64,000 nucleotides of DNA from Bradyrhizobium sp. 186 (GTDB lineage: Bacteria > Pseudomonadota > Alphaproteobacteria > Rhizobiales > Xanthobacteraceae): the NCBI RefSeq assembly GCF_023101685.1, contig NZ_CP082164.1, positions 8,804,001-8,868,000 of the forward strand, written 5' to 3'. Under the pieces are notes generated by a model. It saw nothing but the letters and a program-made list of their open reading frames with translations. It ran no database searches and was not told the DNA's origin. Positions 1 through 64,000 of this stretch are shown here, one piece after another. Made by a program: the position numbers and the translations under genes. Position 1 is the stretch's first letter, and the number at the start of each line of letters is the position of its first letter.

Positions 1-329
1 TGGGTAACGAACTGACCACGCTTGGCGTGGGCCAGCGTGACGGCCACCGACACCCGGACCACGCGCGCGTTGCAGGAGGAATCGACAAACGGATGTAACG
101 GCCTGCGCCAATCTATCCGGCTTCGATTTGAGGCTCTCGCTCGAGCCATTACTGATATCCTTCCACTTGTGTCCTCAATAACTCGCCGGCCTCAAGAAGG
201 GCCATGGCGTCGAACCAGGCTTCGGAATTGTTGGCGCAACCGGTGCTCCATTCGTCCTTTCCGTCTCGCAAACCTCGGCCTTGTGACCTTCCGGTTGGAC
301 GGTGATTCTTTCTCTTTGCCGGCTGTGTC
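1..329. other. Left edge, no gene recognised
   Basis: Short overlapping open frames occur on both strands, but none has a recognisable domain or a convincing ribosome-binding site. The stretch abuts an IS110 transposase remnant and is probably mobile-element flank. Confidence 0.4.
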
Positions 330-650
330 TTACGCGGTGTGAGCCAACAAATCTGCGGCGTAGTTCTGGCACTTTGCGAGCATGCTCCAGGCCATGCGTG
401 CGAGTTTTGCGGCCAGGGCAACGACCAATACGTTTGAGTGGACCCGCTTGGACGCAGCTTCGAGCAAGGTCCGAAGACGTGCTTGGGCCAGCTTCGGCGC
501 CTCGAAAGTACGGCTCTGGCCTCCTGGATGGACAGTGTTCGCAGGTAACCGTTGCCGCGCCTCGATATACGGGCGAGCATGGTTCGATCGCCGGTCGAGA
601 TTGTTTCGGTACCAGACCAAGCCATGCTGCGAGGTCGCTGCCGTTATGAA
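330..650 (-). pseudogene. IS110-family transposase C-terminal remnant
   Basis: Two minus-strand frames together spell the C-terminal part of an IS110-type transposase. One (about 625 down to 500) carries TMLARISRRGNGYLRTL, the helix-hairpin segment typical of the family's second domain. The other (about 500 down to 330) ends with NVLVVALAAKLARMAW, the usual last conserved block. A frameshift separates them, and the N-terminal DEDD catalytic domain is absent. The fragment abuts an IS21 remnant at about 650-670. It cannot encode a working transposase. Confidence 0.7.
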
Positions 651-672
651 AGGCATCACCAGTTCGACCGCG

Positions 673-1295
673 CTCACCTTCGAGCAGCCCTTCGGTTTGA
701 TGATCGATCGCGACGTAACCGAGCGGAGGAACAAAAGGTTCATCGTGCGCCTGAAGTTCGCCTCGCTACGGCAGACCGCAATCGTCGAAGATGTCGATCT
801 GCGCGCTCCACGCGGCATCGACCGCGCCTTGTTTGCCAAGCTCGTCGATGGCGATTGGATCAGCCGCAAGCACAATTTGCTAATCACCGGGCCGACCGGC
901 GTCGACAAGAGCTGGATCGCCTGCGCGCTCGGCCACAAGGCAGGCCGCGGCAACCGAGGTCCTATACTATCGCCTGCCAAGGCTGTTCGACGCTCGTGCG
1001 CTCGCCCGCAGCGACGGACGTTATGCGCGGCTGCTCAGACGCTATTGAGGGGCGATTTGCTCATCCTTGATGACTGGGACCTCGCTCCGCTCACCGTCGA
1101 GCAGCGGTCGCGATCCCCTCGAAGTCGCCGATGATCGCGACCAGCGCGGATCGACCATCATCATCAGCCATGTACCGGTCGAAATTGGCACGAGATTATC
1201 GCCGACCCGGCCCGTCGCTGACGCCGTCCTCGACTCCTCCACAACGCTCATCGCCTCGCACTCAAACAGCATGCGAAAGATCACTGCGCAGCGCG
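673..1295 (+). pseudogene. istB: IS21 helper ATPase IstB, degenerate
   Basis: The frame beginning LTFEQPFGLMIDRD follows the IstB family: a helical N-terminus, then a Walker A region that reads GPTGVDKSW instead of the usual GPTGVGKSW, then Walker B LLILDDW. A frameshift near 950 moves the middle part into another frame and a second near 1120 moves the tail, which retains the SMRK motif near 1270. IstB normally assists the IS21 transposase IstA in target selection; no istA lies next to this copy. The altered P-loop and frameshifts mark it as dead. Confidence 0.75.
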
Positions 1296-1581
1296 CCGAT
1301 CTTGATGCAATCAAGAAAACTTGCCCCAACATGATGGCAACGGCACCCCAACCGCCTTCGTCTGAACGGGTGGCTGTGATCGGACTGAATGCTCGCGCTT
1401 AAATCGGAATCCCTGGCCGCGATCGCCGGAATCCGCACCTCGCGTCTCATCTTATTTTCTTGAGCGAGCTCGCACCCTCCCGCTACACATCGCCCGGTTA
1501 TGCAACTCACCACCCTTGGGTTAACAGCGGTCGATTCGGCAGAATGCAACTGTTGATCGGTTATGTAGTTAGAAGAGCTAG
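1296..1581. other. Intergenic, nothing recognised
   Basis: This stretch lies between the IstB remnant and the aminotransferase gene. Open frames on both strands lack homology cues. Near-identity with the second aminotransferase copy starts at 1582, so the left boundary of the duplicated segment is here. Confidence 0.5.
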
Positions 1582-2880
1582 AGGGCTAGGGGCGAACACG
1601 TTCTCCGAGATGCGCGATAGCGGCTTCTATGCCGCCTTTACCATGAGGGATTCCTATCGCCTTGAGCCCGATCTCAACCACGCCCAGAGCGCCCAAAATC
1701 ATTGGTGCGTTGACATGGCCCATATGGGCGATACGAAACGCCCGCCCCTGGAGATTACTGATGCCGATGCCAAGGACCACGCCGCATTTGTCGTTGCAGT
1801 AATGATGGAGCCTCATCGGATCATAACCGCTGCCCATAAGCACGGTCGTGACCACATTGGATCGCTCTGAATCCTCGCGGATGTTGAAGCTGAGCACGTG
1901 CCTCTCACTCCACACCGCCACCGCACGTCGCACCGCTTCGGCGAGCAGTTGATGACGACCGAAAACGTTCTCCAATCCCTCATCGAACAGCATGTCGACG
2001 GCCTGGCGGAGTGCGAAGAGCAGGTGTACCGGTGGAGTTCCGGCGTAGCGCCGGTAGTGCTCGATACCGTCGCGCTCAGTCCAGTCCCAATAGGGCGTGC
2101 GCATGTTGGCCGCCTGATGAACGGCACTCGCGCGCTCGCTGACGGCAACGAAGCCGAGTCCCGGTGGCGTCATTAATCCTTTCTGCGAACCGGACATCGC
2201 GACATCGATGCCCCATTTGTCCATCTCAAACGGCATGCAGCCGAGGGAGGCCACGGCGTCGACCATGTAGAGCGCGGGATGGCCAGCCGCACGGATCGTC
2301 TTTCCGATCTTCTCGATGTCGTTCACGACACCAGAAGCGGTGTCGACTTGTGTGACGAGAATAGCTTTGATGGTGTGATCCTTATCGGCGCGCAACAGCG
2401 CCTCAACCTCACTGGCGCGCACCGCGCGGGTCCAGTCTCCTCTGAGCACCTCCACCTTAGCGCCCATAGCGCGCGCGGCATTACCCCACCCGACCGCGAA
2501 ACTGCCGCTCTCCAGGACCAACACCTTGTCGCCGCGCGAGAGCACATTGGAGAGCACAGCTTCCCAGGCGCCATGGCCGTTGGCGATATAGATGTAGGAT
2601 TTTCCCTTGGTCGCAAACAACTTCGACAGATCGCGCAACAGGCCTTCGGTCAAATCGACCATTGGCTTGGAATAGATGTCGAGCGCCGGCCGGTGCATGG
2701 CGCGTAGCACCTCGTCAGGTATGGTCGTAGGCCCCGGAAGGGCAAGAAACTCGCGGCCGGCACGTACAATCATGGAAACTGCCCCATGGTTGGACAACCA
2801 CTTGTAATCGGATCAGGGGGTTGAAACTTGCGAACCACAGTCGAAAAACCGCAGAAGTTCAGCGATGCAGACCGAAACTG
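1582..2880. repeat. Segmental duplication, copy 1
   Basis: About 1.3 kb containing the aminotransferase and its upstream region recurs at 13562-14860 in the same orientation, 11,980 bp away. Only a few substitutions are visible by eye (for example near 2769 and 2786). Similarity decays over the next ~80 bp, so the sharp left boundary and ragged right boundary differ in age or mechanism. Confidence 0.9.
1586..2773 (-). CDS. Class V aminotransferase (serine/alanine-glyoxylate type), copy 1
   Basis: This is a cytosolic PLP enzyme of the SgaA-like fold-type I class V family, which moves the amino group between a small amino acid (serine, alanine, aspartate) and a 2-oxo acid such as glyoxylate or pyruvate. 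The start used is the ATG at 2773 (protein MIVRAGREFL); a TTG eight codons upstream is possible. PGPTTIP near residue 13 is the family's N-terminal signature, MVDAVASLG holds the Asp that contacts the pyridine nitrogen, and SGSQKG near residue 198 holds the Schiff-base Lys. About 395 residues is the usual length, so it looks complete. It lies downstream of the ThDP enzyme on the same strand, separated by about 770 bp. A near-identical copy lies at 13566-14753. The substrate is unknown. Confidence 0.85.
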   Translation of the reverse strand: MIVRAGREFLALPGPTTIPDEVLRAMHRPALDIYSKPMVDLTEGLLRDLSKLFATKGKSYIYIANGHGAWEAVLSNVLSRGDKVLVLESGSFAVGWGNAARAMGAKVEVLRGDWTRAVRASEVEALLRADKDHTIKAILVTQVDTASGVVNDIEKIGKTIRAAGHPALYMVDAVASLGCMPFEMDKWGIDVAMSGSQKGLMTPPGLGFVAVSERASAVHQAANMRTPYWDWTERDGIEHYRRYAGTPPVHLLFALRQAVDMLFDEGLENVFGRHQLLAEAVRRAVAVWSERHVLSFNIREDSERSNVVTTVLMGSGYDPMRLHHYCNDKCGVVLGIGISNLQGRAFRIAHMGHVNAPMILGALGVVEIGLKAIGIPHGKGGIEAAIAHLGERVRP

Positions 2881-3540
2881 CGCAGGATTCCAAATGTAGG
2901 CGCCTCGAGACCTTCAGGTCGGTGCCACTTAGTCTGAGGAATTGAATCCGGTAGGCACAGGGCCGACCAAGCACGCGATTGGATCCCGGATCCTTAGAAC
3001 CCGGTCGCTTCGGTCTGGAAGACTATCTTGAAGTCAAGTCGATTGCTGGCTCTATTGAGCGCTGAACTGCGAACCCCAAGCGTTTAAGAAGGGTTCTTCT
3101 CCGGATGCAGTCGGAGATCTGAGATTGCAAGCATCGAGATCTTCCCCTCGAGGGCTTGCTCTTGGCTGGTAAGCTTCCCCTTGAGAGTACACCATCTGCT
3201 GCGCCTACATCGCACGCACCTAGCAAGCCCCGAGATCACGGTGTCGCCCAGGGTTCAACAGCCGACGGCTAAAGGAAGATTAGATTCTTCGGCACCTCAA
3301 AACAGAAATGCCTGCGCGAAATCGTCCGCAGCCGACACTTGAGTGGGCATAGCGGCGCGCACACATCACCGGCCACAATCTCCGTGTCTTTTCCGCGGAA
3401 GCTAGTGCCGCGAGTCGTTCTGAACGCCTCGTCGCGCCTGATTAGGATTCAAATTGGCCCCTCACCGGGACGCAACTCGTCCACCCATAACAGACGGCGC
3501 CTGAGCGTCGAGCCAACACCTAGGGCCAAGACCCTAACCG
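2881..3540. other. Intergenic, no gene recognised
   Basis: This stretch separates the ThDP enzyme from aminotransferase copy 1. The part up to about 2965 is a diverged continuation of the duplicated segment. No ORF with a family signature, convincing terminator or NifA-type site was seen in the rest. Confidence 0.5.
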
Positions 3541-3542
3541 GC

Positions 3543-5090
3543 CTAAGCGATCAGGACCTCGACCAGATATGGTCCCGGGGTCGCAAGTCCGCGTGCCACC
3601 TCGATATTGAATTCGTCCATCGTTGCCACCCGAGCGCCCGGCACACCCAGGCTTCTGGCCAATCCGAGGAAGTCGATATCAGGCCGGCTGAGATCGAGCA
3701 TATCCAACGCTTTGCGCCCGACGTTTTGCGCCCCGACGTTGGCCAATTCGTCGCGAAGGCAGGCGTATGATCTATTGTTGAACAGCACTGTCGTAATGTT
3801 CAGGCATTCGCGCACCTGTGTCCACAGTGACTGAATGGCGTACATCGCGCTGCCATCCGCCTGCAGGTTGAGCACAGGTCGGTTCGGGCAGGCAATCGCA
3901 GCCCCCGTAGCCATAGGCATTCCGAGCCCAATCGAACCGCCCATGTTCTGGAGCCAAGTGTGTGGCTGCGAGTTCCAAGTTGCTGCAAAAAAACCGCCGC
4001 CACTCGAGATCGACTCATCGACCACGATCGCATTTTCCGGAATCAACGCGCCAAGCGATTGCGAGAGGCTGGCGCCCGTGATTGCCCCAGTTGCTAATGA
4101 CGGCGGATCCAGCTTCGCGGCCTGGCTCGGCATCGATTGAGCATCCAACTCATCCGCAAGTCGCTCGAGCGCGTCCAATGCATCTTCTTCACCACGTGCA
4201 AGCGTCAAGAAGTCCGTGTCCTGAGACGCCATCAAGCTTGGCTTGTCGGGATAGGCAAAGAAGGCCACCGGGATGCGGCTACCCACCAGGACGATATGCT
4301 TGAGTCCCGCAAGTGTCGCACGCGCTTGATTGACTGGGTACGGAAGGCGGTCGACCGCAACACGACCAGCGCCACGCTCGATCCGGCCAACAAATGTTTG
4401 CGCCATGATTTTCGCGCCCGTCTTGGCACATATGCGCGCTGCCAGATCAAGGCCGCGTTGTCGGAGCGCGAGTCCGCCCAGTAGCACCATCGCGGGCTCG
4501 CCCGAACGGAGTGCCTTGGCAGCATCCTTTATGCAATCCTGCGAAACCCGCGCTCTTTTGGGTGCATCAGCCACAGCAGCGGGACCACTGCCTTCGTTCC
4601 ACGCGGTATCCGCCGGAAGAATCAGGGTTGCCACCTGACCGGGCGGGGTGCGCGCCGCTGTGATGGCCGCAGCGCCATCAGCCGCAACACGCGTTGCGTT
4701 GGGGGAGGTACGGACCCAGCCAGAAAACGGCTTTGCTGCACCTTCAATATCAGACGTGAGCGGTGCATCATAGTTGAGGTGGTAGGTTGCGTGATCCCCC
4801 ACGATATTGATGATTGGGCTGGACGCCTTGGTGGCGTTATGCAGATTGGCGAGGCCATTCGCCAATCCTGGGCCAAGGTGTAGCAGCGTGGCAGCCGGCT
4901 TTTCGGCCATACGCGCATAACCGTCCGCAGCGCCAGTAGCGATTCCCTCGAAGAGCACGAGCACGCAGCGCAGACCATCGACGCGATCAAGGGCCGCTAC
5001 AAAGTGCATCTCGGACGTCCCTGGATTTGCAAAGCAGATGTCAACTCCGCCAGCAACTAATGTGCGAACTAGACTTTCAGCGCCGTTCAT
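3543..5090 (-). CDS. ThDP-dependent acetolactate-synthase-like enzyme
   Basis: This 515-residue protein has the three-domain architecture of ThDP-dependent decarboxylases and carboligases. The N-terminal pyrimidine-binding domain has FANPGTSEMHF and the activating Glu in LVLFEGIATGAADGYAR (about residue 48). A central domain follows, then a C-terminal pyrophosphate-binding domain with QADGSAMYA and a downstream NNRSY, the metal/ThDP motif. Length and motifs fit the acetolactate synthase large-subunit-like (IlvX) and benzoylformate decarboxylase group, not housekeeping IlvB. The ATG at 5090 is preceded by AAGGAA at suitable spacing. It probably acts on a 2-oxo acid made by a transaminase such as its downstream neighbour; that is inferred from context. 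The gene appears intact. Confidence 0.85.
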   Translation of the reverse strand: MNGAESLVRTLVAGGVDICFANPGTSEMHFVAALDRVDGLRCVLVLFEGIATGAADGYARMAEKPAATLLHLGPGLANGLANLHNATKASSPIINIVGDHATYHLNYDAPLTSDIEGAAKPFSGWVRTSPNATRVAADGAAAITAARTPPGQVATLILPADTAWNEGSGPAAVADAPKRARVSQDCIKDAAKALRSGEPAMVLLGGLALRQRGLDLAARICAKTGAKIMAQTFVGRIERGAGRVAVDRLPYPVNQARATLAGLKHIVLVGSRIPVAFFAYPDKPSLMASQDTDFLTLARGEEDALDALERLADELDAQSMPSQAAKLDPPSLATGAITGASLSQSLGALIPENAIVVDESISSGGGFFAATWNSQPHTWLQNMGGSIGLGMPMATGAAIACPNRPVLNLQADGSAMYAIQSLWTQVRECLNITTVLFNNRSYACLRDELANVGAQNVGRKALDMLDLSRPDIDFLGLARSLGVPGARVATMDEFNIEVARGLATPGPYLVEVLIA

Positions 5091-5691
<601 letters not shown>

Positions 5692-5979
5692 ATGAGGCGA
5701 TTGAGCACGGCGACGCGCAAGGAACTGAGGTCTGCTCTGGCGCGGCGCTACAGGATATCGAGCCGCGTCGAGAAGGGTCGGATTCTCGATGAGTTCGTCG
5801 CGATTACGGACTTCCATCGGAAGCACGCGATGCGGCTGCTGCGCTGCGATCCTGACGGCCGGAAAGCGGGACGGCGCAATCGTTCGCGGATTTACCAAGA
5901 CGCTGAGCGAAACGCGCTGATACTGCTTTGGGAGGCCGCAGATCGGGTGTGCGGCAAGCGTCTGAAGGCCCTTCTGCCG
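5692..5979 (+). pseudogene. Integrase-type (ISNCY-like) transposase, N-terminal part
   Basis: The ATG at 5692 follows a GGGG-type ribosome site and opens a frame with TATRKELRSALARRY, KGRILDEFVAITDFHRKHAMRLL and LWEAADRVCGKRLKALLP. This is the conserved N-terminus of a group of DDE integrase-core transposases common in rhizobia. Homology stops after about 96 residues; the frame then runs into an IS256 element. The matching C-terminal part lies at about 9155-9738, so one gene was probably split and its core lost. Confidence 0.7.
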
Positions 5980-6075
5980 AGCTATCGCCCAAAGTTGGTG
6001 ACGGCGGGAATCGGAAAGGCGGCATACGTGGGGGTGCTTGACGCCTCCACTTCTCCACCGAAGGAGCGATATGCC

Positions 6076-7053
6076 GTGTCCAACGATAACGTCATCCATC
6101 TGATTCAGCCAGGAATCTTCGACGATCAACTCACAGAAGTGTTGCGCAATGGGGCGCGTGCCCTGCTTGCCCAGGCGGTCGAGGCCGAGATTGCAGACTT
6201 TCTCGGCCAGCATGCCGATTTGAAGACCCGGGACGGCCACCAGCGCGTCGTCCGCCACGGTCACCTGCCGGAGCGCGAGGTGATGACCGGCATCGGTCCG
6301 GTCGCCGTCCGCCAGTCGCGTGTACGCGATCGCGAAGCGGACGCCGCCGATCCTGGCCGCATCCGGTTCTCGCCGTCGATCCTGCCGCCCTACATGCGCC
6401 GATCGAAGTCGATCGAGACGCTGCTGCCGATCCTTTACCTGAAGGGTATTTCGACCGGCGACTTCTCCGAGGCGCTGGCTGCGCTGCTCGGCAAGGATGC
6501 TGCCGGGTTGTCGGCATCCGCCATCGGTCGCCTGAAGGATGGCTGGCTCGACGAGCACGCCGGGTGGCAGAGGCGCGATCTGTCGGCGGTGCTGATCGGC
6601 GCGACGCCGGAAGGCCGCAAGGAACTGGTCGGCTTCACCGATGGCGCCCGCGAGAGCGCGCAGGACTGGCGCGATCTGCTGCTCGATCTGAAGCGGCGCG
6701 GGCTCGACGTGGCGCCGCGGCTCGTCATCGCCGATGGCGCACTCGGGTTCTGGAAGGCGGCCGGCGAGGTCTGGCCGAAAACGCGCGAGCAGCGCTGCTG
6801 GGTGCAGAAGACCGCCAACGTGCTCGCCACGTTGCCGAAGAGCCAGCAGCCGAAGGCCAAACGCGCGTTGCAGGAAATCTGGATGGCTGAAACGAAGCTC
6901 GCCGCCGAGCTGGCGTTCGACGCCTTCATCGAGAGCTACGCGCTGAAGTACGAGAAGGCCGCCGATTGCCTGAGCAAGGATCGAGACGCGCTACTGGCGT
7001 TCTACGACTTCCCGGCCGAGCACTGGAAACACTTGCGGACGACAGATGAGATG
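6076..7053 (+). pseudogene. IS256-family (Mutator-type) transposase, C-terminally truncated
   Basis: The frame uses GTG at 6076 with AAGGAG ten bases upstream. It continues through VEAEIADFLGQ, RQSRVRDR, the first catalytic Asp region (LVGFTDGARESAQDWRDLL), a second Asp in LVIADGALGFWKA and CWVQKTANVLATLPK. After HWKHLRTTDE the family sequence ends abruptly near 7050, where HLRTTNPIES and the catalytic Glu should follow. The remaining residues to 7347 are unrelated. The element sits inside the integrase-type transposase and was itself broken, probably by later insertion of the neighbouring IS110. Confidence 0.8.
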
Positions 7054-7376
7054 GACAAGCGATTTTTTCATGGCCGAGGCGACGATTGCGGAGATCGCCG
7101 TAAGTCCATTCTTTTGTTCGGTCGCGCTGCGGGCCATTCTTCCGTCCCGGCCACCGATCTCGCAGCCGCCGCGCGCAGGGGCGGTCAAGGCTGGCCGCAT
7201 TTGCGGCCACCGCAAGGCTTGGCCTTGACCGCCCGAGCACGACGGCACGCTGGCGTGGAACGGGACTGGGTTCCTGGCCTGGCTAGACCTTGCCGTCAAC
7301 CGCGACTATGGTTGTTGGGCGCGGGGCGACCTCGTGGCGAAGCGTGACGCGTCGGCTGCAAGCGTCACCGGACTGC
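7054..7376. other. IS junction region, no gene recognised
   Basis: This stretch lies between the truncated IS256 transposase and the stop of the minus-strand IS110 transposase. It should contain the IS110 3' flank and the left remnant of an earlier insertion. No family-level match was made in any frame. Confidence 0.4.
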
Positions 7377-8612
7377 CTATTTTGTCCTGCCGGACTGAGG
7401 CGCCCGCGCGCCCGCTCTTGGCCGCCGCGCTTTCCATTGCGACACGAATTGTTCGTAGTTTCGCTCCGCCTGGGCGGCAATCAGCATCTCGCGGTCGCGC
7501 AGCGCCTTGATGTTGTAGGCATAGGCAGGTCCACGCCGGCTGCCTTTCTGTTGCGGATGTCCGGCTTGAAGTTGCATTGCGCGGGTCTTGTTGGCCACCA
7601 GGGCCGGGCGCGCCCACAGGTAATCTTCGCCCTTCGTCAACAATTGCCAGCAGAGCACAGTGAGCTTGCGAGCCACGGCCACCGCGGCGATCTGATGGCC
7701 GCGCCGGGCGCGGATGCGGACAAAAAAAGCATGCAGTGGACCGGGCGCCTTGGCCGCTGCCCAGGCCGCCTCGACCAGCATGGCACGCGCGTGAGAACGG
7801 CCGATCTTGCTGATACGACCGTGATGGGCAGCTCCCAGTCCCGACTGCCGCACCCGCGGGTTCAGCCCGAAATAGCTCACCAGCTTCTGCGGGCTGTTGA
7901 ACCGGCCGATGTCGCCGATCGCTGCCACGATCCCGGCGGCGACCGCGAGATTGACGCCGGTGATTGTCATCAATCTGTTGACCGCGGGATCGTCCATGGC
8001 GTCCTGTGCGATCTCGCGGTCGAGCAGGGCCAGGTCTTCCGCCAACCGGTCAAGCTCACGGACGTGCCGATCGATCGCTGCGCGTTCATCGTCCGGCAAC
8101 TGTTGAGCGGCCAACCACGCCCGGCCGCGGGCGTTGAAAAGATCGGCATGCGGGCACTTCGGGATCAGGTGCGCGTGCAGGATCGAATGCACCTCGTTCT
8201 TGAGCCGCGTGCGATGCCGCACGACCTGGTAGCGCCGCGCCACCAGCCTGCGCTTGCGTTCGGTCTCCGCGTCAGGCGTCCAGATCTGCGGCAGATACCC
8301 GGCCGCCTGCAGACTGGCGAGCGTGCCGGCATCGATCTTGTCGGTTTTGACGTGAGCCTGGGCGATCGCCTTCACCTGCAGCGGATTGGCGATAATCACC
8401 CGCGCCACAAACGGCGCCAGAACCCGCGACACCGCCATGCTGTTGGCAGTCGCTTCGAGCACCACCTCATCGCTGGCCAGCAGGGTCTTGCCAAATCCCT
8501 CGAGCGCAGTCCGTGTCATATCAACCCGGCCCGCATGTCGGAGCTTGCCGTCTTCCCAAAACACCACCTCCCCGAAAGTTCGGTGGACGTCGATGCCAAT
8601 CACCCGTCGCAT
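7377..8612 (-). CDS. IS110-family DEDD transposase, complete
   Basis: A 411-residue transposase of the IS110 family, which uses a RuvC-like DEDD domain and a separate serine-containing domain to move circular intermediates. Motifs in order: VIGIDVHR near the N-terminus, VVLEATANSM, VKTDKIDAGTLA, the GVNLAVAAGIVAAIGDIGRF helix-hairpin and the SYFGLNPRVRQSG block. The ATG at 8612 is chosen because AGGAGG lies just upstream; the frame also has a GTG at 8618. The C-terminus is extended by about 60 residues beyond many relatives. No frameshift is visible. Such elements encode guide RNA in flanking non-coding DNA, most often beside the start codon (8613-8835). Confidence 0.9.
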   Translation of the reverse strand: MRRVIGIDVHRTFGEVVFWEDGKLRHAGRVDMTRTALEGFGKTLLASDEVVLEATANSMAVSRVLAPFVARVIIANPLQVKAIAQAHVKTDKIDAGTLASLQAAGYLPQIWTPDAETERKRRLVARRYQVVRHRTRLKNEVHSILHAHLIPKCPHADLFNARGRAWLAAQQLPDDERAAIDRHVRELDRLAEDLALLDREIAQDAMDDPAVNRLMTITGVNLAVAAGIVAAIGDIGRFNSPQKLVSYFGLNPRVRQSGLGAAHHGRISKIGRSHARAMLVEAAWAAAKAPGPLHAFFVRIRARRGHQIAAVAVARKLTVLCWQLLTKGEDYLWARPALVANKTRAMQLQAGHPQQKGSRRGPAYAYNIKALRDREMLIAAQAERNYEQFVSQWKARRPRAGARAPQSGRTK

Positions 8613-8835
8613 TTGCACCTCCTGCTTGATATGACGGGAGCTGCGGGCGACACGACAACTACGGATTCGCGCTCCCAGCGCAACCGGGCGAGTCGCAGAG
8701 GCGGCCAGCTACTAACTCGAGCTCTCGGCTCATCGTATGCATCGGCCTGCCCGCACATCGTGCTCCCGGTGCCTCTGTCCCGATGGTCGCACCATACGCC
8801 ACGATGCAGAACACCGCAGCGGAACGTTGGCACCG

Positions 8836-9015
8836 AGAAATCTCATACTGGCTACCAATCCGCTCGAACGGGTCAACGGCGAGATCAAGCGGCGGACCGA
8901 AGTGGTCGGCATCTTTCCCAACGAGGACGCGACGCCATCACCCGCCTGGTCGGCGCCATCCTGCTCGAGCAGAACGATGAATGGGCGGTCCAGCGTGGCC
9001 GCTACATGACACGAT
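8836..9015 (+). pseudogene. IS256-family transposase C-terminal fragment
   Basis: Two frames give NPLERVNGEIKRRTEVVGIFPNE and, after a frameshift near 8930, AITRLVGAILLEQNDEWAVQRGRYM. These are the C-terminal blocks of an IS256-type transposase and include the catalytic Glu. The subgroup (NPLERVN) differs from the IS256 at 6076, so it is a separate element. Confidence 0.75.
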
Positions 9016-9154
9016 CGCGCCGTTGGGCGATGATCCCGCCGTCAGCTTCCCGGCAATCGCCAGCTGACCGATCCGGCCCATGCCGGCGAACCGTGGTGAC
9101 CGAAACTCAGCTACACCACGCCACGGGGCGCGATCCAGGAGCGCGACGGGGCGC

Positions 9155-9738
9155 GTGTTCACAAGACGTACAGCGCCCCCGCGACCCCGCATCAGCGGCT
9201 GGTTGCCGAAGCAGGAACACCTGATGCTGTCCGCGTCCGCGTCAATGAAATCTTTGGCGGCCTCGATCCGGTCGCCTTACTGCGCGATATCCGAGCCGTG
9301 CAGGAGCAGTTGGCCAGTCTCACAGACCCCGCCCCAGCAAGCCATCCAGCTTCGGCGCCACCGATTGAGCAGTTTTTGTCGAGCTTGCGAATCGCGTGGA
9401 AAGAAGGAGCAAGACGCCCGACCGACAGGCCAATTGCGAAGCCGAAGCGAGAGCGACGACGCCCCGATCCGCTCGTCAAAGCCACGCCACAGCTGCGCGA
9501 ATGGTTCGAGGCCGAGCCGTGGCGAACCAGCAGCGAACTCCTGTCCAAGCTTCAGGCCGAATACCCCGGGATTTATCCGAGCAAAGTACTCCGAACGCTC
9601 CAACGTCGCCTCAAATTGTGGCGCGGCGAGCAAGCAAGCGCGCTGTTGTTTGGCTCCGGAGAAAAGACGGCGCAAACCGACGCGACGTGCTCAAGGCTGG
9701 CGCGATGCGCCACCGCCTCCGGCGGCTTGCGGCCTTGA
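9155..9738 (+). pseudogene. Integrase-type (ISNCY-like) transposase, C-terminal part
   Basis: The early part reads VHKTYSAPATPHQRLVAEA then GLDPVALLRDIRAVQEQLA, the conserved post-catalytic region of the same integrase-type group whose N-terminus lies at 5692. It continues to the characteristic tail with LREWFEAEPWRT and VLRTLQRRLKLWRGE. About 3.2 kb of nested IS256, IS110 and IS256 fragments lies between the halves. The DDE core is missing, so no active product is expected. Confidence 0.7.
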
Positions 9739-10020
9739 CCACGCCCGATCACCGGTCTGTTGGCTTTGCAAGCGCTCGGTCGCGGACCGAGCGCGACATC
9801 GGCGCGCTCGCAATGCCGACCAGTTGTGCGAGCGGCACCTCCGCTCCCCCGGCGAGGGAGCAAAATAGATGAGGCAACAAGAGCTCGATCGGGAACATCG
9901 TTACATGCGGCAATACGCACTTCCATCCTGATTGCCGCGCCGCAGTGGACTCTGAAGCAGGGCCATTTGGCTCGCTACGTACCGAAGGGAAACTGCGTAT
10001 TCCCACGGACAAAGTAGAGG
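9739..10020. other. Intergenic, nothing recognised
   Basis: GC-rich flank between the integrase-type remnant and the racemase-family gene. Frames are open on both strands, without motifs. Confidence 0.4.
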
Positions 10021-10845
10021 CTATGGTTCTTGCAGTTCTGTCTGGAACAGGCGCCCCCAACCACGGATCAGATCGCAGCATTTAGCCAGTCTCAAGGCGT
10101 GCCAGCACATCGCCTGATTAGAGGAAATTATTGTTTTACCTGTCTGATGCTCAAGTTCGTCAATGATTTCCGCGGCACGAATTTGAGTGCAGGCAATCAC
10201 GACGGTATCAACCTCGACACTGTCAATCACCTGCCGCACCGCTTTCGATATGCTCAAAGGTGAGATAAAGGGAGCTTCAAGCCTAACAAGGCCATGTGGA
10301 TTGTGGAATGCAGCGGCGATCGGTACTTGCACCCCTGTAGTTTCCATGCCTCTAATCATCTTCTCAGCAACCTCGCGGGGATAAGGCGATACGAAACCTA
10401 CCCGAGAGGAGCCGAGTGCTCGCAGAGCTGAAAGGATTGCCGTAAAAGGGTCAGTCACACGTGCGTGCGGATGAACGTTACGGACGAGGCGCTCAAGTTC
10501 TTGTGGTCCCACCACCATAGCCCCGGAGGTGCATCCGAGTGCAACAACGTCTGATGGGCGCATAGTGTTGATTTGTTGCAGAGCGTCATCAAGTCCGTCG
10601 AAAGTCTCCTCCAAGAGGCCGACGCTCAAAGGTTTCTTACGGTGCTCGGGTGAAGCACGACCGATACGGCTCTCATACAGCGCAACGCCAGGAATAGTCA
10701 GCATGGCTCGCGCCTCATGCGAGAGAGTCTGATCGTTGCAAATCACGACCATTCCAATATGAGCACGCGTGCCAATACCGCCGTCCACCTCATATTGGAG
10801 GTTGGACCAGATTTCAGCTGTGTCTTTAGCATGTTTAAGCAGCAT
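10021..10845 (-). CDS. Asp/Glu racemase superfamily (maleate isomerase/EutA-like) protein, copy 1
   Basis: A 274-residue protein of the superfamily that includes maleate cis-trans isomerase, arylmalonate decarboxylase, aspartate racemase and EutA of ectoine utilisation. Both catalytic cysteine contexts are present: VVALGCTSGAM and VVIACTQIRAAEIIDELE. The start is ATG 10845 (MLLKHAKDTAEIW) because AGAGGA precedes it and it aligns with copy 2 at 58526-59356; an upstream start would add 18 unmatched residues. The solute-binding protein gene lies upstream on the same strand with an IS481 fragment between. The substrate is unknown; EutA-like is favoured by the doe/eut-type genes near copy 2. Confidence 0.85.
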   Translation of the reverse strand: MLLKHAKDTAEIWSNLQYEVDGGIGTRAHIGMVVICNDQTLSHEARAMLTIPGVALYESRIGRASPEHRKKPLSVGLLEETFDGLDDALQQINTMRPSDVVALGCTSGAMVVGPQELERLVRNVHPHARVTDPFTAILSALRALGSSRVGFVSPYPREVAEKMIRGMETTGVQVPIAAAFHNPHGLVRLEAPFISPLSISKAVRQVIDSVEVDTVVIACTQIRAAEIIDELEHQTGKTIISSNQAMCWHALRLAKCCDLIRGWGRLFQTELQEP

Positions 10846-11089
10846 ATAATCCTCTCGAAGGTCAGTTTTTAAGCTCGCGCCAAGGTTGACAGCGATCACG
10901 GGAGCGACGGCCGGACAATCGCGTCGTCATGTCTGTTGATCCTACTTCCCTGCCATAGCCTCGGATAGCCAAGCGTGTCACGCATGGGATGCGGCTGCGA
11001 ATACCCTATTGTTTTGCGTCCTGCAGTTTTGGCGGTTATTCAGCGAGATGCGAGCAGTTTTTTGTGAGTCATGTCACTTGCCGGGCTGC
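10846..11089. other. Upstream region of racemase copy 1
   Basis: About 245 bp between the racemase-family gene and an IS481 remnant. No TGT-N10-ACA site or strong hairpin was seen. Confidence 0.4.
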
Positions 11090-11345
11090 TCGCGCTCGTA
11101 GTAACGCACCCGATCTGGGGGCCAGATCGCGATCCGGCTTAATCCCAAGCGGGCGAAGATGCGGCTGACCGTGGCCGGTGAACACTTCGACCTTCGTTGC
11201 AATCTGCTTGCCGGTGTAGCGCTGCCGGCTCAACGCCTCGACGGCCTCCAGGGGGCCGGCGGGTTTGGCTTAGCCATTACGCCTCGCACCGTCGCCTCTC
11301 GACCTTTGGGCGTCAAAGGCGCATTCTTGTTGAGTTCATCTGGTC
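11090..11345 (-). pseudogene. IS481-family transposase N-terminal fragment
   Basis: Read on the minus strand, the fragment gives KNAPLTPKGREATVR followed, after frame disruption, by VEALSRQRYTGKQIATKV and a diverged tail near PLGIKPDRDL. This is the helix-turn-helix N-terminus of IS481-type integrase-core transposases. The catalytic core is absent. Confidence 0.65.
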
Positions 11346-11414
11346 AGCACTGAAGCTTCGCAACCTCAGCTTCCTCGGTTCAGACCAGATGGACAACCTC
11401 ATGCGAGACCAAAA

Positions 11415-12554
11415 CTAGGCCGCCCGCCATGCTATCCAACGCTCCTGGATATGATCCGCATTGGTCTTGCCGTCCGGGCGCTTAGCCACCAACCATGAGT
11501 CGTCTGAGAACACGACCTTCGAAGCGTTCTCAGGATTTATGCTGACCAGCGAGGCCAAATCGTGCGGCAGGTACTTGACCTGATTTATATTCGGCCCAGG
11601 ATAGCCTGTACCCTGCGTCCGCCCGGCCGCTATCTGCGCGCGGTTCCAAAAGGCGATCAGCTTTTGTGCGTTCGCCGTATTTGGCCCACCTTTTAGAATC
11701 ACTCCGTACATTACTCCCATGTTGGCTCCCTCCCAGGTAAATTTGATTGGCGTGCCCTGTTGGACCGCGGCGACCGCACGGCCATCGTAAATACTAGTCA
11801 TCGCATATTCGCGATTGATGAGGAGCTGAGGCGCCTCTCCACCAGCGACCCACCATTTAGCGATGTGCGGCTTGATTTCGTTGAGCTTTTCGAACGCGCG
11901 ATCAACCTTATCATCGGTAAGCGGAAAGACGTCGCTGTGCGCGACGCCCGCGGCGATGAGCGCAAATTCGATGTTAACCTTCCCGTTGGAACCGAACAGA
12001 CCCCGTGGTCCGGGATACTTCTTGACATCCCAGAAATCCCCCCAGTTCCGCGGGCCACCGTTCGGAAAAGCCCGTGTATCATAAGCGAGCACCATGCCGC
12101 TCTGTTCAGCCACAACTGCATCTTTGAGGCGCGTGCTCGCTGATGCACCCTCAAGCGACTCTTGATCCCACAGTCCGTAATCGATCGGCACGAACATCTC
12201 GGATTCGTGCATTGCTGGATAGTTAGCAGGCGACACATAAGCAATATCCCAATCGACGCGGCCAGCCTGGTGCATCGCCTTGATCTGAGGCTCGGCCAGG
12301 TCGGTAACCACATCCACAACCCTTATTCCTGTCGCCTTCGTAAACGGCTCATAGACATATCGCCGAATACCATCCGTATAGGAGCCGCCCCAACTCAAAA
12401 CGACGACTTCACCGGCCCCGGCAAGTTTTTCCTGCGCCCAAGCGCTAGTGGCTTCTACGACGAATGGTACGCTCAGAAAGGCCGCGGTTGACTGCAGCAC
12501 TGAGCGGCGGCTCAGGCCGCAAAATGAACGGTTGCCGGAATACTGTTTCGTCAT
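11415..12554 (-). CDS. Tat-exported ABC transporter solute-binding protein (PotD-like)
   Basis: A 379-residue extracellular solute-binding protein of the spermidine/putrescine and iron(III) group, which delivers ligand to an ABC permease from the periplasm. The start is ATG 12554 with GGGGAAG upstream. The N-terminus carries SRRSVLQ, a twin-arginine-like motif, then a hydrophobic segment and a likely cleavage site after SAWA. The mature part has VVLSWGGSYTDGIRRYVYEPF, typical of the family's first lobe. No permease or ATPase gene is in the window, so transport would need partners elsewhere. A truncated paralogue lies at 39356. The racemase-family gene downstream suggests uptake for catabolism; that is inference. 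Confidence 0.85.
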   Translation of the reverse strand: MTKQYSGNRSFCGLSRRSVLQSTAAFLSVPFVVEATSAWAQEKLAGAGEVVVLSWGGSYTDGIRRYVYEPFTKATGIRVVDVVTDLAEPQIKAMHQAGRVDWDIAYVSPANYPAMHESEMFVPIDYGLWDQESLEGASASTRLKDAVVAEQSGMVLAYDTRAFPNGGPRNWGDFWDVKKYPGPRGLFGSNGKVNIEFALIAAGVAHSDVFPLTDDKVDRAFEKLNEIKPHIAKWWVAGGEAPQLLINREYAMTSIYDGRAVAAVQQGTPIKFTWEGANMGVMYGVILKGGPNTANAQKLIAFWNRAQIAAGRTQGTGYPGPNINQVKYLPHDLASLVSINPENASKVVFSDDSWLVAKRPDGKTNADHIQERWIAWRAA

Positions 12555-12729
12555 GACGCTTCCCCAGGCAGTATGCAGCCAAGTTGTCTGTGCCTCACTC
12601 GTAAGACGTAGCGAAGCACAAAGGCAGCAAAAATCGGCCCTCAATGAAGAAATCCTGCAAACGAGGAATGCAGCTGCCGATCGATGCCTCAAGTCGTCAC
12701 CTCCAGAGTAATCGCCAAACTGAGGCCGT

Positions 12730-13535
12730 TCAGGCTTTGAAGTGCCAGGGCATCAGAGCATCGTACTGATTTTGCGTGAGCCAAGCGTGCGGATCGTCGA
12801 TCTTCGCGCCTACACAAGCGTTGCCATGGTCGCCCAGGTCTGGTCCGCCGCCATGACTGCCCGCGAAGGCACAGTTTTTTGCGTCGATTTGCTGCCGTGG
12901 CCACATCGACGATGTTGAAATCGATCTTGATGCGACGGCTCAGGAAGCGCTCGAGGGGCTATGCGTCTGGATGTGGCATAGCCCGTCCTTTACGAGTTGG
13001 GGCTCGCCCGACAGGCGCGGCAGCTGCTTGTCCCACAACTCAAATAACGCCGCGACATTCCTGGAGCGCATTCACCCGAATCTTAGGAATTTGACCGAGG
13101 ATGTCGGCCTCGATCTCCCACAGCCCTGCCATCTTGGAGGGGGTCTGGGTCGGCAGGCACGAGCTCTCGTTGACTGAGGCTCTTAGAACCGCCTCGTGAC
13201 GGATAAAGCACGCTACCAGCTTCACGCACTCATTACCACCTGCTGACTTGGCGACCCGATTGTAGACTGCATATCGGTTGAGCGCAGGATTTCGTTAAAA
13301 CCCGCTAAATGGTCGATCGTCGTGTGCATAAGCCCACAGCCAAGCCTTTTGCGTCTTGCCGAATACCGGACCGAGCGTTGGCAGAGTCGTCACGTCGGCG
13401 ACTATCCACTCGCTCTAGTTGATCTTCTGTATCCGTAGGGCGCCGTGTTGAGCGTCCCCGTTCGTTGATGCAAGAAGCCGTAAGACCGATCGCTGTTGAA
13501 CTACGTCGGGCCGACGTTGCCGGAATGAATGTCAC
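12730..13535 (-). pseudogene. IS66 transposase (TnpC) remnant, multiply frameshifted
   Basis: Segments in different minus-strand frames reproduce the second half of an IS66 TnpC: TLPTLGPVFGKTQKAWLWAYA and then HDDRPF near 13,330-13,400, NRYAVYNRVAKSAGGNE near 13,270, GLWEIEADILG near 13,130, LFELWDKQLPRLSG near 13,050, and DDPHAWLTQNQYDALMPWHF up to the TGA at 12730. Several frameshifts and decayed motifs show an old remnant. It lies between the solute-binding protein gene and aminotransferase copy 2. Confidence 0.65.
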
Positions 13536-13561
13536 GCGGCACTCGTGACGAATTAGGAAAT

Positions 13562-14860
13562 AGGGCTAGGGGCGAACACGTTCTCCGAGATGCGCGATAG
13601 CGGCTTCTATGCCGCCTTTACCATGAGGGATTCCTATCGCCTTGAGCCCGATCTCAACCACGCCCAGAGCGCCCAAAATCATTGGTGCGTTGACATGGCC
13701 CATATGGGCGATACGAAACGCCCGCCCCTGGAGATTACTGATGCCGATGCCAAGGACCACGCCGCATTTGTCGTTGCAGTAATGATGGAGCCTCATCGGA
13801 TCATAACCGCTGCCCATAAGCACGGTCGTGACCACATTGGATCGCTCTGAATCCTCGCGGATGTTGAAGCTGAGCACGTGCCTCTCACTCCACACCGCCA
13901 CCGCACGTCGCACCGCTTCGGCGAGCAGTTGATGACGACCGAAAACGTTCTCCAATCCCTCATCGAACAGCATGTCGACGGCCTGGCGGAGTGCGAAGAG
14001 CAGGTGTACCGGTGGAGTTCCGGCGTAGCGCCGGTAGTGCTCGATACCGTCGCGCTCAGTCCAGTCCCAATAGGGCGTGCGCATGTTGGCCGCCTGATGA
14101 ACGGCACTCGCGCGCTCGCTGACGGCAACGAAGCCGAGTCCCGGTGGCGTCATTAATCCTTTCTGCGAACCGGACATCGCGACATCGATGCCCCATTTGT
14201 CCATCTCAAACGGCATGCAGCCGAGGGAGGCCACGGCGTCGACCATGTAGAGCGCGGGATGGCCAGCCGCACGGATCGTCTTTCCGATCTTCTCGATGTC
14301 GTTCACGACACCAGAAGCGGTGTCGACTTGTGTGACGAGAATAGCTTTGATGGTGTGATCCTTATCGGCGCGCAACAGCGCCTCAACCTCACTGGCGCGC
14401 ACCGCGCGGGTCCAGTCTCCTCTGAGCACCTCCACCTTAGCGCCCATAGCGCGCGCGGCATTACCCCACCCGACCGCGAAACTGCCGCTCTCCAGGACCA
14501 ACACCTTGTCGCCGCGCGAGAGCACATTGGAGAGCACAGCTTCCCAGGCGCCATGGCCGTTGGCGATATAGATGTAGGATTTTCCCTTGGTCGCAAACAA
14601 CTTCGACAGATCGCGCAACAGGCCTTCGGTCAAATCGACCATTGGCTTGGAATAGATGTCGAGCGCCGGCCGGTGCATGGCGCGTAGCACCTCGTCAGGT
14701 ATGGTCGTAGGCCCCGGAAGGGCAAGAAACTCGCGGCCGGCACGTACAGTCATGGAAACTGCCCCTTGGTTGGACAACCACTTGTAATCGGATCAGGGGG
14801 TTGAAACTTGCGAACCACAGTCGAAAAACCGCAGAAGTTCAGCGATGCAGACCGAAACTG
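13562..14860. repeat. Segmental duplication, copy 2
   Basis: Same orientation and nearly identical to 1582-2880. Visible differences are near the gene start (Thr instead of Ile at the second residue, and a changed base at 14766). The left boundary is sharp at 13562, directly after the IS66 remnant. Confidence 0.9.
13566..14753 (-). CDS. Class V aminotransferase (serine/alanine-glyoxylate type), copy 2
   Basis: The protein is essentially identical to copy 1 (1586-2773), starting MTVRAGREFLALPGP from ATG 14753. The PLP Lys in SGSQKG and the Asp of MVDAVASLG are intact, so both copies should be functional if transcribed. The shared upstream block could bring a common promoter, but none was identified with confidence. 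The near-identity implies a recent duplication or gene conversion. Confidence 0.85.
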   Translation of the reverse strand: MTVRAGREFLALPGPTTIPDEVLRAMHRPALDIYSKPMVDLTEGLLRDLSKLFATKGKSYIYIANGHGAWEAVLSNVLSRGDKVLVLESGSFAVGWGNAARAMGAKVEVLRGDWTRAVRASEVEALLRADKDHTIKAILVTQVDTASGVVNDIEKIGKTIRAAGHPALYMVDAVASLGCMPFEMDKWGIDVAMSGSQKGLMTPPGLGFVAVSERASAVHQAANMRTPYWDWTERDGIEHYRRYAGTPPVHLLFALRQAVDMLFDEGLENVFGRHQLLAEAVRRAVAVWSERHVLSFNIREDSERSNVVTTVLMGSGYDPMRLHHYCNDKCGVVLGIGISNLQGRAFRIAHMGHVNAPMILGALGVVEIGLKAIGIPHGKGGIEAAIAHLGERVRP

Positions 14861-14889
14861 CGCAGGATTCCAAATGTAAGCGCCTCGAG

Positions 14890-15513
14890 ACCTTCATCGG
14901 GGTCGGCGCCACTCGGCCGAGGAATCGAATCCGGTAGGCACACGGCCGGTCCGAATCTTTAGAACCCATCCATTCTTGCCTTCTTTGCGCGACGACGAAA
15001 TTCTGCACGGCTCTGCCACGTCGGAAAGGTAGTAAGAAATTCCGGGTTTGACATCTCCAAAGATCCAAGAGGCTCGGCTCCATGAGGAGAACCTGCATCC
15101 ACTCATTCTTCTTGGAGAAAATGCGCGGGAGATGGATGAGCATCACCGCCAAGCGGCGCCATTAAGAGGCTATACGAGCGTCATCGGAGCTGATTCGCCA
15201 GAGCTTACACCACGAGTTGAAAAATCGTCTGAAGCAGTGGCACCCCTGGAGCGAGGGCGTGGGTTGTTGCGAGCAGCACCATCTGAATCTGCATGGGAAT
15301 TCGAGTCCGGAGAGAACAAACTGGCGTGTTTTTCATTAATTGGCTTGGGTCAGGGCATGACTGCACCGGGCGTGTCGTACCTCAAACGGTCTTCATCGGA
15401 CCACTTTAAGAGATCCACCATCTATGGGCGGACGCAACTGAAACCACCACAACACTGAAGTGGCTATTCACGGTGGCGGCTCCGTGCGAATTACACCAAC
15501 GTCGAAAGGATGA
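14890..15513. other. Intergenic upstream of ALDH remnant
   Basis: About 620 bp with no recognisable gene. A GG-N10-GC spacing occurs at 15238-15252 but the -12 half is poor and no activator site precedes it, so no promoter is called. Confidence 0.4.
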
Positions 15514-16042
15514 TATGGTCAATCGATCGCAATTTTACATAGATGGCGCTTGGATCGATCCCACGTTGCGAAAGCAATGCGTGCAGTCAATCCAGCGATC
15601 GCTGGGAAAATGTATGAGGTAGCGCTCGGCTCAAAAGCTGATGTCGACAAGGCGGTCATCGCGGCTAGAGATCGGCGATGCCATTCTGACGAGATAGCGC
15701 CCCGCTCGAGATGGCGGAGCAGATGCAGTCTAACTCCGCCATCGGCCATCTCACAACCACGCTCAACGTGCTCAGGACCTACTCCTTCGAGGAGCGCATT
15801 GGCGGTACGGTTGTGGTTCGCGAGCCTATCGGCGTTGTGGGGATCATCACGCCCTGGAAATGGCCAATGAGTCAGATAGCCTGCAAAGTAGCGCCAGCGC
15901 TTGCCTGCCGGCTGTACAATGATTCTCAAGCCGTCGGAATTCGCGCCCACTTGTGCCCTAATATTCGCGGAAATCCTTCACGACGCCGGCGTACCGAAGA
16001 GTGTATTCAATCTAGGTCATCGTTTCCATGGTTCGAATCATA
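15514..16042 (+). pseudogene. Aldehyde dehydrogenase, 5' fragment
   Basis: The ATG at 15514 has AAAGGATGAT upstream and starts MVNRSQFYIDGAWIDP, the usual ALDH N-terminus. Frameshifts follow; successive frames give VALGSKADVDKAVIAARD, TYSFEERIGGTVVVREPIG, VVGIITPWKWPM (the conserved FNFP-type region) and ILKPSEFAPTCALIFAEIL. The reading ends where the IS630 transposase begins, before the catalytic Glu and Cys. The gene was inactivated by indels and the IS630 insertion. It was probably an NAD-dependent oxidation step of a catabolic set, given its neighbours. Confidence 0.8.
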
Positions 16043-17188
16043 TCAGGCTGCGTCGGCAAGCTTATAAGACCAGGTGTGGATGACGGGATGGCGATTGACG
16101 TCGTCGATGCCGGCCATGATGCGTTCCTTGAGTTCGTGCTTTGATGTCACTCGGATGTGACGCAGGACAGAGCGGGCAAACTTGGAGAAGAAGCCCTCGA
16201 TGAGGTTGAGCCAGGAGCCGTGCTTTGGCGTGAACGTAAAGTCGAAGCGGCCTGCCGGTCGGGTGTCGAGCCAGGCTCTGGTTTCCCTCGAGATGTGTGC
16301 CGAATGATTGTCGAGGATCAGCTTGATCGCGGTGCTGGCCGGATAGGCGGCATCGAGAAGCTTGAGGAATTCGATGAACTCGCGGCTGCGGTGGCGATCT
16401 CTGACGAGCGCGTGGACCTTTCCGGTGAGCAGATCGATCCCGGCCAACAGGCTGAGCGTGCCATGGCGTTTGTACTCATGATCCCGCGCAAAGGTGGCGT
16501 GGATGCCGGGCTCAGGCGGCAAATCCGGCGCCGTGGTCGCGATGGCCTGAATTCCCGGCTTCTCGTCGCAAGAGACGATCGCCACCGGTTTTCCCCGCTC
16601 CTTGGATCTGGCAGGGGCTTTTTTCAGGACATCGACTTCACGATAGACGCACAGAACCTCCGCCATCTTCTGTTCGAACGCGGCGTCGCGATTTTCAAGA
16701 TAGTAGCGCACCTTGTGCGGCTTGATTGCCTCTTGGCCGAGAAGCTTGCACACCGTGCCTTGAACCAGACGGGCGAGACATTCGTGCCCCGCCGCCGGTC
16801 CGTGCTCGCGCGCATGACGGGCCAAAAGCCGCGTCGTCCACAGCTCGTGTGGATAGCCGTGCTCCTTGGCCTTGTCGCACGCCAAAGACACCAACCAGGC
16901 CTTGGCCTCAGGCGTGATCACCGGCTCCCTGCCCGGCCGCGGTCGGTCGTCGAGTGCCGCCAGTGCGCCGTACGCCACGGCTCGCTCGACGCAGCGTTGG
17001 ACCGTCTGATGGTGCACGCGAAGCCGTTGTCCCACGGCAAAGAACGATGGCTGTTCGAGGTAGGCGAGCAGCATCGCTGCCCGCGACACCCGGCTCGCCG
17101 GTTCCGTTCTCGACCGCGAAAGAGCCGTCAACACTTCAGCCTCCTCATCGGTCAGCGCCAACTCGACCGCTTGCCGCCACTTCGCCAT
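16043..17188 (-). CDS. IS630-family transposase, complete
   Basis: A 381-residue IS630/Tc1-mariner-type transposase. An N-terminal helix-turn-helix pair (AVGQRLRVHHQTVQRCVERA) is followed by the DDE domain with VSCDEKPGIQA, LILDNHSAHISRE and WLNLIEGFFSKFARSVL, giving the D, D and E residues. The start ATG 17188 gives MAKWRQAVELAL. No frameshift is visible. The stop lies directly at the broken end of the ALDH gene, so the element interrupted it. IS630 elements target TA; the terminal repeats were not delimited. Confidence 0.88.
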   Translation of the reverse strand: MAKWRQAVELALTDEEAEVLTALSRSRTEPASRVSRAAMLLAYLEQPSFFAVGQRLRVHHQTVQRCVERAVAYGALAALDDRPRPGREPVITPEAKAWLVSLACDKAKEHGYPHELWTTRLLARHAREHGPAAGHECLARLVQGTVCKLLGQEAIKPHKVRYYLENRDAAFEQKMAEVLCVYREVDVLKKAPARSKERGKPVAIVSCDEKPGIQAIATTAPDLPPEPGIHATFARDHEYKRHGTLSLLAGIDLLTGKVHALVRDRHRSREFIEFLKLLDAAYPASTAIKLILDNHSAHISRETRAWLDTRPAGRFDFTFTPKHGSWLNLIEGFFSKFARSVLRHIRVTSKHELKERIMAGIDDVNRHPVIHTWSYKLADAA

Positions 17189-17507
17189 GACGCCACTCCT
17201 CGTTCAGCCAAACACAAACGAGGAATCCCGCAACAAATCATCCGTTCCATCACTGCCGATTTCATGGAATCGGTCGTCTAGTTAGTCGTCCGTGAACAAG
17301 GCGCTACGCGATTGAGCGGGAGTCTGTTTTTCGGATTCGGGGCCGTTTGAGATTGCAGGGATTTGGAGCTTGAGGCCGCCAAACCCTGCAAATTCGCTCT
17401 GTGGATTGAACGAAGCCGCTGCCGCGGCGTGAGGGGCAAGGTGGCGTAGATCGCCTCCTGGCTGAGAGGATGTGGGTGTTGGACCCCCCTCAGACAGGAG
17501 TATCGAG
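17189..17507. other. Region between IS630 and recombinase pair
   Basis: About 320 bp with no coding motif. It contains the right flank of IS630 and the leader of the tyrosine recombinase gene, with a GGAG ribosome site just before 17508. Confidence 0.45.
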
Positions 17508-18256
17508 ATGGCCGATTTGAGCCCTCTTCGCCGCCGCATGATGGAAGACATGACCGTCCGCAATCTGTCGCCGGCGACGCAACGATCCTACATCAGCGCG
17601 GTTTCGAAGTTCAGCCGCTATTTTGGCCGATCGCCTGACCGGTTGGAGCTGGAAGACGTCCGCGCCTTCCAGGTGCATCTGGTCTCGACCGGCATCTCAT
17701 GGCCGGCGCTGAACCAGATCGTCTGTGCGGTACGGTTTGTCTACGGCGTCACGCTCGGCGAGGCGCTCATCCCGGAGCGCATTCCCTATGCGCGAGAACC
17801 GCGCAAGCTGCCGGTCGTGCTCAGCGCCGACGAAGTGGTTCAGTTCCTCGAGGCCGTGTCCAGCCTGAAGAGCCGCGCCGCGCTCACCACGGCCTATGCG
17901 GCCGGACTCAGGGCCTCCGAAGTCGCGGGACTGCGGATCGAAGACATCGACAGCGCCCGCGGCGTCATCCAGGTGCGCCACGGCAAGGGCGCGAAGGATC
18001 GCAACGTGATGCTGTCGCCCCAGCTGCTGGGCATCCTGCGCACCTACTGGCGGCTCGCCCGGCCGCGGCTTTATCTGTTCCCTGGTCGTGACGAAGATCA
18101 TCCGATCGATCAGACCGTGTTGCACGCCGCCTGTCGGTCGGCGGTGAAGGCTGCGGGCCTGACCAAGCGCGTCACGCTCCACACGCTGCGCCACAGCTTC
18201 GCGACGCATCTTCTCGAGAACGGAACCGATATCCGGATCATCCAGGTCTTGCTCGG
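17508..18256 (+). pseudogene. Tyrosine recombinase (XerC/D-like), interrupted: N-terminal and core part
   Basis: The frame starts MADLSPLRRRMMEDMTVRNLSP, a SAM-like core-binding domain, and continues into the catalytic domain with GLRASEVAGL (first Arg) and HTLRHSFATHLLENGTD (H-x-x-R). Family homology stops at IQVLLG near 18256, before the catalytic Tyr. The missing C-terminus, including the Tyr, lies at 20810-20926 beyond an inserted serine-recombinase cassette. It is the first gene of a two-gene IS91-like element, as at 52193-53074. Confidence 0.9.
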
Positions 18257-18288
18257 AAGGGCGACATACTGCCCGCGAACAACAGGCT

Positions 18289-18561
18289 GAAGCACGCATC
18301 ACTTACCGATTTCATCCTCGCTTCGGGGAGACGGTAGGTGTCAGGCGGCGGCTTGAGCGAGGTGGCGCCGCGTTTCTCGTTGTTCACCAACTTGACGGCA
18401 CCTTTGCCTGCCTTCCGGCGTGGATGACTGACGAGGCTGCGTCCCGATTCGAGATCAGCGTTGAGCCGCATTTTCCCCTGAATGTTCTTCGCTCCCTACG
18501 AGGTCGATGCGCTTCTAGGCTTTCTGGCGTCCGAATCAAAAACGGAGCGACTAGAGAATGA
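18289..18561 (+). CDS. Small DUF5372-like cassette protein
   Basis: The frame reads EARITYRFHPRFGETVGVRRRL, FLVVHQLDGTFACLPAWMTDEAASRFE and PHFPLNVLRSL, the pattern of the short proteins that precede large serine recombinases in rhizobial cassettes. I see no ATG, GTG or TTG in frame between the cassette edge and this block, so the start is unresolved and the coordinates give the homologous part. Its TGA overlaps the next ORF's ATG (ATGA at 18558). Function unknown. Confidence 0.55.
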   Translation, partial: EARITYRFHPRFGETVGVRRRLERGGAAFLVVHQLDGTFACLPAWMTDEAASRFEISVEPHFPLNVLRSLRGRCASRLSGVRIKNGATRE

Positions 18562-18740
18562 CGCAGCGATCCGAGAATTTCCAGCCAAGCCTGTTCGAGG
18601 CCGAGCGACCGTGCGTCGAACTGCGTGCAGCTCAAAAGAGCGAGCTCGCGATGGTCATCGAGGTGCTGCTGCGCGAGATCGCGGCGGCGCTGGCAAAGGC
18701 GGCAAGCGGGGGGAGCGGCGATGACCAAAATCACGACTGA
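18558..18740 (+). CDS. Short conserved cassette ORF between DUF5372 and recombinase
   Basis: A 60-residue ORF starting MTQRSENFQPSLFEAE. Its start codon overlaps the preceding stop, and its end overlaps the recombinase start at 18721 by 20 bp, indicating translational coupling. The helical middle (SELAMVIEVLLREIAAAL) resembles the equivalent ORF at 40565. Function unknown; its fixed position suggests an accessory role in recombination. Confidence 0.55.
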   Translation: MTQRSENFQPSLFEAERPCVELRAAQKSELAMVIEVLLREIAAALAKAASGGSGDDQNHD

Positions 18741-20778
18741 GCATCTCGCCCGCAACGCCTGCGTCTACATCCGGCAATCGACAGCAGACCAGCTCGCGCA
18801 TAATCATGAGAGCCGACGGCGCCAATACGGCCTCGTCGATCGCGCCAAGCAGCTTGGCTGGAGCAACGTCGAAGTCATCGACGACGACCTCGGCCGGTCC
18901 GGCGGCGGCATCGCGCGTCCCGGCTTCGAGCGGCTGCTTGCAACGATCTGCGACGGCCGTGTCGGCGCTGTGCTCGCGATCGAGGCGTCGCGTCTTGCCC
19001 GTAATGGCCGCGACTGGCATACGCTGATCGAGTTCTGTGGATTGGTCGGCACGCTCATCGTCGACGAGGACGGAATCTACGATCCTCGCCATCCCAACGA
19101 TCGGCTGCTGCTTGGCATGAAGGGCACGATGAGCGAGCTTGAACTCTCGATGTTCCGCCACCGCTCGCAGGAAGCGCTGAAGCAGAAGGCGCGCCGCGGC
19201 GCGCTGGTCCTCGGTGTCGCCGCCGGCTATGTGAAGATCGGTCGCGATCGCATAGAGAAGAATCCGGACAAACGCGTGCAGGACGCCCTGCAGCTGGTCT
19301 TCACCAAGTTCGCCGAGCTGCAAAGTGCTAGACAGGTGCACATCTGGCTGAGAGAGGAGGGCATCGAGCTGCCGGTCAAGTCGCGCCAAGGAGAGGCGCA
19401 CGGCGTCGTGTGGCGACTGCCGGCCTACAACATCGTGCACAACATCCTGACCAATCCGATCTATGCAGGTGCCTACGCGTTCGGGCGCACGACGAGCCGT
19501 GTGAGTGTCAAAGGTGGACGCAAGCATGTCCGGCGTGGTGTGCAAAAGCCCATGGCGGAATGGGATGTCTTGATCAAGGATCACCACGCGGCCTACATCA
19601 CCTGGGACGAGTTCGAGCACAACCTCGAGGTGATCGCCAACAATGCGACCGGCATGAGCAGCGCACTCGCTCGCGGAGCAGCTCGTAAAGGCGAGTTGCT
19701 GCTGCCCGGACTGCTGCGATGCGGCCACTGCGGCCGCAAGCTCCATGTGCACTACAGCGGCAAGATCGGCCGCTACAATTGCTACGGTGCGCGTACGAAC
19801 CACGGTGCCGCGCGCTGCATTTCGATCAGCGGCTTGAGCATCGACGCAGCGATCAGTAACGAGGTCCTGCGCGTGCTGAAGCCGCTCGGCGCCGAGGCAG
19901 CACTCAAAGCGATCAAGGCGCAATCGAGCACGACGACCGCGGCCGAGCGCCAGCTGGAGCTGTCGCTGCAGCAGGCGCGCTACGAAGCCGCGCACGCGCG
20001 CCGACAGTACGACGCCGTCGACCCGGCAAACCGGCTGGTCGCCGGCGAGCTGGAGCGCCGCTGGAACGAGGCATTGCAGGCTGTCGCAAAGCTTGAAGGA
20101 GAGATCGCCGCCCTGATTGCGCGCCGTCCGCCGCCGTTCGGTGAGCCGGAGCGCCAGCAATTGGTGGCGCTCGGTGCTGATCTGGAGCGCGCCTGGTTGC
20201 ATCCCGCTGCAACCGCCGCAACGCGCAAGCGTATCCTTCGCGCGGCACTCACGGAGATCGTCGTGCGCAGGGACGGCGCAATCATCCATGCGGTCCTGCA
20301 CTGGCAAGGCGGCGATCATACCCAACTGCAAGTCAAACAGCGACTGAATGCGGCCGGCCGGCACAATCCACGCATCCCCGACGACACGATCGCACTCGTG
20401 CGTGAGCTGGCGCGGCTGATGCCCGATCGGCAGATCGCGCGCCTGCTCAATCGCGCTGGCGTGGAGACCGGGCACGGCAATGCCTGGACGCAAGAGCGCG
20501 TGTGCGGCTTCCGCAATCACCACGACATCGCCGTCTTCCGCGACGGCGAGTGGGCGGAGCGCGGCGAAATTACGCTCGAAGCGGCAGCAAAACTCATCGG
20601 CGTCTGCAACATGACGGCCTTGCGTATGCTCCGCCGCGGCGACATCAAAGGCCGACAAGCTTGCGCGGGCGCGCCTTGGGTGATCAGGGCCGAGGACTTG
20701 GCAGGTTTCGCCAAGGGAAAGCGTCGGAAGCCTCCGCTAACACAAAATACCACGCAGCGGGTCCTTGACTTTCAATGA
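18721..20778 (+). CDS. Large serine recombinase
   Basis: A 685-residue serine integrase/resolvase. The start ATG 18721 follows GGGGAG. The N-terminal resolvase domain has VYIRQSTADQ with the nucleophilic Ser near residue 18, and EASRLARNGRDW, the second active-site Arg motif. A recombinase domain follows (YNIVHNILTNPIYAGAYAFGRT), then a zinc ribbon starting CGHCGRK near residue 335 with further Cys downstream, a coiled coil rich in Ala, Glu and Arg (residues 430-490), and a C-terminal helix-turn-helix region (TLEAAAKLIGV). All parts are in frame. It probably catalysed insertion of its own cassette into the tyrosine recombinase gene. Confidence 0.9.
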   Translation: MTKITTEHLARNACVYIRQSTADQLAHNHESRRRQYGLVDRAKQLGWSNVEVIDDDLGRSGGGIARPGFERLLATICDGRVGAVLAIEASRLARNGRDWHTLIEFCGLVGTLIVDEDGIYDPRHPNDRLLLGMKGTMSELELSMFRHRSQEALKQKARRGALVLGVAAGYVKIGRDRIEKNPDKRVQDALQLVFTKFAELQSARQVHIWLREEGIELPVKSRQGEAHGVVWRLPAYNIVHNILTNPIYAGAYAFGRTTSRVSVKGGRKHVRRGVQKPMAEWDVLIKDHHAAYITWDEFEHNLEVIANNATGMSSALARGAARKGELLLPGLLRCGHCGRKLHVHYSGKIGRYNCYGARTNHGAARCISISGLSIDAAISNEVLRVLKPLGAEAALKAIKAQSSTTTAAERQLELSLQQARYEAAHARRQYDAVDPANRLVAGELERRWNEALQAVAKLEGEIAALIARRPPPFGEPERQQLVALGADLERAWLHPAATAATRKRILRAALTEIVVRRDGAIIHAVLHWQGGDHTQLQVKQRLNAAGRHNPRIPDDTIALVRELARLMPDRQIARLLNRAGVETGHGNAWTQERVCGFRNHHDIAVFRDGEWAERGEITLEAAAKLIGVCNMTALRMLRRGDIKGRQACAGAPWVIRAEDLAGFAKGKRRKPPLTQNTTQRVLDFQ

Positions 20779-20809
20779 GTTAGCCGAGGTGCATTATGAA
20801 TCGTGACTA

Positions 20810-20926
20810 CTCGGGCACAACAATTTGTCGTCGACAGCGCGCTACACGCAGGTCGCCACCGATACGATCCGGGCGACGCAGAGCCCGCTCGATCGCCTGT
20901 CGCTGGAGGTGACGCCACCTCGATGA
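20810..20926 (+). pseudogene. Tyrosine recombinase, displaced C-terminal part with catalytic Tyr
   Basis: The frame reads LLGHNNLSSTARYTQVATDT and ends at TGA 20926. It contains the catalytic Tyr (ARYTQVAT) and the Ser/Thr-rich loop that follow H-x-x-R in XerC/D-type enzymes. It continues the frame interrupted at 18256. Its stop overlaps the IS91 transposase start as ATGA at 20923. Confidence 0.9.
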
Positions 20927-22173
20927 TCCGCGGCGGGATGCGGGTGATGATCCGCCCCGACAGCCGCTCCAACAGGCCCGCCATCGAGATTGCCGATATT
21001 CTGCGCCGGCATGGCGACACCTATCGCCGTGTACATGCCGGTCATCTCAGTCGGGTCGAGCGGCGCGTGATGAGCGCGATCGTGGCGTGCCGGACCGAGG
21101 CGCTCGGCGGCCACATGGAGGCTTGCGACGACTGCGGCACGACACGCATCGCCTATAATTCCTGCCGCAACCGGCACTGTCCGAAGTGTCAGGGGCCAGC
21201 CCGGGCCGCGTGGCTCGCCGCGCGAGAAGCCGACCTGCTGCCGGTTCCCTATTTCCACGTCGTCTTCACACTGCCGGCTCCGATCGCCGCGATCGCCTTT
21301 CAGAACAAGGCCATCGTTTATGCGATCCTGTTCAAAGCCGCCCCCGAGGCAATGTCGAGGCTCGCCGCCAATCCACGCCGGCTCGGCGCCGGGATCGGCG
21401 TCGTCGCCGTCCTCCACACCTGGGGGCAGGCGCTGACGCACCATCCCCACGTCCACTGCGTCGTGCCGGGCGGCGGCCTCTCGCCCGATGGCGCGCGCTG
21501 GATCGCCAGCCGACCAAACTTCTTCCTGGCCGTCAAACCGCTCGCCCGGCTGTTCAGATGCCTGTTCTTCGAACGTCTGACCGCCGCCTTCGACGCCGGC
21601 ACCCTGAACTTCTTCGGCGATCTCGCATCCCTGGCCAAGCCTGCCGCCTTCGCAGCTCACCTCGTCGCCATGCGGCGCATCAGCTGGGTCGTCTACGCCA
21701 AACGGCCGTTCGCCGGCCCCGCGCAGGTGCTGGCCTATCTCGGCCGCTATACCCATCGCGTTGCAATCGCCAACAGCCGGCTCGTAGCCCTCGACGAGGA
21801 TCACGTCGCCTTTAGCTGGAAGGACTACCGCCAGAACGGCGCGACAAAGATCATGAAGCTCAAGGCCGACGAGTTCATCCGCCGCTTCCTTCTTCACACG
21901 CTGCCCGATGGCTTCCATCGCATCCGCCACTTCGGCTTCATGGCCAACGGCCACCGCGCTGCCAAACTCGCCCTCTGCCGCAAACTTCTCGATCGTGAGC
22001 GGACAGCGCCAAACGATGGCGAGCCGTCGCCTGTGGATTCGGACGCTCTGACGTGGGCCAAGGTTCCCGCCTGTCCTGATTGTGGTGGCGTCATGCGCAT
22101 CGTCGAGGGCTTTCGACACAGCTTCAGTCGTTCCGGCGCTCCAAGCCAATCGGTCCGGTGCGACACATCGTGA
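20923..22173 (+). CDS. IS91-family HUH transposase, copy 1
   Basis: A 416-residue rolling-circle transposase. The N-terminal zinc module is CDDCGTTRIAYNSCRNRHCPKC. The HUH metal motif is HHPHVHCVVPGGG, and the nucleophilic Tyr lies in YLGRYTHRVAIAN. The start is ATG 20923, overlapping the recombinase stop (ATGA), in preference to a frame opening 120 bp upstream; this matches the partner organisation at 50979-53074. The C-terminal CPDCGG is a second zinc knuckle. The enzyme looks intact although its partner recombinase is interrupted. Confidence 0.9.
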   Translation: MIRGGMRVMIRPDSRSNRPAIEIADILRRHGDTYRRVHAGHLSRVERRVMSAIVACRTEALGGHMEACDDCGTTRIAYNSCRNRHCPKCQGPARAAWLAAREADLLPVPYFHVVFTLPAPIAAIAFQNKAIVYAILFKAAPEAMSRLAANPRRLGAGIGVVAVLHTWGQALTHHPHVHCVVPGGGLSPDGARWIASRPNFFLAVKPLARLFRCLFFERLTAAFDAGTLNFFGDLASLAKPAAFAAHLVAMRRISWVVYAKRPFAGPAQVLAYLGRYTHRVAIANSRLVALDEDHVAFSWKDYRQNGATKIMKLKADEFIRRFLLHTLPDGFHRIRHFGFMANGHRAAKLALCRKLLDRERTAPNDGEPSPVDSDALTWAKVPACPDCGGVMRIVEGFRHSFSRSGAPSQSVRCDTS

Positions 22174-22560
22174 GCCAACTTATACCGTGCACGAAGATCA
22201 TCATTCGTCATTATGATCCCATTGTCTCGATCATCGCAGACGCTGCCGAATCCGTGCGGCCAAACAGCCCGATGGAAATTATTCGATGCAGCGGGCCATC
22301 GATCGCGATCGCCCGTAAAATGCTCTCTGTCTCAACTTGCCGCCATTGCGCAACCAAAACGTCGCCGCGTCAGCTCCGCAGTCTGCCGATAGCAACCCGC
22401 GATCTCAAACTATCCCCATAGCCGCACCACCGTGCATATTCTCCCGCGCCTTCGTTCAATCCAGCTTCAATGAGGTCGCGTGATAAGCGCTTGCTGCGCC
22501 CTCGCGTGAGCGCGACCTCACAGAACCCTCCAGATTCCCTCTCGCTGCGGACCATGATTC
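22174..22560. other. IS91 downstream flank and IS5 left flank
   Basis: About 390 bp without a supported gene. It should contain the IS91 terminus and the left end of the next IS5-type element; the boundary was not resolved. Confidence 0.4.
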
Positions 22561-22581
22561 TGTGGTGCATCGGAGGGGACG

Positions 22582-23876
22582 ATGCGGCCGAAGAAGCACA
22601 AGACGACGGGGATCGAATGACGTGTTCCAGGCGCGGCTGGACCAGATCATCAACATGAAGCACGAGCTGGTTCTGCTTGCCGGCAAGATCGATTGGGACT
22701 GGATCGACAGCGAGATCGCGCCGCTCTACAGCGAGAACAGTCGGCCCGGGATCGAGACCCGCTTCATGATTGGGCTGCTGCTGCTCAAGCACATTTACGG
22801 GCTGTCCGATGGGGGTGTGCGAGCGCTGGGTCCACGACCCGTACTTCCAGTTCTTTCACCGGCGAAGAGTTCTTACAGCACACCTTCCCGCACGAGCGCT
22901 CGGACCTGAGCCATTGGCGCAAGAGGCTTGGCGACAGGCTGGAGTTGCTGCTGGCCGAGAGCCTGCGGGTGGCGACGAGGCCGGCGCATTGCGCAGCCAC
23001 GACCTCAAGCGCGTCACGGTCTACACACGGTGCAGCCGAAGGCCATCACCATTCCGACCGATGCCAAGCTCTTGCATGCAGCGATCAAGGGGCTCAACTG
23101 CCTGGCGAGGAAGTACGGGGTCAAGCTGCGGCAGTCCTATCTTCGCATTGCCAAGACAGCGGCAATGATGGCTTCACGCTACGCCCATGCCAAACAGTTC
23201 AAGCGGCATCAGCGGCAATTACGTATCCTGAGCAGCCGGCTCGGCCCGATCATTCGCGACATCCGCCGCAAGATCGAGGGGCAGCCAGCACTGGAGGAGG
23301 CGTTCGCAGTTCCCCTCGGGCGAGCCACGCAGATCCGCTCACAGCAGCAGCGCCAGCGCGGCTGGAAGCTCTATTCCTTCCATGCCCCGGCGGTGGAGTG
23401 CATCGGCAAGGGCAAGGCTGCCGCGCCCTACGAGTTCGGGGTGAAGGCCTCCATCGTCACCAACAACCGCCGCGCTCCCGGGGGCCTGTTCGTGCCGCAC
23501 GCCAGCGCAATGCCCGACAATCCGTATGACGGGCACACGCTGCGGGAGTCATTGACCGCACCGAGACACTCACCGGCTGTCCGATCGAGCGGGCCTATGT
23601 CGACGAGGGGTATCGCGGCCATGACGCGCAAAATCCGGGACGCGTGTTCATCTCTGGCCAGAAGCGTGGCGTCTTCGGCGCATCAAGTGCGAGTTGCGCC
23701 GTCGCTCCGCCATCGAGCCCATCATCGGACACTTGAAAGCTGAAGGCCACCTCGGCCGCTGCTACCTCAAAGGTCGCGTGGCGATGCCGCCAACATCATC
23801 CTCTCAGCCGCGGGCCACAACTTCCGCCGCATCCTGGCTTCGCTCAGAGAACTCTTGAGCGGACTGCTTTGGTGAA
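22582..23876 (+). pseudogene. IS5-family transposase, frameshifted
   Basis: Frames in order give QARLDQIINMKHELVLLAGK, PGIETRFMIGLLLLKHIYG, EEFLQHTFPHERSDLSHWRK, VQPKAITIPTDAKLLHAAIK, QQRQRGWKLYSFHAP, KASIVTNNRRAPGG and NPYDGHTLRE. At least three frameshifts (near 22,815, 23,030 and 23,550) break the frame. A C-terminal ANIILSAAGHNFRRILASL in another frame ends near 23,876. The family signature is clear but no active product is possible. The same subgroup's C-terminus recurs at the right edge of the window. Confidence 0.8.
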
Positions 23877-24134
23877 CGCTCGCCTCTCCAGCCCGACTCA
23901 ATTCGGCTTCTTAACGGACGACTAGTTAACGGTTTAGGCCCTGGCGTGCGTGCTGCCATGAGCGAGCATCGAGACATTGATATGATCTCGTTTACCGAAT
24001 CGACGCGTGGTACGCACACGACGAAGACCGCCTGATTGACGCATGCGCGCGGGCGCGGCGAGCTCTATCATGGCGTTGCGTCAAGATCAGGCAGCCTGCT
24101 GATCGGCGGGCTTGTCGGCTTGGCGCAGGAGCTT
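23877..24134. other. IS junction, nothing recognised
   Basis: About 260 bp between the IS5 pseudogene and the IS66 remnant. It has an 11-bp match (23914-23924) to the reverse complement of 17279-17293, but no gene. Confidence 0.4.
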
Positions 24135-25545
24135 TCATTCCCAGGGCAGCAGTTCGTGCAGACGCGATGCGGGAAGATCGGCGATACGGGCGAGGACGTC
24201 GGCGAGCCAGGCCTTGGGATCGACGTCGTTGAGGCGACAGGTCGTGATCATCGTCAGCATGATGGCGGCACGGTCGGCGCCACGCTGGCTGCCGGCGAAG
24301 GTCCAGTTGCGCCTTCCCAAGGCGATGCCTCTCAATGCGCGCTCAGCGCAATTGTTGGTCAAGCAGATCCTGCCATCGTCGAGGAAGCGGGCGAAGTCGT
24401 CCCAGCGCCTGAGCATGTAATTCATCGGCTTCAGGACCTCGGAGGAGCGCGAGAGGTTTTCGCGCTCACGCAGCAACCAGGCGTGCATGTCCTCGAGAAG
24501 CGGCTTGCTCTTTTCCTGGCGCACGGCGCGCCGCTCGTCGGCGCCGCGGCCGTTGATAGTGCGCTCAATCTCAAACAACGCATCGAGGCGTCTGACCGCC
24601 TCCAGCGCGATCGGAGAGACCGGTTTGCCCTTCTTACCTTCCGAGCATTTTTCTCGATGTCAGCCAGCTCGAAGAAGCCCCGCCGCGCATGGGCAAAGCA
24701 AAATGCCGGCGTAATCGGCAGCACCTTGCCCTGCGGGTCGAACAGCGGCTCGAAGCCGTTATAGCAATCGGCTTGCAGGATACCGGCGAAGGCGGCCAGA
24801 TTCTTGTGGGGATGCTCGCCTCATCGGTCGCTCGGGGCGTAATAGACCGCCGCCGGCGGCAAAGGCCCGGCGAAGGTCATCCCGCACATAAGTCCAGATC
24901 CGCACGGTCGTGCACCTGCCCTTCGCCAGGCTACGGATAGTGATGTCATCGCCATGAAGGCGCTCGGCCGCGAGCACATGGCGTTCGATCGAGTGGAAGA
25001 GCGGCATGACGGCGAAGGTCACGTGGCCGAACTGGTCGGCCAGCGTCGACAACGGCAGGTCGATCCCCTCGCGCTTGAATCGCGCACTCTGGCAGTTGAG
25101 CGGGATATGCATGCCGAACTTGTCGAACACGATCGTTGCCAGCGATTGTGGGCCGATGAAGCCGCGCGGCGTTGCATGGAACGGTGCGCGGCTGGCTGAT
25201 CTTCTCGCAATCGCGGCAGGTGAACTTCTCGCGTACCGTCTCGATCAGCTTGAATCAGCGCGGGATCTCCTCCAGCATCTTTGTCACATCCTCACCGATC
25301 TTCGCCAGCCGCGATTCACCGCAGCAGGCGCAGGTTGTTGGAGCCTCAATGACGACGCGCTGGCGCTCGATGTCATCCGGCCATGCTTGCGCACCGGCCG
25401 CTTGCGGTAAGGGGCGGACGTTCTGCGTCTTCGCCGTTGCGGCCTGGGGGGCAAGCTCATCCTCACTCGTGGTGAGGAGTTGTTCGAGGTCCAAATCCAG
25501 CTGCTCGAGCAGCCGTGCCGTGCGCTCGGAGCCCTGTCGTAAGCA
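24135..25545 (-). pseudogene. IS66 transposase (TnpC), frameshifted
   Basis: Read from 25,545 down: LLEQLDLDLEQLLTTSEDEL and CACCGESRLAKIGEDVTKML (zinc-binding region), then HIPLNCQSARFKREGIDLPL and HSIERHVLAAERLHGDD in another frame, then ARFLDDGRICLTNNCAERAL with the catalytic DNNxxER-type motif, and a C-terminus ending ASRLHELLPWE. Most of a TnpC is present, with frameshifts near 24,580, 24,900 and 25,230. The N-terminus merges into an ISL3 remnant at about 25,545. No tnpA or tnpB accompanies it. Confidence 0.75.
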
Positions 25546-26607
25546 AGTCCCGCCCGATTGTAATGAGACGTGCGATCCTCCTGGACGGCGGAATCCGCTG
25601 AAGAGTTTCCCCGTCGGTCTTTTCCGCTTTTCGCCTGCGGGTCGCCCACTCGCTGATGACGCGGTGCGAGCCTCGAAAGCCACGCGCTGTTAAGCGGCGC
25701 CAAAGTTCAGCTCGATTGCGGCAGCCGGACGCCCATTCATCGTCGAGCCATGGCAAGTGCAGATCCAACGAACTTTGCCTGATTTGGAAGACGTCGTGAC
25801 GTTCGCCGCGGACCACCTGTCGTACCTGCTTCCTGCTATGGCCAGTCTGACGCACGACTGCTTAATTGGTATGCCTTTCTTCGACAGAGCCAGGATAGCC
25901 GCGTTGGTCTCCTCGCGACGCAGATAGCCCTCATAGTGGAGGCGCTCAGCGACCGTGAGCAGCTTAGGATCGATCGTGGTCGCACCGATGACGATGCGTA
26001 TTCGGCGCATCTAGCCAGGCTTGGGCGGTCGCTGGCTCACGATCTGGCAGCAGGGGTGACCACCCGGCGCCTTTCCAGGTTGCAGATGATGCTCGCGTAT
26101 CGATGATTGCGCCGCCAGGCCCAGTCATCAATGCCAATAACCCTGAGCGGGTCAGCTGGGGGACGGCTGCGGCGCCGAACTGCCCGAAGAAGCGTATCTT
26201 TGCTCACCGGCAGCATTAGCCTCGTTGCAAGCCTGCTGCCGGTCGACTACCAAGCGCCAGACCGAGGTGATGGACGATGGAGTCCAGCCTTGCAGTCAGT
26301 CGCGCCGATGGCGCCAGTACCTCTTCGGCGAAGCGCTCAGTGACGATTTGGCGCCCGCATAGGACGGCATCGCAGCGGAAGCGGCGGGCGATTACCAGGG
26401 CTGGACGATCCGCCACGAGAGCGGCAGGTCGGTCGCGCGTCGCCGACACCGGCTGTGGACACGTCGGGAGACCGTGCCGCACCATGGACACAAACCAACG
26501 CTTCCCGACGCCCGAACCGCAATAACGGCCTCATCACCTTCGAAGTACGCACTCTCTACAACGAACCCACTCGGCACCAGATTGGAGCGCTGGAGTGCCT
26601 GCTGCAT
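25546..26607 (-). pseudogene. ISL3-family transposase, deleted and frameshifted
   Basis: Starting at 26607 the minus strand gives SGFVVESAYFEGDEAVIAVR, CPWCGTVSRRVHSRCRR (zinc finger), then FRCDAVLCGRQIVTERFAEE. After a loss near 26,010-26,230 of much of the catalytic core it gives YEGYLRREETNAAILALSKK, then RQTGHSRKQVRQVVRGER and LPWLDDEWASGCRN. These are ISL3 signatures (IS204/IS1001/IS1096/IS1165 group). The tail is cut where IS66 sequence begins. Confidence 0.75.
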
Positions 26608-26748
26608 GACGCTGATTCTCCCCTAATCAAAGCGCAAGAGATCCTCCAAGCTGCATCAAAAGTGATGGTGTGGAACGGCCCTTCGAACCGGCATCAAAAG
26701 TGCCTAACGTGGTCGCGCAGAGAGGCGCCACAAAGGAAGGACCGTTCC

Positions 26749-27780
26749 ATGGAGAAGATTATCACGGTGGGTTTGGATTTGGCCAAGTCGATCTTTCAAG
26801 TTCACGGCATCGCCGAAAACGGGAAAGTCTTGGTTCGTCGCACATTGCGGCGATCGCAGGTTCTGCCCTTCTTTCGGAGCCTTCCAGCTTGCTTAGTAGG
26901 TATGGAGGCCTGTGCGAGTGCCCATCACTGGGCACGCGAGATCGCGGCGCTGGGCCACGCTGTCCGCATGATGCCGCCAGCCTACATGAAGCCTTACGTC
27001 AAACGAAACAAGACCGACGTGGCGGATGCTGAAGCCATTTGTGAGGCGGTCACCCGCCCGACAATGCGATTCGTACCGGTGAAGACTGCCGAACAACAAG
27101 CAGCCAGCATGATTTTGCGAACGCGAGAGATGCTGATGAGGCAGCGCAGCCAGACTGCAAATGCCCTGCGGGCTCATATGGCCGAATTGGGCATTATCGC
27201 CGGCACAGGCATGGCAAGCATTGCAAAACTCCTGGTGCTTCTCCGGGACGAAAAAGACAATAGGATCCCCGGCGCCGCCCGCTTTGCCCTGATCCTATTC
27301 CCTGAACAGATTGAGCTGCTTACAACCTGCATAGAGAAGCTCGACAGAGAGATTTTGGTTGCCGTCAGAAAGGACCCCGATGCAAGGCGTCTGATGAGCA
27401 TTCCGGGTGTCGGCCCTCTCATCGCCGCTACTGTTCGAACATCGGTCTTGGATGCTCGCGATTTTGCGACTGCACGAGATTTTGCCGCTTGGACGGGGCT
27501 AACACCGAGGGCACAATCGAGCGGCGGGAAAGAAAGGCTCGGCGCGATATCAAAGCGTGGAAATCGGCAACTACGGACGCTCTTGATCGTTGGTGCGACC
27601 TCTATCATCAAGCTTGCTAAACGAGGCTTGAAAGTCCCGCTCTGGATTCGGACCATGCTGCAAAGACGGCCGGTCAAGGTCGTATCGGTCGCGCTCGCCA
27701 ATAAGATTGCGCGCACGATCTGGGCCTTGCTGGTCAGAGGCGGCATCTATCAGGCGCCGGCTGCAATGCTGAAAACCTAA
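26749..27780 (+). CDS. IS110-family (IS1111-type) transposase, complete
   Basis: A 343-residue transposase. Start ATG 26749 follows AAGGAAGG. Motifs: VGLDLAKSIFQVHG near residue 10 and VGMEACASAHHW near residue 55 (RuvC-like acidic residues), KRNKTDVADAEAICEA near residue 95, LMSIPGVGPLIAAT in the helix-hairpin and FAAWTGLTPRAQSSGGKERLG near residue 260. No frameshift. It inserted beside the ISL3 remnant. IS1111-type elements carry a guide RNA in non-coding DNA, commonly 3' of the gene, so 27781-28140 is the place to look. Confidence 0.9.
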   Translation: MEKIITVGLDLAKSIFQVHGIAENGKVLVRRTLRRSQVLPFFRSLPACLVGMEACASAHHWAREIAALGHAVRMMPPAYMKPYVKRNKTDVADAEAICEAVTRPTMRFVPVKTAEQQAASMILRTREMLMRQRSQTANALRAHMAELGIIAGTGMASIAKLLVLLRDEKDNRIPGAARFALILFPEQIELLTTCIEKLDREILVAVRKDPDARRLMSIPGVGPLIAATVRTSVLDARDFATARDFAAWTGLTPRAQSSGGKERLGAISKRGNRQLRTLLIVGATSIIKLAKRGLKVPLWIRTMLQRRPVKVVSVALANKIARTIWALLVRGGIYQAPAAMLKT

Positions 27781-28151
27781 TCTCAAGAGCTCTCCGGCGG
27801 AAGAAGAAAGCTGCCGAGGAGGCAAGGTGCAAATCTGGATGAACCCCGAATGACGTCATTCCCGGTAGCAATCAGACCGCCTGACTCACTGCGCTTCGAG
27901 CGCGAGAAATTGATTGGGCGATTGCTTCCGCGGATATCATCGTGGCCAGCGGCCAGGCGCCGCGTTCACAGGCCGAACATATGACCGCACCGTCATCCCT
28001 TGTTCAACCAGAAAAAGATCTTGCAGCCCGGGCCGTTCCACATATGAGTCAGAGCCAAATTTGCAAACGATGACGTAATTGCGGTCGACGCTCGCGAGGG
28101 AGGTACTCTCGCTATTGTCAAGCTCTCGCAATCAAACGATTCGGAGCAACT
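27781..28151. other. Non-coding flank between two IS110 elements
   Basis: About 370 bp without a supported ORF. As the 3' flank of an intact IS1111-type gene it may hold the element's guide RNA and terminus, but no secondary structure was verified. Confidence 0.4.
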
Positions 28152-29009
28152 ATGATGAAGCAATACGTTGGGCTGGACGTCTCGCAGAGGGCTTCCCGTT
28201 GTCTGTATCGACGCTCGGCACGCGCACGCAGCCTTATCGGTTTGCATGAACAAGAGTGATCAAAACGACCCGCGAGGCCTCGCCGAACTGGTGCGGGTCG
28301 GTTGGTACCGGGAGGTGAAGGTCAAGAGCGAAGAAAGCCAGAAGATTCGTGCGATACTCGTTGCGCGATTTCGTCTCGTGACCATTCGCCGGGATATCGA
28401 GAACCAGGTTCGCAGCTTGATCAAGGAGTATGGATTATTGTTCCCTCGCGCAATCGGCCTGCAGTTCCGCCACCAGGTCCACGAGCTCTTGGGCGATGAT
28501 CATCAGCTCCTCTAAGCGTGATAGCGCCGCTCCTGTCGATCCATGAGAACGTCTGTCTGCAACAGAATAACTTCGATGACCAAGTCCGCCGGTTGGCAAA
28601 ACGGGACGAGACGACGCGCCGTCTGGTGACGGTCCCGGGTGTTGGCGTCGTGACTGCCCTAACTATCCGCCATACGATCGATAATCCCTCGCGCTTCCGA
28701 TCGGCCTCGACAGTTGGCGCCTATCTGGGGCTTACGCCCCGACGTAACCAATCTGGCGAAACTGATACCAACGGCAAGATATCCCGTTGGTGCGATCGAC
28801 TTCTACGAACTTACCTATTCGAGGCCGCAACCGTTCTGCTGTACCGAACAAAGAAATGGTCTTGCCTCAAGGCCTGGGTCATGAAGCTCGCAAAGCGGAT
28901 TGGCGTGAGGAAGGCAAAGGTAGCCGTCGCCCGGAAGATCGCCGTAATCCTGCACTGCATCTGGGTCGGCGGCACCTCGTTCGACTGGGGGCAGGCGACG
29001 GAGGCATAA
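28152..29009 (+). pseudogene. IS110-family transposase with internal deletion and stop
   Basis: The sequence opens [12 protein letters not shown] and then jumps to [17 protein letters not shown], losing about 60 residues of the catalytic domain. It continues through [16 protein letters not shown] to a stop near 28515. The following frame has [20 protein letters not shown] and [18 protein letters not shown], then [14 protein letters not shown] up to 29009. The deletion removes the second acidic motif. It is a different lineage from the intact copy just upstream. Confidence 0.8.
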
Positions 29010-29740
29010 TCTTATTTTCCAAGCTCCTGGTCCGGCCCCGCCGGACTGGCGATGTCCCGCTGGGACGGTGGTCGTAGCGACCTCGGTCAATCGGCTGGTG
29101 GCGGCACTCCGCTGCAAACGTTGAGGCGCTCGATCCGGACATCATCATGAGGCGCTCGCGACCTCGGAAAGGACCATGACCCCAGCTACGACATCAATCC
29201 CAATTACGCCGAAGCCGCTAACGACATCGATTATTCAATCCCCTAGGCGATCGTCTCGCCATCCGCGATCGCTCCGTCTCCGCAACCCGACCAGCTTCGA
29301 CGGAGCAATCGCTCCGTGCCACTGGAGAGAAAAGAATGGCAGCTTGACAACAACCCGCAATTAAAGGGCCGATTGACAGTCAGAGGCATGTTCGCTCACA
29401 TGAGCTCTTGGCAAATAGCTCACGAGGAGATTCTCAGAATCGAAAGATCATCCGGTACGTGCGGACGACCTATATGGCTTAAGCTGTCTCAGTAACGTGC
29501 TCGTCCAAGCTGAAGGTCCGTCCCGCGAAGGTCCATCGTGCGTCAACTGTGAAGACAACGATGCACGACGCAGCTTCAACTCAAGAAGTTCATCTGGCGC
29601 CCCCATTGCGATTAGACAATGCAATCACCACAGCGCAGGCGAAATTTCAATCCAGCATCAGAGATCCTCGTCTTACACGCAAGGCCACTCTTGCGAAGAT
29701 TCCATCATCTGCTCGAGATATGCGACGGCGCTTTGACAAA
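29010..29740. other. Long intergenic upstream of NifA-type promoter
   Basis: About 730 bp without a recognisable gene. An 8-bp inverted repeat (GCTCCGTC with GACGGAGC) lies near 29265-29310. Base composition falls noticeably towards AT to the right, marking entry into the metabolic block. Confidence 0.45.
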
Positions 29741-29756
29741 TGTTTCCTAACAGACA
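29741..29756 (+). promoter_or_regulatory. NifA upstream activator sequence (TGT-N10-ACA)
   Basis: A perfect TGT-N10-ACA motif. Its centre lies about 150 bp upstream of the transcription start predicted from the -24/-12-like element at 29873, a usual distance for NifA with DNA looping. Chance occurrence is possible for a 6-bp pattern, but position and context support it. Confidence 0.6.
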
Positions 29757-29872
29757 CACCCTGTCGTTTCTCGAACTCGCTACCCGGGCGATATTGCCAT
29801 TCGCTTCTTACTACCCTTTTCCTGCTGCCGGGCGTTCTGCCGAATCATGATTGTGAGGTTCCATTAAGCAAC

Positions 29873-29888
29873 TGGCATAGTTCTTGAT
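29873..29888 (+). promoter_or_regulatory. Candidate sigma-54 -24/-12 promoter for kinase operon
   Basis: TGGCATA-GTTC-TTGAT matches the consensus TGGCACG-N4-TTGCW in the invariant GG and the spacing, but the -12 dinucleotide is GA instead of GC. The predicted transcript starts near 29898 and would give an 82-base leader to the ATG at 29980. The same -12 deviation occurs in the element upstream of the MATE gene. Confidence 0.45.
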
Positions 29889-29979
29889 CCTCCTCCGCGT
29901 GGAGACGAAATTGTCTGCGATCGAATGGGCTTTGTTACTCCCAGGGTCTCGAACTCGGTGCAACTAAAAAGGTTTAGCC

Positions 29980-30885
29980 ATGTGCGCAGCAGGAAACGGT
30001 GAGGCAACCGGACACCATGGCGAGCTTCTGCAGGGTATTTTCGAAGACGAGAATGGACAGCTACATCGAGGGTTAGTCTCACTTCCTTGCCGTCAGCTCA
30101 AATCAAGGGCGAAATTCAGCCCGAACAGGGCAGAAGACATCTCCATCACTCCAAGGCATTGTCAGAAGGCACAACGCGCTGCGAAGCTGGCACTCAAGAG
30201 GTTTGCTCCGACCAAGACTGGCGGACATCTGGCGATAGCCAGCAATATTCCGGTTGGTCGCGGCATGGGCTCATCCACTGCCGATGTCCTGGCCAGCATC
30301 CTAGCCGTTGTTGATTACCTGGAAGTGCAGCCATCGCCTGAAAGCATAATGCAAGTTGCTGTGAATGCCGAGACGGCATGCGATTCCACATTGTTTTCCC
30401 AGCAGGCAGTACTATTCGCACATCGCGAGGGGATCGTTATCGAGTCTTTCAGAAACTCAATTCCGCCAATAGATTACATCAGCGTCGATGTCACCCCCGA
30501 CCATCCAATTGATACACTCGCGTTCGAGCCGGCTCGGTATAGTTCAGCCGATATCGAAACGTTTCGACCGCTCCGAGGTCTCCTTCGTCGAGCGATTAAT
30601 ACCTGCGATGTTAGCTTGCTTGGTCGGGTTGCTACGGCAAGCGCTCGGATTAACGACAGGCATCTTAGAAAACCACGCCTGCACGATATCGAAGCAATAA
30701 GCGATCGTAATTGCGCAATCGGCATACAAGTTGCCCACAGCGGCACAGTTGTCGGCATAATGTTTGACCCAACAAACAAAACGACCGCCGAAAACATTGA
30801 GCAGGCAACACATGATCTGAGAAATTTGGGATTCGAGCCATCGATCCTCGTGCATGAAGACCAACTGGAGAGAACGAATGTCTAA
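29980..30885 (+). CDS. GHMP kinase, L-threonine kinase-like (PduX/BluE type)
   Basis: A 301-residue GHMP-superfamily small-molecule kinase. GHHGELLQG at residues 11-19 is the substrate-side signature of the PduX/BluE group, which phosphorylates L-threonine. PVGRGMGSSTADVLA at residues 91-105 is the ATP-binding GHMP loop. The start ATG 29980 has AAAAAGG seven bases upstream and leaves the short N-terminus usual in the family. It overlaps the next gene by 8 bp, so the two are translationally coupled. PduX and BluE supply O-phosphothreonine for cobalamin; here no cobalamin gene is nearby and the partner is a PLP enzyme. I infer that it activates threonine or a related hydroxy-amino acid for beta-replacement. 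The substrate is not proven. Confidence 0.8.
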   Translation: MCAAGNGEATGHHGELLQGIFEDENGQLHRGLVSLPCRQLKSRAKFSPNRAEDISITPRHCQKAQRAAKLALKRFAPTKTGGHLAIASNIPVGRGMGSSTADVLASILAVVDYLEVQPSPESIMQVAVNAETACDSTLFSQQAVLFAHREGIVIESFRNSIPPIDYISVDVTPDHPIDTLAFEPARYSSADIETFRPLRGLLRRAINTCDVSLLGRVATASARINDRHLRKPRLHDIEAISDRNCAIGIQVAHSGTVVGIMFDPTNKTTAENIEQATHDLRNLGFEPSILVHEDQLERTNV

Positions 30886-32479
30886 CCGAACTGTTATGCG
30901 CAAGCTGGAGGCTTTTGAACTCCCTCGAATCGTTAAGCTGAGTGACGGCTTGTTTGGCGCCAGCTTCTCTCTTATGAAGCTGCTGCCCGCCCGGTTCATG
31001 CTAGAGCAAGCTGTGGAGCACGGATTGTTGAAATCAGGAGGGACCATCTGCGAGTCTTCTTCCGGCACTTTCGGTCTTGCGTTGGCTATGCTCGCTGTAC
31101 AGTATGGCTATAAGCTTGTATTGGTGAGCGACTGGTCGCTTGATCGACAACTTCATAAGCGCCTCGTTGAGCTTGGCGCACGTGTGGAGATTGTCGATCG
31201 GCCCGCGAGCAGCGGAGGGCTTCAGCAAGCACGGTTGGATAGGCTAGCTGAATATCTTAAGGAAATACCCGATAGCTATTGGCCCTCGCAGTACTCCAAC
31301 AAAGACAACCCGCTAGCCTACGGGAAGTTTGCCGAAGCGCTAGTCGAACGGTTGGGGAAGATCGACGCCCTGGTTGGACCAGTTGGATCAGGGGGATCGA
31401 TGTGTGGTACAACCAAGTTCCTAAGGCATATTTTTCCCGCCCTGCATGCGATTGCCGTTGATGCTGCAAATTCAATATTGTTTGGACAACCTGCCGGCAA
31501 AAACGTGGTTCTTAGCGGACTAGGTGGCGCAATCGTACCTTACAATGTCGACCATAGACAGTTCGACGAGACTCACTGGCTAACACCCACAGAAATCTTT
31601 CAGGCCACTCACCACTTGCATCAGACCCATGGATTATTTATGGGGCCCACCAGCGGCGCAGCATATAGAGTTGCCGATTGGTGGTCACGCAAGAATCCAG
31701 GCAAGAACGTAGTCGCCATCTTTCCCGACGAGGGGCATCGTTACGTTGAAACAGTCTATGACGAGAACTGGCTCTCGTCCATTCCTGGGTGGCCTACGTC
31801 GATACGCCAAGAGCCAGTGACCGTTGAAACACCGGCCATGGAGTTAACCGGCTGGTCTTCCTATCCCTGGTGCAGGCGAACGCTACGCGAGGTACTCTCC
31901 GCCAAAGACCAGTCCCGCGGCTCCAACTCGGAGAGACAATGTAAGGGGACCTTATCTTTCGACGTAGGGCGCTGCGCGACGCTAAAAGCGTTACCTCATT
32001 TTGATAGCACGATCGTGGCGCATTTAGAGCTCAAGCCTGAACAAGAAGAGTTTGTAGAGCCGTTGGATGCGGTGTTTTCGAAACTGCGAAACAGTTCAAG
32101 TCCTCAACTAGAACATCCGTTTTCGGTTGTGGTCGGAAATGAAGTCGTTGCCTTTTTTATTTTGCGCGAAAAAGCTGCGCTGCCAGAGTGGGCGCCCCCA
32201 GATGTTATCACTTTGCACAATCTTCGCGTAGGCAGATCGTATCAAGGCCAAGGATACGGGAAACTAGCGACCAGACTAGCTGCTCAATGGATTTTGGAAA
32301 ATCGCCCGGGCATCAAGCGTCTAATGCTTGCGGTCAACGTTCGCAACGTAACGGCCATACAGCTATATGTAGAATCGGGGTTTCAAGGTACAGGTGCTGT
32401 TAACTGCGGTCCAGTCGGCCCTCAAAACATTCTGCATATACACTTGGAAGGCCAGATTCAGCGGCATGGATGTCTCTGA
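30878..32479 (+). CDS. PLP beta-replacement enzyme fused to GNAT acetyltransferase
   Basis: A 533-residue two-domain protein. Residues 1-320 form a fold-type II PLP domain of the cysteine synthase/SbnA kind: the likely Schiff-base Lys is K34 in SLMKLLPARFML, SSSGTFG (60-66) corresponds to the substrate-carboxylate loop and GPVGSGGSMCG (167-177) to the phosphate-binding Gly loop. Residues ~365-530 form a GNAT domain with LRVGRSYQGQGYGKLA (449-464), the acetyl-CoA pyrophosphate loop. Start ATG 30878 lies inside the kinase gene with GGAGAG upstream. The N-terminal PLP motifs are diverged from CysK. By context it would use the kinase product as acceptor and acetylate the result. The last few residues come from an adjoining IS3 remnant, so the native stop may be lost. 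Confidence 0.78.
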   Translation: MSNRTVMRKLEAFELPRIVKLSDGLFGASFSLMKLLPARFMLEQAVEHGLLKSGGTICESSSGTFGLALAMLAVQYGYKLVLVSDWSLDRQLHKRLVELGARVEIVDRPASSGGLQQARLDRLAEYLKEIPDSYWPSQYSNKDNPLAYGKFAEALVERLGKIDALVGPVGSGGSMCGTTKFLRHIFPALHAIAVDAANSILFGQPAGKNVVLSGLGGAIVPYNVDHRQFDETHWLTPTEIFQATHHLHQTHGLFMGPTSGAAYRVADWWSRKNPGKNVVAIFPDEGHRYVETVYDENWLSSIPGWPTSIRQEPVTVETPAMELTGWSSYPWCRRTLREVLSAKDQSRGSNSERQCKGTLSFDVGRCATLKALPHFDSTIVAHLELKPEQEEFVEPLDAVFSKLRNSSSPQLEHPFSVVVGNEVVAFFILREKAALPEWAPPDVITLHNLRVGRSYQGQGYGKLATRLAAQWILENRPGIKRLMLAVNVRNVTAIQLYVESGFQGTGAVNCGPVGPQNILHIHLEGQIQRHGCL

Positions 32480-32905
32480 GGCCAAGCGGTTAATGGCGCC
32501 GGAAGAGGAGAACGCGAAGCTGAAGAAGCTCCTGACGGAGCAGTGCCCTTCGCGAGCTTCCTTCGCGCATCTGCGCGCCGTCATGAGCCTGTCGGAACGC
32601 CTGTTCGACCGTTGGCGCGGATCGGAAGATGAGCCGCTATCACTCTAGTCGTCCTCCTGATGCGGAGCTGCGTGGCCGATTGCGCGATCTCGCCGGCGGC
32701 CGCGTTTCGGATACCGCCGGTGTTCGTCTTGCTGCGGCGGGAGGGCAAACCATCGGGAATCAACCGGATCTAACGGCTTTATCGGGAGCAAGGGGTCACC
32801 GTCCACAAGCCAACGAACCCGCCGCAAGGCCGTGGGGACCCGGGCCGCGATCGTGGTGGGAGCTCAGCCCAACGCCTGCTGGTCGCTGGATGTCGTCCAC
32901 GACCG
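32443..32905 (+). pseudogene. IS3-family remnant (OrfA end and OrfB start)
   Basis: The frame WKARFSGMDVSEAKRLMAPEEE, then NAKLKKLLTEQ is the C-terminus of an IS3 OrfA with its leucine-zipper-like helix. Further on, RYHSSRPPDAELRGRLRDLA and fragments of GINRI-LYREQGVTV and PNA-WSLDVVHD type are OrfB, split by frameshifts. The DDE core is absent. Its left junction overlaps the 3' end of the PLP-GNAT gene. Confidence 0.7.
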
Positions 32906-32910
32906 GTGAC

Positions 32911-33160
32911 GTAAGCGTGGCGCCGCGGCCCTTCAGATTGTTTGTGCGCAATCTTGGGAGCACCGCTAGAAGAGTCATCTTCGGCAAGGGTGCTCACAAT
33001 GGACGACCATTCGGACGATATAAGACGACCGTTGTCGCCGCGTATCGAAGTGTATGCTGGCGTAGGTCGAAAGCACTGGCGGGATGATTTGAAGGCACAG
33101 ATTGTCGCGGAAAGCCTCGAGCCAGGCGCGGTTGTAACGGATATCGCACGCCGCCATCCC
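32911..33160 (+). pseudogene. IS66 left end with tnpA fragment
   Basis: GTAAGCG at 32911 matches the IS66 outer terminus seen inverted at 58017-58023. The ATG at 32999 starts MDDHSDDIRRPLSPRIEVYA, and the frame continues through the helix-turn-helix start DLKAQIVAESLEPGAVVTDI before ending at about 33160. It is nearly identical to the longer tnpA at 57576-57935 on the opposite strand. Confidence 0.75.
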
Positions 33161-33162
33161 GG

Positions 33163-33860
33163 TCAAGGCCAGTCAGCTCTGAGAGGCGCAAGCCCGTCTG
33201 GGCCGCGACCAGCAGCAAGGTGTGATCGCGGCGACCAAGCCACGTCGTTCGATCGGGCGCGGCGAGAACCGCCTCGATCTCGGGGCGCGTCAGGAAGTGC
33301 ACCTGTCGCTTGTCATGGCGCTTGCTCGGTATGGCGAGCACGCGCTGGATCAGCGCACTGTGTGCCGGTTCCTCGAAGGACACGAACCTGAAGAAGGATC
33401 TGATGGCCGTCAGACGCAGGTTACGCGTCTTCGCGCTGGCGCCGCGCTTTACCTCGAGATCGGTGAGGAACGCGCCGATGAACGGTGCATCCAGATCGGC
33501 GAGCGTCAGGGCCGATGGGGACTTCCGCAGCCGCACCTGTGCGAACATGAACAGCAGCCGGAACGTGTCCCTGTAGGAGGCGATCGTGTTGCCGCTAACA
33601 TTGCGCTGGCGCATGAGGCGCTCGGTGAAGAAGCGCCCGATCAACGTGGCGACGTTGTAGGCGGGCTTCATGGCGTCACCTCCCATCGCCGATCGAGACG
33701 CCGCGCCGCTTCTTCCATCAACTCGGGGCAGGCCGAGAGATACCAGTAGGTATCGCGCACGCAGGCGTGGCCGAGGTAAGTGGAGAGTACTAGGAGTTGT
33801 TGCTCGACGTCCTTGCCTTCGCGATACCAGTCGAGCAGCGTCCGGATCCGCCACTCCATC
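33163..33860 (-). pseudogene. RIT tyrosine recombinase fragments (RitB end, RitC start)
   Basis: On the minus strand, 33860-33675 encodes the C-terminus of one tyrosine recombinase (LSTYLGHACVRDTYWYLSACP, with the catalytic Tyr context). Its stop overlaps the next ATG at 33671, which opens MKPAYNVATLIGRFFTERLM and runs through IASYRDTFRLLFMFAQVRLR to GLRLSELTGLDRD. The second gene is cut near 33165 by the IS66 end. The block matches 48114-48660 almost base for base, with a small indel near 33520. Confidence 0.8.
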
Positions 33861-33954
33861 CCCTCCCACCCACCCTCCGGGTGGAAAGGCGCCCGGCGCC
33901 ACCGATAGTTCCATGACCGCTCCTCCACCGCAAAGTTATCTTTTGCGTTCAGGG

Positions 33955-34185
33955 AGCCATCTCGCCCTTGCTCAGCAACCTGTATCTCAATGAGGTGGAC
34001 AAGACGCTGGAGCGGGCGCGGGAAATCACGCGAAATGGCAAGTACACCTACATCGAATATGCGAGGTTCGCTGACGATCTGGTGATCTTGATCGACGCCT
34101 ACAAACGTCATGACTGGCTGATCAGGGCTATGGACAAGCGGCTTCGGGAGGAGTTCGGCAAGCTGCAGGTTGAAATCGTGATGAA
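33955..34185 (+). pseudogene. Group II intron reverse transcriptase fragment
   Basis: The frame SNLYLNEVDKTLERAREIT, YTYIEYARFADDLVIL and KRLREEFGKLQVE is the catalytic palm of a group II intron RT (FADD at the active site). Only about 75 residues remain, fused to RIT debris on the left. It is a different RT subgroup from the one starting at 34944. Confidence 0.7.
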
Positions 34186-34194
34186 AAGAGTCGC

Positions 34195-36350
34195 ACAGTG
34201 GACCTTGAGCGCGGTGAGTGCTTCGGGTTACAGAGTGCGACGCGACGGGCCGAAAGTTGCCCCAGCAGGATAGGTCCCATAAGCGTTGGCGTGAAGCAAA
34301 TGGGGGCGCGCAGTGCGGGAAATCCGCACGCTGCGTGCGACGTGGAGGGGACTGGAAACGTGGCGCGGTCGAAAGGTCTGCCGGCGCGCCAGTCCTCGAC
34401 CCTACTGATGAGCGTTGCGCCTTGCAAGCGCGTTGAAGTCTGCCGTCTGCGATGACGGCCGCGGCAAAGCCTAGCGAGCCGCCGCGAACCGAGTCTTGCG
34501 TGGCGTCCGGTAACGGCCGTTGCGAAGCGTAGACAGGGAGGTTGTAGGCCGGAACGACAGTGAACGGGAACAAAAACCCGAAATCGAACGTGATCGGAGT
34601 AGCCGACCCTGTCGCTCAAAGGGGAAGGCGGAACCGCAGGTTGCGACAACGCGAGCGGTCTGAGGTGCTCCCGGGATTCGTACCGCCAGCATGCAACCAA
34701 AGGAAGCAACGCAAACAAGGGAGATCCATCCGGTTCAAACGCAAGCTTGTAGGACCTGCCAAGCCGAAGAGGTGAGAAGGGTCTGATGACCGGGTGGAAG
34801 TCAGACTGACTGATAGTACTCCGAGGACGGGAGAGCCGGCCAGATGGGGGAAGCGGTCAGCGGTAGTTGAATTGTTCTCGGGCGACATGGGCTCCATTCA
34901 ACGGGAGTTACGACCTTCTATTCAAAGAGAAGATCAGCTGACCATGGAAACGAAACTTGAACAGATAGCAGTGAAAGCTCGAAGGGAGCCAAATCTCCGC
35001 TTCACTTCGCTGACCCATCACATCACGTGCGACCGGGTGCTGGAGAATCTATCAAAGATTCCGAAGCGATCCGCCGCCGGGGTGGATGGTCAGACGGTGG
35101 AGGCGGCGAAGGAGAGCTTCAAGGACTGGATAGGGCCGATGCTCCAATCCATCCACCGCCAGGGATATCGCGCGCCGAACATTCGGCGGGTCTATATCCC
35201 CAAGCCTGGCAAGACGGAGAAGCGCCCCCTCGGGGTTCCAACTGTCTCTGACCGGGCGCTCCAACGCACCACGGCTGAGGTGCTGTCCGCTATTTACGAG
35301 CAGGACTTCTTGCCCTGCTCGTTCGGCGGCAGGCCAAAGCTCAGCGCCCATCACGCCTTGGCGACCCTCAATGTAGGTCATCGCCGGCGGCATGATCAGC
35401 TGGGTGTTGGAGGCGGGTTTGAAGAACTTCTTCGGGAGTCTCGATCATGATTGGGTCCTCCGGTTTGTCGAACGTCGAGTCGGTGATCCGCGCCTGATCA
35501 GCTTGATCCGGCGCTGGTTGAAAGCGGGTGTCTTGGAAGACGGAGCGGTGCATCCGAGCGAACAAGGAACGCCACAAGGCGGTCGATCAGTGTGCTTTTG
35601 AGCAACCTCTACATTACGTTCTCGACCTCTGGTTCGAACGCGTGGTGAAGGGCCGGTTGCGGGGCGAAGCCCGACTGGTGCGCTATATCGACGACTTTGT
35701 GATCTGGTTCCAATATCGATCGGACGCCATCCGCGTACACGAGGCCTTGCGTCTTGGGTTGGGGAAGTTCAGCCTCACTCTAGAGCGACCAAGACCAAGT
35801 TGGTCGAGTTCGGTCGGTCGCGCAAAGACACGCGGGCAAACGCGGCAGAAACCGCCCGGAAACAATCTACTTTCTGGGCCCGACGCTCCATTGCACGCGG
35901 AACCAAAAAGGCAACTTCAAGGTTGGGATGCGTACCGAGAAATCTCGGCTAAAGCGCAGCCTCCTGTCTCTGCAAGAGCTGATGCGGCGAATACGGCATT
36001 ATAAAATCAGTGATCAGGCCGGTGAAATCAACATCGTCCTGCGCGGCCACTATGGCTATTACGGTGTCGCCGGAAATCTCCGGAGTCTCGTAAAAGTTTA
36101 TCGGGCCGTGGAGCGTTACTGGCGCAAAATGCTGTGCAGCGGCAGCTGGGCAGGCCGAAGCCTCACTTGGGACGCCTTCAACCAAATCAAAGAACGGACG
36201 CCGTTGCTGACCCCCAAACTGCGTCTCCCTTATCGGGAGCTGCAGGCACTGGCAGTGCTGTGAACCAACTGCCGAAGTGCGTGGTGCGGTAAAACCCGCA
36301 CGCCACGTTCTGTGGGAACCGGGGGCGGCGACCGCCTCCGGTGACCCGGT
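34195..36350 (+). mobile_element. Group II intron, degenerate, with domain V/VI-like 3' end
   Basis: A structured non-coding 5' part (34195-34940, several GTGCGAC starts and short stems) precedes an RT gene. After the RT, 36255-36350 contains GTGCGTGGTGCGGTAAAACC pairing with CGCACGCCACG, a domain V-like hairpin with an AAA internal loop, then a second helix resembling domain VI. The exact 5' splice boundary was not resolved and may be confused with an older intron fragment. Confidence 0.5.
34944..36263 (+). pseudogene. Group II intron reverse transcriptase/maturase, frameshifted
   Basis: The ATG at 34944 opens METKLEQIAVKARREPN and runs through RSAAGVDGQTVEAAKE, GYRAPNIRRVYIPKPG and RPLGVPTVSDRALQ. 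A frameshift near 35,380 moves to GLKNFFGSLDHDWVLRFVE, another near 35,590 to LLSNLYI. The last frame (from 35,928) carries the maturase-like end, including YKISDQAGEINIVLRGHYGY then YG-VAGN. The RT YADD region is damaged. Not a functional protein, so mobility would need help in trans. Confidence 0.75.
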
Positions 36351-36689
36351 GGAAGAGGACGGAACGCCAACAAGCGCATCACCGCGCCTCTCCTCGACTT
36401 TACTGCGCGAGGAGCCAAGAACGACGCGGCGCGAAGCGGTCATCCGCCTCAATATGCGGTTCGTCCCAATCAAGAGTGTCGAGAACCAAGGCTTCTTGAT
36501 CCGCGATCTCCATCAGGGCCAGCGGCCATGGCATCGGTCGCACCAACAGGCCGTATACATGAACGCACCCGATCGTTATCGAGATCCCTTGCATGCGCGG
36601 GGCCGCGTATACATGAAGCTCTCGACGAAGGCATTCTGCCTGGGCTTACCCGGCGCGATGTAGTGCTATACGACGCAGCCTGATCGGCC
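36351..36689. other. Mixed IS debris
   Basis: A short frame near 36430-36490 reads RLNMRFVPIKSVENQ, resembling the N-terminal region of IS1111-type transposases (MRFVPVKTAEQQ in the copy at 26749). Nothing else is identifiable. Confidence 0.4.
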
Positions 36690-36993
36690 GGCAATCCGAA
36701 GATGTGGTCAACGACAAAGGCAGCGAGCTCACCAGCAACGCCAGCCGGTCCAGTTCCCGCGCCACCCGAGTGCCTGAGAGTGAGCTGTCGGCCACCGGCG
36801 CCAAACACTCGCGGGTGCAGTAGTCGACCATGGTCAGAACACGGAAGCGGCGGCCGTCAATGAGCTGATCCGACACGAAGTCGGGCGACCAGCGCTCGTT
36901 GGGTGCCATCGGCACCATCATCGGTGCTCTGGTCCCAATTGCCCGCTTGCAACCGCCGCGGCGGGGTACTGCGCGACCTGAATGCTTCGTCAC
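36690..36993 (-). pseudogene. IS3-family OrfB fragment
   Basis: The frame RAIGTRAPMMVPMAPNERWS, PDFVSDQLIDGRRFRVLTMV and SLSGTRVARELDRLALL covers the first acidic residue region of an IS3 OrfB integrase core. The rest is missing; the homology breaks off near 36700. Confidence 0.75.
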
Positions 36994-37311
36994 ACTCTGA
37001 TCATGCGAGAGTCGTCCATTTGAAGCTTACCCGTGCAGAAGTTGTGGACCCATCGGACTTTCGAAGTAGATCTTACCCGAAGGGGAGCGCACTCTCGATC
37101 GTCACCCGCGATAGATGTTGGCCTCTTTTGTCCTGCGTGAAAAGCTCGCGCGCGGATGGGCGAGAGTACCTTGCATAGCCCTCGCATGAGCCCGGCATAC
37201 AAATGGATTGTAAGGCAGCAATTTGACTTGCCGCTCAAGGGGGCTTGGCGAACCGACCGCCGCGTCGATCGCCTCGTGCTGGCATCGACATCAAGCTTTT
37301 CTGACGTCGAC
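36994..37311. other. Intergenic upstream of tandem NifA sites
   Basis: About 320 bp with no supported ORF. Base composition drops towards AT before the promoter region of the MATE gene. Confidence 0.4.
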
Positions 37312-37327
37312 TGTTGGATTTGCGACA
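37312..37327 (+). promoter_or_regulatory. NifA upstream activator sequence 1
   Basis: A perfect TGT-N10-ACA. It lies 19 bp, about two helical turns, from a second identical-type site, placing both on one DNA face. Centre about -97 relative to the start predicted from the -24/-12-like element at 37391. Confidence 0.7.
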
Positions 37328-37330
37328 TCC

Positions 37331-37346
37331 TGTTGGACCCATGACA
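37331..37346 (+). promoter_or_regulatory. NifA upstream activator sequence 2
   Basis: A second perfect TGT-N10-ACA, centre about -78. The first four spacer-side bases (TGTTGGA) are shared with site 1, so the pair may have arisen by a short tandem duplication. Confidence 0.7.
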
Positions 37347-37390
37347 TGTCCGCCCAGCAAAATAGCGTTCCGCCATTGAGCTCTCGGAGT

Positions 37391-37406
37391 TGGCACGAAC
37401 CTTGAA
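37391..37406 (+). promoter_or_regulatory. Candidate sigma-54 -24/-12 promoter for MATE gene
   Basis: TGGCACG-AACC-TTGAA has a perfect -24 half and correct spacing; the -12 half reads TTGA instead of TTGC. It predicts a start near 37416 and a leader of about 245 bases containing two very short ORFs (37446 and 37510). The tandem activator sites upstream strengthen the call. Confidence 0.55.
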
Positions 37407-37660
37407 GGGTGTCATCCAGCATCTTCTGATGAAGGACGCGCAGTGATGGCTCACAAGATGATCGTCTCTCAGTCCGTTTGTAGGTAGCACGCGCGAATTC
37501 GGGGGCGTATGCATCTCATTGGCACGCGGTATCCGTGACGCGCTGCTAGGCAGATCTGCGCGCTTGGTCCGCATCTGCTGTCCATCGTTAATTTCCGTAC
37601 GGAGGAGGATCGCTTACGTGAAACGGGAGGTATTTAGTTCGCCGAGACAAACGGGCCAGC

Positions 37661-39082
37661 ATGAGTTTCATGAAGAAAGATAACCAGAACAATGCCGGTG
37701 TTGGCTTCGCGGCACGAACTGACGAGACCGAGGCACGAAATCAGTTTGCTGTCGAGCTCAGCGAAACCACGAAATTAGTATTGCCTATGGTGCTGACGCA
37801 GGTTGGTCAGATCGCGATGATGACGACTGACCTTGCCTTCATCGGGCGCATCGATGCTGAGGCGGTCGCCGCGGCAGCGCTTGCCAGCAGGGTCTATCTC
37901 ATTAGCTTCACCGTGAGCGTCGGGCTGCTAGGGGCGATCGTACCGTTAGCGGCGCAGGCTTTCGCAGCTGATAATCTAGTCGTGGTGCGGCGCGCGCTGC
38001 GCATGGGGCTTTGGGCAGCGCTGATGCTATCGTTCCCGATCGTGGCGCTTTCGCTGCGCGGAGAGCAAATACTGCTCCTTCTCGGTCAGGTGCCCGACAC
38101 GGCGCGGCTGGCCCAGCAATACTTATTCGGACTGGCCTGGGGCGTCGCCCCGGCACTATCGTTTCTGGCCATCCGCAGTTTCATGATCGCAGTGAATCGA
38201 CCGGAGCCGGTCTTATGTATCACACTTGCGGCGATTCCCCTGAACGCCTTACTGGCTTATCTGTTGATCTATGGAAAGCTCGGCCTGCCAAGGCTGGAGC
38301 TGTTCGGAGCTGGTCTTGCGACCACGCTCGTAAACTGTGCGACGTTCTTGGCCGCCTTGTGGTGCGCCCTGATGCATCGTCCTTTCCGTGACTATCAGGC
38401 GTTTGTGCATCTCTGGCGCTTCGATTGGCCCATGATGCGGCAGTTGATCGCCATCGGGACGCCAGTCTCAATCGCCTCCTTGATGAGTTCCGGGCTAACT
38501 TCGGCCGCTACGATGCTCGCGGGCATGATCAGCACCAGTGTACTCGCCGCGCATCAGATCGCCGTCCAGGTTGCCGGGACCTTGTTCACGATCCCTTTCG
38601 GCGTCAGTATGGCGGCGGCCGTGCGTGTCGGCCATGCGGTCGGTCGCAAGGACGGTCCGGGCGTTAAACGGGCAGGTCTGGTCGCGATGCTGTTCGGTAT
38701 CGTAATTACCGCGATACTAACGCTTGCAACAATTGCCGCTCGCTTTGAGATCGCGGAGGTGTTCTTGGGGGGATCTGTGTTCCGTAGCGATGCAACGGTC
38801 GGACTCGCTGCAAAGCTCGTTTTGGTCGGAGCCGGTTTCTTTATGACCGATGCCGTCCAGAGTATTGCGGTGGGCAGCCTGAGCGGACTGAAGGATACCC
38901 GGGTGCCGCTTCTGTTCGCCGGCATCGCTTATTGGCTGATCGGCTTTTCGCTCAGCTACGTGCTAAGTTTGAAGATAGGCCTTGGCGCCGTTGGTATCTG
39001 GATTGGGTTATCAATCGGGAAGGCTGTCTATGCCGGGCTTCTGGTCCTGCGCTTTGAGCTGCTGGCGAGCAGATTTGTTTGA
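37661..39082 (+). CDS. MATE-family efflux transporter (NorM-like)
   Basis: A 473-residue inner-membrane antiporter of the MATE family, which exports small organic cations and other amphipathic compounds in exchange for H+ or Na+. About twelve hydrophobic segments are visible in two homologous halves; early conserved features include LVLPMVLTQVGQIAMMTTDL near residue 38 and, at the second-half start, IGTPVSIASLMSSGL near residue 265. The start ATG 37661 (MSFMKKDNQ) has only a weak CGGG ribosome site, and ATG 37670 is an alternative. The gene is intact and downstream of two NifA-type sites, pointing to export during symbiotic nitrogen fixation. The exported compound is unknown; the product of the kinase/PLP-GNAT pair is a candidate by shared regulation. 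Confidence 0.88.
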   Translation: MSFMKKDNQNNAGVGFAARTDETEARNQFAVELSETTKLVLPMVLTQVGQIAMMTTDLAFIGRIDAEAVAAAALASRVYLISFTVSVGLLGAIVPLAAQAFAADNLVVVRRALRMGLWAALMLSFPIVALSLRGEQILLLLGQVPDTARLAQQYLFGLAWGVAPALSFLAIRSFMIAVNRPEPVLCITLAAIPLNALLAYLLIYGKLGLPRLELFGAGLATTLVNCATFLAALWCALMHRPFRDYQAFVHLWRFDWPMMRQLIAIGTPVSIASLMSSGLTSAATMLAGMISTSVLAAHQIAVQVAGTLFTIPFGVSMAAAVRVGHAVGRKDGPGVKRAGLVAMLFGIVITAILTLATIAARFEIAEVFLGGSVFRSDATVGLAAKLVLVGAGFFMTDAVQSIAVGSLSGLKDTRVPLLFAGIAYWLIGFSLSYVLSLKIGLGAVGIWIGLSIGKAVYAGLLVLRFELLASRFV

Positions 39083-39355
39083 GCCGATTATTCGCCCGCG
39101 GACAGCTCGTCGAGCTCTACGCGGCGCGTCCCTTCCAGGATGAGTTCGCTGGCCACGGCACGTGGCGATGCCAGACTTGGCCGAGGGTCTCTTCAGCTGG
39201 ATCCAAGATGCGATATGAAGCCCAACTGACCTCGATGAGAGGTGGTGATCTTCCGGCACTCACGTGCCTCGTCTAGCTCTCGAAGGTATGCGCGCCTTTG
39301 ATCGTCTGAAGCCGTATGCGCAACGATCTAGTTCTGCTTCAACAGGGGAAATCTC
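39083..39355. other. Intergenic after MATE gene
   Basis: About 270 bp; no terminator hairpin with a T tract was identified and no gene is supported. Confidence 0.4.
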
Positions 39356-39745
39356 ATGAGCAGACGCGATTCCGGAAACTGTTTATTTTCCGGCTTGATC
39401 CGGCGCTCACTGCTGCAGTCGATCGCTGACTTACTTTGCGTACCATTTGTGGCCGAAGCTACTAGCGCCTGGGCGCAGGAAAAGCTCGCGGGGGCTGGCG
39501 CAGTCGTCGCTTTCAGCTGGGGTGGCTCTCATGCCGGCGGCGTTCGGCAATATGTCTATGAGCTGCTTACGAAGTCGACGGGAAAAATAATCGTGAGTGT
39601 AACTGCAGGGCTCATTGCGCGAGCCATTCTGGGCTTTGCTCCACCTCTCGTCGTATCCGAATATGGGATAGATGAGATTGTTGAACTAGCCTACCGAGTG
39701 ACGAAGCAAGTGATGGACGAGCTTGCGAAAGAGTCCGCGGCTTGA
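39356..39745 (+). pseudogene. Truncated paralogue of the PotD-like solute-binding protein
   Basis: The ATG at 39356 follows AGGGGAAA. The first ~75 residues align with the protein at 11415-12554: RRSLLQSIADLLCVPFVAEA, TSAWAQEKLAGAG and SWGGSHAGGVRQYVYELLTK. After about residue 85 the sequence is unrelated (ending VTKQVMDELAKESAA). A signal peptide plus about 50 mature residues cannot bind ligand like the full protein. It is a remnant with a replaced tail, although the ORF is open and could be expressed. Confidence 0.75.
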
Positions 39746-39885
39746 ACAGGCGGGCTCGTCAATCGACCTGCCTTCGCGAGATTTGTCGTAGCCGGAACGA
39801 ATGCGACCTTATCCAGCAGTGAGTTCGCTCCTGGCGTTTGGATTGCCCGGTTGGGCGGTGGAGACGGAAGCTGCGGAGCTGCTGA

Positions 39886-39978
39886 TTCCGATGATCTCGC
39901 CCGAGTGTACCGATTTGATCTCGCCCGGGATTCCGAGATGATCTCGCCCACCGTTCCGATTTGATGTCGCCCGGGCGC
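39886..39978. repeat. IS21-type sub-terminal repeats
   Basis: Four imperfect direct copies of a unit like CCGATTTGATCTCGCCCG lie at roughly 39888, 39910, 39933 and 39956, spaced 22-24 bp. Multiple repeats at the ends are characteristic of IS21, where they bind the transposase. Confidence 0.6.
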
Positions 39979-40138
39979 GAGGCTTTCTGGTTGGTGGTTC
40001 TGGCATCAGCGACGCCGCGTGGTCAATCTTGAATCGCGACATGAAGGGACGATTTTTCTGCTACTGTTCCTGCTGTGGGCATGTGGGCAACGCCCTTGCG
40101 TTGTCCAAGCGCAGCGGCATGTCCACAGCGCCACTTGC

Positions 40139-40252
40139 TCAGGCCTTTCGGCTGGGTTTGCGGGTTCGCCGCATGCTCTCGCCGTTCAGATCGATCCGGT
40201 GGGCGTTATGGACCAGGCGGTCGAGGACGGCGGCGGCGTAGGTGGGGTCACC
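40139..40252 (-). pseudogene. istB: IstB C-terminal fragment (IS21)
   Basis: The minus strand reads [20 protein letters not shown] and GESMRRTRK before a TGA at 40139. This is the last block of an IstB ATPase. With the adjacent terminal repeats it marks one end of an otherwise lost IS21 element. Confidence 0.7.
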
Positions 40253-40287
40253 GAACACGTCAGAGTACCCCTATTCTCGAGCGGCTC

Positions 40288-40570
40288 GTGTCTCACGTCA
40301 CGATCACCGACCCGCATCATTTTCTTTTTGGGCACCGGGTTGAGGTGCTGAAGGAGCGGCCGGGGCGCGGTCCCGCGTACGTCGTTGTCGCGCTGCTGGA
40401 CGGCCGGCCGCGGGCGGTTCGGATCGCGTCGACGGATCTTGCCGAGACGACAACTTCCGGCCCGAACGCCGCCGATCTGCCGCGCATCAGCGCACGTATG
40501 TTGATCCCATTGATGCAACATTTGAGCGCGAGTCTGAGCCTTCTCGACGAGAAGGTGATTCGCGATGACC
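40288..40570 (+). CDS. DUF5372-like cassette protein, second copy
   Basis: From GTG 40288 the frame reads VSHVTITDPHHFLFGHRVEV then VVVALLDGRPRAVRIASTDL, the pattern of the short protein that precedes large serine recombinases (compare 18289). The frame stays open beyond the expected end, suggesting a lost frame near 40,560. It begins a cassette whose recombinase is cut at about 40890. Function unknown. Confidence 0.5.
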
Positions 40571-40789
40571 CACCGACCGCTTCCAGGTCGCGTTGCGTAT
40601 CGACCCCTGCCGACGTTGGCAACTCCACCTGGCCGTCCGGCCGACATTCCGCGCCTGTGGCCGAATCTGTCGACCACGACGCAAACCCAGATCGCTCAAA
40701 TCCTCGCCGCGCTGCTGCGGCGAATGCAAGCGGTTCCCGGCACGCCCGGAAGGAGACTGGGTCGTGCTAATCAGCTTGAACGTCGCTGA
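40565..40789 (+). CDS. Short conserved cassette ORF, second copy
   Basis: A 74-residue ORF starting MTHRPLPGRVAYRPLP, with PRLWPNLSTTTQTQIAQILA and LLRRM, typical of the second ORF in serine-recombinase cassettes. It overlaps the recombinase start at 40764. Role unknown. Confidence 0.5.
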   Translation: MTHRPLPGRVAYRPLPTLATPPGRPADIPRLWPNLSTTTQTQIAQILAALLRRMQAVPGTPGRRLGRANQLERR

Positions 40790-40890
40790 CGAGCGGCTCA
40801 CGACTGCGCACCGAGCGAAGTTGGCCTATGTCTACGTGCGGCAGTCATCCATGAACCAGGTGCGTCAGCACCAGGAGAGCATCATCAAAA
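40764..40890 (+). pseudogene. Serine recombinase N-terminal fragment
   Basis: GTG 40764 opens VLISLNVADERLTTAHRAKL and then AYVYVRQSSMNQVRQHQES, containing the catalytic-Ser motif VRQSS. Homology ends near 40888, where the minus-strand branched-chain aminotransferase gene begins its last codons. The rest of a recombinase of this kind starts at 44230; about 75 residues between the two parts are missing. Confidence 0.7.
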
Positions 40891-41796
40891 GACAGGTGTA
40901 CGCCACGAACCGTGAGCATCATTCTTGCCCGTTACGATCGCCCCATAGGTGTCGATTAAGTGTTGTGTGACGGGCCCGGGTTGACCATTGCCAACAACCA
41001 TACGGTCTATGGATATCACTGGCGTGATTTCCGCAGCGGTGCCGCAATAAAATACTTCTTGGGCGAGGATCAGTTCCGATCGATCTACATCGCGCTCGAC
41101 GGTCTCCAGCCCAAGATACTCGCGGGCCAGTTCGATAACGGTCTGGCGCGTAATCGACTCCAATATGTCATTGGTCCCGCTTGGCGTGATCAGTTGACCA
41201 TTGCGAAGAATGAACACGCACATCGCGGATGCCTCTGCCAGCTTTCCCCTCGAATTAAGAAGGAAAGACTGATCGTACCCATCGCGTTGGGCCTGCATAA
41301 CGGCTAATCGGGAGTTATGATAATTTGCATTACATTTGATACGTGCAGGCATCACGTTGTCCGGCATACGCATCCAGGAACTAATCTGAACTGAAGCACC
41401 TTCGGCAATTTGTCTATCGGTCTCCCGTGGCAGCGCCGTGACTGCGGTTCCGATCGGGCCAGTGGCCTCCAACTCGCCAGATTGAATGAAAGCCATCATC
41501 CGGATATGTACGTTCGTACGAAATCCATTTGCACGACATAGTCGAACGAGCGCTTTGGTTAACTCCTCGCTGGACGGACCCTGATCGAAGCGCATCGCCT
41601 TTTGCGAGAAGGCATAGCGTTGCAGATGCTCTGCGACACGAAATAGGTATAGTTGCTGTGCTTCATCATTCCAATAGCCACGTATTCCCTCGAAGACGCC
41701 TAGACCATACTTTGCCACCGGTGCAAAAATATGCACCTTAGCGTCATCCCAATGGACAATTTTGCCGTTGAGATATGCAAACTCTACCATCGACAT
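40885..41796 (-). CDS. Branched-chain amino acid aminotransferase (IlvE-like, class IV)
   Basis: A 303-residue fold-type IV PLP aminotransferase that interconverts branched-chain amino acids and their 2-oxo acids with glutamate. ATG 41796 (MSMVEFAYLNG) has GGAG eight bases upstream; GTG 41805 and ATG 41790 are alternatives. YGLGVFEGIRGYW near residue 30 is the family opening, ARIKCNANYHNSRLAV holds Lys154, the PLP ligand, and GKLAEASAMCVFI holds the conserved Glu. The final residues (SWRTPVF) run into recombinase-derived DNA, so the native C-terminus is slightly altered. The gene is more AT-rich than the surrounding IS DNA. A second IlvE beyond housekeeping could serve a secondary pathway; this is inference. 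Confidence 0.85.
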   Translation of the reverse strand: MSMVEFAYLNGKIVHWDDAKVHIFAPVAKYGLGVFEGIRGYWNDEAQQLYLFRVAEHLQRYAFSQKAMRFDQGPSSEELTKALVRLCRANGFRTNVHIRMMAFIQSGELEATGPIGTAVTALPRETDRQIAEGASVQISSWMRMPDNVMPARIKCNANYHNSRLAVMQAQRDGYDQSFLLNSRGKLAEASAMCVFILRNGQLITPSGTNDILESITRQTVIELAREYLGLETVERDVDRSELILAQEVFYCGTAAEITPVISIDRMVVGNGQPGPVTQHLIDTYGAIVTGKNDAHGSWRTPVF

Positions 41797-41805
41797 GCAG
41801 TCCAC

Positions 41806-42311
41806 TCCATTTACCGGGAACCAGCTCTCCTCGAGCCCTCGCTCGGACGATAGACAAGTCCGCTAGTTGTGTGAGCACTCCTCCGTGTGTTCGTGGCGAT
41901 TAGCGACGATCGAGAGCCGTTCCGCGGGCGCATTATGAACTTCTCTGAGGAAGGCAGGATCCTGTTGGAGCAACGGAGCGCAGCTCGTCTAGTCAGCGAG
42001 TCGACGCATGCGTCATTAGGGTCGGTGGCAGAACAGATTGTGGCAGTATATTGCATGCCGAACTCTTGCAGTTCCGTTGACTAATCCGACGTCGGATAAC
42101 CGAGATGTGGCATGCGTCCGTCATCTAGAGCAATTACTGAGGCTGGTAGTTGACCGCCGAAGATTTTGGAATCCTAATGTATGATGATGTAGAAGTGTCG
42201 ACTAAGCGCTGACAGTTTCAAGAGTGGCGCCGATGATACTCTCAGTCAGCTAGCTTGAGCAGCTAGCATTACAGTTGCTTTGTTTGCGGGCTTCTGAATC
42301 CATGGGCAACC
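41806..42311. other. Upstream region of IlvE-like gene and IS701 left flank
   Basis: About 500 bp with no supported gene. No TGT-N10-ACA or minus-strand -24/-12 was found. It should contain the promoter of the aminotransferase and the left end of IS701. Confidence 0.4.
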
Positions 42312-43699
42312 ATGATTCGAATGTCGTGGACGCGGGCCGCGTCGGTTGAGGAGACGCTTGCGTTGTGGGCGGCGTCGCTTCGAGAGGTCAAGCAGCGGAT
42401 ACGTCCGTTGTTCACGCAAGAGCGTGTGGCGACGAATGCAGGCCTGTTCCTGGAAGGTCTGCTCGGAGATGAGCAGCGCAAGACCGGCTGGATGCGCGCG
42501 GAGGCGGCTGGCGATCCTGGCCCATGGCGTCAGCAGGCAATTCTGGGTCGTGGAGATTGGGACGCTGATGCCCTGCGCGATATCGTCCGCGACTATGTCA
42601 TCGAGCATTTGGCGGATGACGATGCGGTGCTGGTGATCGACGAGACCGGCTTTCTCAAGCAGGGTAAGGCCTCATGCGGAGTGGCACGGCAATACACTGG
42701 TTCGGCAGGGAAGATTACGAACTGCCAGATCGGCGTCTTCGCTACCTACGTTTCGCGTCATGGTCATGCGTTCATCGATCGCGCGTTGTATCTTCCGAAG
42801 GAATGGACTGACGATCCAGATCGTCTGGAAGCCGCATATGTGCCTGCCGATGTCGGCTTTGCGACCAAACCAAAGCTTGCGACGAGAATGATCGCACGTG
42901 CGATAGCCGCGTCTGTACCATTCAAGTGGGTTGCCGGTGACACGGTCTACGGTGTTGGCGATATCGAACAGCAGCTACGGCGGGCAGGCAAAGGCTATGT
43001 GCTCGGGGTCAGCAGCTCTCATGTCTTCCGATCCTGGGGCAAGCGACAGCCGGTCGCCGGCAAGGCCGAAGACATCGCCCGGACGCGGCGCCCGTCCGAC
43101 TGGAAGCGCTTGTCGGCGGGAGCCGGAACCAAAGGACCGAGGCTGCATGACTGGTGTTATCTCGAACTGGCCGATCTCGAGGTCGAGCAGTTCAACAGCG
43201 CAAATGATGGTTTATGGACGCGCGGTCTGCTGATCCGTCGCCATATCGCCGATGGCGATCTCGCCTTCTTCACCACCTGGTGCCCAGCGGGAACATCAAT
43301 TGAAACGCTGGTCGCGGTCGAAGGCCATCGATGGGCGATCGAGGACAGCTTTGAAACCGCGAAAAACGAGTTCGGGCTCGATCACAACGAGAGCAGGTCC
43401 TGGCATGGCTGGCATCGCCACGTGTCCCTGGTGATGCTCGCCTTCGCCATGATGGCGGCGATCCGCCATCGCGCCAATCCGCCACCGCCCAAAAAAACCA
43501 AACGCCGCCCCCCGGCAAAAGCCAAAGCACACCCACGCCGCCACTGATCCGTTGGTCAATCCAGGAAATCCGCCGCATCGCCATCAGGCTTGCTCGAAAG
43601 CGGATCCAACCCGCGCATGTCATCGCATGGTCATTCTGGCGCAGAGCTCACCAGGCTGCCGCTCAGCGCGCGCATCTCAAAGCAAAACGGCAACTGTAA
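42312..43699 (+). CDS. IS701-family transposase with C-terminal frameshift
   Basis: The main frame (42312-43547, 411 codons) has the IS701 DDE blocks: AVLVIDETGFLKQGK (first Asp), FKWVAGDTVYG (second Asp) and HRWAIEDSFETAKNE (Glu). The family's C-terminal block LIRWSIQEIRRIAIRLARKR lies in the -1 frame from about 43541 to 43699. A run of seven A at 43491-43497 precedes the split and could allow slippage; otherwise the gene has a simple indel. The catalytic domain is complete either way. Confidence 0.82.
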
Positions 43700-43924
43700 T
43701 GCTAGGCTGCGATGGGCTCCATCGTGTGCTCCTGCAAAGTGATCCAGCACATGCTGTCTGCCTGCGTCCGGTTGCAGCGAGACCGAACTTTGGACCACCC
43801 AGAATTAGAGTTTTGCGCTTCTGTCACGTTGGCGGGCTGGTTGCGCCAACGTGATTTTGCAGCAAAATCGGCGGTCGATTTCCGATCGCCCCATGGGGCC
43901 GTTCTTCGTTATAGTATCTGCGCC

Positions 43925-44228
43925 AAGTCTGGCCAGAACAAGACGCGGCGCATCTATCGCGAATTGGGCCTGCAATTGCGCAACAAAACGCCCAAGCGCC
44001 GGGTCAAGGCCAAGCTGCGCGATGATCGCAGGCTGGCGACACGATCGAACGAGACCGGGGCGATGGACTTTGTCCATGACCAGTTGGCGAGCGGACACAG
44101 GCTTCGCGCGCTTACGATCGTCGATACCTTCTCGCGCTTCTCGCCGGCCTTGGCGCCGCGGTTCACCTTCCGCGGTACCGACGTCGTGGAGGTGCTGGAA
44201 AGGGCCTGCAAGGAAGTGGGATTCCCGG
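43925..44228 (+). pseudogene. IS3-family OrfB fragment
   Basis: The frame KTRRIYRELGLQLRNKTPKR, RVKAKLRDDRRLA, GAMDFVHDQLASGHRLRALT and SRFSPALAPRF covers the N-terminal part and first Asp of an IS3 OrfB. It stops at about 44228, where recombinase sequence begins. The segment 43700-43925 between IS701 and this fragment has no recognised coding content. Confidence 0.75.
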
Positions 44229-44229
44229 C

Positions 44230-45972
44230 AACGTGCTCATTGCGGATGGCGAGCGGCTTTACGATCCGCGCGCCTACCACGACCGCCTGCTGTTGGGCTT
44301 GTCCGGCATCATGAGCGAGGCGGAGTTGCATCAGCTTCGAATGCGCCTTCACCAAGGGGAACGCCAGAAGGCGGCGCGCGGCGAACTGCGGCTGCCCCTG
44401 CCAGCCGGGCTCGCCTATGATCGAGCGGGCACAATTATTCTCAATCCCGATGAGGAGGTGCAGGCCCGTCTTCATCTCGTGTTCGCCAAATTTCGGGAAC
44501 TGCAGAGCGCTCGCCGTGTGATGCGTTACTTGGACAGGAACGGATTGTCCTTGCCGGTTCGACCGCTGCTTGGCCCATCTCCACATGAGATCGTCTGGCG
44601 GGCGCCAGATAGTGCACGCGTCCTTAGCGTCCTTCAAAATCCGGCCTATGCTGGGGCGTACGTTTATGGCCGACGGCAAAAGGATCCGAGCCGATGCCGG
44701 CCGGGATCACTGACGGGAACGGTCAAGGTGGCGATCGGGGATTGGGCGGTTTGCCTCCACGCCGCTCACCCAGGGTATATCAGCTGGGAGGAGTTCATGG
44801 CCAACCAGGGGCGACTGGCAGATAACGTCTTCCGCTATGAGGCAGGACATTCTGGCGTACCGCGCAAGGGGGCAGCCCTGTTACAAGGAATTGCGATCTG
44901 CGGCCGTTGCGGACGGCGCATGAGCATGCGCTACACTGGCCCGAATGCCGACTATCCGGTCTATTGCTGCCGCTCGGATCGGGACCAGCAAGGCAGTGCA
45001 CTGTGTCAGGAAGTCCGGGCCTTGGCGGTTGACGCGCTGGTCGAGCGGGTGGTCCTCGATGCCCTAGTGCCGGATCAGATTGAGATCGCGCTCGCGGCGG
45101 CGGGCCAACTGGAGCAGGAGAGCCGTCAGCTCGAGCGCCAGTGGGCGCTTCGCGTGGAGCGCGCCCGCTACGAGGCCGAGCGCGCTCGGCGTCAGTATGA
45201 CGCCGTAGAACCCGAGAACCGTCTTGTGGCGCGCTCACTTGAGCGGGCTTGGGAAGAGAAGCTGCGTGTCGTCGAGGCGGTCGAGCAGCAGCATGCGCGT
45301 TGGCGCGTACAAGAGCCGCTTCTGATTGGCCCGGCGGAACGCGCCGGGCTACAAGCGCTCGGCGAGAATCTGCCCAGGATTTGGAATGCGGCCACCACGT
45401 CGGCAGCCGATCGCAAGCGTATTCTGCGATTTGTCATCCGCGAAGTGGTTCTTGATCAGAAGCGGACCCGAGGTCAAGTGTGGCTCAAGATTGTCTGGCA
45501 GACCGGCGCAACCAGCGAGCATCACGTACAACGGCGCGTTCACACCTACCGCGATTACACCGACATTGATCGGTTGCGGCGACGAATCGTCGAGTTGAAT
45601 GCTGAACACAAAATGGATGGCGAGATCGCGGCGATACTCAATCAGGAAGGCTTCGTCGCGGCCCGAGGCTGCGCCTTCAAAGGCGAGAACGTCTGGGTAT
45701 TACGTACCCGCTGGGGCATTCCCACCGTCAAAATCAACGGCATGGAGAAGAACCCAATGCGCTGGCCCGACGGGAGCTTCTCGATTCAGGGCGCGGCGAC
45801 TGAGCTTGGAGTAACCCCGCAGACGGTGTTCGATTATCTCGCGCGCGGGTTGCTGGCAGGTCATCAATTGGCCAGGGGCCAGCCATGGCAGATCGAGCTC
45901 TCAGACAAACAAATTACTCAGCTTCGCAACCGGGTACGACGCACCAAGCGTTCCAAGAAGGAGGCATCATGA
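44230..45972 (+). pseudogene. Large serine recombinase lacking its catalytic N-terminus
   Basis: About 580 residues remain open: LIADGERLYDPRAYHDRLLL, GIMSEAELHQLRMR (end of the resolvase domain), VLSVLQNPAYAGAYVYGRRQ (recombinase domain), a zinc ribbon at CGRCGRRMSMRY, a coiled coil (VERARYEAERARRQYDAVEP) and a C-terminal helix-turn-helix (IQGAATELGVTPQTVFDYLA). The first ~125 residues, including the catalytic Ser, are missing. The domain order matches the intact recombinase at 18721. The N-terminal fragment at 40764 could be the other half of the same gene. Confidence 0.8.
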
Positions 45973-46545
45973 AGTCATCGGCTCGGCAATGACGTCATGC
46001 CATTGCGATACAGGAACCTGACTCGTGATCAACAAGGATCTCTTGTCGTAGCGATCGTCGACGATCTCGAGCAGATTGCGGCGCTGGTCGGCGGTGAGCG
46101 GTTCGGGTCCCCAGTCGTCGAGGATGAGGAGATTGACGCGTTCCAGGGCTGCGATCAGGCGCGCCAGACGGCCTTCGCCGCGCGCCTGGGCGAGATCGGC
46201 GAACAGGCGCGATGTTCGCTTGTAGAGGACGGAAGAGCCGTCGCGGCAGGCTTTGTTGCCGAGCGCACAGGCAAGCCAGGATTGCCGGTGCCGGTTGGGC
46301 CGACAATGACTCGGTGGTTGCTGTCGCGCATCCATTGGTGCCAAGGTTCTGGAAGAGCGAACGATCGAGACCGCGGGCGGTGCGATAGTCAACGTTCTCG
46401 ATGGCGGCGGCTTGACGGAGCTTGGCACTGGTTAAGCCGCGCGTGAGGCGACGGTTGTCGTGGGCGGTGACCTCGAGATCGACGAGGAGGCCGAGCCAAT
46501 CGGCGTGTGACGGTGGGGTGAACGAGCATGCTGATCTCCTGATCA
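45973..46545 (-). pseudogene. istB: IS21 IstB, frameshifted and C-terminally cut
   Basis: One minus frame gives TSAKLRQAAAIENVDYRTAR and GLDRSLFQNL; after a frameshift another gives SWLACALGNKACRDGSSVLY (just after a damaged Walker A), NLLILDDWGPEPLTADQRRN (Walker B) and LLITSQVPVSQWHDVIAEP. The final ~45 residues are missing at the junction with the recombinase stop. Follows IstA as usual in IS21. Confidence 0.8.
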
Positions 46546-48081
46546 ATTGTAGTTACTAAGGCCGGGGATGTTGGCGTGGAAGAGGATGGGCGTCTCCTCG
46601 GCGGGAGGAGCGGTTCGGTGCCGTTCTTGAGGATGGCAGCGACCGATTTGCACGAACGGGCATTGAGCAGCAGCGCCCGGGCGCAGGCCGCGTCGACACG
46701 TTCCTGGCCATAGCGCTTGACCAGCCCGAGAATGCCGACGGCGGAGCGGAAGCCCTGTTCTGGATGCGGCCGCGAACGCAGGATGACGTCGATCAGCGTC
46801 TCGGCATCGGGACCGACCTTGGCGGCTTCGGAACGAATGTGCTCATGGGTCCAGTCGCGATAGCGGCGATGTGAGCTCGGCATATGTTCGGGAATCGTCG
46901 TCGGGCGATGCGGCAGAGTGCTGCGCACATGCGACGCCATCTACTTGCCGCGGAGGAAGATCTCGACGGTTTTCTGGGTAATCCGCGCCTCGACCTCCTA
47001 ATGCACGAGGTTGTGAGGGACGCTGTAGTAATGCTTGGCGATCTCGACAGATAATCGAGGTTGCCCCGGCAGCGCTTCCACTCGGCATACTCGTACGGCT
47101 CATCCGGTAAGGGGGGCAGCGCCGGACGATCGAGCTCTTCGAACAGGTCGCGGCGGCTTCGTCCCCAGTTGCGCAAAGAATCGATCGTTCAGTTTGACAA
47201 GAAGCGCGTGGATCGCCTCATTGAGGGCGGCAAGCGAGAAGAAGCGGCGGCTGCGAAAGCGCGCCAGAAAACATCGCCTGACGATTTTGGACCCCGACTT
47301 CGACCTTGGCTTTGTCGCGAGGCCGATACGGCCGTGCCGGCACGATGCCGGTGCGGTAATGGCGGGCGAGATCGGCATAGGTCCGGTTGACCATTGGCTC
47401 GTGAAAGTAAGCCCGGGTGATGCCGGCCTTCAGATTGTCGCTCACCGTCTGCCGGGCCACGCCACCGAAATAGGAGCATGCCCGAACGTGCGAGGCGATC
47501 CAGTCCGGCAGGCTCTGGCTGAAGCTGGCTTCGGCATAGGTGTAGTTCGAGGCGCCGAGCACGGCGACGAAGATCTGCATGCTGCGCACCTCGCCGCTGA
47601 GCCCGTCGACCACCTCCATCGTGTGGCCGGAATAGTTGACGAACAGCTTCTCGCCGGCGACATGGACCTGGCGCAGGGTCGGCTTGAGCCGGCCGGCCCA
47701 TTCCTTGTAGCGTCCGCAGAACCACGAATAGCTGAAGCTGTCGGCGCTTGCGTCGCAATACTCCTCCCACAACAGCATCAGCGTGACGTTAGGGCGCCGC
47801 CGCAGCTCGCGATGCACGAGCGCCCAATCGGGCTGCGGACGCTCGTCGCTGGGCCGATCGGATGGTGGCGGATACAGACGGTTCTCGAGCCGGACATCGT
47901 CATCCAGCTCCAGCGGCAACGGCCAGGTCAGGCCGGCGCGGCGGGTTCGGTTAAGGTACTTGCTGACCGTGCCTTGGGCCAAGCCCAGCCTGCGGGTAGC
48001 GGCGCGCTGCGACATGCCGACGCTGTAGTGCAGGCGTAGAACTTCACGAATGTGGCGCATGGAGAGTCTCTCGGTCGGCAT
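46540..48081 (-). pseudogene. istA: IS21 transposase IstA, frameshifted
   Basis: Start ATG 48081 gives MPTERLSMRHIREVLRLHYS with helix-turn-helix RAATRRLGLAQGTVSKYLNR. The catalytic region has LFVNYSGHTMEVVDG, where the first acidic residue position reads Asn, ARQTVSDNLKAGITRA (second Asp) and RPRDKAKVEVGVQ (Glu). Frameshifts near 47,220, 47,030 and 46,930 scatter the C-terminal half (LFEELDRPALPPLPDEPYEY, RRYRDWTHEHIRSEAAKVGP, LRSRPHPEQGFRSAVGILGL). Together with the istB remnant it is most of an IS21 that cut the RIT trio. Confidence 0.85.
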
Positions 48082-48113
48082 CTCGATCCTCTGCGGTTAG
48101 CCAAAAGACCAAG

Positions 48114-48480
48114 CTACCCGATGTCGCGGCGCTTGCTCGGTATGGCGAGCACGCGCTGGATCAGCGCACTGTGTGCCGGTTCCTCGAAGGACACGAACCT
48201 GAAGAAGGATCTGATGGCCGTCAGATGCAGGTTACGCGTCTTCGCGCTGGCGCCGCGCTTTACCTCGAGATCGGTGAGGAACGCGCCGATGAACGGTGCA
48301 TCCAGATCGGCGAGCGTCAGGGCCGATGGACTTCCGCAGCCGCACCTGTGCGAACATGAACAGCAGCCGGAACGTGTCCCTGTAGGAGGCGATCGTGTTG
48401 CCGCTAACATTGCGCTGGCGCATGAGGCGCTCGGTGAAGAAGCGCCCGATCAACGTGGCGACATTGCAGGCGGGCTTCAT
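48114..48480 (-). pseudogene. RIT third tyrosine recombinase, truncated
   Basis: ATG 48480 overlaps the preceding gene's TGA (ATGA). The frame opens MKPACNVATLIGRFFTERLM and, with a frameshift near 48,325, continues SALTLADLDAPFIGAFLTDL and RFVSFEEPAHSALIQRVLAI. The catalytic domain is gone, cut near 48115 by the IS21. It is nearly identical to the block at 33163-33671. Confidence 0.82.
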
Positions 48481-49399
48481 GGCGTCACCTCCCATCGCCG
48501 ATCGAGACGCCGCGCCGCTTCTTCCATCAACTCGGGGCAGGCCGAGAGATACCAGTAGGTATCGCGCACGCAGGCGTGGCCGAGGTAAGTGGAGAGTACT
48601 AGGAGTTGTTGCTCGACGTCCTTGCCTTCGCGATACCAGTCGAGCAGCGTCCGGATGGCGAAGCGATGACGGAAGTCGTGCACGCGTGGCCCGGTATAAT
48701 CACCTGGGCGCCGCAGCCCGATCTCTCTGGACAATCGCCAGAAGACGCGATGAACGTACTGGTGCAGCAAGCGGCCTCCCTGTTCGGCAACGAAAGAAGG
48801 TCGAGCCGCAGCGTGATCCGAGCAGCGCGTCGCGCCGGTGGGCGTAGTCGCGCAGCGCGGTTCTCGTCGGATGCATGGCACGAGCCGCGACTTGCCGAAC
48901 TTGGTCAGCCGGACCGTCAGCACGCCGGCGTAAAGGTCGACGTCATCACGCTCCAGGCCCATCGCCTCGGATATACGCATGCCTGTCACCGCGATCAGCC
49001 CGAACAGGGTATGGTAGGTCCATCGGCGCAGCCCGTCCGCTGGCGGCAGAGCCAACGCTGCCGTCAGCAACGCATCGATCTCCGCGTCGGCGTAGACATA
49101 GGGCTTGGCGCGCTTCCATCCGGGTAGTATGCCGACGGGCGACACCTCCGTTCGCGGATCGAAGTTGGCGAGATGGCGCGCGAACCCGCGCACGTCGCTC
49201 AATCGCGGCGCCCAGGATGCATGACGATCCGGCGGCAGCGTTGCCCATTCCATTGCCAACTTCGTCGTGATGGTCCTGGGTTTGCTCTTCTCCATGAAGG
49301 TGACGAAGTCGACGAGCCGACGGGTCTGTGCTCGTACTTGTATCTCAACCCCTTGCGCATGCTCAGGTACTTATCGAGTGCGGAGCGCAGATTGGTCAT
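48477..49399 (-). pseudogene. RIT second tyrosine recombinase, frameshifted
   Basis: ATG 49399 overlaps the upstream stop (ATGA). The first frame gives MTNLRSALDKYLSMRKGLRY; near 49,310 the frame changes to VDFVTFMEKSKPRTI-type sequence. It continues with RHLANFDPRTEVSPVGILPG, TLFGLIAVTGMRISEAMGLE (first Arg), RVHDFRHRFAIRTLLDWYRE (H-x-x-R) and YLGHACVRDTYWYLSACPEL (catalytic Tyr). A second indel near 48,830 affects the central part. The overlap pattern is that of RIT elements. Confidence 0.8.
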
Positions 49400-50504
49400 T
49401 GCACGCCTCCCGGCCAGGGCAGGCTCAATGCTCTGAGCGCATCGATGTCTACCTTCGCGTAAATCCGGGTGGTGTCGTGGTTCTCGCGCCGCAGCAACTG
49501 TCCGATCTTCGACAAGGTCGCGCCAGATCGGAGAAGCTCGGTAGCGAGACTGTGTCGGAAGATGTGGGCGCCGCGGTGGGCGCAACCTTCGATTCCAACA
49601 CGATCAAGGGCGGCCTTGGCGATCATGGTGATCGCGCATCCGGAAGCAAAGCCGACGTGTGGCGCCAGTGTGCGGACGAACAACCGTCGGCACGACGACT
49701 TTGGGCGGCCATTGCGCAGATATGCAACGATAGCCGCGCCAATGTCTGGCGGTATCGGCATTCGTGCACGCTGTCGGCCCTTGGTGCGAACGAGCATCTC
49801 GCTGGCGCGCCAGTCTATCGTCGAGGGTGAGCGTCGCGACCTCGTCGGCCCGCAGGCCGACCTTGGCCAGCAACAACAGAATGGCAAAGTCGCGCCGTCC
49901 CATCACCGTCTCTCGGTCGCGACCGTCGAGAGCCTTTTGCACCTGAGCGGCAGGCAGATAGGTCGGTAGAGTTGCGAGCTTCCATCGCGGCATCGATGGA
50001 ACGCAATCCGCCAACGGGCGCGAGTTCAGTCCCGATGGTGGAGGCAACGGAGAAAGGCACGCAACGACCAGCACCTCGCCTTGCCTGTTCCATGGACCTC
50101 GAGGCCAAGCCGCGCTCTGATCGCAGGTAGGCATCGAACTCCTTGAAGATCCATTCGTGCGGGGTGAGAGGCGGTGGCGCCAACGGCGTGATCGCGCCTT
50201 CCGCGCGCAGCACCGACAGCCATCGCTTGAGCGCAGCTCCGTCACCGGGCTGGATGGACTGCCTCCTGCCTCGATCTCGGAGGTACCGCTCAACGACCTG
50301 TTCATCGAGATCGACCAGCTTGTAGCGACGGCTCGCGATCCAACTCAGGAGTCCGCCAACCAGGTTGAGGCAACGCCACGTGCCATGCCGAACGAGCCTC
50401 TATCCGACGAGACGAGCGGCGTAGCGCTCGACGAACTGTCCGTGCGGCCCCCGTCTGAGACGCCGGTACAGCCGGCTTCTGCCCAAGTACTCTTCAACTT
50501 CCAT
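49396..50504 (-). pseudogene. RIT first tyrosine recombinase, frameshifted
   Basis: ATG 50504 after AGGAAG opens MEVEEYLGRSRLYRRLRRGP. Successive frames give LLSWIASRRYKLVDLDEQVV and ERYLRDRGRR, PLTPHEWIFKEFDAYLRSER, AILLLLAKVGLRADEVATLT (first Arg) and GAHIFRHSLATELLRSGATL (H-x-x-R), then REN-HDTTRIYAKVDIDALR with the Tyr. At least two frameshifts (near 50,400 and 49,840) are present. The three genes in tandem with 4-bp overlaps define a RIT (recombinase in trio) element. Confidence 0.78.
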
Positions 50505-50978
50505 CTTCCTGTTCTCCGCTGTTGAAAGCGGAGGCACAGAACGAACTATGCCGAACCGACCAAACGTCAGTCAGCGAGAAATCTGGGAAAACGACCCGAC
50601 TGGGCATAATTCGGCGGCGGCATAACAGAGAGCGTTTTTAGCCCGGCGGCGCGGCCACGGCGGTGCGGTTGAGCGCGAGATTCTGATCCGCGGCGGTGGG
50701 CTAAAAACGTGTTGGACAAAACCGCCGGGCACGGCAGTGCCACAGCTATGGGCATTGCAACTCGGCGAGGAGTTGCGAGGAGCCAAGAAAACCGGTCGCA
50801 AAGGGTGCGGACAGGAGATTGAAGCGGATGCGGTGCCGCGTAGACGAACTCGATGACGTGTAAAGCGCAAGAAAAACAGCTTGGACACGCGATGTTAAGC
50901 TGCAGGTGACGAAATTGTCCTGTTCGCGTGATCGCGCAAGGTCGGTCGAATCATATGATGGTGAGTTGCTGATGGCCG
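50505..50978. other. Non-coding region between RIT and IS91 copy 2
   Basis: About 470 bp. It contains a 12-bp inverted repeat (50633-50644 with 50698-50709) and a partly overlapping second pair around 50641 and 50721, a nested hairpin arrangement. No gene is supported. It is probably an element terminus. Confidence 0.5.
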
Positions 50979-52181
50979 TCATGAGGTGTCCATGATTGGT
51001 GCACGGCTAGAAGCGCGTTCGAAAGTTTCGATGACCACCATGGTGCCACAGCGACACAGCGGGCACGTCTTCAGGGAGATACCCGTGAGTGCCTCATATC
51101 GATCTCTGTAGTCCTTGTTGACTTCGCGGTTCCGGTTGGGCGTGGGCGGCGGCATCTGCATGAGCTGTCGGCACAGAGCGAGTTTCTCTGCCCGATAGCG
51201 ATTGGCGAGGAATCCGTAATAGCGAATACGCTGGAACCCATCGGGAAGAACGTGAAGCAGGAACCGACGGATGAATTCGTCAGCGCCAAGCGTCATCGTC
51301 TTTTGACAGTAACCATTGCGATAATCTTTCCAGCGAAACTGAACCTTGCCGTCGTCGATATCGAGGAGGCGATTGTTGGAGATGGCGATGCGGTGCGTGT
51401 ATCGTGCGACGTACTTGAGGACTTGTTCAGGTCCGGCGAAGGGACGCTTCGCGTAAACCACCCAATCCTTCTTCTGGATAGGCGCGATGTGACGCAAAAA
51501 GGCGTCGCGCATCCGAAGGGATTCCAGCGAGGAAAAGAACTGCAAGTCTCCGGCGTCGAAGGCCTTCCGGAGATAATCGAGAAACAGTCGACGAAACAGA
51601 CGCGCCAACACGAGAACGGGCAAAAAGAACTTGCGCCGGCAGGAAATCCATCGCGTGCCATCCGGAGAAATGCCCCCACCGGGAACCACGCAATGCAGAT
51701 GCGGATGGTGAAAAAGAGCCTGACCCCAAGTATGAAGCACCGCGAAGAATCCGATTTGCGCGCCCAAATGCTTGGGGTCAGCCGCGATGGTGCGCAACGT
51801 CTCGCTGGCGGCCCGGAACAGAATGCCGTAGACAATCTCCTTGTTTTGAAGGGCAATAGCTGCAATGGACTGCGGTATGGTGAAGACTACATGAAAATAC
51901 TGGGTGTCGAGAAGTTCTGATCGACGGTCGTCCAACCACTGGGCACGAGCCAGTGATTGGCATTTTGGGCAGTGGCGATCACGACAACTATTGTAGCAGA
52001 TGCGCTGGTGGTCACAGTGATCGCAGCGCTCGACATGACCACCAAATGCCGCAGTTCGACACAATTCGATCGCGCTCATGACGCGACGCTGTGCAATGCA
52101 TAGCGAGGCGCCATGGCTCTCACGATAGGCTGCACCGTAGCGGCGGAATATGTCCGCCACTTCCGGCCCCGAGCGGGCCAT
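50979..52181 (-). CDS. IS91-family HUH transposase, copy 2
   Basis: A 400-residue rolling-circle transposase. The zinc module CDHCDHQRICYNSCRDRHCPKC-type cluster is near residue 55 (the Cys residues are CxxC, C, C, CxxC). The HUH motif HHPHLHCVVPGGG is near residue 158 and the nucleophile lies in YVARYTHRIAISNN. No frameshift is visible. It is about 11 bp downstream of the paired tyrosine recombinase, the same order as the interrupted pair at 17508-22173 but a clearly different sequence. Confidence 0.9.
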   Translation of the reverse strand: MARSGPEVADIFRRYGAAYRESHGASLCIAQRRVMSAIELCRTAAFGGHVERCDHCDHQRICYNSCRDRHCPKCQSLARAQWLDDRRSELLDTQYFHVVFTIPQSIAAIALQNKEIVYGILFRAASETLRTIAADPKHLGAQIGFFAVLHTWGQALFHHPHLHCVVPGGGISPDGTRWISCRRKFFLPVLVLARLFRRLFLDYLRKAFDAGDLQFFSSLESLRMRDAFLRHIAPIQKKDWVVYAKRPFAGPEQVLKYVARYTHRIAISNNRLLDIDDGKVQFRWKDYRNGYCQKTMTLGADEFIRRFLLHVLPDGFQRIRYYGFLANRYRAEKLALCRQLMQMPPPTPNRNREVNKDYRDRYEALTGISLKTCPLCRCGTMVVIETFERASSRAPIMDTS

Positions 52182-52192
52182 CGGTCTGAAAC

Positions 52193-53074
52193 TCAGAAGT
52201 GTTTTGGCGGCGCCGGCTGTGGTTCGGCTTGAACTGGATGCGGCAAGAGGTCCAGAGGGCTGGACGTCGCGCAGACCTTGTTGGTCGCGATGCGCAAGTA
52301 CTTGGCCGTGGTGGCGAGGCTGCGATGACCGAGGAGGAGCTGAATGGTCCGCAAGTCGGTACCTGATTCGAGGAGATGTACAGCGAATGCGTGCCGAAGC
52401 GAATGTGGGGTGACGGGTTTAGAGAGACCAGACAACCGATGCGCCTTTTGGCAGGCTGCTTCTACGGCGTCCTTCGTGATTGGCCGATCATCGTGAATGC
52501 CAGGGAACAGCCACTCCTTCGGGCGAACGGCGATCCAGTAGCTGCGCAGGATCTCCAGCAGCATGGGCGACAGCATCACGTACCGATCTTTGCGACCTTT
52601 ACCCTGCTCGACGCGAACAACCATACGGGCACTATCGATGGCGGCGGCCTTCAGCCGGACGGCCTCCGAGATGCGCAAGCCTGCCGCGTAGCAGGTGGTC
52701 AGGATCACCCGATGTTTGTTGCAATCCACGCAGCTGAGGAAATGCACAACTTCTTCAGGGCTCAGGACGACGGGTAGCTTCTGCGGCTTTTTTGGAAGCG
52801 GGATGTCTTCTCCAAAGGTCCAGTCCTTCTTGAGCGTAATCCTGTAAAGGAACCGAAGCGCCGCGACAGCCGTATGGATTGAATTGGGGGCCAGCCTCTT
52901 CTCGTTCGTGAGGTAGATTTGATAAGTCCGGATGTGCTCGGGGGTCAGCGCATCCGGCGACATACGGAAGTAACGTGCAAACAGCGATACCTGTTGGAGA
53001 TACGATGCCTGTGTATGCGGCGACAGATTCCGCACCTGCATGTCCTCAGTCATCCGTTGTCGAAGAACCGTCAT
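52193..53074 (-). CDS. Tyrosine recombinase paired with IS91 transposase
   Basis: A 293-residue XerC/D-like integrase. ATG 53074 (MTVLRQRMTEDMQVRNLSP) has AAGGAG upstream. An N-terminal core-binding domain is followed by the catalytic domain with CYAAGLRISEAVRL (first Arg), HSLRHAFAVHLLESGTDL (H-x-x-R) and LATTAKYLRIATNKV (Tyr). All residues are intact. It shows what the interrupted copy at 17508 looked like. Recombinase/IS91 pairs move as a unit, though the recombinase's exact role in the transposition cycle is not evident here. Confidence 0.9.
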   Translation of the reverse strand: MTVLRQRMTEDMQVRNLSPHTQASYLQQVSLFARYFRMSPDALTPEHIRTYQIYLTNEKRLAPNSIHTAVAALRFLYRITLKKDWTFGEDIPLPKKPQKLPVVLSPEEVVHFLSCVDCNKHRVILTTCYAAGLRISEAVRLKAAAIDSARMVVRVEQGKGRKDRYVMLSPMLLEILRSYWIAVRPKEWLFPGIHDDRPITKDAVEAACQKAHRLSGLSKPVTPHSLRHAFAVHLLESGTDLRTIQLLLGHRSLATTAKYLRIATNKVCATSSPLDLLPHPVQAEPQPAPPKHF

Positions 53075-53323
53075 GGGAAGCTCCTTTGCGATATGAAAGC
53101 GCTGCAAGCAGCGCCTCCAGCGTCTCGCAATCGAACTTCGTCGGGAATGCAGGAAGATCAGATTGTGGCACCGAAGCTTGCCACGAGTCGCCTACCGCGA
53201 AGCGGTGATGCGCCGGAGAGGGGCGGACGGCCTTGTATTAGCGAGGAAGCGGGGTAATGCCCGTGAGGTCATCGCCATTGGATCGGGTCAACCAGCAATG
53301 GGAGGAAGGCGGGTTGTGCGACG

Positions 53324-53361
53324 GATAGCGAATATGGCTCTGTTGAGCCATATTCGCTATC
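53324..53361. repeat. Perfect 17-bp stem hairpin
   Basis: 53324-53340 is the exact reverse complement of 53345-53361 with a 4-base TGTT loop. There is no T tract on either side, so it is not a standard intrinsic terminator. It lies between the IS91/recombinase unit and the unknown two-gene unit at 53399. Confidence 0.85.
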
Positions 53362-53398
53362 ATCGCCGATCGTCGGCTCTCTGATTCGCCCGTTAAAG

Positions 53399-53743
53399 AT
53401 GGACGACGCTATGCTCGACAATCCGGAGAAGACCACCCGGTTGCTCGCCGCACTCAAGGCAGCTGCGCCATTTGACGTTGAACTGGCACCATCGTTGATC
53501 GAATATCTGCAAGCCCAGAATGTTGCCGATGCTGATCGGATGCACCACGTCGTCTGGGATTTGTCATACGCCGGTGACGAGGGCGGCATCATCTGCCATT
53601 TGTCTCGCTCGGAAGAAACAGGCAGAGCGCTTGTCGTCTCCCTCACACATGTGCGCGTGCCGCGCTCAATGCCACTTGCAGCGGCCGTTCTGGATTATCA
53701 GAAGCACCGAGTGAAGAAGCTCAAGAAGCAGGGCCGGAGGTAG
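53399..53743 (+). CDS. Hypothetical protein, first gene of two-gene unit
   Basis: A 114-residue ORF (MDDAMLDNPEKTTRLLAALK; a possible internal start at 53411). I do not recognise the family. It is mixed alpha/beta by eye, with an acidic N-terminal half and a basic C-terminal tail ending KHRVKKLKKQGRR. VVWDLSYAGDEGGIICHL and RALVVSLTHVRV look like beta strands. The next gene follows after 7 bp, and its GGAGG ribosome site lies in this gene's last codons, so the two are probably co-transcribed. Size and coupling recall toxin-antitoxin or mobile accessory pairs, but no catalytic motif supports that. Confidence 0.55.
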   Translation: MDDAMLDNPEKTTRLLAALKAAAPFDVELAPSLIEYLQAQNVADADRMHHVVWDLSYAGDEGGIICHLSRSEETGRALVVSLTHVRVPRSMPLAAAVLDYQKHRVKKLKKQGRR

Positions 53744-53750
53744 CATAGAA

Positions 53751-53984
53751 ATGTCGCACGCGATTATCCGAGGAAAGAATGGTCGCCGATATGAAGTGGA
53801 GTTTGACGACGCGCCGGTACGCGTCGAAGTTCATGCCAGTGAGGAGACCGTCGAGATTTTTGTGGAGGCAGATTTTGAAACGCACCCGGAAGAACGGCGA
53901 CGTTTTGCGATAATCAACATCCCCCGCCACCTGTTCAGCGAGGCCACGGGTCGGACGGCGCGACGCACAGCGAAGGATCGTTAA
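53751..53984 (+). CDS. Hypothetical protein, second gene of two-gene unit
   Basis: A 77-residue ORF starting MSHAIIRGKNGRRYEVEFDD, with GGAGG eleven bases before the ATG. Alternating short hydrophobic stretches (VRVEVHASEETVEIFVEADF) predict a small beta-rich fold, with a basic C-terminus (TGRTARRTAKDR). Family not recognised. Coupled with the preceding gene; function unknown. Confidence 0.5.
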   Translation: MSHAIIRGKNGRRYEVEFDDAPVRVEVHASEETVEIFVEADFETHPEERRRFAIINIPRHLFSEATGRTARRTAKDR

Positions 53985-54123
53985 TGCCACTGCCGCGCAC
54001 TCTGTGCCGCTTCCTTCTTCAGGCCGCCGCCATCGCTGCCTACCGCGGAGCGGTTTAGAAGCTATGGGCTGCGCGGCGAGGCAGTGGCACCATCGTCGCG
54101 GCAACAAAGCGATGGAGGCCCCT

Positions 54124-55287
54124 ATGGCGAAGCAGAACGACCTGAGCAGATGCCTTGTCACATTTGAACAAGACGCGACAGTGATCGCCGTGATCGAGAT
54201 CGGCCAGTCGAGTTGGCTGGTCGCCGGTATTGTGCCCGGTCTCGAACGCAATCCTTTGAAGAAGCTCAGCCCAGACCAGGATGCGCTTCTGCAGCTTCTG
54301 CATCGTTGGCAGAAGGAAGCGGTGCAGGCTGGACGCACGATCAAACGGATCGTCGTCGCCTATGAGGCCGGCCGCGACGGCTTCTGGTTAGCACGCTGGC
54401 TGCGAGCGCGAGAGATCGAGGCCTACGTAATCCACCCGTCGAGCGTCCCGGTGTCGCGCGAGCACCGGCGGGCGAAGACAGATCGGCTTGACACTGAGCT
54501 GCTCAAACGCGCCTTTCTTGGCTGGCTGCGCGGCGAACCCAAGCATTGCAGCATGGCGGCGATCCCAACCCTCGTGGACGAGGATGCAAAACGGCCGGGC
54601 CGCGAGCGCCAGAGCTTGGTCGGGGAACGCACACGCATTATCAATCGCCTGAAGGCCAACCTCGCCCGCCTCGGCATTCGCAGCTTCCGGCCAAACCTGG
54701 CTCAGGCATCGAATCGGCTGGAGGCCTTGCGCACGCCGGAGGGCTCGGCCGTTCCAGCGAACACACAGGCCGAAATGCAGCGCGACATGAACCACCTGCG
54801 CTTCATCAAGCAGCAGATCAAGGAGATCGAGACGAGCCGTGCCAAACGCCTGGCGGCAGCGCCCAACGAGCAACGCCATGCCATGGTACGCCTGCTCGCG
54901 CGGGTCGTCGGCGTCGGCATTGATACCGCGGACATGCTCGTGCAGGAGGTGTTCTCGCGCAACATGCGGGACCGTAAAGCCCTCGCGCGCTATGCCGGCC
55001 TGACCGGCGCCCCCGACGAGAGCGGCAAAAAACGACGCGAGCGAGGGCTTGCCAAAGCGGGCAATGCCCGCGTGCGCCGCGGGATGATCGAGCTCGCCTG
55101 GGGTCATCTGGTACACCAGAAGGACAGCGCACTGACCGCGTGGTATCGGAAGCGAACTTCCGACGCCCGCGGCGGCACGCGCAAGACGATGATCGTGGCG
55201 CTCGCGCGCAAGCTTCTCATTGCGCTGTGGCGGCTCGTGACAACCGGCGAAACGCCGGCAGGTCTGCTGCTGCGACCGGCCGCATAA
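54124..55287 (+). CDS. IS110-family transposase, complete (third intact copy)
   Basis: A 387-residue transposase. Start ATG 54124 (MAKQNDLSRCLV) follows GGAGG. Motifs: VIAVIEIGQSSW near residue 20, where the first acidic residue is Glu in place of the usual Asp, VVAYEAGRDGFWLARWL near residue 80, REHRRAKTDRLDTELLK near residue 115, ARVVGVGIDTADMLVQEVF in the hairpin region and ARYAGLTGAPDESGKKRRER near residue 305. No frameshift. It is clearly different from the copies at 7377 and 26749. Confidence 0.87.
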   Translation: MAKQNDLSRCLVTFEQDATVIAVIEIGQSSWLVAGIVPGLERNPLKKLSPDQDALLQLLHRWQKEAVQAGRTIKRIVVAYEAGRDGFWLARWLRAREIEAYVIHPSSVPVSREHRRAKTDRLDTELLKRAFLGWLRGEPKHCSMAAIPTLVDEDAKRPGRERQSLVGERTRIINRLKANLARLGIRSFRPNLAQASNRLEALRTPEGSAVPANTQAEMQRDMNHLRFIKQQIKEIETSRAKRLAAAPNEQRHAMVRLLARVVGVGIDTADMLVQEVFSRNMRDRKALARYAGLTGAPDESGKKRRERGLAKAGNARVRRGMIELAWGHLVHQKDSALTAWYRKRTSDARGGTRKTMIVALARKLLIALWRLVTTGETPAGLLLRPAA

Positions 55288-55657
55288 GTACGACTGAGTT
55301 GCTGCAGCCCAGCGCCTTATCGATGCCGTGCTGCAGCTGATGAACCGAGGTGGCGGCAACCCGATGTTGGACTATGGTCCTTGCACCGCGGTTTAGAATG
55401 GGCCCGCCTTCTCGGAGCTTCGCCGCCGATGCGCATGACTGCATCGTGGTTGCGATCCTCACGGGTCGGCCGAATACAAGTTCGTGGCGCGCAATCTGCG
55501 CGCACGATGGCGAGCTCCCCCTCGGTATCGTCTCAGTAGCTAACGGGGCCGGAATACGCCCCGATCGCGCAAGTCTGCCGCTGTGCTCGCGGCCGTCAAG
55601 GGCAAGTCGCTCCGCGATGGCCTTCGGCCACCCTTGACCGCCGCTGCGCGCAGCAGC
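55288..55657. other. IS110 3' flank
   Basis: About 370 bp without a supported gene; expected to include the end of the IS110 element and possibly guide RNA. No structure was verified. Confidence 0.4.
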
Positions 55658-55763
55658 CTAGCGAAAAGCAGGTCGGGACGAGGAGATGTCGCAGCCCGGC
55701 CGAACAAGGAGATGGCCCATAACGAATAGACTTGACACAAATCGCCCCATACAAGTCCAAACA

Positions 55764-55789
55764 GCCCTATGCCGAGTCCGGCATAGGGC
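55764..55789. repeat. Perfect 11-bp stem hairpin at an IS66 breakpoint
   Basis: 55764-55774 is the exact reverse complement of 55779-55789, loop AGTC. It lies just outside the point (about 55796) where the IS66 TnpC homology stops, so it may be the terminus of the DNA that truncated the transposase. Confidence 0.75.
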
Positions 55790-55795
55790 CGTCTC

Positions 55796-57127
55796 AATCA
55801 GCGAAGCCAGCAATGCCCAATTCTCGGCCGCCTCGTCGCACCCAGCGAACAGGGCGTTCTTGGCATTGAGCGACGCAGCGCATAGCGCATCGCGCAAAGC
55901 CTTCGCCGTCTCACCCTTCTGCACGAGGTGACCAAGCTTTGCCTCAAACCACTGCTTCAAGGCTGCGGCCAGAGGCTGGGCATGCGCCTGCCGGCCCGCA
56001 CGGCGCTCGGCGTCAGATCGGCCGCGGAGGGCTTTCTCTATCGCGTAGAGCTGGGCGATGCGCTCGAGAGCCTCGCGGGCAATCGGCGCCGGCGCCGGAG
56101 CAGCCTCGCGCTCGATCTTCACAAACTGGCGCCGTAGATGCGACCAGCAGAAGGCGAGCGTGCCGGACAGTGCGTCCGTACGCGTCGTCCGGGTCATGGT
56201 CTTGTAGGCCTCATAGCCATCGCAGTGGATGATGCCGCGGTAGCCTTCGAGCAGCCTCAAGCCATGAATGGCGCCACGGCCCGGTGCATAGGCATAGACG
56301 ACCCCAGGTGGTTCAGGCCCGGCCCAAGGCCTGTCATCGCGCGACAGCGCCCAGAAGTAACCGGTCTTGGTCCTGCCGCGCCCCGGATCCAATACCGGTG
56401 CTGGCGTCTCATCGACACAAATCTTCGAGGAGGCGAGCAACATCTCGCGAAGTCGATGCCACAAGGGTTTCAGCTCCTGGGCGGCGTAGCCGACCCAGAA
56501 GGCGAGCGTGGAGCGGTCGAGCGCGATACCGTGGGTCGCCAGCATCTGCGCCTGACGATAGAGCGGCAAATGCCAATGATACTTGGCATCGATCACATGC
56601 ACGACGAGCCGCTCGGTCGGCAGCCCACCCCTAATCAAGCGTTCCGGCGCGGCGCGCTGGAGAACGACGCCATGACAGGCGCGGCAAGCCAGCTTGGGTC
56701 GGCGGGTGACGATTACGCGATTCTGCGCCGGTACCACGTCCAGCCTCTGGCTCTCGTCGTGGCCGATCTCAAAAAGGACGCCTTCGCAACACGGGCAACA
56801 GGTTGCAGCGGGCATCAGGGTTTCGACGATGCGTGGCAAATGCTCCGGCAGCTTGCCGCGATAGGCCCTGCGCTCGGCGGTTCTTCTCTCGCATGTTTTG
56901 GGATTGGCGCGATCCTCGGCGGCTTCAAGAGCCGCGACGGCCTCATCGATATCCTCCAGAACAAGCTGTAGCTGATTAGCGTCAAGCTTTTCCAACGATC
57001 GACCGAACTGCGCATCCTTCGCAAGCTTGAGCAACCGCTCGAGCCTGGCGCAGCGATCCAGCAGAGCCGCGGCAAAAACACGCAGCTCGGCTGGGTCGCT
57101 CGGCAGCTCATCAGGCAAATCACTCAT
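55796..57127 (-). pseudogene. tnpC: IS66 transposase TnpC with catalytic deletion
   Basis: ATG 57127 overlaps the tnpB stop (ATGA). The protein has the N-terminal coiled region, the zinc module ATCCPCCEGVLFEIG, KLACRACHGVVLQRA and the catalytic core start KICVDETPAPVLDPGRGRTK. IHCDGYEAYKTM and LAFCWSHLRRQFVKIE are present. Between KALRDAL and NAKNALFAGCDEAAENW the block with DDGR-x5-NNxxER is missing (about 30 residues), removing the catalytic Glu. The C-terminus after LLASLIETA is replaced by foreign residues to 55658. Inactive. Confidence 0.85.
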
Positions 57128-57522
57128 TGGCCCGAGTCTGCCATGCTTCGCGTCCCGATGCAGCGAAGATTTATATCCTTACGCAAGTGCTTTCGGTTGT
57201 GGGATTCGAGGTGCGTGCATGCGTGTCCAATCCATGCCGACAGCTGCGCGGCGTTCATCCGCATCACGCCGTCAACAACAGGTGGCCACTTGAAGCCGCC
57301 GCCCTCAAGCCGCTTCCAATACAGCACAAGACCACTGCCATCCCAGACGACAATCTTCACACGATCGGCGCGCTTCGCACGGAAGACCACCGCCACGCCC
57401 TTCATCGGATCGTGGCCCAGCGCCTCCTTCGCTAAGAGCGCGAGGCCATCCGCGCCCTTCCTGAAGTCTACAGGTCGGGTCGCAACGTAAATCATGAGGC
57501 CAGCGGGAGCCGTCAGCAGCAA
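57124..57522 (-). CDS. tnpB: IS66 accessory protein TnpB with altered tail
   Basis: ATG 57522 opens MLLTAPAGLMIYVATRPVDF, then RKGADGLALLAKEALGHDP and KIVVWDGSGLVLYWKRLEGG, the full conserved TnpB core of about 90 residues. Normal TnpB ends shortly after AAQLSAL; here it continues about 35 residues (GHACTHLESHNRKHLRKDIN and beyond), which looks like a frame change. TnpB is needed with TnpA and TnpC for IS66 movement, by an unclear mechanism. Confidence 0.8.
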   Translation of the reverse strand: MLLTAPAGLMIYVATRPVDFRKGADGLALLAKEALGHDPMKGVAVVFRAKRADRVKIVVWDGSGLVLYWKRLEGGGFKWPPVVDGVMRMNAAQLSAWIGHACTHLESHNRKHLRKDINLRCIGTRSMADSGQ

Positions 57523-57575
57523 CGTGTCCGCCGGAGCGCCAAAAACACATCACTCAGCACGGCAAGCCCAGGCGT

Positions 57576-57935
57576 TCAGCGCACCTCTACCCGCGCACCC
57601 AGGAGCTCAACCGTAACAGTGGCTGCTCCCGGTGATACGGATGGCTCCGCAGCCGCCGGTTCCGAAGAATCCGACACCAAAGGCACGAACGAAAATGTAT
57701 CCGTCGAAGCTGGCAGCACCAGTTGACCTAAACGCGCCCGGCGCCGCCAGTCATGCACCTGCTGTGGCCGGCAGCCATGGCGGCGTGCGATATCCGTTAC
57801 AACCGCACCTGGCTCGAGGCTTTCCGCGACAATCTGTGCCTTCAAATCATCCGGCCAATGCTTTCGACCTACGCCAGCATACACTTCGATACGCGGCGAC
57901 AACGGTCGTCTTATGTCGTCCGAATGGTCGTCCAT
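57576..57935 (-). CDS. tnpA: IS66 accessory protein TnpA
   Basis: ATG 57935 (MDDHSDDIRRPLSPRIEVYA) has AAGGG upstream. A helix-turn-helix follows: DLKAQIVAESLEPGAVVTDI then ARRHGCRPQQVHDWRRRARL. The end at VTVELLGARVEVR is slightly short of typical TnpA, so a few terminal residues may be lost. A near-identical 5' portion is at 32999-33157 on the other strand. Confidence 0.82.
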   Translation of the reverse strand: MDDHSDDIRRPLSPRIEVYAGVGRKHWPDDLKAQIVAESLEPGAVVTDIARRHGCRPQQVHDWRRRARLGQLVLPASTDTFSFVPLVSDSSEPAAAEPSVSPGAATVTVELLGARVEVR

Positions 57936-58016
57936 TGTGAGCACCCTTGCCGAAGATGACTCTTCTAGCGGTGCTCCCAAGACTGCGCACAAACAATCTG
58001 AAGGGCCTCGGCGCAA

Positions 58017-58023
58017 CGCTTAC
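58017..58023. repeat. IS66 outer terminus
   Basis: Reads GTAAGCG on the minus strand, the same outer sequence as at 32911. It marks the upstream end of the IS66 element; the opposite end is lost near 55796. Confidence 0.55.
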
Positions 58024-58034
58024 GCTTAAGCGCG

Positions 58035-58235
58035 ATCAGCCTTCCGCCAAAAAACGGCCCAGCTGGGGGCCGTCGCCGGATGCGTACTTGTGACCGCCCA
58101 TCTGGCCAGGAGCAACGCTGCCGGTCTCATCGACCCCGCTTCATCCAGCCGATCGCTGTGCTGATCGCCACTCCAAACTGCTTGGCGGCCTGATTGCGGG
58201 ACATTCCGCCCTCAATCGCCGCCACCACGCGCTAA
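58035..58235 (-). pseudogene. IS630-family N-terminal fragment
   Basis: The minus strand reads VVAAIEGGMSRNQAAKQFGV then AISTAIGWMK (helix-turn-helix), and after a frameshift DETGSVAPGQMGGHK. This is the N-terminus of an IS630 lineage different from the intact copy at 16043. Confidence 0.65.
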
Positions 58236-58244
58236 AAGGTCAGT

Positions 58245-58460
58245 AGGATGCAATCGTATTGGCGCTGACGTTGCGCTGGCGCATCAGCCGCACTGTGAAA
58301 TAACCCTTGACGAGCCGGGCGAGGCTGCTACTCGGCGTCGTGGCTTGGCCTCCCAGCGACGGTCGAGACGACGGGCGGCCTCTTCCAGCAGCTCCGGACA
58401 CGCCGAGAGATACCAGTAGGTATCGCGTATGCAGGCATGACCGAGGTGGGTTTTCATGTG
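58245..58460 (-). pseudogene. RIT recombinase junction fragment, diverged third copy
   Basis: Minus strand gives HLGHACIRDTYWYLSACPEL then LEEAARRLDRRWE, the end of the second RIT recombinase, followed by GYFTVRLMRQRNVSANTIAS, the start of the third. It is homologous to but diverged from the blocks at 33163 and 48114, so it derives from another RIT element. Confidence 0.7.
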
Positions 58461-58525
58461 CCGAAGTGTCGTTGTTCGCGTTGTTATAGTCGTTCTAGAC
58501 GAATCTTCCACGAACGACTGAGACG

Positions 58526-59356
58526 TTATGATTGTTGGAGATCTCTCTCGAACAGGCGCCCCCAGCCGCCTATAACGTCGCGGCATTCGGCGAGTCTCAA
58601 GGCGTGCCAGCATATCGCCTGATTGGACGAAATTATCAATTTACCCGTCTGATGCTCTAGTTCGTTAATGATTGCGGCGGCACGCATTTGAGTGCAGGCA
58701 ATCACAACAGTATCAAGGTCAGCACTGTCACTCACCTGTCGCACGGCGTTCGATATGCTCACAGGTGAGATAAATGGTGCTTCATTCCTGACGAGGCCAG
58801 TTGCGTTGTGAAATGTAGCCGCGATCGGCACTTTCACTCCTGCAGTCTCGATGCCTCTAATCATCTTTTCAGCGATCTGGCGGGGATAAGGTGATACAAA
58901 ACCAACCCGAGCGGAGCCGAGCGCTCGCAGAGCAGAAAGGATCGCCGCGAAAGGGTCAGTCACACGTGCCTCCGGATGAACGTTACGGACACGACGCTCG
59001 AGCTCTTGGGGTCCGATCACCATAGCCGCGGAGGTGCATCCAAGCGCGACAACGTCCGATCGGCGCATGGTGTTGATTTGTTGGATAGCTTCATCGAGCC
59101 CGTCGAAAGTCTCCTCCAATAAGCCGATGCTCAGAGGCTTCTTACGCTGCTCGGGTGATGAGCCACGACCGATACGACTCTCATAAAGAGCAATACCAGG
59201 AATAGTCAGCATTGCTCGCGCCTCATGCGAGAGAGTCTGGTCGTTGCAAATCACAACCATTCCAATATGAGCTCGAGTACCTATGCCGCCGTCGACCTCA
59301 TACTGGATGTTGGACCAGATTTCAGTTGCCTGCTGCTTAACGTGTTCGACCGACAT
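58526..59356 (-). CDS. Asp/Glu racemase superfamily (maleate isomerase/EutA-like) protein, copy 2
   Basis: A 276-residue homologue of the protein at 10021-10845, with most residues conserved. The catalytic Cys contexts are VVALGCTSAAMVIG (Cys107) and VVIACTQMRAAAIINELE (Cys221). Start ATG 59356 with AGAGGATAAT directly upstream, the same leader as copy 1. In ectoine utilisation clusters EutA of this superfamily accompanies EutD and EutE; here DoeA/EutD-like and DoeB/EutE-like genes lie upstream on the same strand. About 300 bp separate it from the MmgE/PrpD fragment. A role in the same catabolism is inferred. Confidence 0.85.
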   Translation of the reverse strand: MSVEHVKQQATEIWSNIQYEVDGGIGTRAHIGMVVICNDQTLSHEARAMLTIPGIALYESRIGRGSSPEQRKKPLSIGLLEETFDGLDEAIQQINTMRRSDVVALGCTSAAMVIGPQELERRVRNVHPEARVTDPFAAILSALRALGSARVGFVSPYPRQIAEKMIRGIETAGVKVPIAATFHNATGLVRNEAPFISPVSISNAVRQVSDSADLDTVVIACTQMRAAAIINELEHQTGKLIISSNQAICWHALRLAECRDVIGGWGRLFERDLQQS

Positions 59357-59662
59357 ATTATCCTCTCGACATCAGTTCTTAGGTCCACTCGGCGCTAGAT
59401 TATGAAGCGGCTCCTTACAGCGCCGCGCCCAGCGCTGGACTGTTTCGAGCGCGACTATACCAACTCTTATCTGTTTCATAACTGTTCAATGGAGCCTACT
59501 CCTAAGGTGTTGGACAGCCTGCCGTGTCAGCCTTCTGTTGCGATTTGCTGCTTATAATCTGCGAGAAGTCGCTGGCTGGTAGCATTGACGTACTCTGCCA
59601 TCTATTAGTGTCGCGCTCGGATTGCCACCCGCGCCGTCCCCATAGCCTAGCAAATAAGACAG
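59357..59662. other. Upstream region of racemase copy 2
   Basis: About 305 bp without a gene. A minus-strand GG-N10-GC spacing occurs near 59620-59634 but its halves fit poorly, so no promoter is called. The break in the MmgE/PrpD gene lies at the right end of this stretch. Confidence 0.4.
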
Positions 59663-59977
59663 TCAAATATTTACCTTGGTAGCCAAGGAGGTAGCAAGAA
59701 GAGGGGTACCAATCACGTAGCAGCCGCTTGCCTTAGCATCGTATGCGGCTACTATTTTGTTGCAAAAACAAGGATCCGCAACAATGCAATCGATTGTATC
59801 GAGCAAACGCAGCTTTGCCTTGTAAAGAAAGTCGCTGGGCATATCTGCATACCTTAAATCTGCAAGAAAGCGCACTAACTTTCCAGAATGTACGTGAGTG
59901 GGAACACGAGGAAATAGAATGTGCTCAAACTTCGCTCTGCCTGCGATCGCGGAAGTGCTTCTTGTGTTTGCCGACAT
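59663..59977 (-). pseudogene. MmgE/PrpD family, N-terminal fragment
   Basis: ATG 59977 opens MSANTRSTSAIAGRAKFEHI; LVRFLADLRYADMPSDFLYK and AKLRLLDTIDCIVAD match the conserved N-terminal helix of MmgE/PrpD proteins (2-methylcitrate dehydratase and related hydratases/dehydratases). VAAYDAKASGCYVIGTPLLA is the following block. After about 104 residues of an expected ~450 the gene ends. It sits 137 bp downstream of the threonine-synthase-like gene, so it was probably the fourth gene of that operon. Confidence 0.65.
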
Positions 59978-60114
59978 TTTCCCACGTGATGGCCAAAGTA
60001 TCGGGCCGATACGCTTACTCTTTCTCGAATTGTAGTCCCGCCTCATGCGCATCAGATCAGCTTTTTCAAATGCCGAGCGACCGAAGATTGTTTCGCACTT
60101 TGGGCGGACCCCCG

Positions 60115-61284
60115 CTAGCTATACACTTCGGTGGGCCATTGCGAGTTTTCATACTCCTTATAGCCGTGTGAAGTGCCTAGGCATACAATCACTTTAGAAT
60201 GCGCTTCGTCATCGGCAACTGTCAGCGATCTGGCTGCCGACAGGGTCGCGGCACTAGAAAGCTCAAGATACAGGCCATTCCTGGCGAGGATGCCCTGATC
60301 GTCTAGGGCCTCGCGGTCTGTTACGGCTAGCGCAGTGCCTGCCGAAATTCGAAGGGCCTTAATACTCTGGTAGGTGACGGTCGAGCCGCCGATCGAGACC
60401 ATCGCACTTTGCCCTTCATGAATACTGCGGTAATCACCGTTTTCCAGGCATTTTCTAATCCGCGGGAATGGTTCCACAGCATGAACGCGAGGCAGCCTTT
60501 CGAGGAGACCTGCATCACGAAGGTCAGCGAATCCTTGAGCAATGCCCCAAATAAGATCCCCCCTTGAAGTGGGGACGAGAACATCTGTTGCAGGATTCGC
60601 TTGCATCTGAACGAACAGCTCGAATGCAATAGCACGATAACCGTCGACTCCGATCGGATTGCTCCCCACGGGAGGCATTAAATAGTTGGTTGCTGGATAC
60701 CATTCGCCTGAACGGGACTTAGCAGCCAGAAGGTTCCATCGCTCGTCAGACGTGGACGTGCATAGGAGCGTGGCTCCGTGCATTTCCACTGCACGCCGCC
60801 AATTCGGACTCATATCCTGGGTAGTAACCACAACACAGGACAGTCCTGCATGACCTGCGTAAGCCGCCAGTGCTGCTCCCGCATTTCCGCTGGAGGCAGC
60901 AGCAACGGTTTCCACTCCAAGTTCAGTGGCACGTTGCACCAGCATTGCAGCCATTCTGTCTTTGTGTGATCCAGTTGGATTCGCGGCTTCGTTTTTAACA
61001 AAAAACTTCGACACGCCTAGAGCTTCTGCGAATACCGGAAATTCTACGAGCGGCGTACATCCTTCTCCAAGCAATGGCGAGCTCGTGTAAACAAGCCAAT
61101 CTTGGATTGACCTCGCTGTCAGAGAATTAGGCCAACTCTGATAATCGACTTTTACGCTTGCCGGCCAGCCACTATTTAGACAAGCTGGACAGCCTTCTAC
61201 GTAATCATGCTCTTCGAAGGGCCAGATGCGGTGACATCGCACGCATCGCATTTGCAGCGCCGCCGGGTTGCGTATCCAAGCCAT
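60115..61284 (-). CDS. Threonine-synthase-like PLP enzyme
   Basis: A 389-residue fold-type II PLP enzyme. A rubredoxin-like zinc ribbon uses Cys14, Cys17, Cys32 and Cys35 (CVRC and CPAC). NPTGSHKDRMAAML carries the Schiff-base Lys108, and AAASSGNAGAALAAYAG is the substrate-binding loop. The start is ATG 61284 (MAWIRNPAALQ) with AGGAAGAGAG upstream, 25 bp after the previous stop; a longer frame would overlap that gene by about 300 bp. Relatives catalyse beta/gamma elimination or replacement on O-phospho- or hydroxy-amino acids (threonine synthase, cysteate synthase, diaminopropionate lyase-like). EutB of ectoine clusters is a related PLP enzyme without the zinc ribbon. The exact reaction is unknown. 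Confidence 0.82.
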   Translation of the reverse strand: MAWIRNPAALQMRCVRCHRIWPFEEHDYVEGCPACLNSGWPASVKVDYQSWPNSLTARSIQDWLVYTSSPLLGEGCTPLVEFPVFAEALGVSKFFVKNEAANPTGSHKDRMAAMLVQRATELGVETVAAASSGNAGAALAAYAGHAGLSCVVVTTQDMSPNWRRAVEMHGATLLCTSTSDERWNLLAAKSRSGEWYPATNYLMPPVGSNPIGVDGYRAIAFELFVQMQANPATDVLVPTSRGDLIWGIAQGFADLRDAGLLERLPRVHAVEPFPRIRKCLENGDYRSIHEGQSAMVSIGGSTVTYQSIKALRISAGTALAVTDREALDDQGILARNGLYLELSSAATLSAARSLTVADDEAHSKVIVCLGTSHGYKEYENSQWPTEVYS

Positions 61285-61309
61285 CAAACTCTCTTCCTGC
61301 CTCAGCGCG

Positions 61310-62332
61310 TCATACGACTGTCGGGAGCATGAGAGTGTATAGACAGTCTCCCCGAGCGGTAAGGGACGGAAAACGACGACACTCGACACGACCAGACTTG
61401 CGGAACCGCAACTCCATCGGCTCCCTGGTTGGATCGTCGATGTAGTACAGTCGTCCAGCCAAGTCCCCCTCGAAAACTTCCTGCCCAACCAAGGCAGCCG
61501 GCTCAAAAATGCCGTCGGCGTCGGCATAAATAGAGGAGTCTCGGCCCGCGTAATCCATAAACTCTGTTCCGGCCCTCTCTTCTCCGGCCAGGTTAGGCGC
61601 AATACCAATATGCTTTAGGACGCGCGTGATGCCATGCTCGGCCAGTTGAACGCCGGCCGGGGACACTGTGGCGCCGCCACCAAGCTCGGTCGTGATAGTA
61701 GGCACACCGAGAGATCTGGCTACTGCGTTTAGCGTCGTCGCACCACCACCACCACCACCACCTTGGCTGCTGTCGACAAAGCTGATCGGCGCACCGAAAA
61801 CGCGAAGAAGCTCGAGCAATTCTTGATGCTCTTCGCTCGTACGTCCGGGCCGGATGATCGCGCACCGAACGTAGTCGAGCGACAGCCCACCCGAATGCAG
61901 GTCGATAGCGATATCAGACATCGGCAACAGCACCGTGCTGATGTAGTGTGCGATCATCTCCGTCGGCGTCCCAGTGGCACTACCCGGAAACGAGCGATTG
62001 AGGTTTCCTGCATCCACGGGCGATACGCGCCTGGCTGCCTTCACCGCAGGAAAGTTCGCTGATGGCAGGACAATTACGCGCCCTGAGATCTCGCGGGGTG
62101 TAAGACGGCGAGCGAGGTTCATTAGCGCAATCTGGCCCTCATATTCGTCTCCATGGTTGCCCGCGATAAGCAACGCCGTCGGACCGATCGCGTTCTTGAT
62201 GCAGACGATGGGGATCTGAATGCAACCGTAGGCAGACCTATCAGTGGAATGAGGCAATCGAAGGTAGTCAACAAACTTTCCATCTCGTTCAAAGTCGAGC
62301 GGAGTCCAGATGCGAGACTGACTTGCGATCAT
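61310..62332 (-). CDS. DoeB/EutE-like N-acetyl-diaminobutyrate deacetylase
   Basis: A 340-residue zinc hydrolase of the succinylglutamate desuccinylase/aspartoacylase family. GNHGDEYEG (His60, Glu63) and DLHSGG (His146) are the three metal ligands. Family members such as DoeB/EutE remove the acetyl group of N-acetyl-2,4-diaminobutyrate after ectoine ring opening. Start ATG 62332 lies 7 bp after the M24 gene stop. A run of seven Gly at residues 191-197 is encoded by a CAC-type trinucleotide repeat (61747-61768), unusual for the family. Gene context gives an operon: M24 hydrolase, this gene, PLP enzyme. The substrate may differ from the ectoine intermediate. Confidence 0.83.
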   Translation of the reverse strand: MIASQSRIWTPLDFERDGKFVDYLRLPHSTDRSAYGCIQIPIVCIKNAIGPTALLIAGNHGDEYEGQIALMNLARRLTPREISGRVIVLPSANFPAVKAARRVSPVDAGNLNRSFPGSATGTPTEMIAHYISTVLLPMSDIAIDLHSGGLSLDYVRCAIIRPGRTSEEHQELLELLRVFGAPISFVDSSQGGGGGGGATTLNAVARSLGVPTITTELGGGATVSPAGVQLAEHGITRVLKHIGIAPNLAGEERAGTEFMDYAGRDSSIYADADGIFEPAALVGQEVFEGDLAGRLYYIDDPTREPMELRFRKSGRVECRRFPSLTARGDCLYTLMLPTVV

Positions 62333-62339
62333 GCCCCCC

Positions 62340-63554
62340 TCACGCCGATTTCTTGGGCCACGCAGGGACTATAGGTAGCTCGTCGGGAGACAGCTCACTG
62401 ATGAACTCTACGCCATTCTCGCGAACGTAGATGACTTCTTCAAACTGGAAAATTGCGCCATTCTTCTCAAGCTTCGGTTCGACATGGAAAATCATGCCAG
62501 GCAAAATCAGAGTGTCGTCGCTGGCCGACACCGAGGGAGGCTCAGTGATATCAAGCCCCCCACCATGTCCTATACGTGATACATGTCCGTAGAGTTCACC
62601 TAGATCTGCGTCTTTCCAAAGTCGCAGAAAGTTGTTGTAGACGTCACGGCAGCGCAGGCCAGGTTTGAAACTTTTTGCAACTTCGATCGTCAACGAACGC
62701 GTCCGCTTGTACGTTTCAATTTCCCAATTTTGCGGACCTCCACATCGTGCAATTCGGTTCCGATCGGCAGGATAGCCGCCGTATGTTGCATTGTTGTCAG
62801 TCCAAATATAGTGCCCCTCTCTAAGCCTGCGCTCAGAAGGACGGATGCCATAAACAAAGTCACCGTCGCTAAAGAGCATAGGAATATTGTCAGCGCTTTC
62901 TGCGCCATTTAAGTGAATCTGGGCCTGCAACATCCGTGACAGCTCAAACTCGGTGATGCCGATATAGGCCTGCGCAATCACCTGGTCGAACGCATCATTG
63001 ACGATGCTCATAGCGGTTCTTTTCATTGCAGCTTCGAATGGAGTCTTTATCATTCGAACACGGAAAAGCAGATCGACTGCGGTCTGTACCACGCCATCGG
63101 ACGCCAATTCTTTTAGCCGATCGAGCATGCGGAGTGAGCCGCGCCCGAGCATCTCTTGCCCGTAGTCAATAGCAATTCGTTGACGACCCGACGCCGCGCC
63201 GCTACGTATCCGTTCAGCTACTGCGTCTACCGCCTCGGAAATGTAGCCGTTATAAGAAATAACCGAGTATCGCCGCGGAGCACTCTCCATGATCTTTACT
63301 TCTGACGGGCAACCCACGACATGAAGCTGATCTTGGGTAATTACAACGAAGCTAGGCCTTGATTTGTAGGCGACCGAGAGCGTTCGATAGTCTGTAAAAT
63401 ACTGTATGTTCTTCAGATCCGACAGAACAACAACGTCTATGTGAGCCCGCTCCATCTCTTTCCGCACGCGGCTCAACCGCGCGTCAAGTTCTTCAAGTGG
63501 GACTTGCGGGGACGGCGGCAACGGACGCACTTTTAGAGTCCTATCCGGATTCAC
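62340..63554 (-). CDS. M24 metallohydrolase, ectoine hydrolase (DoeA/EutD)-like
   Basis: A 404-residue creatinase/prolidase-fold protein. The N-terminal domain precedes a pita-bread catalytic domain with ligands in IWTDNNATYGGYPADRNR (two Asp), RIGHGGGLDITEPPS (His), IFHVEPKLE (Glu) and FQFEEVIYV (Glu), so the metal site is complete. DoeA/EutD opens the ectoine ring by hydrolysis; other M24 members are Xaa-Pro peptidases or creatinase. Pairing with a DoeB-like deacylase 7 bp downstream favours the ectoine-hydrolase group or an analogue acting on another cyclic amidine or amide. It is first in the minus-strand operon; no NifA-type site was found upstream. Confidence 0.83.
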   Translation of the reverse strand: MNPDRTLKVRPLPPSPQVPLEELDARLSRVRKEMERAHIDVVVLSDLKNIQYFTDYRTLSVAYKSRPSFVVITQDQLHVVGCPSEVKIMESAPRRYSVISYNGYISEAVDAVAERIRSGAASGRQRIAIDYGQEMLGRGSLRMLDRLKELASDGVVQTAVDLLFRVRMIKTPFEAAMKRTAMSIVNDAFDQVIAQAYIGITEFELSRMLQAQIHLNGAESADNIPMLFSDGDFVYGIRPSERRLREGHYIWTDNNATYGGYPADRNRIARCGGPQNWEIETYKRTRSLTIEVAKSFKPGLRCRDVYNNFLRLWKDADLGELYGHVSRIGHGGGLDITEPPSVSASDDTLILPGMIFHVEPKLEKNGAIFQFEEVIYVRENGVEFISELSPDELPIVPAWPKKSA

Positions 63555-63876
63555 GAGGCTCTCCTAGTCCAAGGCGGCTGGTTCCAGAACCCAGCAATTG
63601 GGCGCAAACGGTCAAGTGCGCGCCTGAAGCGGCACCTAGATCCTGACGACAATTTTCCCGATTTTGATATCACGAGTTTCTATCCCGACTGACACTATTT
63701 GCGGCTTGTGACGCAGATTTTCTGCAAGATCTAAGGTTGCGCGGCTGGAATTCGAGGACAAGGCCTAGCCGCTGGCGAGAACGTTAGCCGCGGCATAATC
63801 TTGTCGACAGAAGGTGCGGACTGGAAGTGATCTGTGACCTCGTGCACTAAGCAGTCGACCGTGAAGATTCCTGTTT
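63555..63876. other. Promoter region of catabolic operon
   Basis: About 320 bp upstream of the M24 gene. No TGT-N10-ACA or sigma-54 pattern and no obvious operator palindrome was seen; regulation cannot be inferred. Confidence 0.4.
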
Positions 63877-64000
63877 TCAGGTTGGATTGAGCAGCGGCCG
63901 GGCGAAGAGGGCGGCCAGGATTTGGTGCAACAAACGCCTGAGCCAGCGGAGGAGACGGCGGAAGTTGTAGCCGACGGCGGCAAGCACGGCGTTGTTGGCA
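63877..64000 (-). pseudogene. IS5-family transposase C-terminus, cut by window edge
   Basis: The minus strand reads NNAVLAAVGYNFRRLLRWLR and RLLHQILAALFARPLLNPT before the TGA at 63877. This is the C-terminal tail of the same IS5 subgroup as the element at 22582. The rest lies beyond the window, so whether it is intact cannot be told. Confidence 0.7.

Follow-up and report, generated by a model that had tools for sequence, protein, structure and literature searches.

Genes of the locus

The window analysed here, a stretch of 64,000 nucleotides from Bradyrhizobium sp. 186, belongs to a genome of the Bradyrhizobium type in which nodA and an intact nifA are approximately 300 kb away, and its features are collected in Table 1. 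Family scans of the window proteins bear out the genes named in a preliminary description of this DNA, which are stop-free open reading frames of the expected families; the operon termed "fragmented" there has a contiguous core of M24 hydrolase, deacylase and PLP enzyme. The families on its minus-strand list were also recovered, but four of the genes (11415-12692, 3543-5090, 1586-2797 and 13566-14777) sit to the left of the interval to which the list was assigned. No tie to the cassette was established for the ThDP enzyme (3543-5090) or for either class-V aminotransferase (1586-2797, 13566-14777). A branched-chain aminotransferase (40885-41805) scored above the IlvE cut-off, had no link to the system in the loci compared, and was set aside. 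Just to the right of the window (locus L005) are an ABC transporter, a class-III aminotransferase and an SSADH-like ALDH.

Table 1. Features of the window, by unit, with strand and supporting remarks.
Feature	Position	Strand	Remark
NifA-type UAS TGT-N10-ACA, kinase operon	29741..29756	+	132 nt upstream of -24/-12-like element
-24/-12-like sigma54 element TGGCATAGTTCTTGA, kinase operon	29873..29887	+	3 mismatches
GHMP kinase	29980..30885	+	PduX/threonine-kinase-like by relatives' names; PVGRGMGSS motif present
SbnA-like PLP beta-replacement enzyme fused to GNAT N-acetyltransferase	30854..32479	+	TIGR03945, SbnA structures
NifA-type UAS 1, MATE gene	37312..37327	+	
NifA-type UAS 2, MATE gene	37331..37346	+	
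-24/-12 element TGGCACGAACCTTGA, MATE gene	37391..37405	+	one mismatch
MATE exporter	37661..39082	+	66-72% identity to MATE genes near GNAT+PLP in G043, G148, G055
Remnants of solute-binding protein and class-III aminotransferase	39347..39739	+	
EutA/AMDase/Asp-Glu-racemase-like protein, variant-2 catabolic gene	58526..59356	-	
Threonine-synthase-like PLP enzyme, catabolic operon	60115..61284	-	
DoeB-like N-acetyl-diamino-acid deacylase	61310..62332	-	TIGR02994; 6twl/6twm 244 bits
M24 hydrolase, DoeA/Xaa-Pro dipeptidase-like	62340..63554	-	metal-ligand motifs present
ThDP enzyme, acetolactate-synthase-like	3543..5090	-	NF005760 above cut-off
Second EutA-like copy	10021..10899	-	225/276 residues identical to 58526-59356
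PotD-like solute-binding protein	11415..12692	-	62% to right-flank one
Class-V aminotransferase, BhcA-like	13566..14777	-	near-copy of 1586-2797

The GHMP kinase is proposed to be a threonine (or serine) O-kinase, a designation taken solely from the names of its relatives. The adjoining PLP/GNAT fusion scores 221 bits against the SbnA equivalog TIGR03945, short of the curated cut-off of 349.95; the closest solved relative of its PLP domain is SbnA (5d84/5d87), and the Dap-forming CmnB is also among the solved matches. The two domains are fused in some relatives and separate genes in others, and in the order at large the fusion was found in 3 of 297 genomes (E 1e-55), a count that includes the window's own genome and, as in each of the order-level surveys (3/297), is too small for statistics. 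Broken-up synthesis copies occur in the records of N. galegae VafX2, Mesorhizobium 131-3-5 and Sinorhizobium 8-89.

On the degradative side, the deacylase reaches 280 bits against the DoeB equivalog TIGR02994 (cut-off 402.7) and has DoeB among its closest solved relatives. The M24 enzyme reaches 46 bits against the DoeA equivalog TIGR02993 (cut-off 613) and scores higher, again under cut-off, with the PepQ dipeptidase model (72 bits) and with a second model for ectoine hydrolase (58 bits). The EutA-like protein at 58526-59356 reaches 120 bits against TIGR02990 (cut-off 318). In relatives the degradation genes are accompanied by a solute-binding protein or ABC importer, GntR regulators, a porin and central-carbon enzymes; the importer of the kinase variant in the window itself is uncertain because the nearby ABC system is of the polyamine type. 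The MATE and EutA-like genes, placed together with the kinase as one system in the preliminary description, are real and fit a nested second variant composed of a GNAT, a different PLP enzyme, a MATE exporter and EutA. An MFS exporter takes the place of the MATE protein in AR07 and INR15.

NifA/sigma54-type promoters

Both plus-strand units do carry the TGT-N10-ACA and -24/-12-like elements ascribed to them. Within the window such motifs occur at chance level (11 TGT-N10-ACA matches against 7.4 expected, and 32 -24/-12-like matches with at most two mismatches against 29.7 expected), and raw matches were therefore rejected as sole proof of NifA control. The promoters rise above chance because they are kept at orthologues with a fitting spacing between UAS and -24/-12 element. 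The element of the kinase operon reads TGGCACGNNTTTTGA at four orthologous loci (L010, L039, L090, L091), that of the MATE gene reads TGGCACGAGCCTTGA at L106 and L108, and at L039, L042, L090 and L091 the two parts of the pair are 100-125 nt apart, comparable to the kinase pair of the window.

With nifH as positive control, NifA/sigma54-type pairs were found at 11 of 22 synthesis or export genes, including both window units, as against 0 of 35 catabolic genes (p 3.8e-6); the genes were hand-chosen from the fetched loci, and the kinase2, PLP2, kinase3 and nifH rows stand outside the 22. Among the seven kinase2, PLP2 and kinase3 rows so left out, one has a pair (PLP2 in L097). As background, when no more than one mismatch is allowed in the -24/-12 element, such a pair occurs in 12 of 864 upstream regions of open reading frames in the fetched loci; five of the 12 precede a kinase or MATE gene of the system. 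No pair was found at the synthesis genes of AR07 and INR15, nor at those of L008, L009, L010, L036, L037, L040, L052 and both genes of L108; at L036 one is present farther upstream, and L010, L037 and the L108 MATE gene have the -24/-12 element without a UAS. The Paraburkholderia phymatum kinase likewise has a -24/-12-like element and no exact UAS.

Linkage and co-occurrence in other genomes

The kinase and the SbnA-like PLP/GNAT genes recur on six plasmids, from Cupriavidus taiwanensis, P. phymatum, P. sabiae, Neorhizobium galegae and two Mesorhizobium, with the synthesis and catabolic orthologues 3.1-35.5 kb apart and identities to the window proteins of 60-64% (kinase), 67-75% (PLP domain), 54-62% (M24), 56-64% (deacylase) and 52-60% (catabolic PLP). 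These plasmids are the top six M24 matches (among the best 25 of 398 matching records), all six carry the kinase/PLP pair, and all fall within the top ten matches to the fusion or PLP domain (among the best 40 of 536 matching records).

In Bradyrhizobium the GNAT occurs in 10 of 252 genomes, nine of which also carry the M24 or deacylase gene (Fisher p 7e-13; 1.3e-11 without the window's own genome), where the identity and E-value cuts were set after the lists had been seen, kinship is uncorrected, and neither the 13 genomes whose deacylases are 42-47% identical nor the 13 with PLP-only matches of 39-51% were counted as positive. The pairs share a contig in seven of the nine cases, and the six on contigs longer than 3 Mb are 2-79 kb apart by hand-entered, rounded distances. 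NodA is present in all 10 GNAT-positive genomes and in each of the 13 that have a catabolic gene, compared with 132 of the 252 overall, so that among the Bradyrhizobium surveyed the system is confined to nodulators. The co-occurrence anticipated for the two gene sets is thereby found among orthologues on the plasmids as well as in the Bradyrhizobium genomes, and, as in a rhizopine system, a catabolic set that includes a binding protein is linked to the synthesis genes of producers. There are also catabolic genes without a GNAT match (G017, G027, G170 and G200), the 29-kb stretch examined in Bosea F3-2 has no synthesis gene, and AR07 and INR15 hold both gene sets on a plasmid without nodA.

The type of synthesis PLP enzyme co-varies with that of the deacylase (Mantel r 0.53, p 0.002) and of the M24 enzyme (r 0.51, p 0.009); GNAT against M24 (p 0.06) and PLP against catabolic PLP (p 0.21) were not significant. 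These tests used only the best HSP per gene, so that the broken-up genes of N. galegae entered them incompletely.

Nodule expression in P. phymatum

Nodule RNA-seq has been published for the orthologues in P. phymatum (PMC8305402 Table 1), with log2 changes in nifA relative to wild-type nodules of -8.24 for the kinase (Bphy_7478), -6.85 for the fusion (Bphy_7479), -6.59 for M24 (Bphy_7500), -3.19 for the catabolic PLP enzyme, -5.1 to -6.1 for the ABC genes, -2.2 for GntR and -7.40 for nifH; as nifA-mutant nodules are Fix-, the drop may be an indirect effect. The deacylase (RS37095, deduced to be Bphy_7499) and a 2-oxo-acid dehydrogenase E1 (RS37055) are absent from that table. With promoters that include those of the window, these orthologue data argue for synthesis genes active in nodules under NifA and sigma54, as had been predicted. 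The gene tags were not found in the main text of further P. phymatum papers searched. The known genes nrgA/nrgBC, considered as a possible identity of the NifA-type genes here, are named only as genes of unknown function in the text consulted. Diaminopropionate ammonia-lyase, named in the literature on diaminopropionate, was not matched to any of the genes here.

Discussion

Rhizopines are the textbook case in which bacteroids feed their free-living kin. Given that the two gene sets co-occur, that orthologues depend on NifA and that promoters are conserved, the window probably holds a rhizopine-like cassette for making and exporting, and for importing and degrading, a compound of non-inositol chemistry, much as the preliminary description had suggested. 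The substrates, the compound, its export and the benefit to kin are what we infer from these observations. In the nodule, with NifA and sigma54 driving expression, the kinase would phosphorylate a hydroxy-amino acid, most likely L-threonine and possibly serine; the SbnA-like PLP domain may then exchange the phosphate for an amine, and the resulting 2,3-diamino acid or amino-acid adduct would be N-acetylated by the fused GNAT. Release would be through the MATE protein (in the window) or an MFS exporter (in AR07 and INR15), and uptake through ABC transport in free-living cells with the linked operon, where the DoeA-like M24 enzyme could hydrolyse the compound, the DoeB-like deacylase remove the acetyl group, and the threonine-synthase-like PLP enzyme perform a final cleavage to a 2-oxo acid. 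More broadly, we lean slightly towards a modular family of non-inositol rhizopines in two proteobacterial classes, with NifA-driven N-acetyl diamino-acid products derived from serine or threonine in at least two chemistries (kinase with PLP1/GNAT; GNAT with a CBS-like PLP enzyme and MATE), each paired with a co-varying, product-induced M24/deacylase module.

It is conceivable, if unlikely, that the same pathway makes a product aimed at the host plant or at rivals (a non-protein amino acid, a metallophore, or a toxin of the aspergillomarasmine or staphyloferrin-precursor type), which the linked operon recycles or detoxifies. The kinship of the PLP domain with the siderophore enzyme SbnA and with CmnB, the MATE/MFS-type exporters, and a related kinase-PLP-ATP-grasp-argH cluster in Azospirillum and nodulating Bradyrhizobium all fit such a product; however, the importer, GntR, porin and central-carbon enzymes beside the degradation genes look nutritional, and the gene tables of the three loci concerned name no siderophore receptor.

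We hold it still less probable that the catabolic operon serves to break down ectoine or an N-acetyl-diamino acid from plants and lies near the kinase operon since both ride on symbiosis islands or plasmids. The enzymes resemble EutA, EutE/DoeB and EhuB, and DoeB-like proteins at 42-47% occur in 13 further Bradyrhizobium genomes, 12 of them NodA-positive, yet the scores fall under the ectoine-family cut-offs. Chance sharing of an island would also have to account for a catabolic gene in nine of ten GNAT-positive genomes, when just 13 genomes have one against 132 that are NodA-positive, and for gaps of 3-36 kb that recur on plasmids of both alpha and beta classes.

That the cassette makes and turns over an ectoine-like compatible solute for bacteroids seems very doubtful. 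According to the available text of PMC5979394, rpoN nodules of P. phymatum contain less ectoine (-1.4) and 5-hydroxyectoine (-1.2). G055 has EctB, and in P. phymatum EctB depends on NifA. Against this, a search that took in the window's own genome and, for P. phymatum, pBPHY02 found ectoine synthase missing in 14 of 15 genomes or records, an exporter belongs to the cluster, and the P. phymatum nifA mutant is described in section 2.6 of PMC8305402, as available, as more and not less resistant to osmotic stress. A housekeeping role, with the kinase/PLP pair in threonine, cysteine or cobalamin synthesis and the PLP and M24 enzymes in general amino-acid turnover, follows the authors' reading of Bphy_7479 as cysteine and Bphy_7498 as threonine synthesis (PMC8305402) and the PduX-like names among kinase relatives, but is hardly credible for NifA-type genes with a fused acetyltransferase, the GNAT of which occurs in just 10 of 252 Bradyrhizobium genomes and the fusion in 3 of 297 in the order.

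If the rhizopine-like reading is true, this would be a second, chemically unrelated system of its kind across alpha- and beta-rhizobia and a new route for feeding kin, an idea that would become testable in Bradyrhizobium, Mesorhizobium and Paraburkholderia. It would account for a strongly NifA-dependent block of nodule genes so far read as cysteine, threonine and transport functions, and inoculant engineering could gain a private nutrient or sensor of a new kind. P. phymatum STM815, with its published nifA nodule data, is a ready test strain.

Comparison with known systems

The kinase shares the GHMP family with the L-threonine kinase PduX, and some relatives are named PduX or threonine kinase; unlike PduX, it stands in an operon with PLP/GNAT, and no cobalamin or propanediol genes are named in the plasmid maps around its orthologues. 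Ectoine degradation (DoeA/DoeB/EutA-E with EhuABCD) offers counterparts to the M24 enzyme, the deacylase and the EutA-like protein, along with an EhuB-named importer in relatives, whereas here all are under equivalog cut-offs, a threonine-synthase-like PLP enzyme is added, and the set is tied to a NifA-type synthesis operon in genomes or records that, in 14 of 15 cases, are missing ectoine synthase. SbnA, of the pathway to the staphyloferrin B precursor 2,3-diaminopropionate, is of the same beta-replacement family; in contrast to it the window protein scores under the SbnA cut-off, carries a fused GNAT and has a kinase as partner, and no SbnB-like protein is among the ten window proteins scanned.

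The known rhizopines, as given in the available text of PMC10107442, are inositol amines of a select few Sinorhizobium/Rhizobium strains. In the mos/moc system for L-3-O-methyl-scyllo-inosamine, as described there, NifA controls the synthesis genes, the catabolic genes include a binding protein and a MocR-type regulator and are regulated on their own, and a strain typically has both sets; all of this resembles the present system. The inositol enzymes of mos/moc (MosB, inositol or ononitol dehydrogenases, MocA/C/DEF) were not among the ten main window proteins scanned. Where mos/moc has MosB/MosDEF for synthesis and MocA/C/DEF for catabolism, the window has a kinase with an SbnA-like PLP/GNAT fusion and an M24 enzyme, DoeB-like deacylase and PLP enzyme, respectively, and unlike mos/moc its system is found in beta- as well as alpha-rhizobia.

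Gene content and genomic setting

The catabolic operon, which the preliminary description took to be fragmented, is contiguous for its M24, deacylase and PLP genes (table below). The left part of the window holds one more solute-binding protein and one more EutA-like copy, along with a ThDP enzyme and two near-identical class-V aminotransferases, which differ at 2 of 403 residues and are, judged by sequence, a recent duplication. Beyond the window, the right flank encodes a polyamine-type ABC transporter, a class-III aminotransferase and an SSADH-like dehydrogenase.

Features of the window and their coordinates
Feature	Position	Strand	Remark
Class-V aminotransferase, copy 1	1586-2797		
Class-V aminotransferase, copy 2	13566-14777		
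GHMP kinase	29980-30885	+	overlaps PLP/GNAT fusion
Fusion, SbnA-like PLP enzyme + GNAT acetyltransferase	30854-32479	+	
MATE exporter	37661-39082	+	
M24 hydrolase, DoeB-like deacylase, threonine-synthase-like PLP enzyme	63554 down to 60115	-	single contiguous run
EutA-like protein	58526-59356	-	after the M24-deacylase-PLP run

Among solved structures, the closest to the PLP domain of the fusion is SbnA, the closest to the catabolic PLP enzyme are threonine synthases, and the closest to M24 are proline and Xaa-Pro dipeptidases. For the deacylase, a structural-genomics succinylglutamate desuccinylase/aspartoacylase entry ranks first, followed by N-acetyl-2,4-diaminobutyrate deacetylase (6twm/6twl); a close solved relative of the kinase was looked for and none was found. 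Key motifs of the window enzymes were detected by a pattern check, the residues counted as key being those that we presumed to be so. Since the window proteins score well under the ectoine and SbnA equivalog cut-offs, they are relatives of these families, not members.

The window (G000:C1:8804001-8868000 in its own 10.77-Mb genome, G000) lies ~300 kb away from nodA (8.518 Mb) and an intact nifA (8.504 Mb, 736 bits), and a full-length nifH, above the TIGR01287 cut-off, is found at 1.053 Mb. Insertion-sequence ORFs, judged by eye, are abundant in the window. A degenerate second nif set occupies 8.96-9.02 Mb of the same contig (loci L007, L002 and L060), with a nifA-like frame interrupted by TAG, a nifH fragment and, recognized by eye, a nifB-like reading split over two frames.

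Linkage of the two gene sets in other rhizobia

A description of this system was not found in the literature searched, which excluded most subscription journals, all preprints and supplements. The pairing of gene sets put forward in the preliminary description does recur elsewhere. In a protein search against 72,556 plasmids, the window M24 matched at 54-62% identity on its best six plasmids (N. galegae, C. taiwanensis, P. sabiae, P. phymatum, and Mesorhizobium AR07 and INR15; best 25 of 398 matches listed), the seventh among the matches listed being Bosea F3-2 at 46.5%. The fusion or its PLP part matched at 58-69% in its best ten rows (best 40 of 536 matches listed); among the matches listed, all six M24 plasmids fall within these ten, and their kinase/PLP and catabolic sets lie 3.1-35.5 kb apart. 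C. taiwanensis keeps the M24-deacylase-PLP order of the window, with the kinase 6.1 kb off, and AR07 carries the whole system in ~14.5 kb: kinase, PLP, MFS, separate GNAT and MmgE/PrpD, followed by PLP, deacylase, ABC, an EhuB-named binding protein, GntR and M24.

Four of the ten fusion/PLP rows have no close M24. These are two Azospirillum records, the one inspected carrying a different cluster with ATP-grasp and argH; Mesorhizobium 131-3-5, where the kinase is broken up; and L-2-11, whose M24 has diverged (36%) and whose kinase has a PLP paralogue on its upstream side. Of the 12 records searched, 7 also carry NodA, which was not found on those of L-2-11, RRI128, AR07, INR15 and Bosea F3-2. 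A kinase(34%)-PLP(43-45%)-ATP-grasp-argH operon, different from that of the window and resembling Azospirillum ramasamyi locus L043, was also seen at about 8.6-13.5 kb of L103, L104 and L105 in three NodA-positive Bradyrhizobium genomes (G171, G056 and G249).

The genus was surveyed in one draw of 252 Bradyrhizobium genomes with five queries: the fusion matched in 19 (E 1e-60), the GNAT domain in 10 (E 1e-30), M24 in 10 (E 1e-60), the deacylase in 21 (E 1e-75; at least 50% identity in 8) and NodA in 132. Nine genomes are common to the 10 with GNAT and the 13 with M24 or a deacylase of at least 50%, for which Fisher tests, run without kinship correction and with identity and E-value cuts chosen after the lists were inspected, gave p 7e-13 (1.3e-11 without the window's genome). 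The two sets share a contig in seven of the nine and lie on different contigs in the drafts G067 and G096; in G148, the remaining GNAT genome, a partial M24-like stretch lies at the end of a contig. Every genome with GNAT (10; p 0.0013), with a catabolic gene (13; p 1.7e-4) or with a fusion match (19; p 2.4e-6) is also NodA-positive. In the order at large the system is rare, each query matching 3 of 297 genomes, own genome counted. DoeB-like deacylases at 42-47% identity occur in 13 further Bradyrhizobium genomes, 12 of them NodA-positive, hinting at possible further variants of the system.

Context maps distinguish two variants, the first comprising kinase and PLP1, with or without fused GNAT, together with window-type M24, deacylase and catabolic PLP, and the second comprising GNAT, a CBS/SbnA-like PLP and often MATE, together with diverged M24 and deacylase, EutA and an EhuB-like binding protein. 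Variant 2 is compact in genome G043 (~16 kb; MATE 72% to the window's), and its GNAT and PLP are present in S. meliloti M270 pSymA and RRI128; the window is variant 1 plus pieces of variant 2 (MATE, EutA). Seven Mantel tests of co-variation gave r 0.53 (p 0.002) for PLP against deacylase, 0.51 (p 0.009) for PLP against M24, 0.91 (p 0.0002) for M24 against deacylase, 0.58 (p 0.015) for GNAT against catabolic PLP, 0.29 (p 0.04) for GNAT against deacylase, 0.21 (p 0.06) for GNAT against M24 and 0.19 (p 0.21) for PLP against catabolic PLP.

Possible chemistry of the product

Synthesis would proceed by phosphorylation, beta-replacement and acetylation, and catabolism by hydrolysis, deacetylation and PLP cleavage, such that the enzymes of the two halves appear complementary. 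A product of this kind might, for instance, have a mass close to that of N-acetyl-diaminobutyrate (160.085) or of its dehydrated ring (142.074). A C4 (threonine) skeleton is suggested because genes for a 2-oxo-acid dehydrogenase E1, ilvB and MmgE/PrpD adjoin the catabolic operon of P. phymatum. E1 and ilvB do likewise in P. sabiae, and E1 relatives occur in the Bradyrhizobium genomes G108 and G192. This E1 is annotated mdeB (TIGR03186 above cut-off), which we take to be tied to 2-oxobutyrate. In a published comparison of bean nodules formed by a P. phymatum nifA mutant and by the wild type (PMC8305402), flow-injection MS, done without a separation step, gave lower levels of 'phosphohomoserine', '2,4-diaminobutanoate' and threonine for the mutant, and O-phosphothreonine and 2,3-diaminobutanoate have formulae identical to the first two, respectively; this is a hint only, because numerous other amino acids fell as well.

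Ordinary ectoine synthesis is unlikely, as ectoine synthase was not found in 14 of the 15 genomes or records searched. EctB-type transaminases do lie near these systems at L095 16295-17548 (genome G055), at L113 (a B. guangxiense plasmid) and on the P. phymatum plasmid pBPHY02 (Bphy_7266/7268), but ectoine synthase was not found in G055 or pBPHY02. Strong NifA dependence is recorded for P. phymatum ectB and a GNAT in PMC8305402.

NifA-type promoters and nodule expression

A single promoter rule was applied identically to both sides: in a 600-nt region, an exact TGT-N10-ACA had to precede by 45-200 nt a -24/-12 element with no more than 3 mismatches. NifA-type pairs precede 11 of 22 synthesis/export genes, a set that includes loci L008, L009, L040 and L044 without any trace of such a promoter, versus none of the 35 genes that are catabolic or lie nearby (p 3.8e-6); at no more than one mismatch the counts are 9 and 0. 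The nifH positive control scored perfectly. The same loci comprise 864 ORF upstream regions, of which 17 score when 3 mismatches are allowed and 12 when one is allowed; the Markov background was 0.0064 and 0.0002 per 600 nt, respectively.

The NifA dependence anticipated in the preliminary description is observed in the P. phymatum orthologues, to which we matched the RefSeq tags of PMC8305402. In that work, the log2 changes (nifA versus wild type), which may be indirect since the mutant is Fix-, were -8.24 for the kinase (BPHY_RS36990) and -6.85 for the fusion (BPHY_RS39040), with nifH at -7.40, and -6.59 for M24 (BPHY_RS37100), -3.19 for the catabolic PLP (RS37090), -6.13/-5.83/-5.14 for the ABC genes (RS37105/37110/37115), -6.33 for the binding protein (RS37070), -5.97 for MmgE/PrpD (RS37080) and -2.18 for GntR (RS37125). 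Twelve of the 13 tags Bphy_7493-7505 were down; the deacylase RS37095 (deduced Bphy_7499) and the E1 gene RS37055 are not among the genes listed as down in its Table 1. The authors assign 7479 to cysteine synthesis, 7498 to threonine synthesis and 7501-7504 to a Lys/Arg/Orn transporter. Within Bphy_7633-7652 of pBPHY02, Table 1 of the same source lists as NifA-dependent a D-Ala-D-Ala ligase, matE and an epimerase/SDR, as well as an ABC transporter accompanied by M81 peptidase and a class-III aminotransferase, which are possibly another make/export and import/degrade pair.

No compatible NifA promoter was found ahead of the 35 catabolic or neighbouring genes or the catabolic genes of P. phymatum, and thus the NifA dependence of the latter would be compatible with a NifA-dependent product acting as inducer. 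The restriction of such promoters to the synthesis side parallels the inositol rhizopine system, in which, according to PMC10107442, mos is under NifA control and moc is rhizopine-induced.
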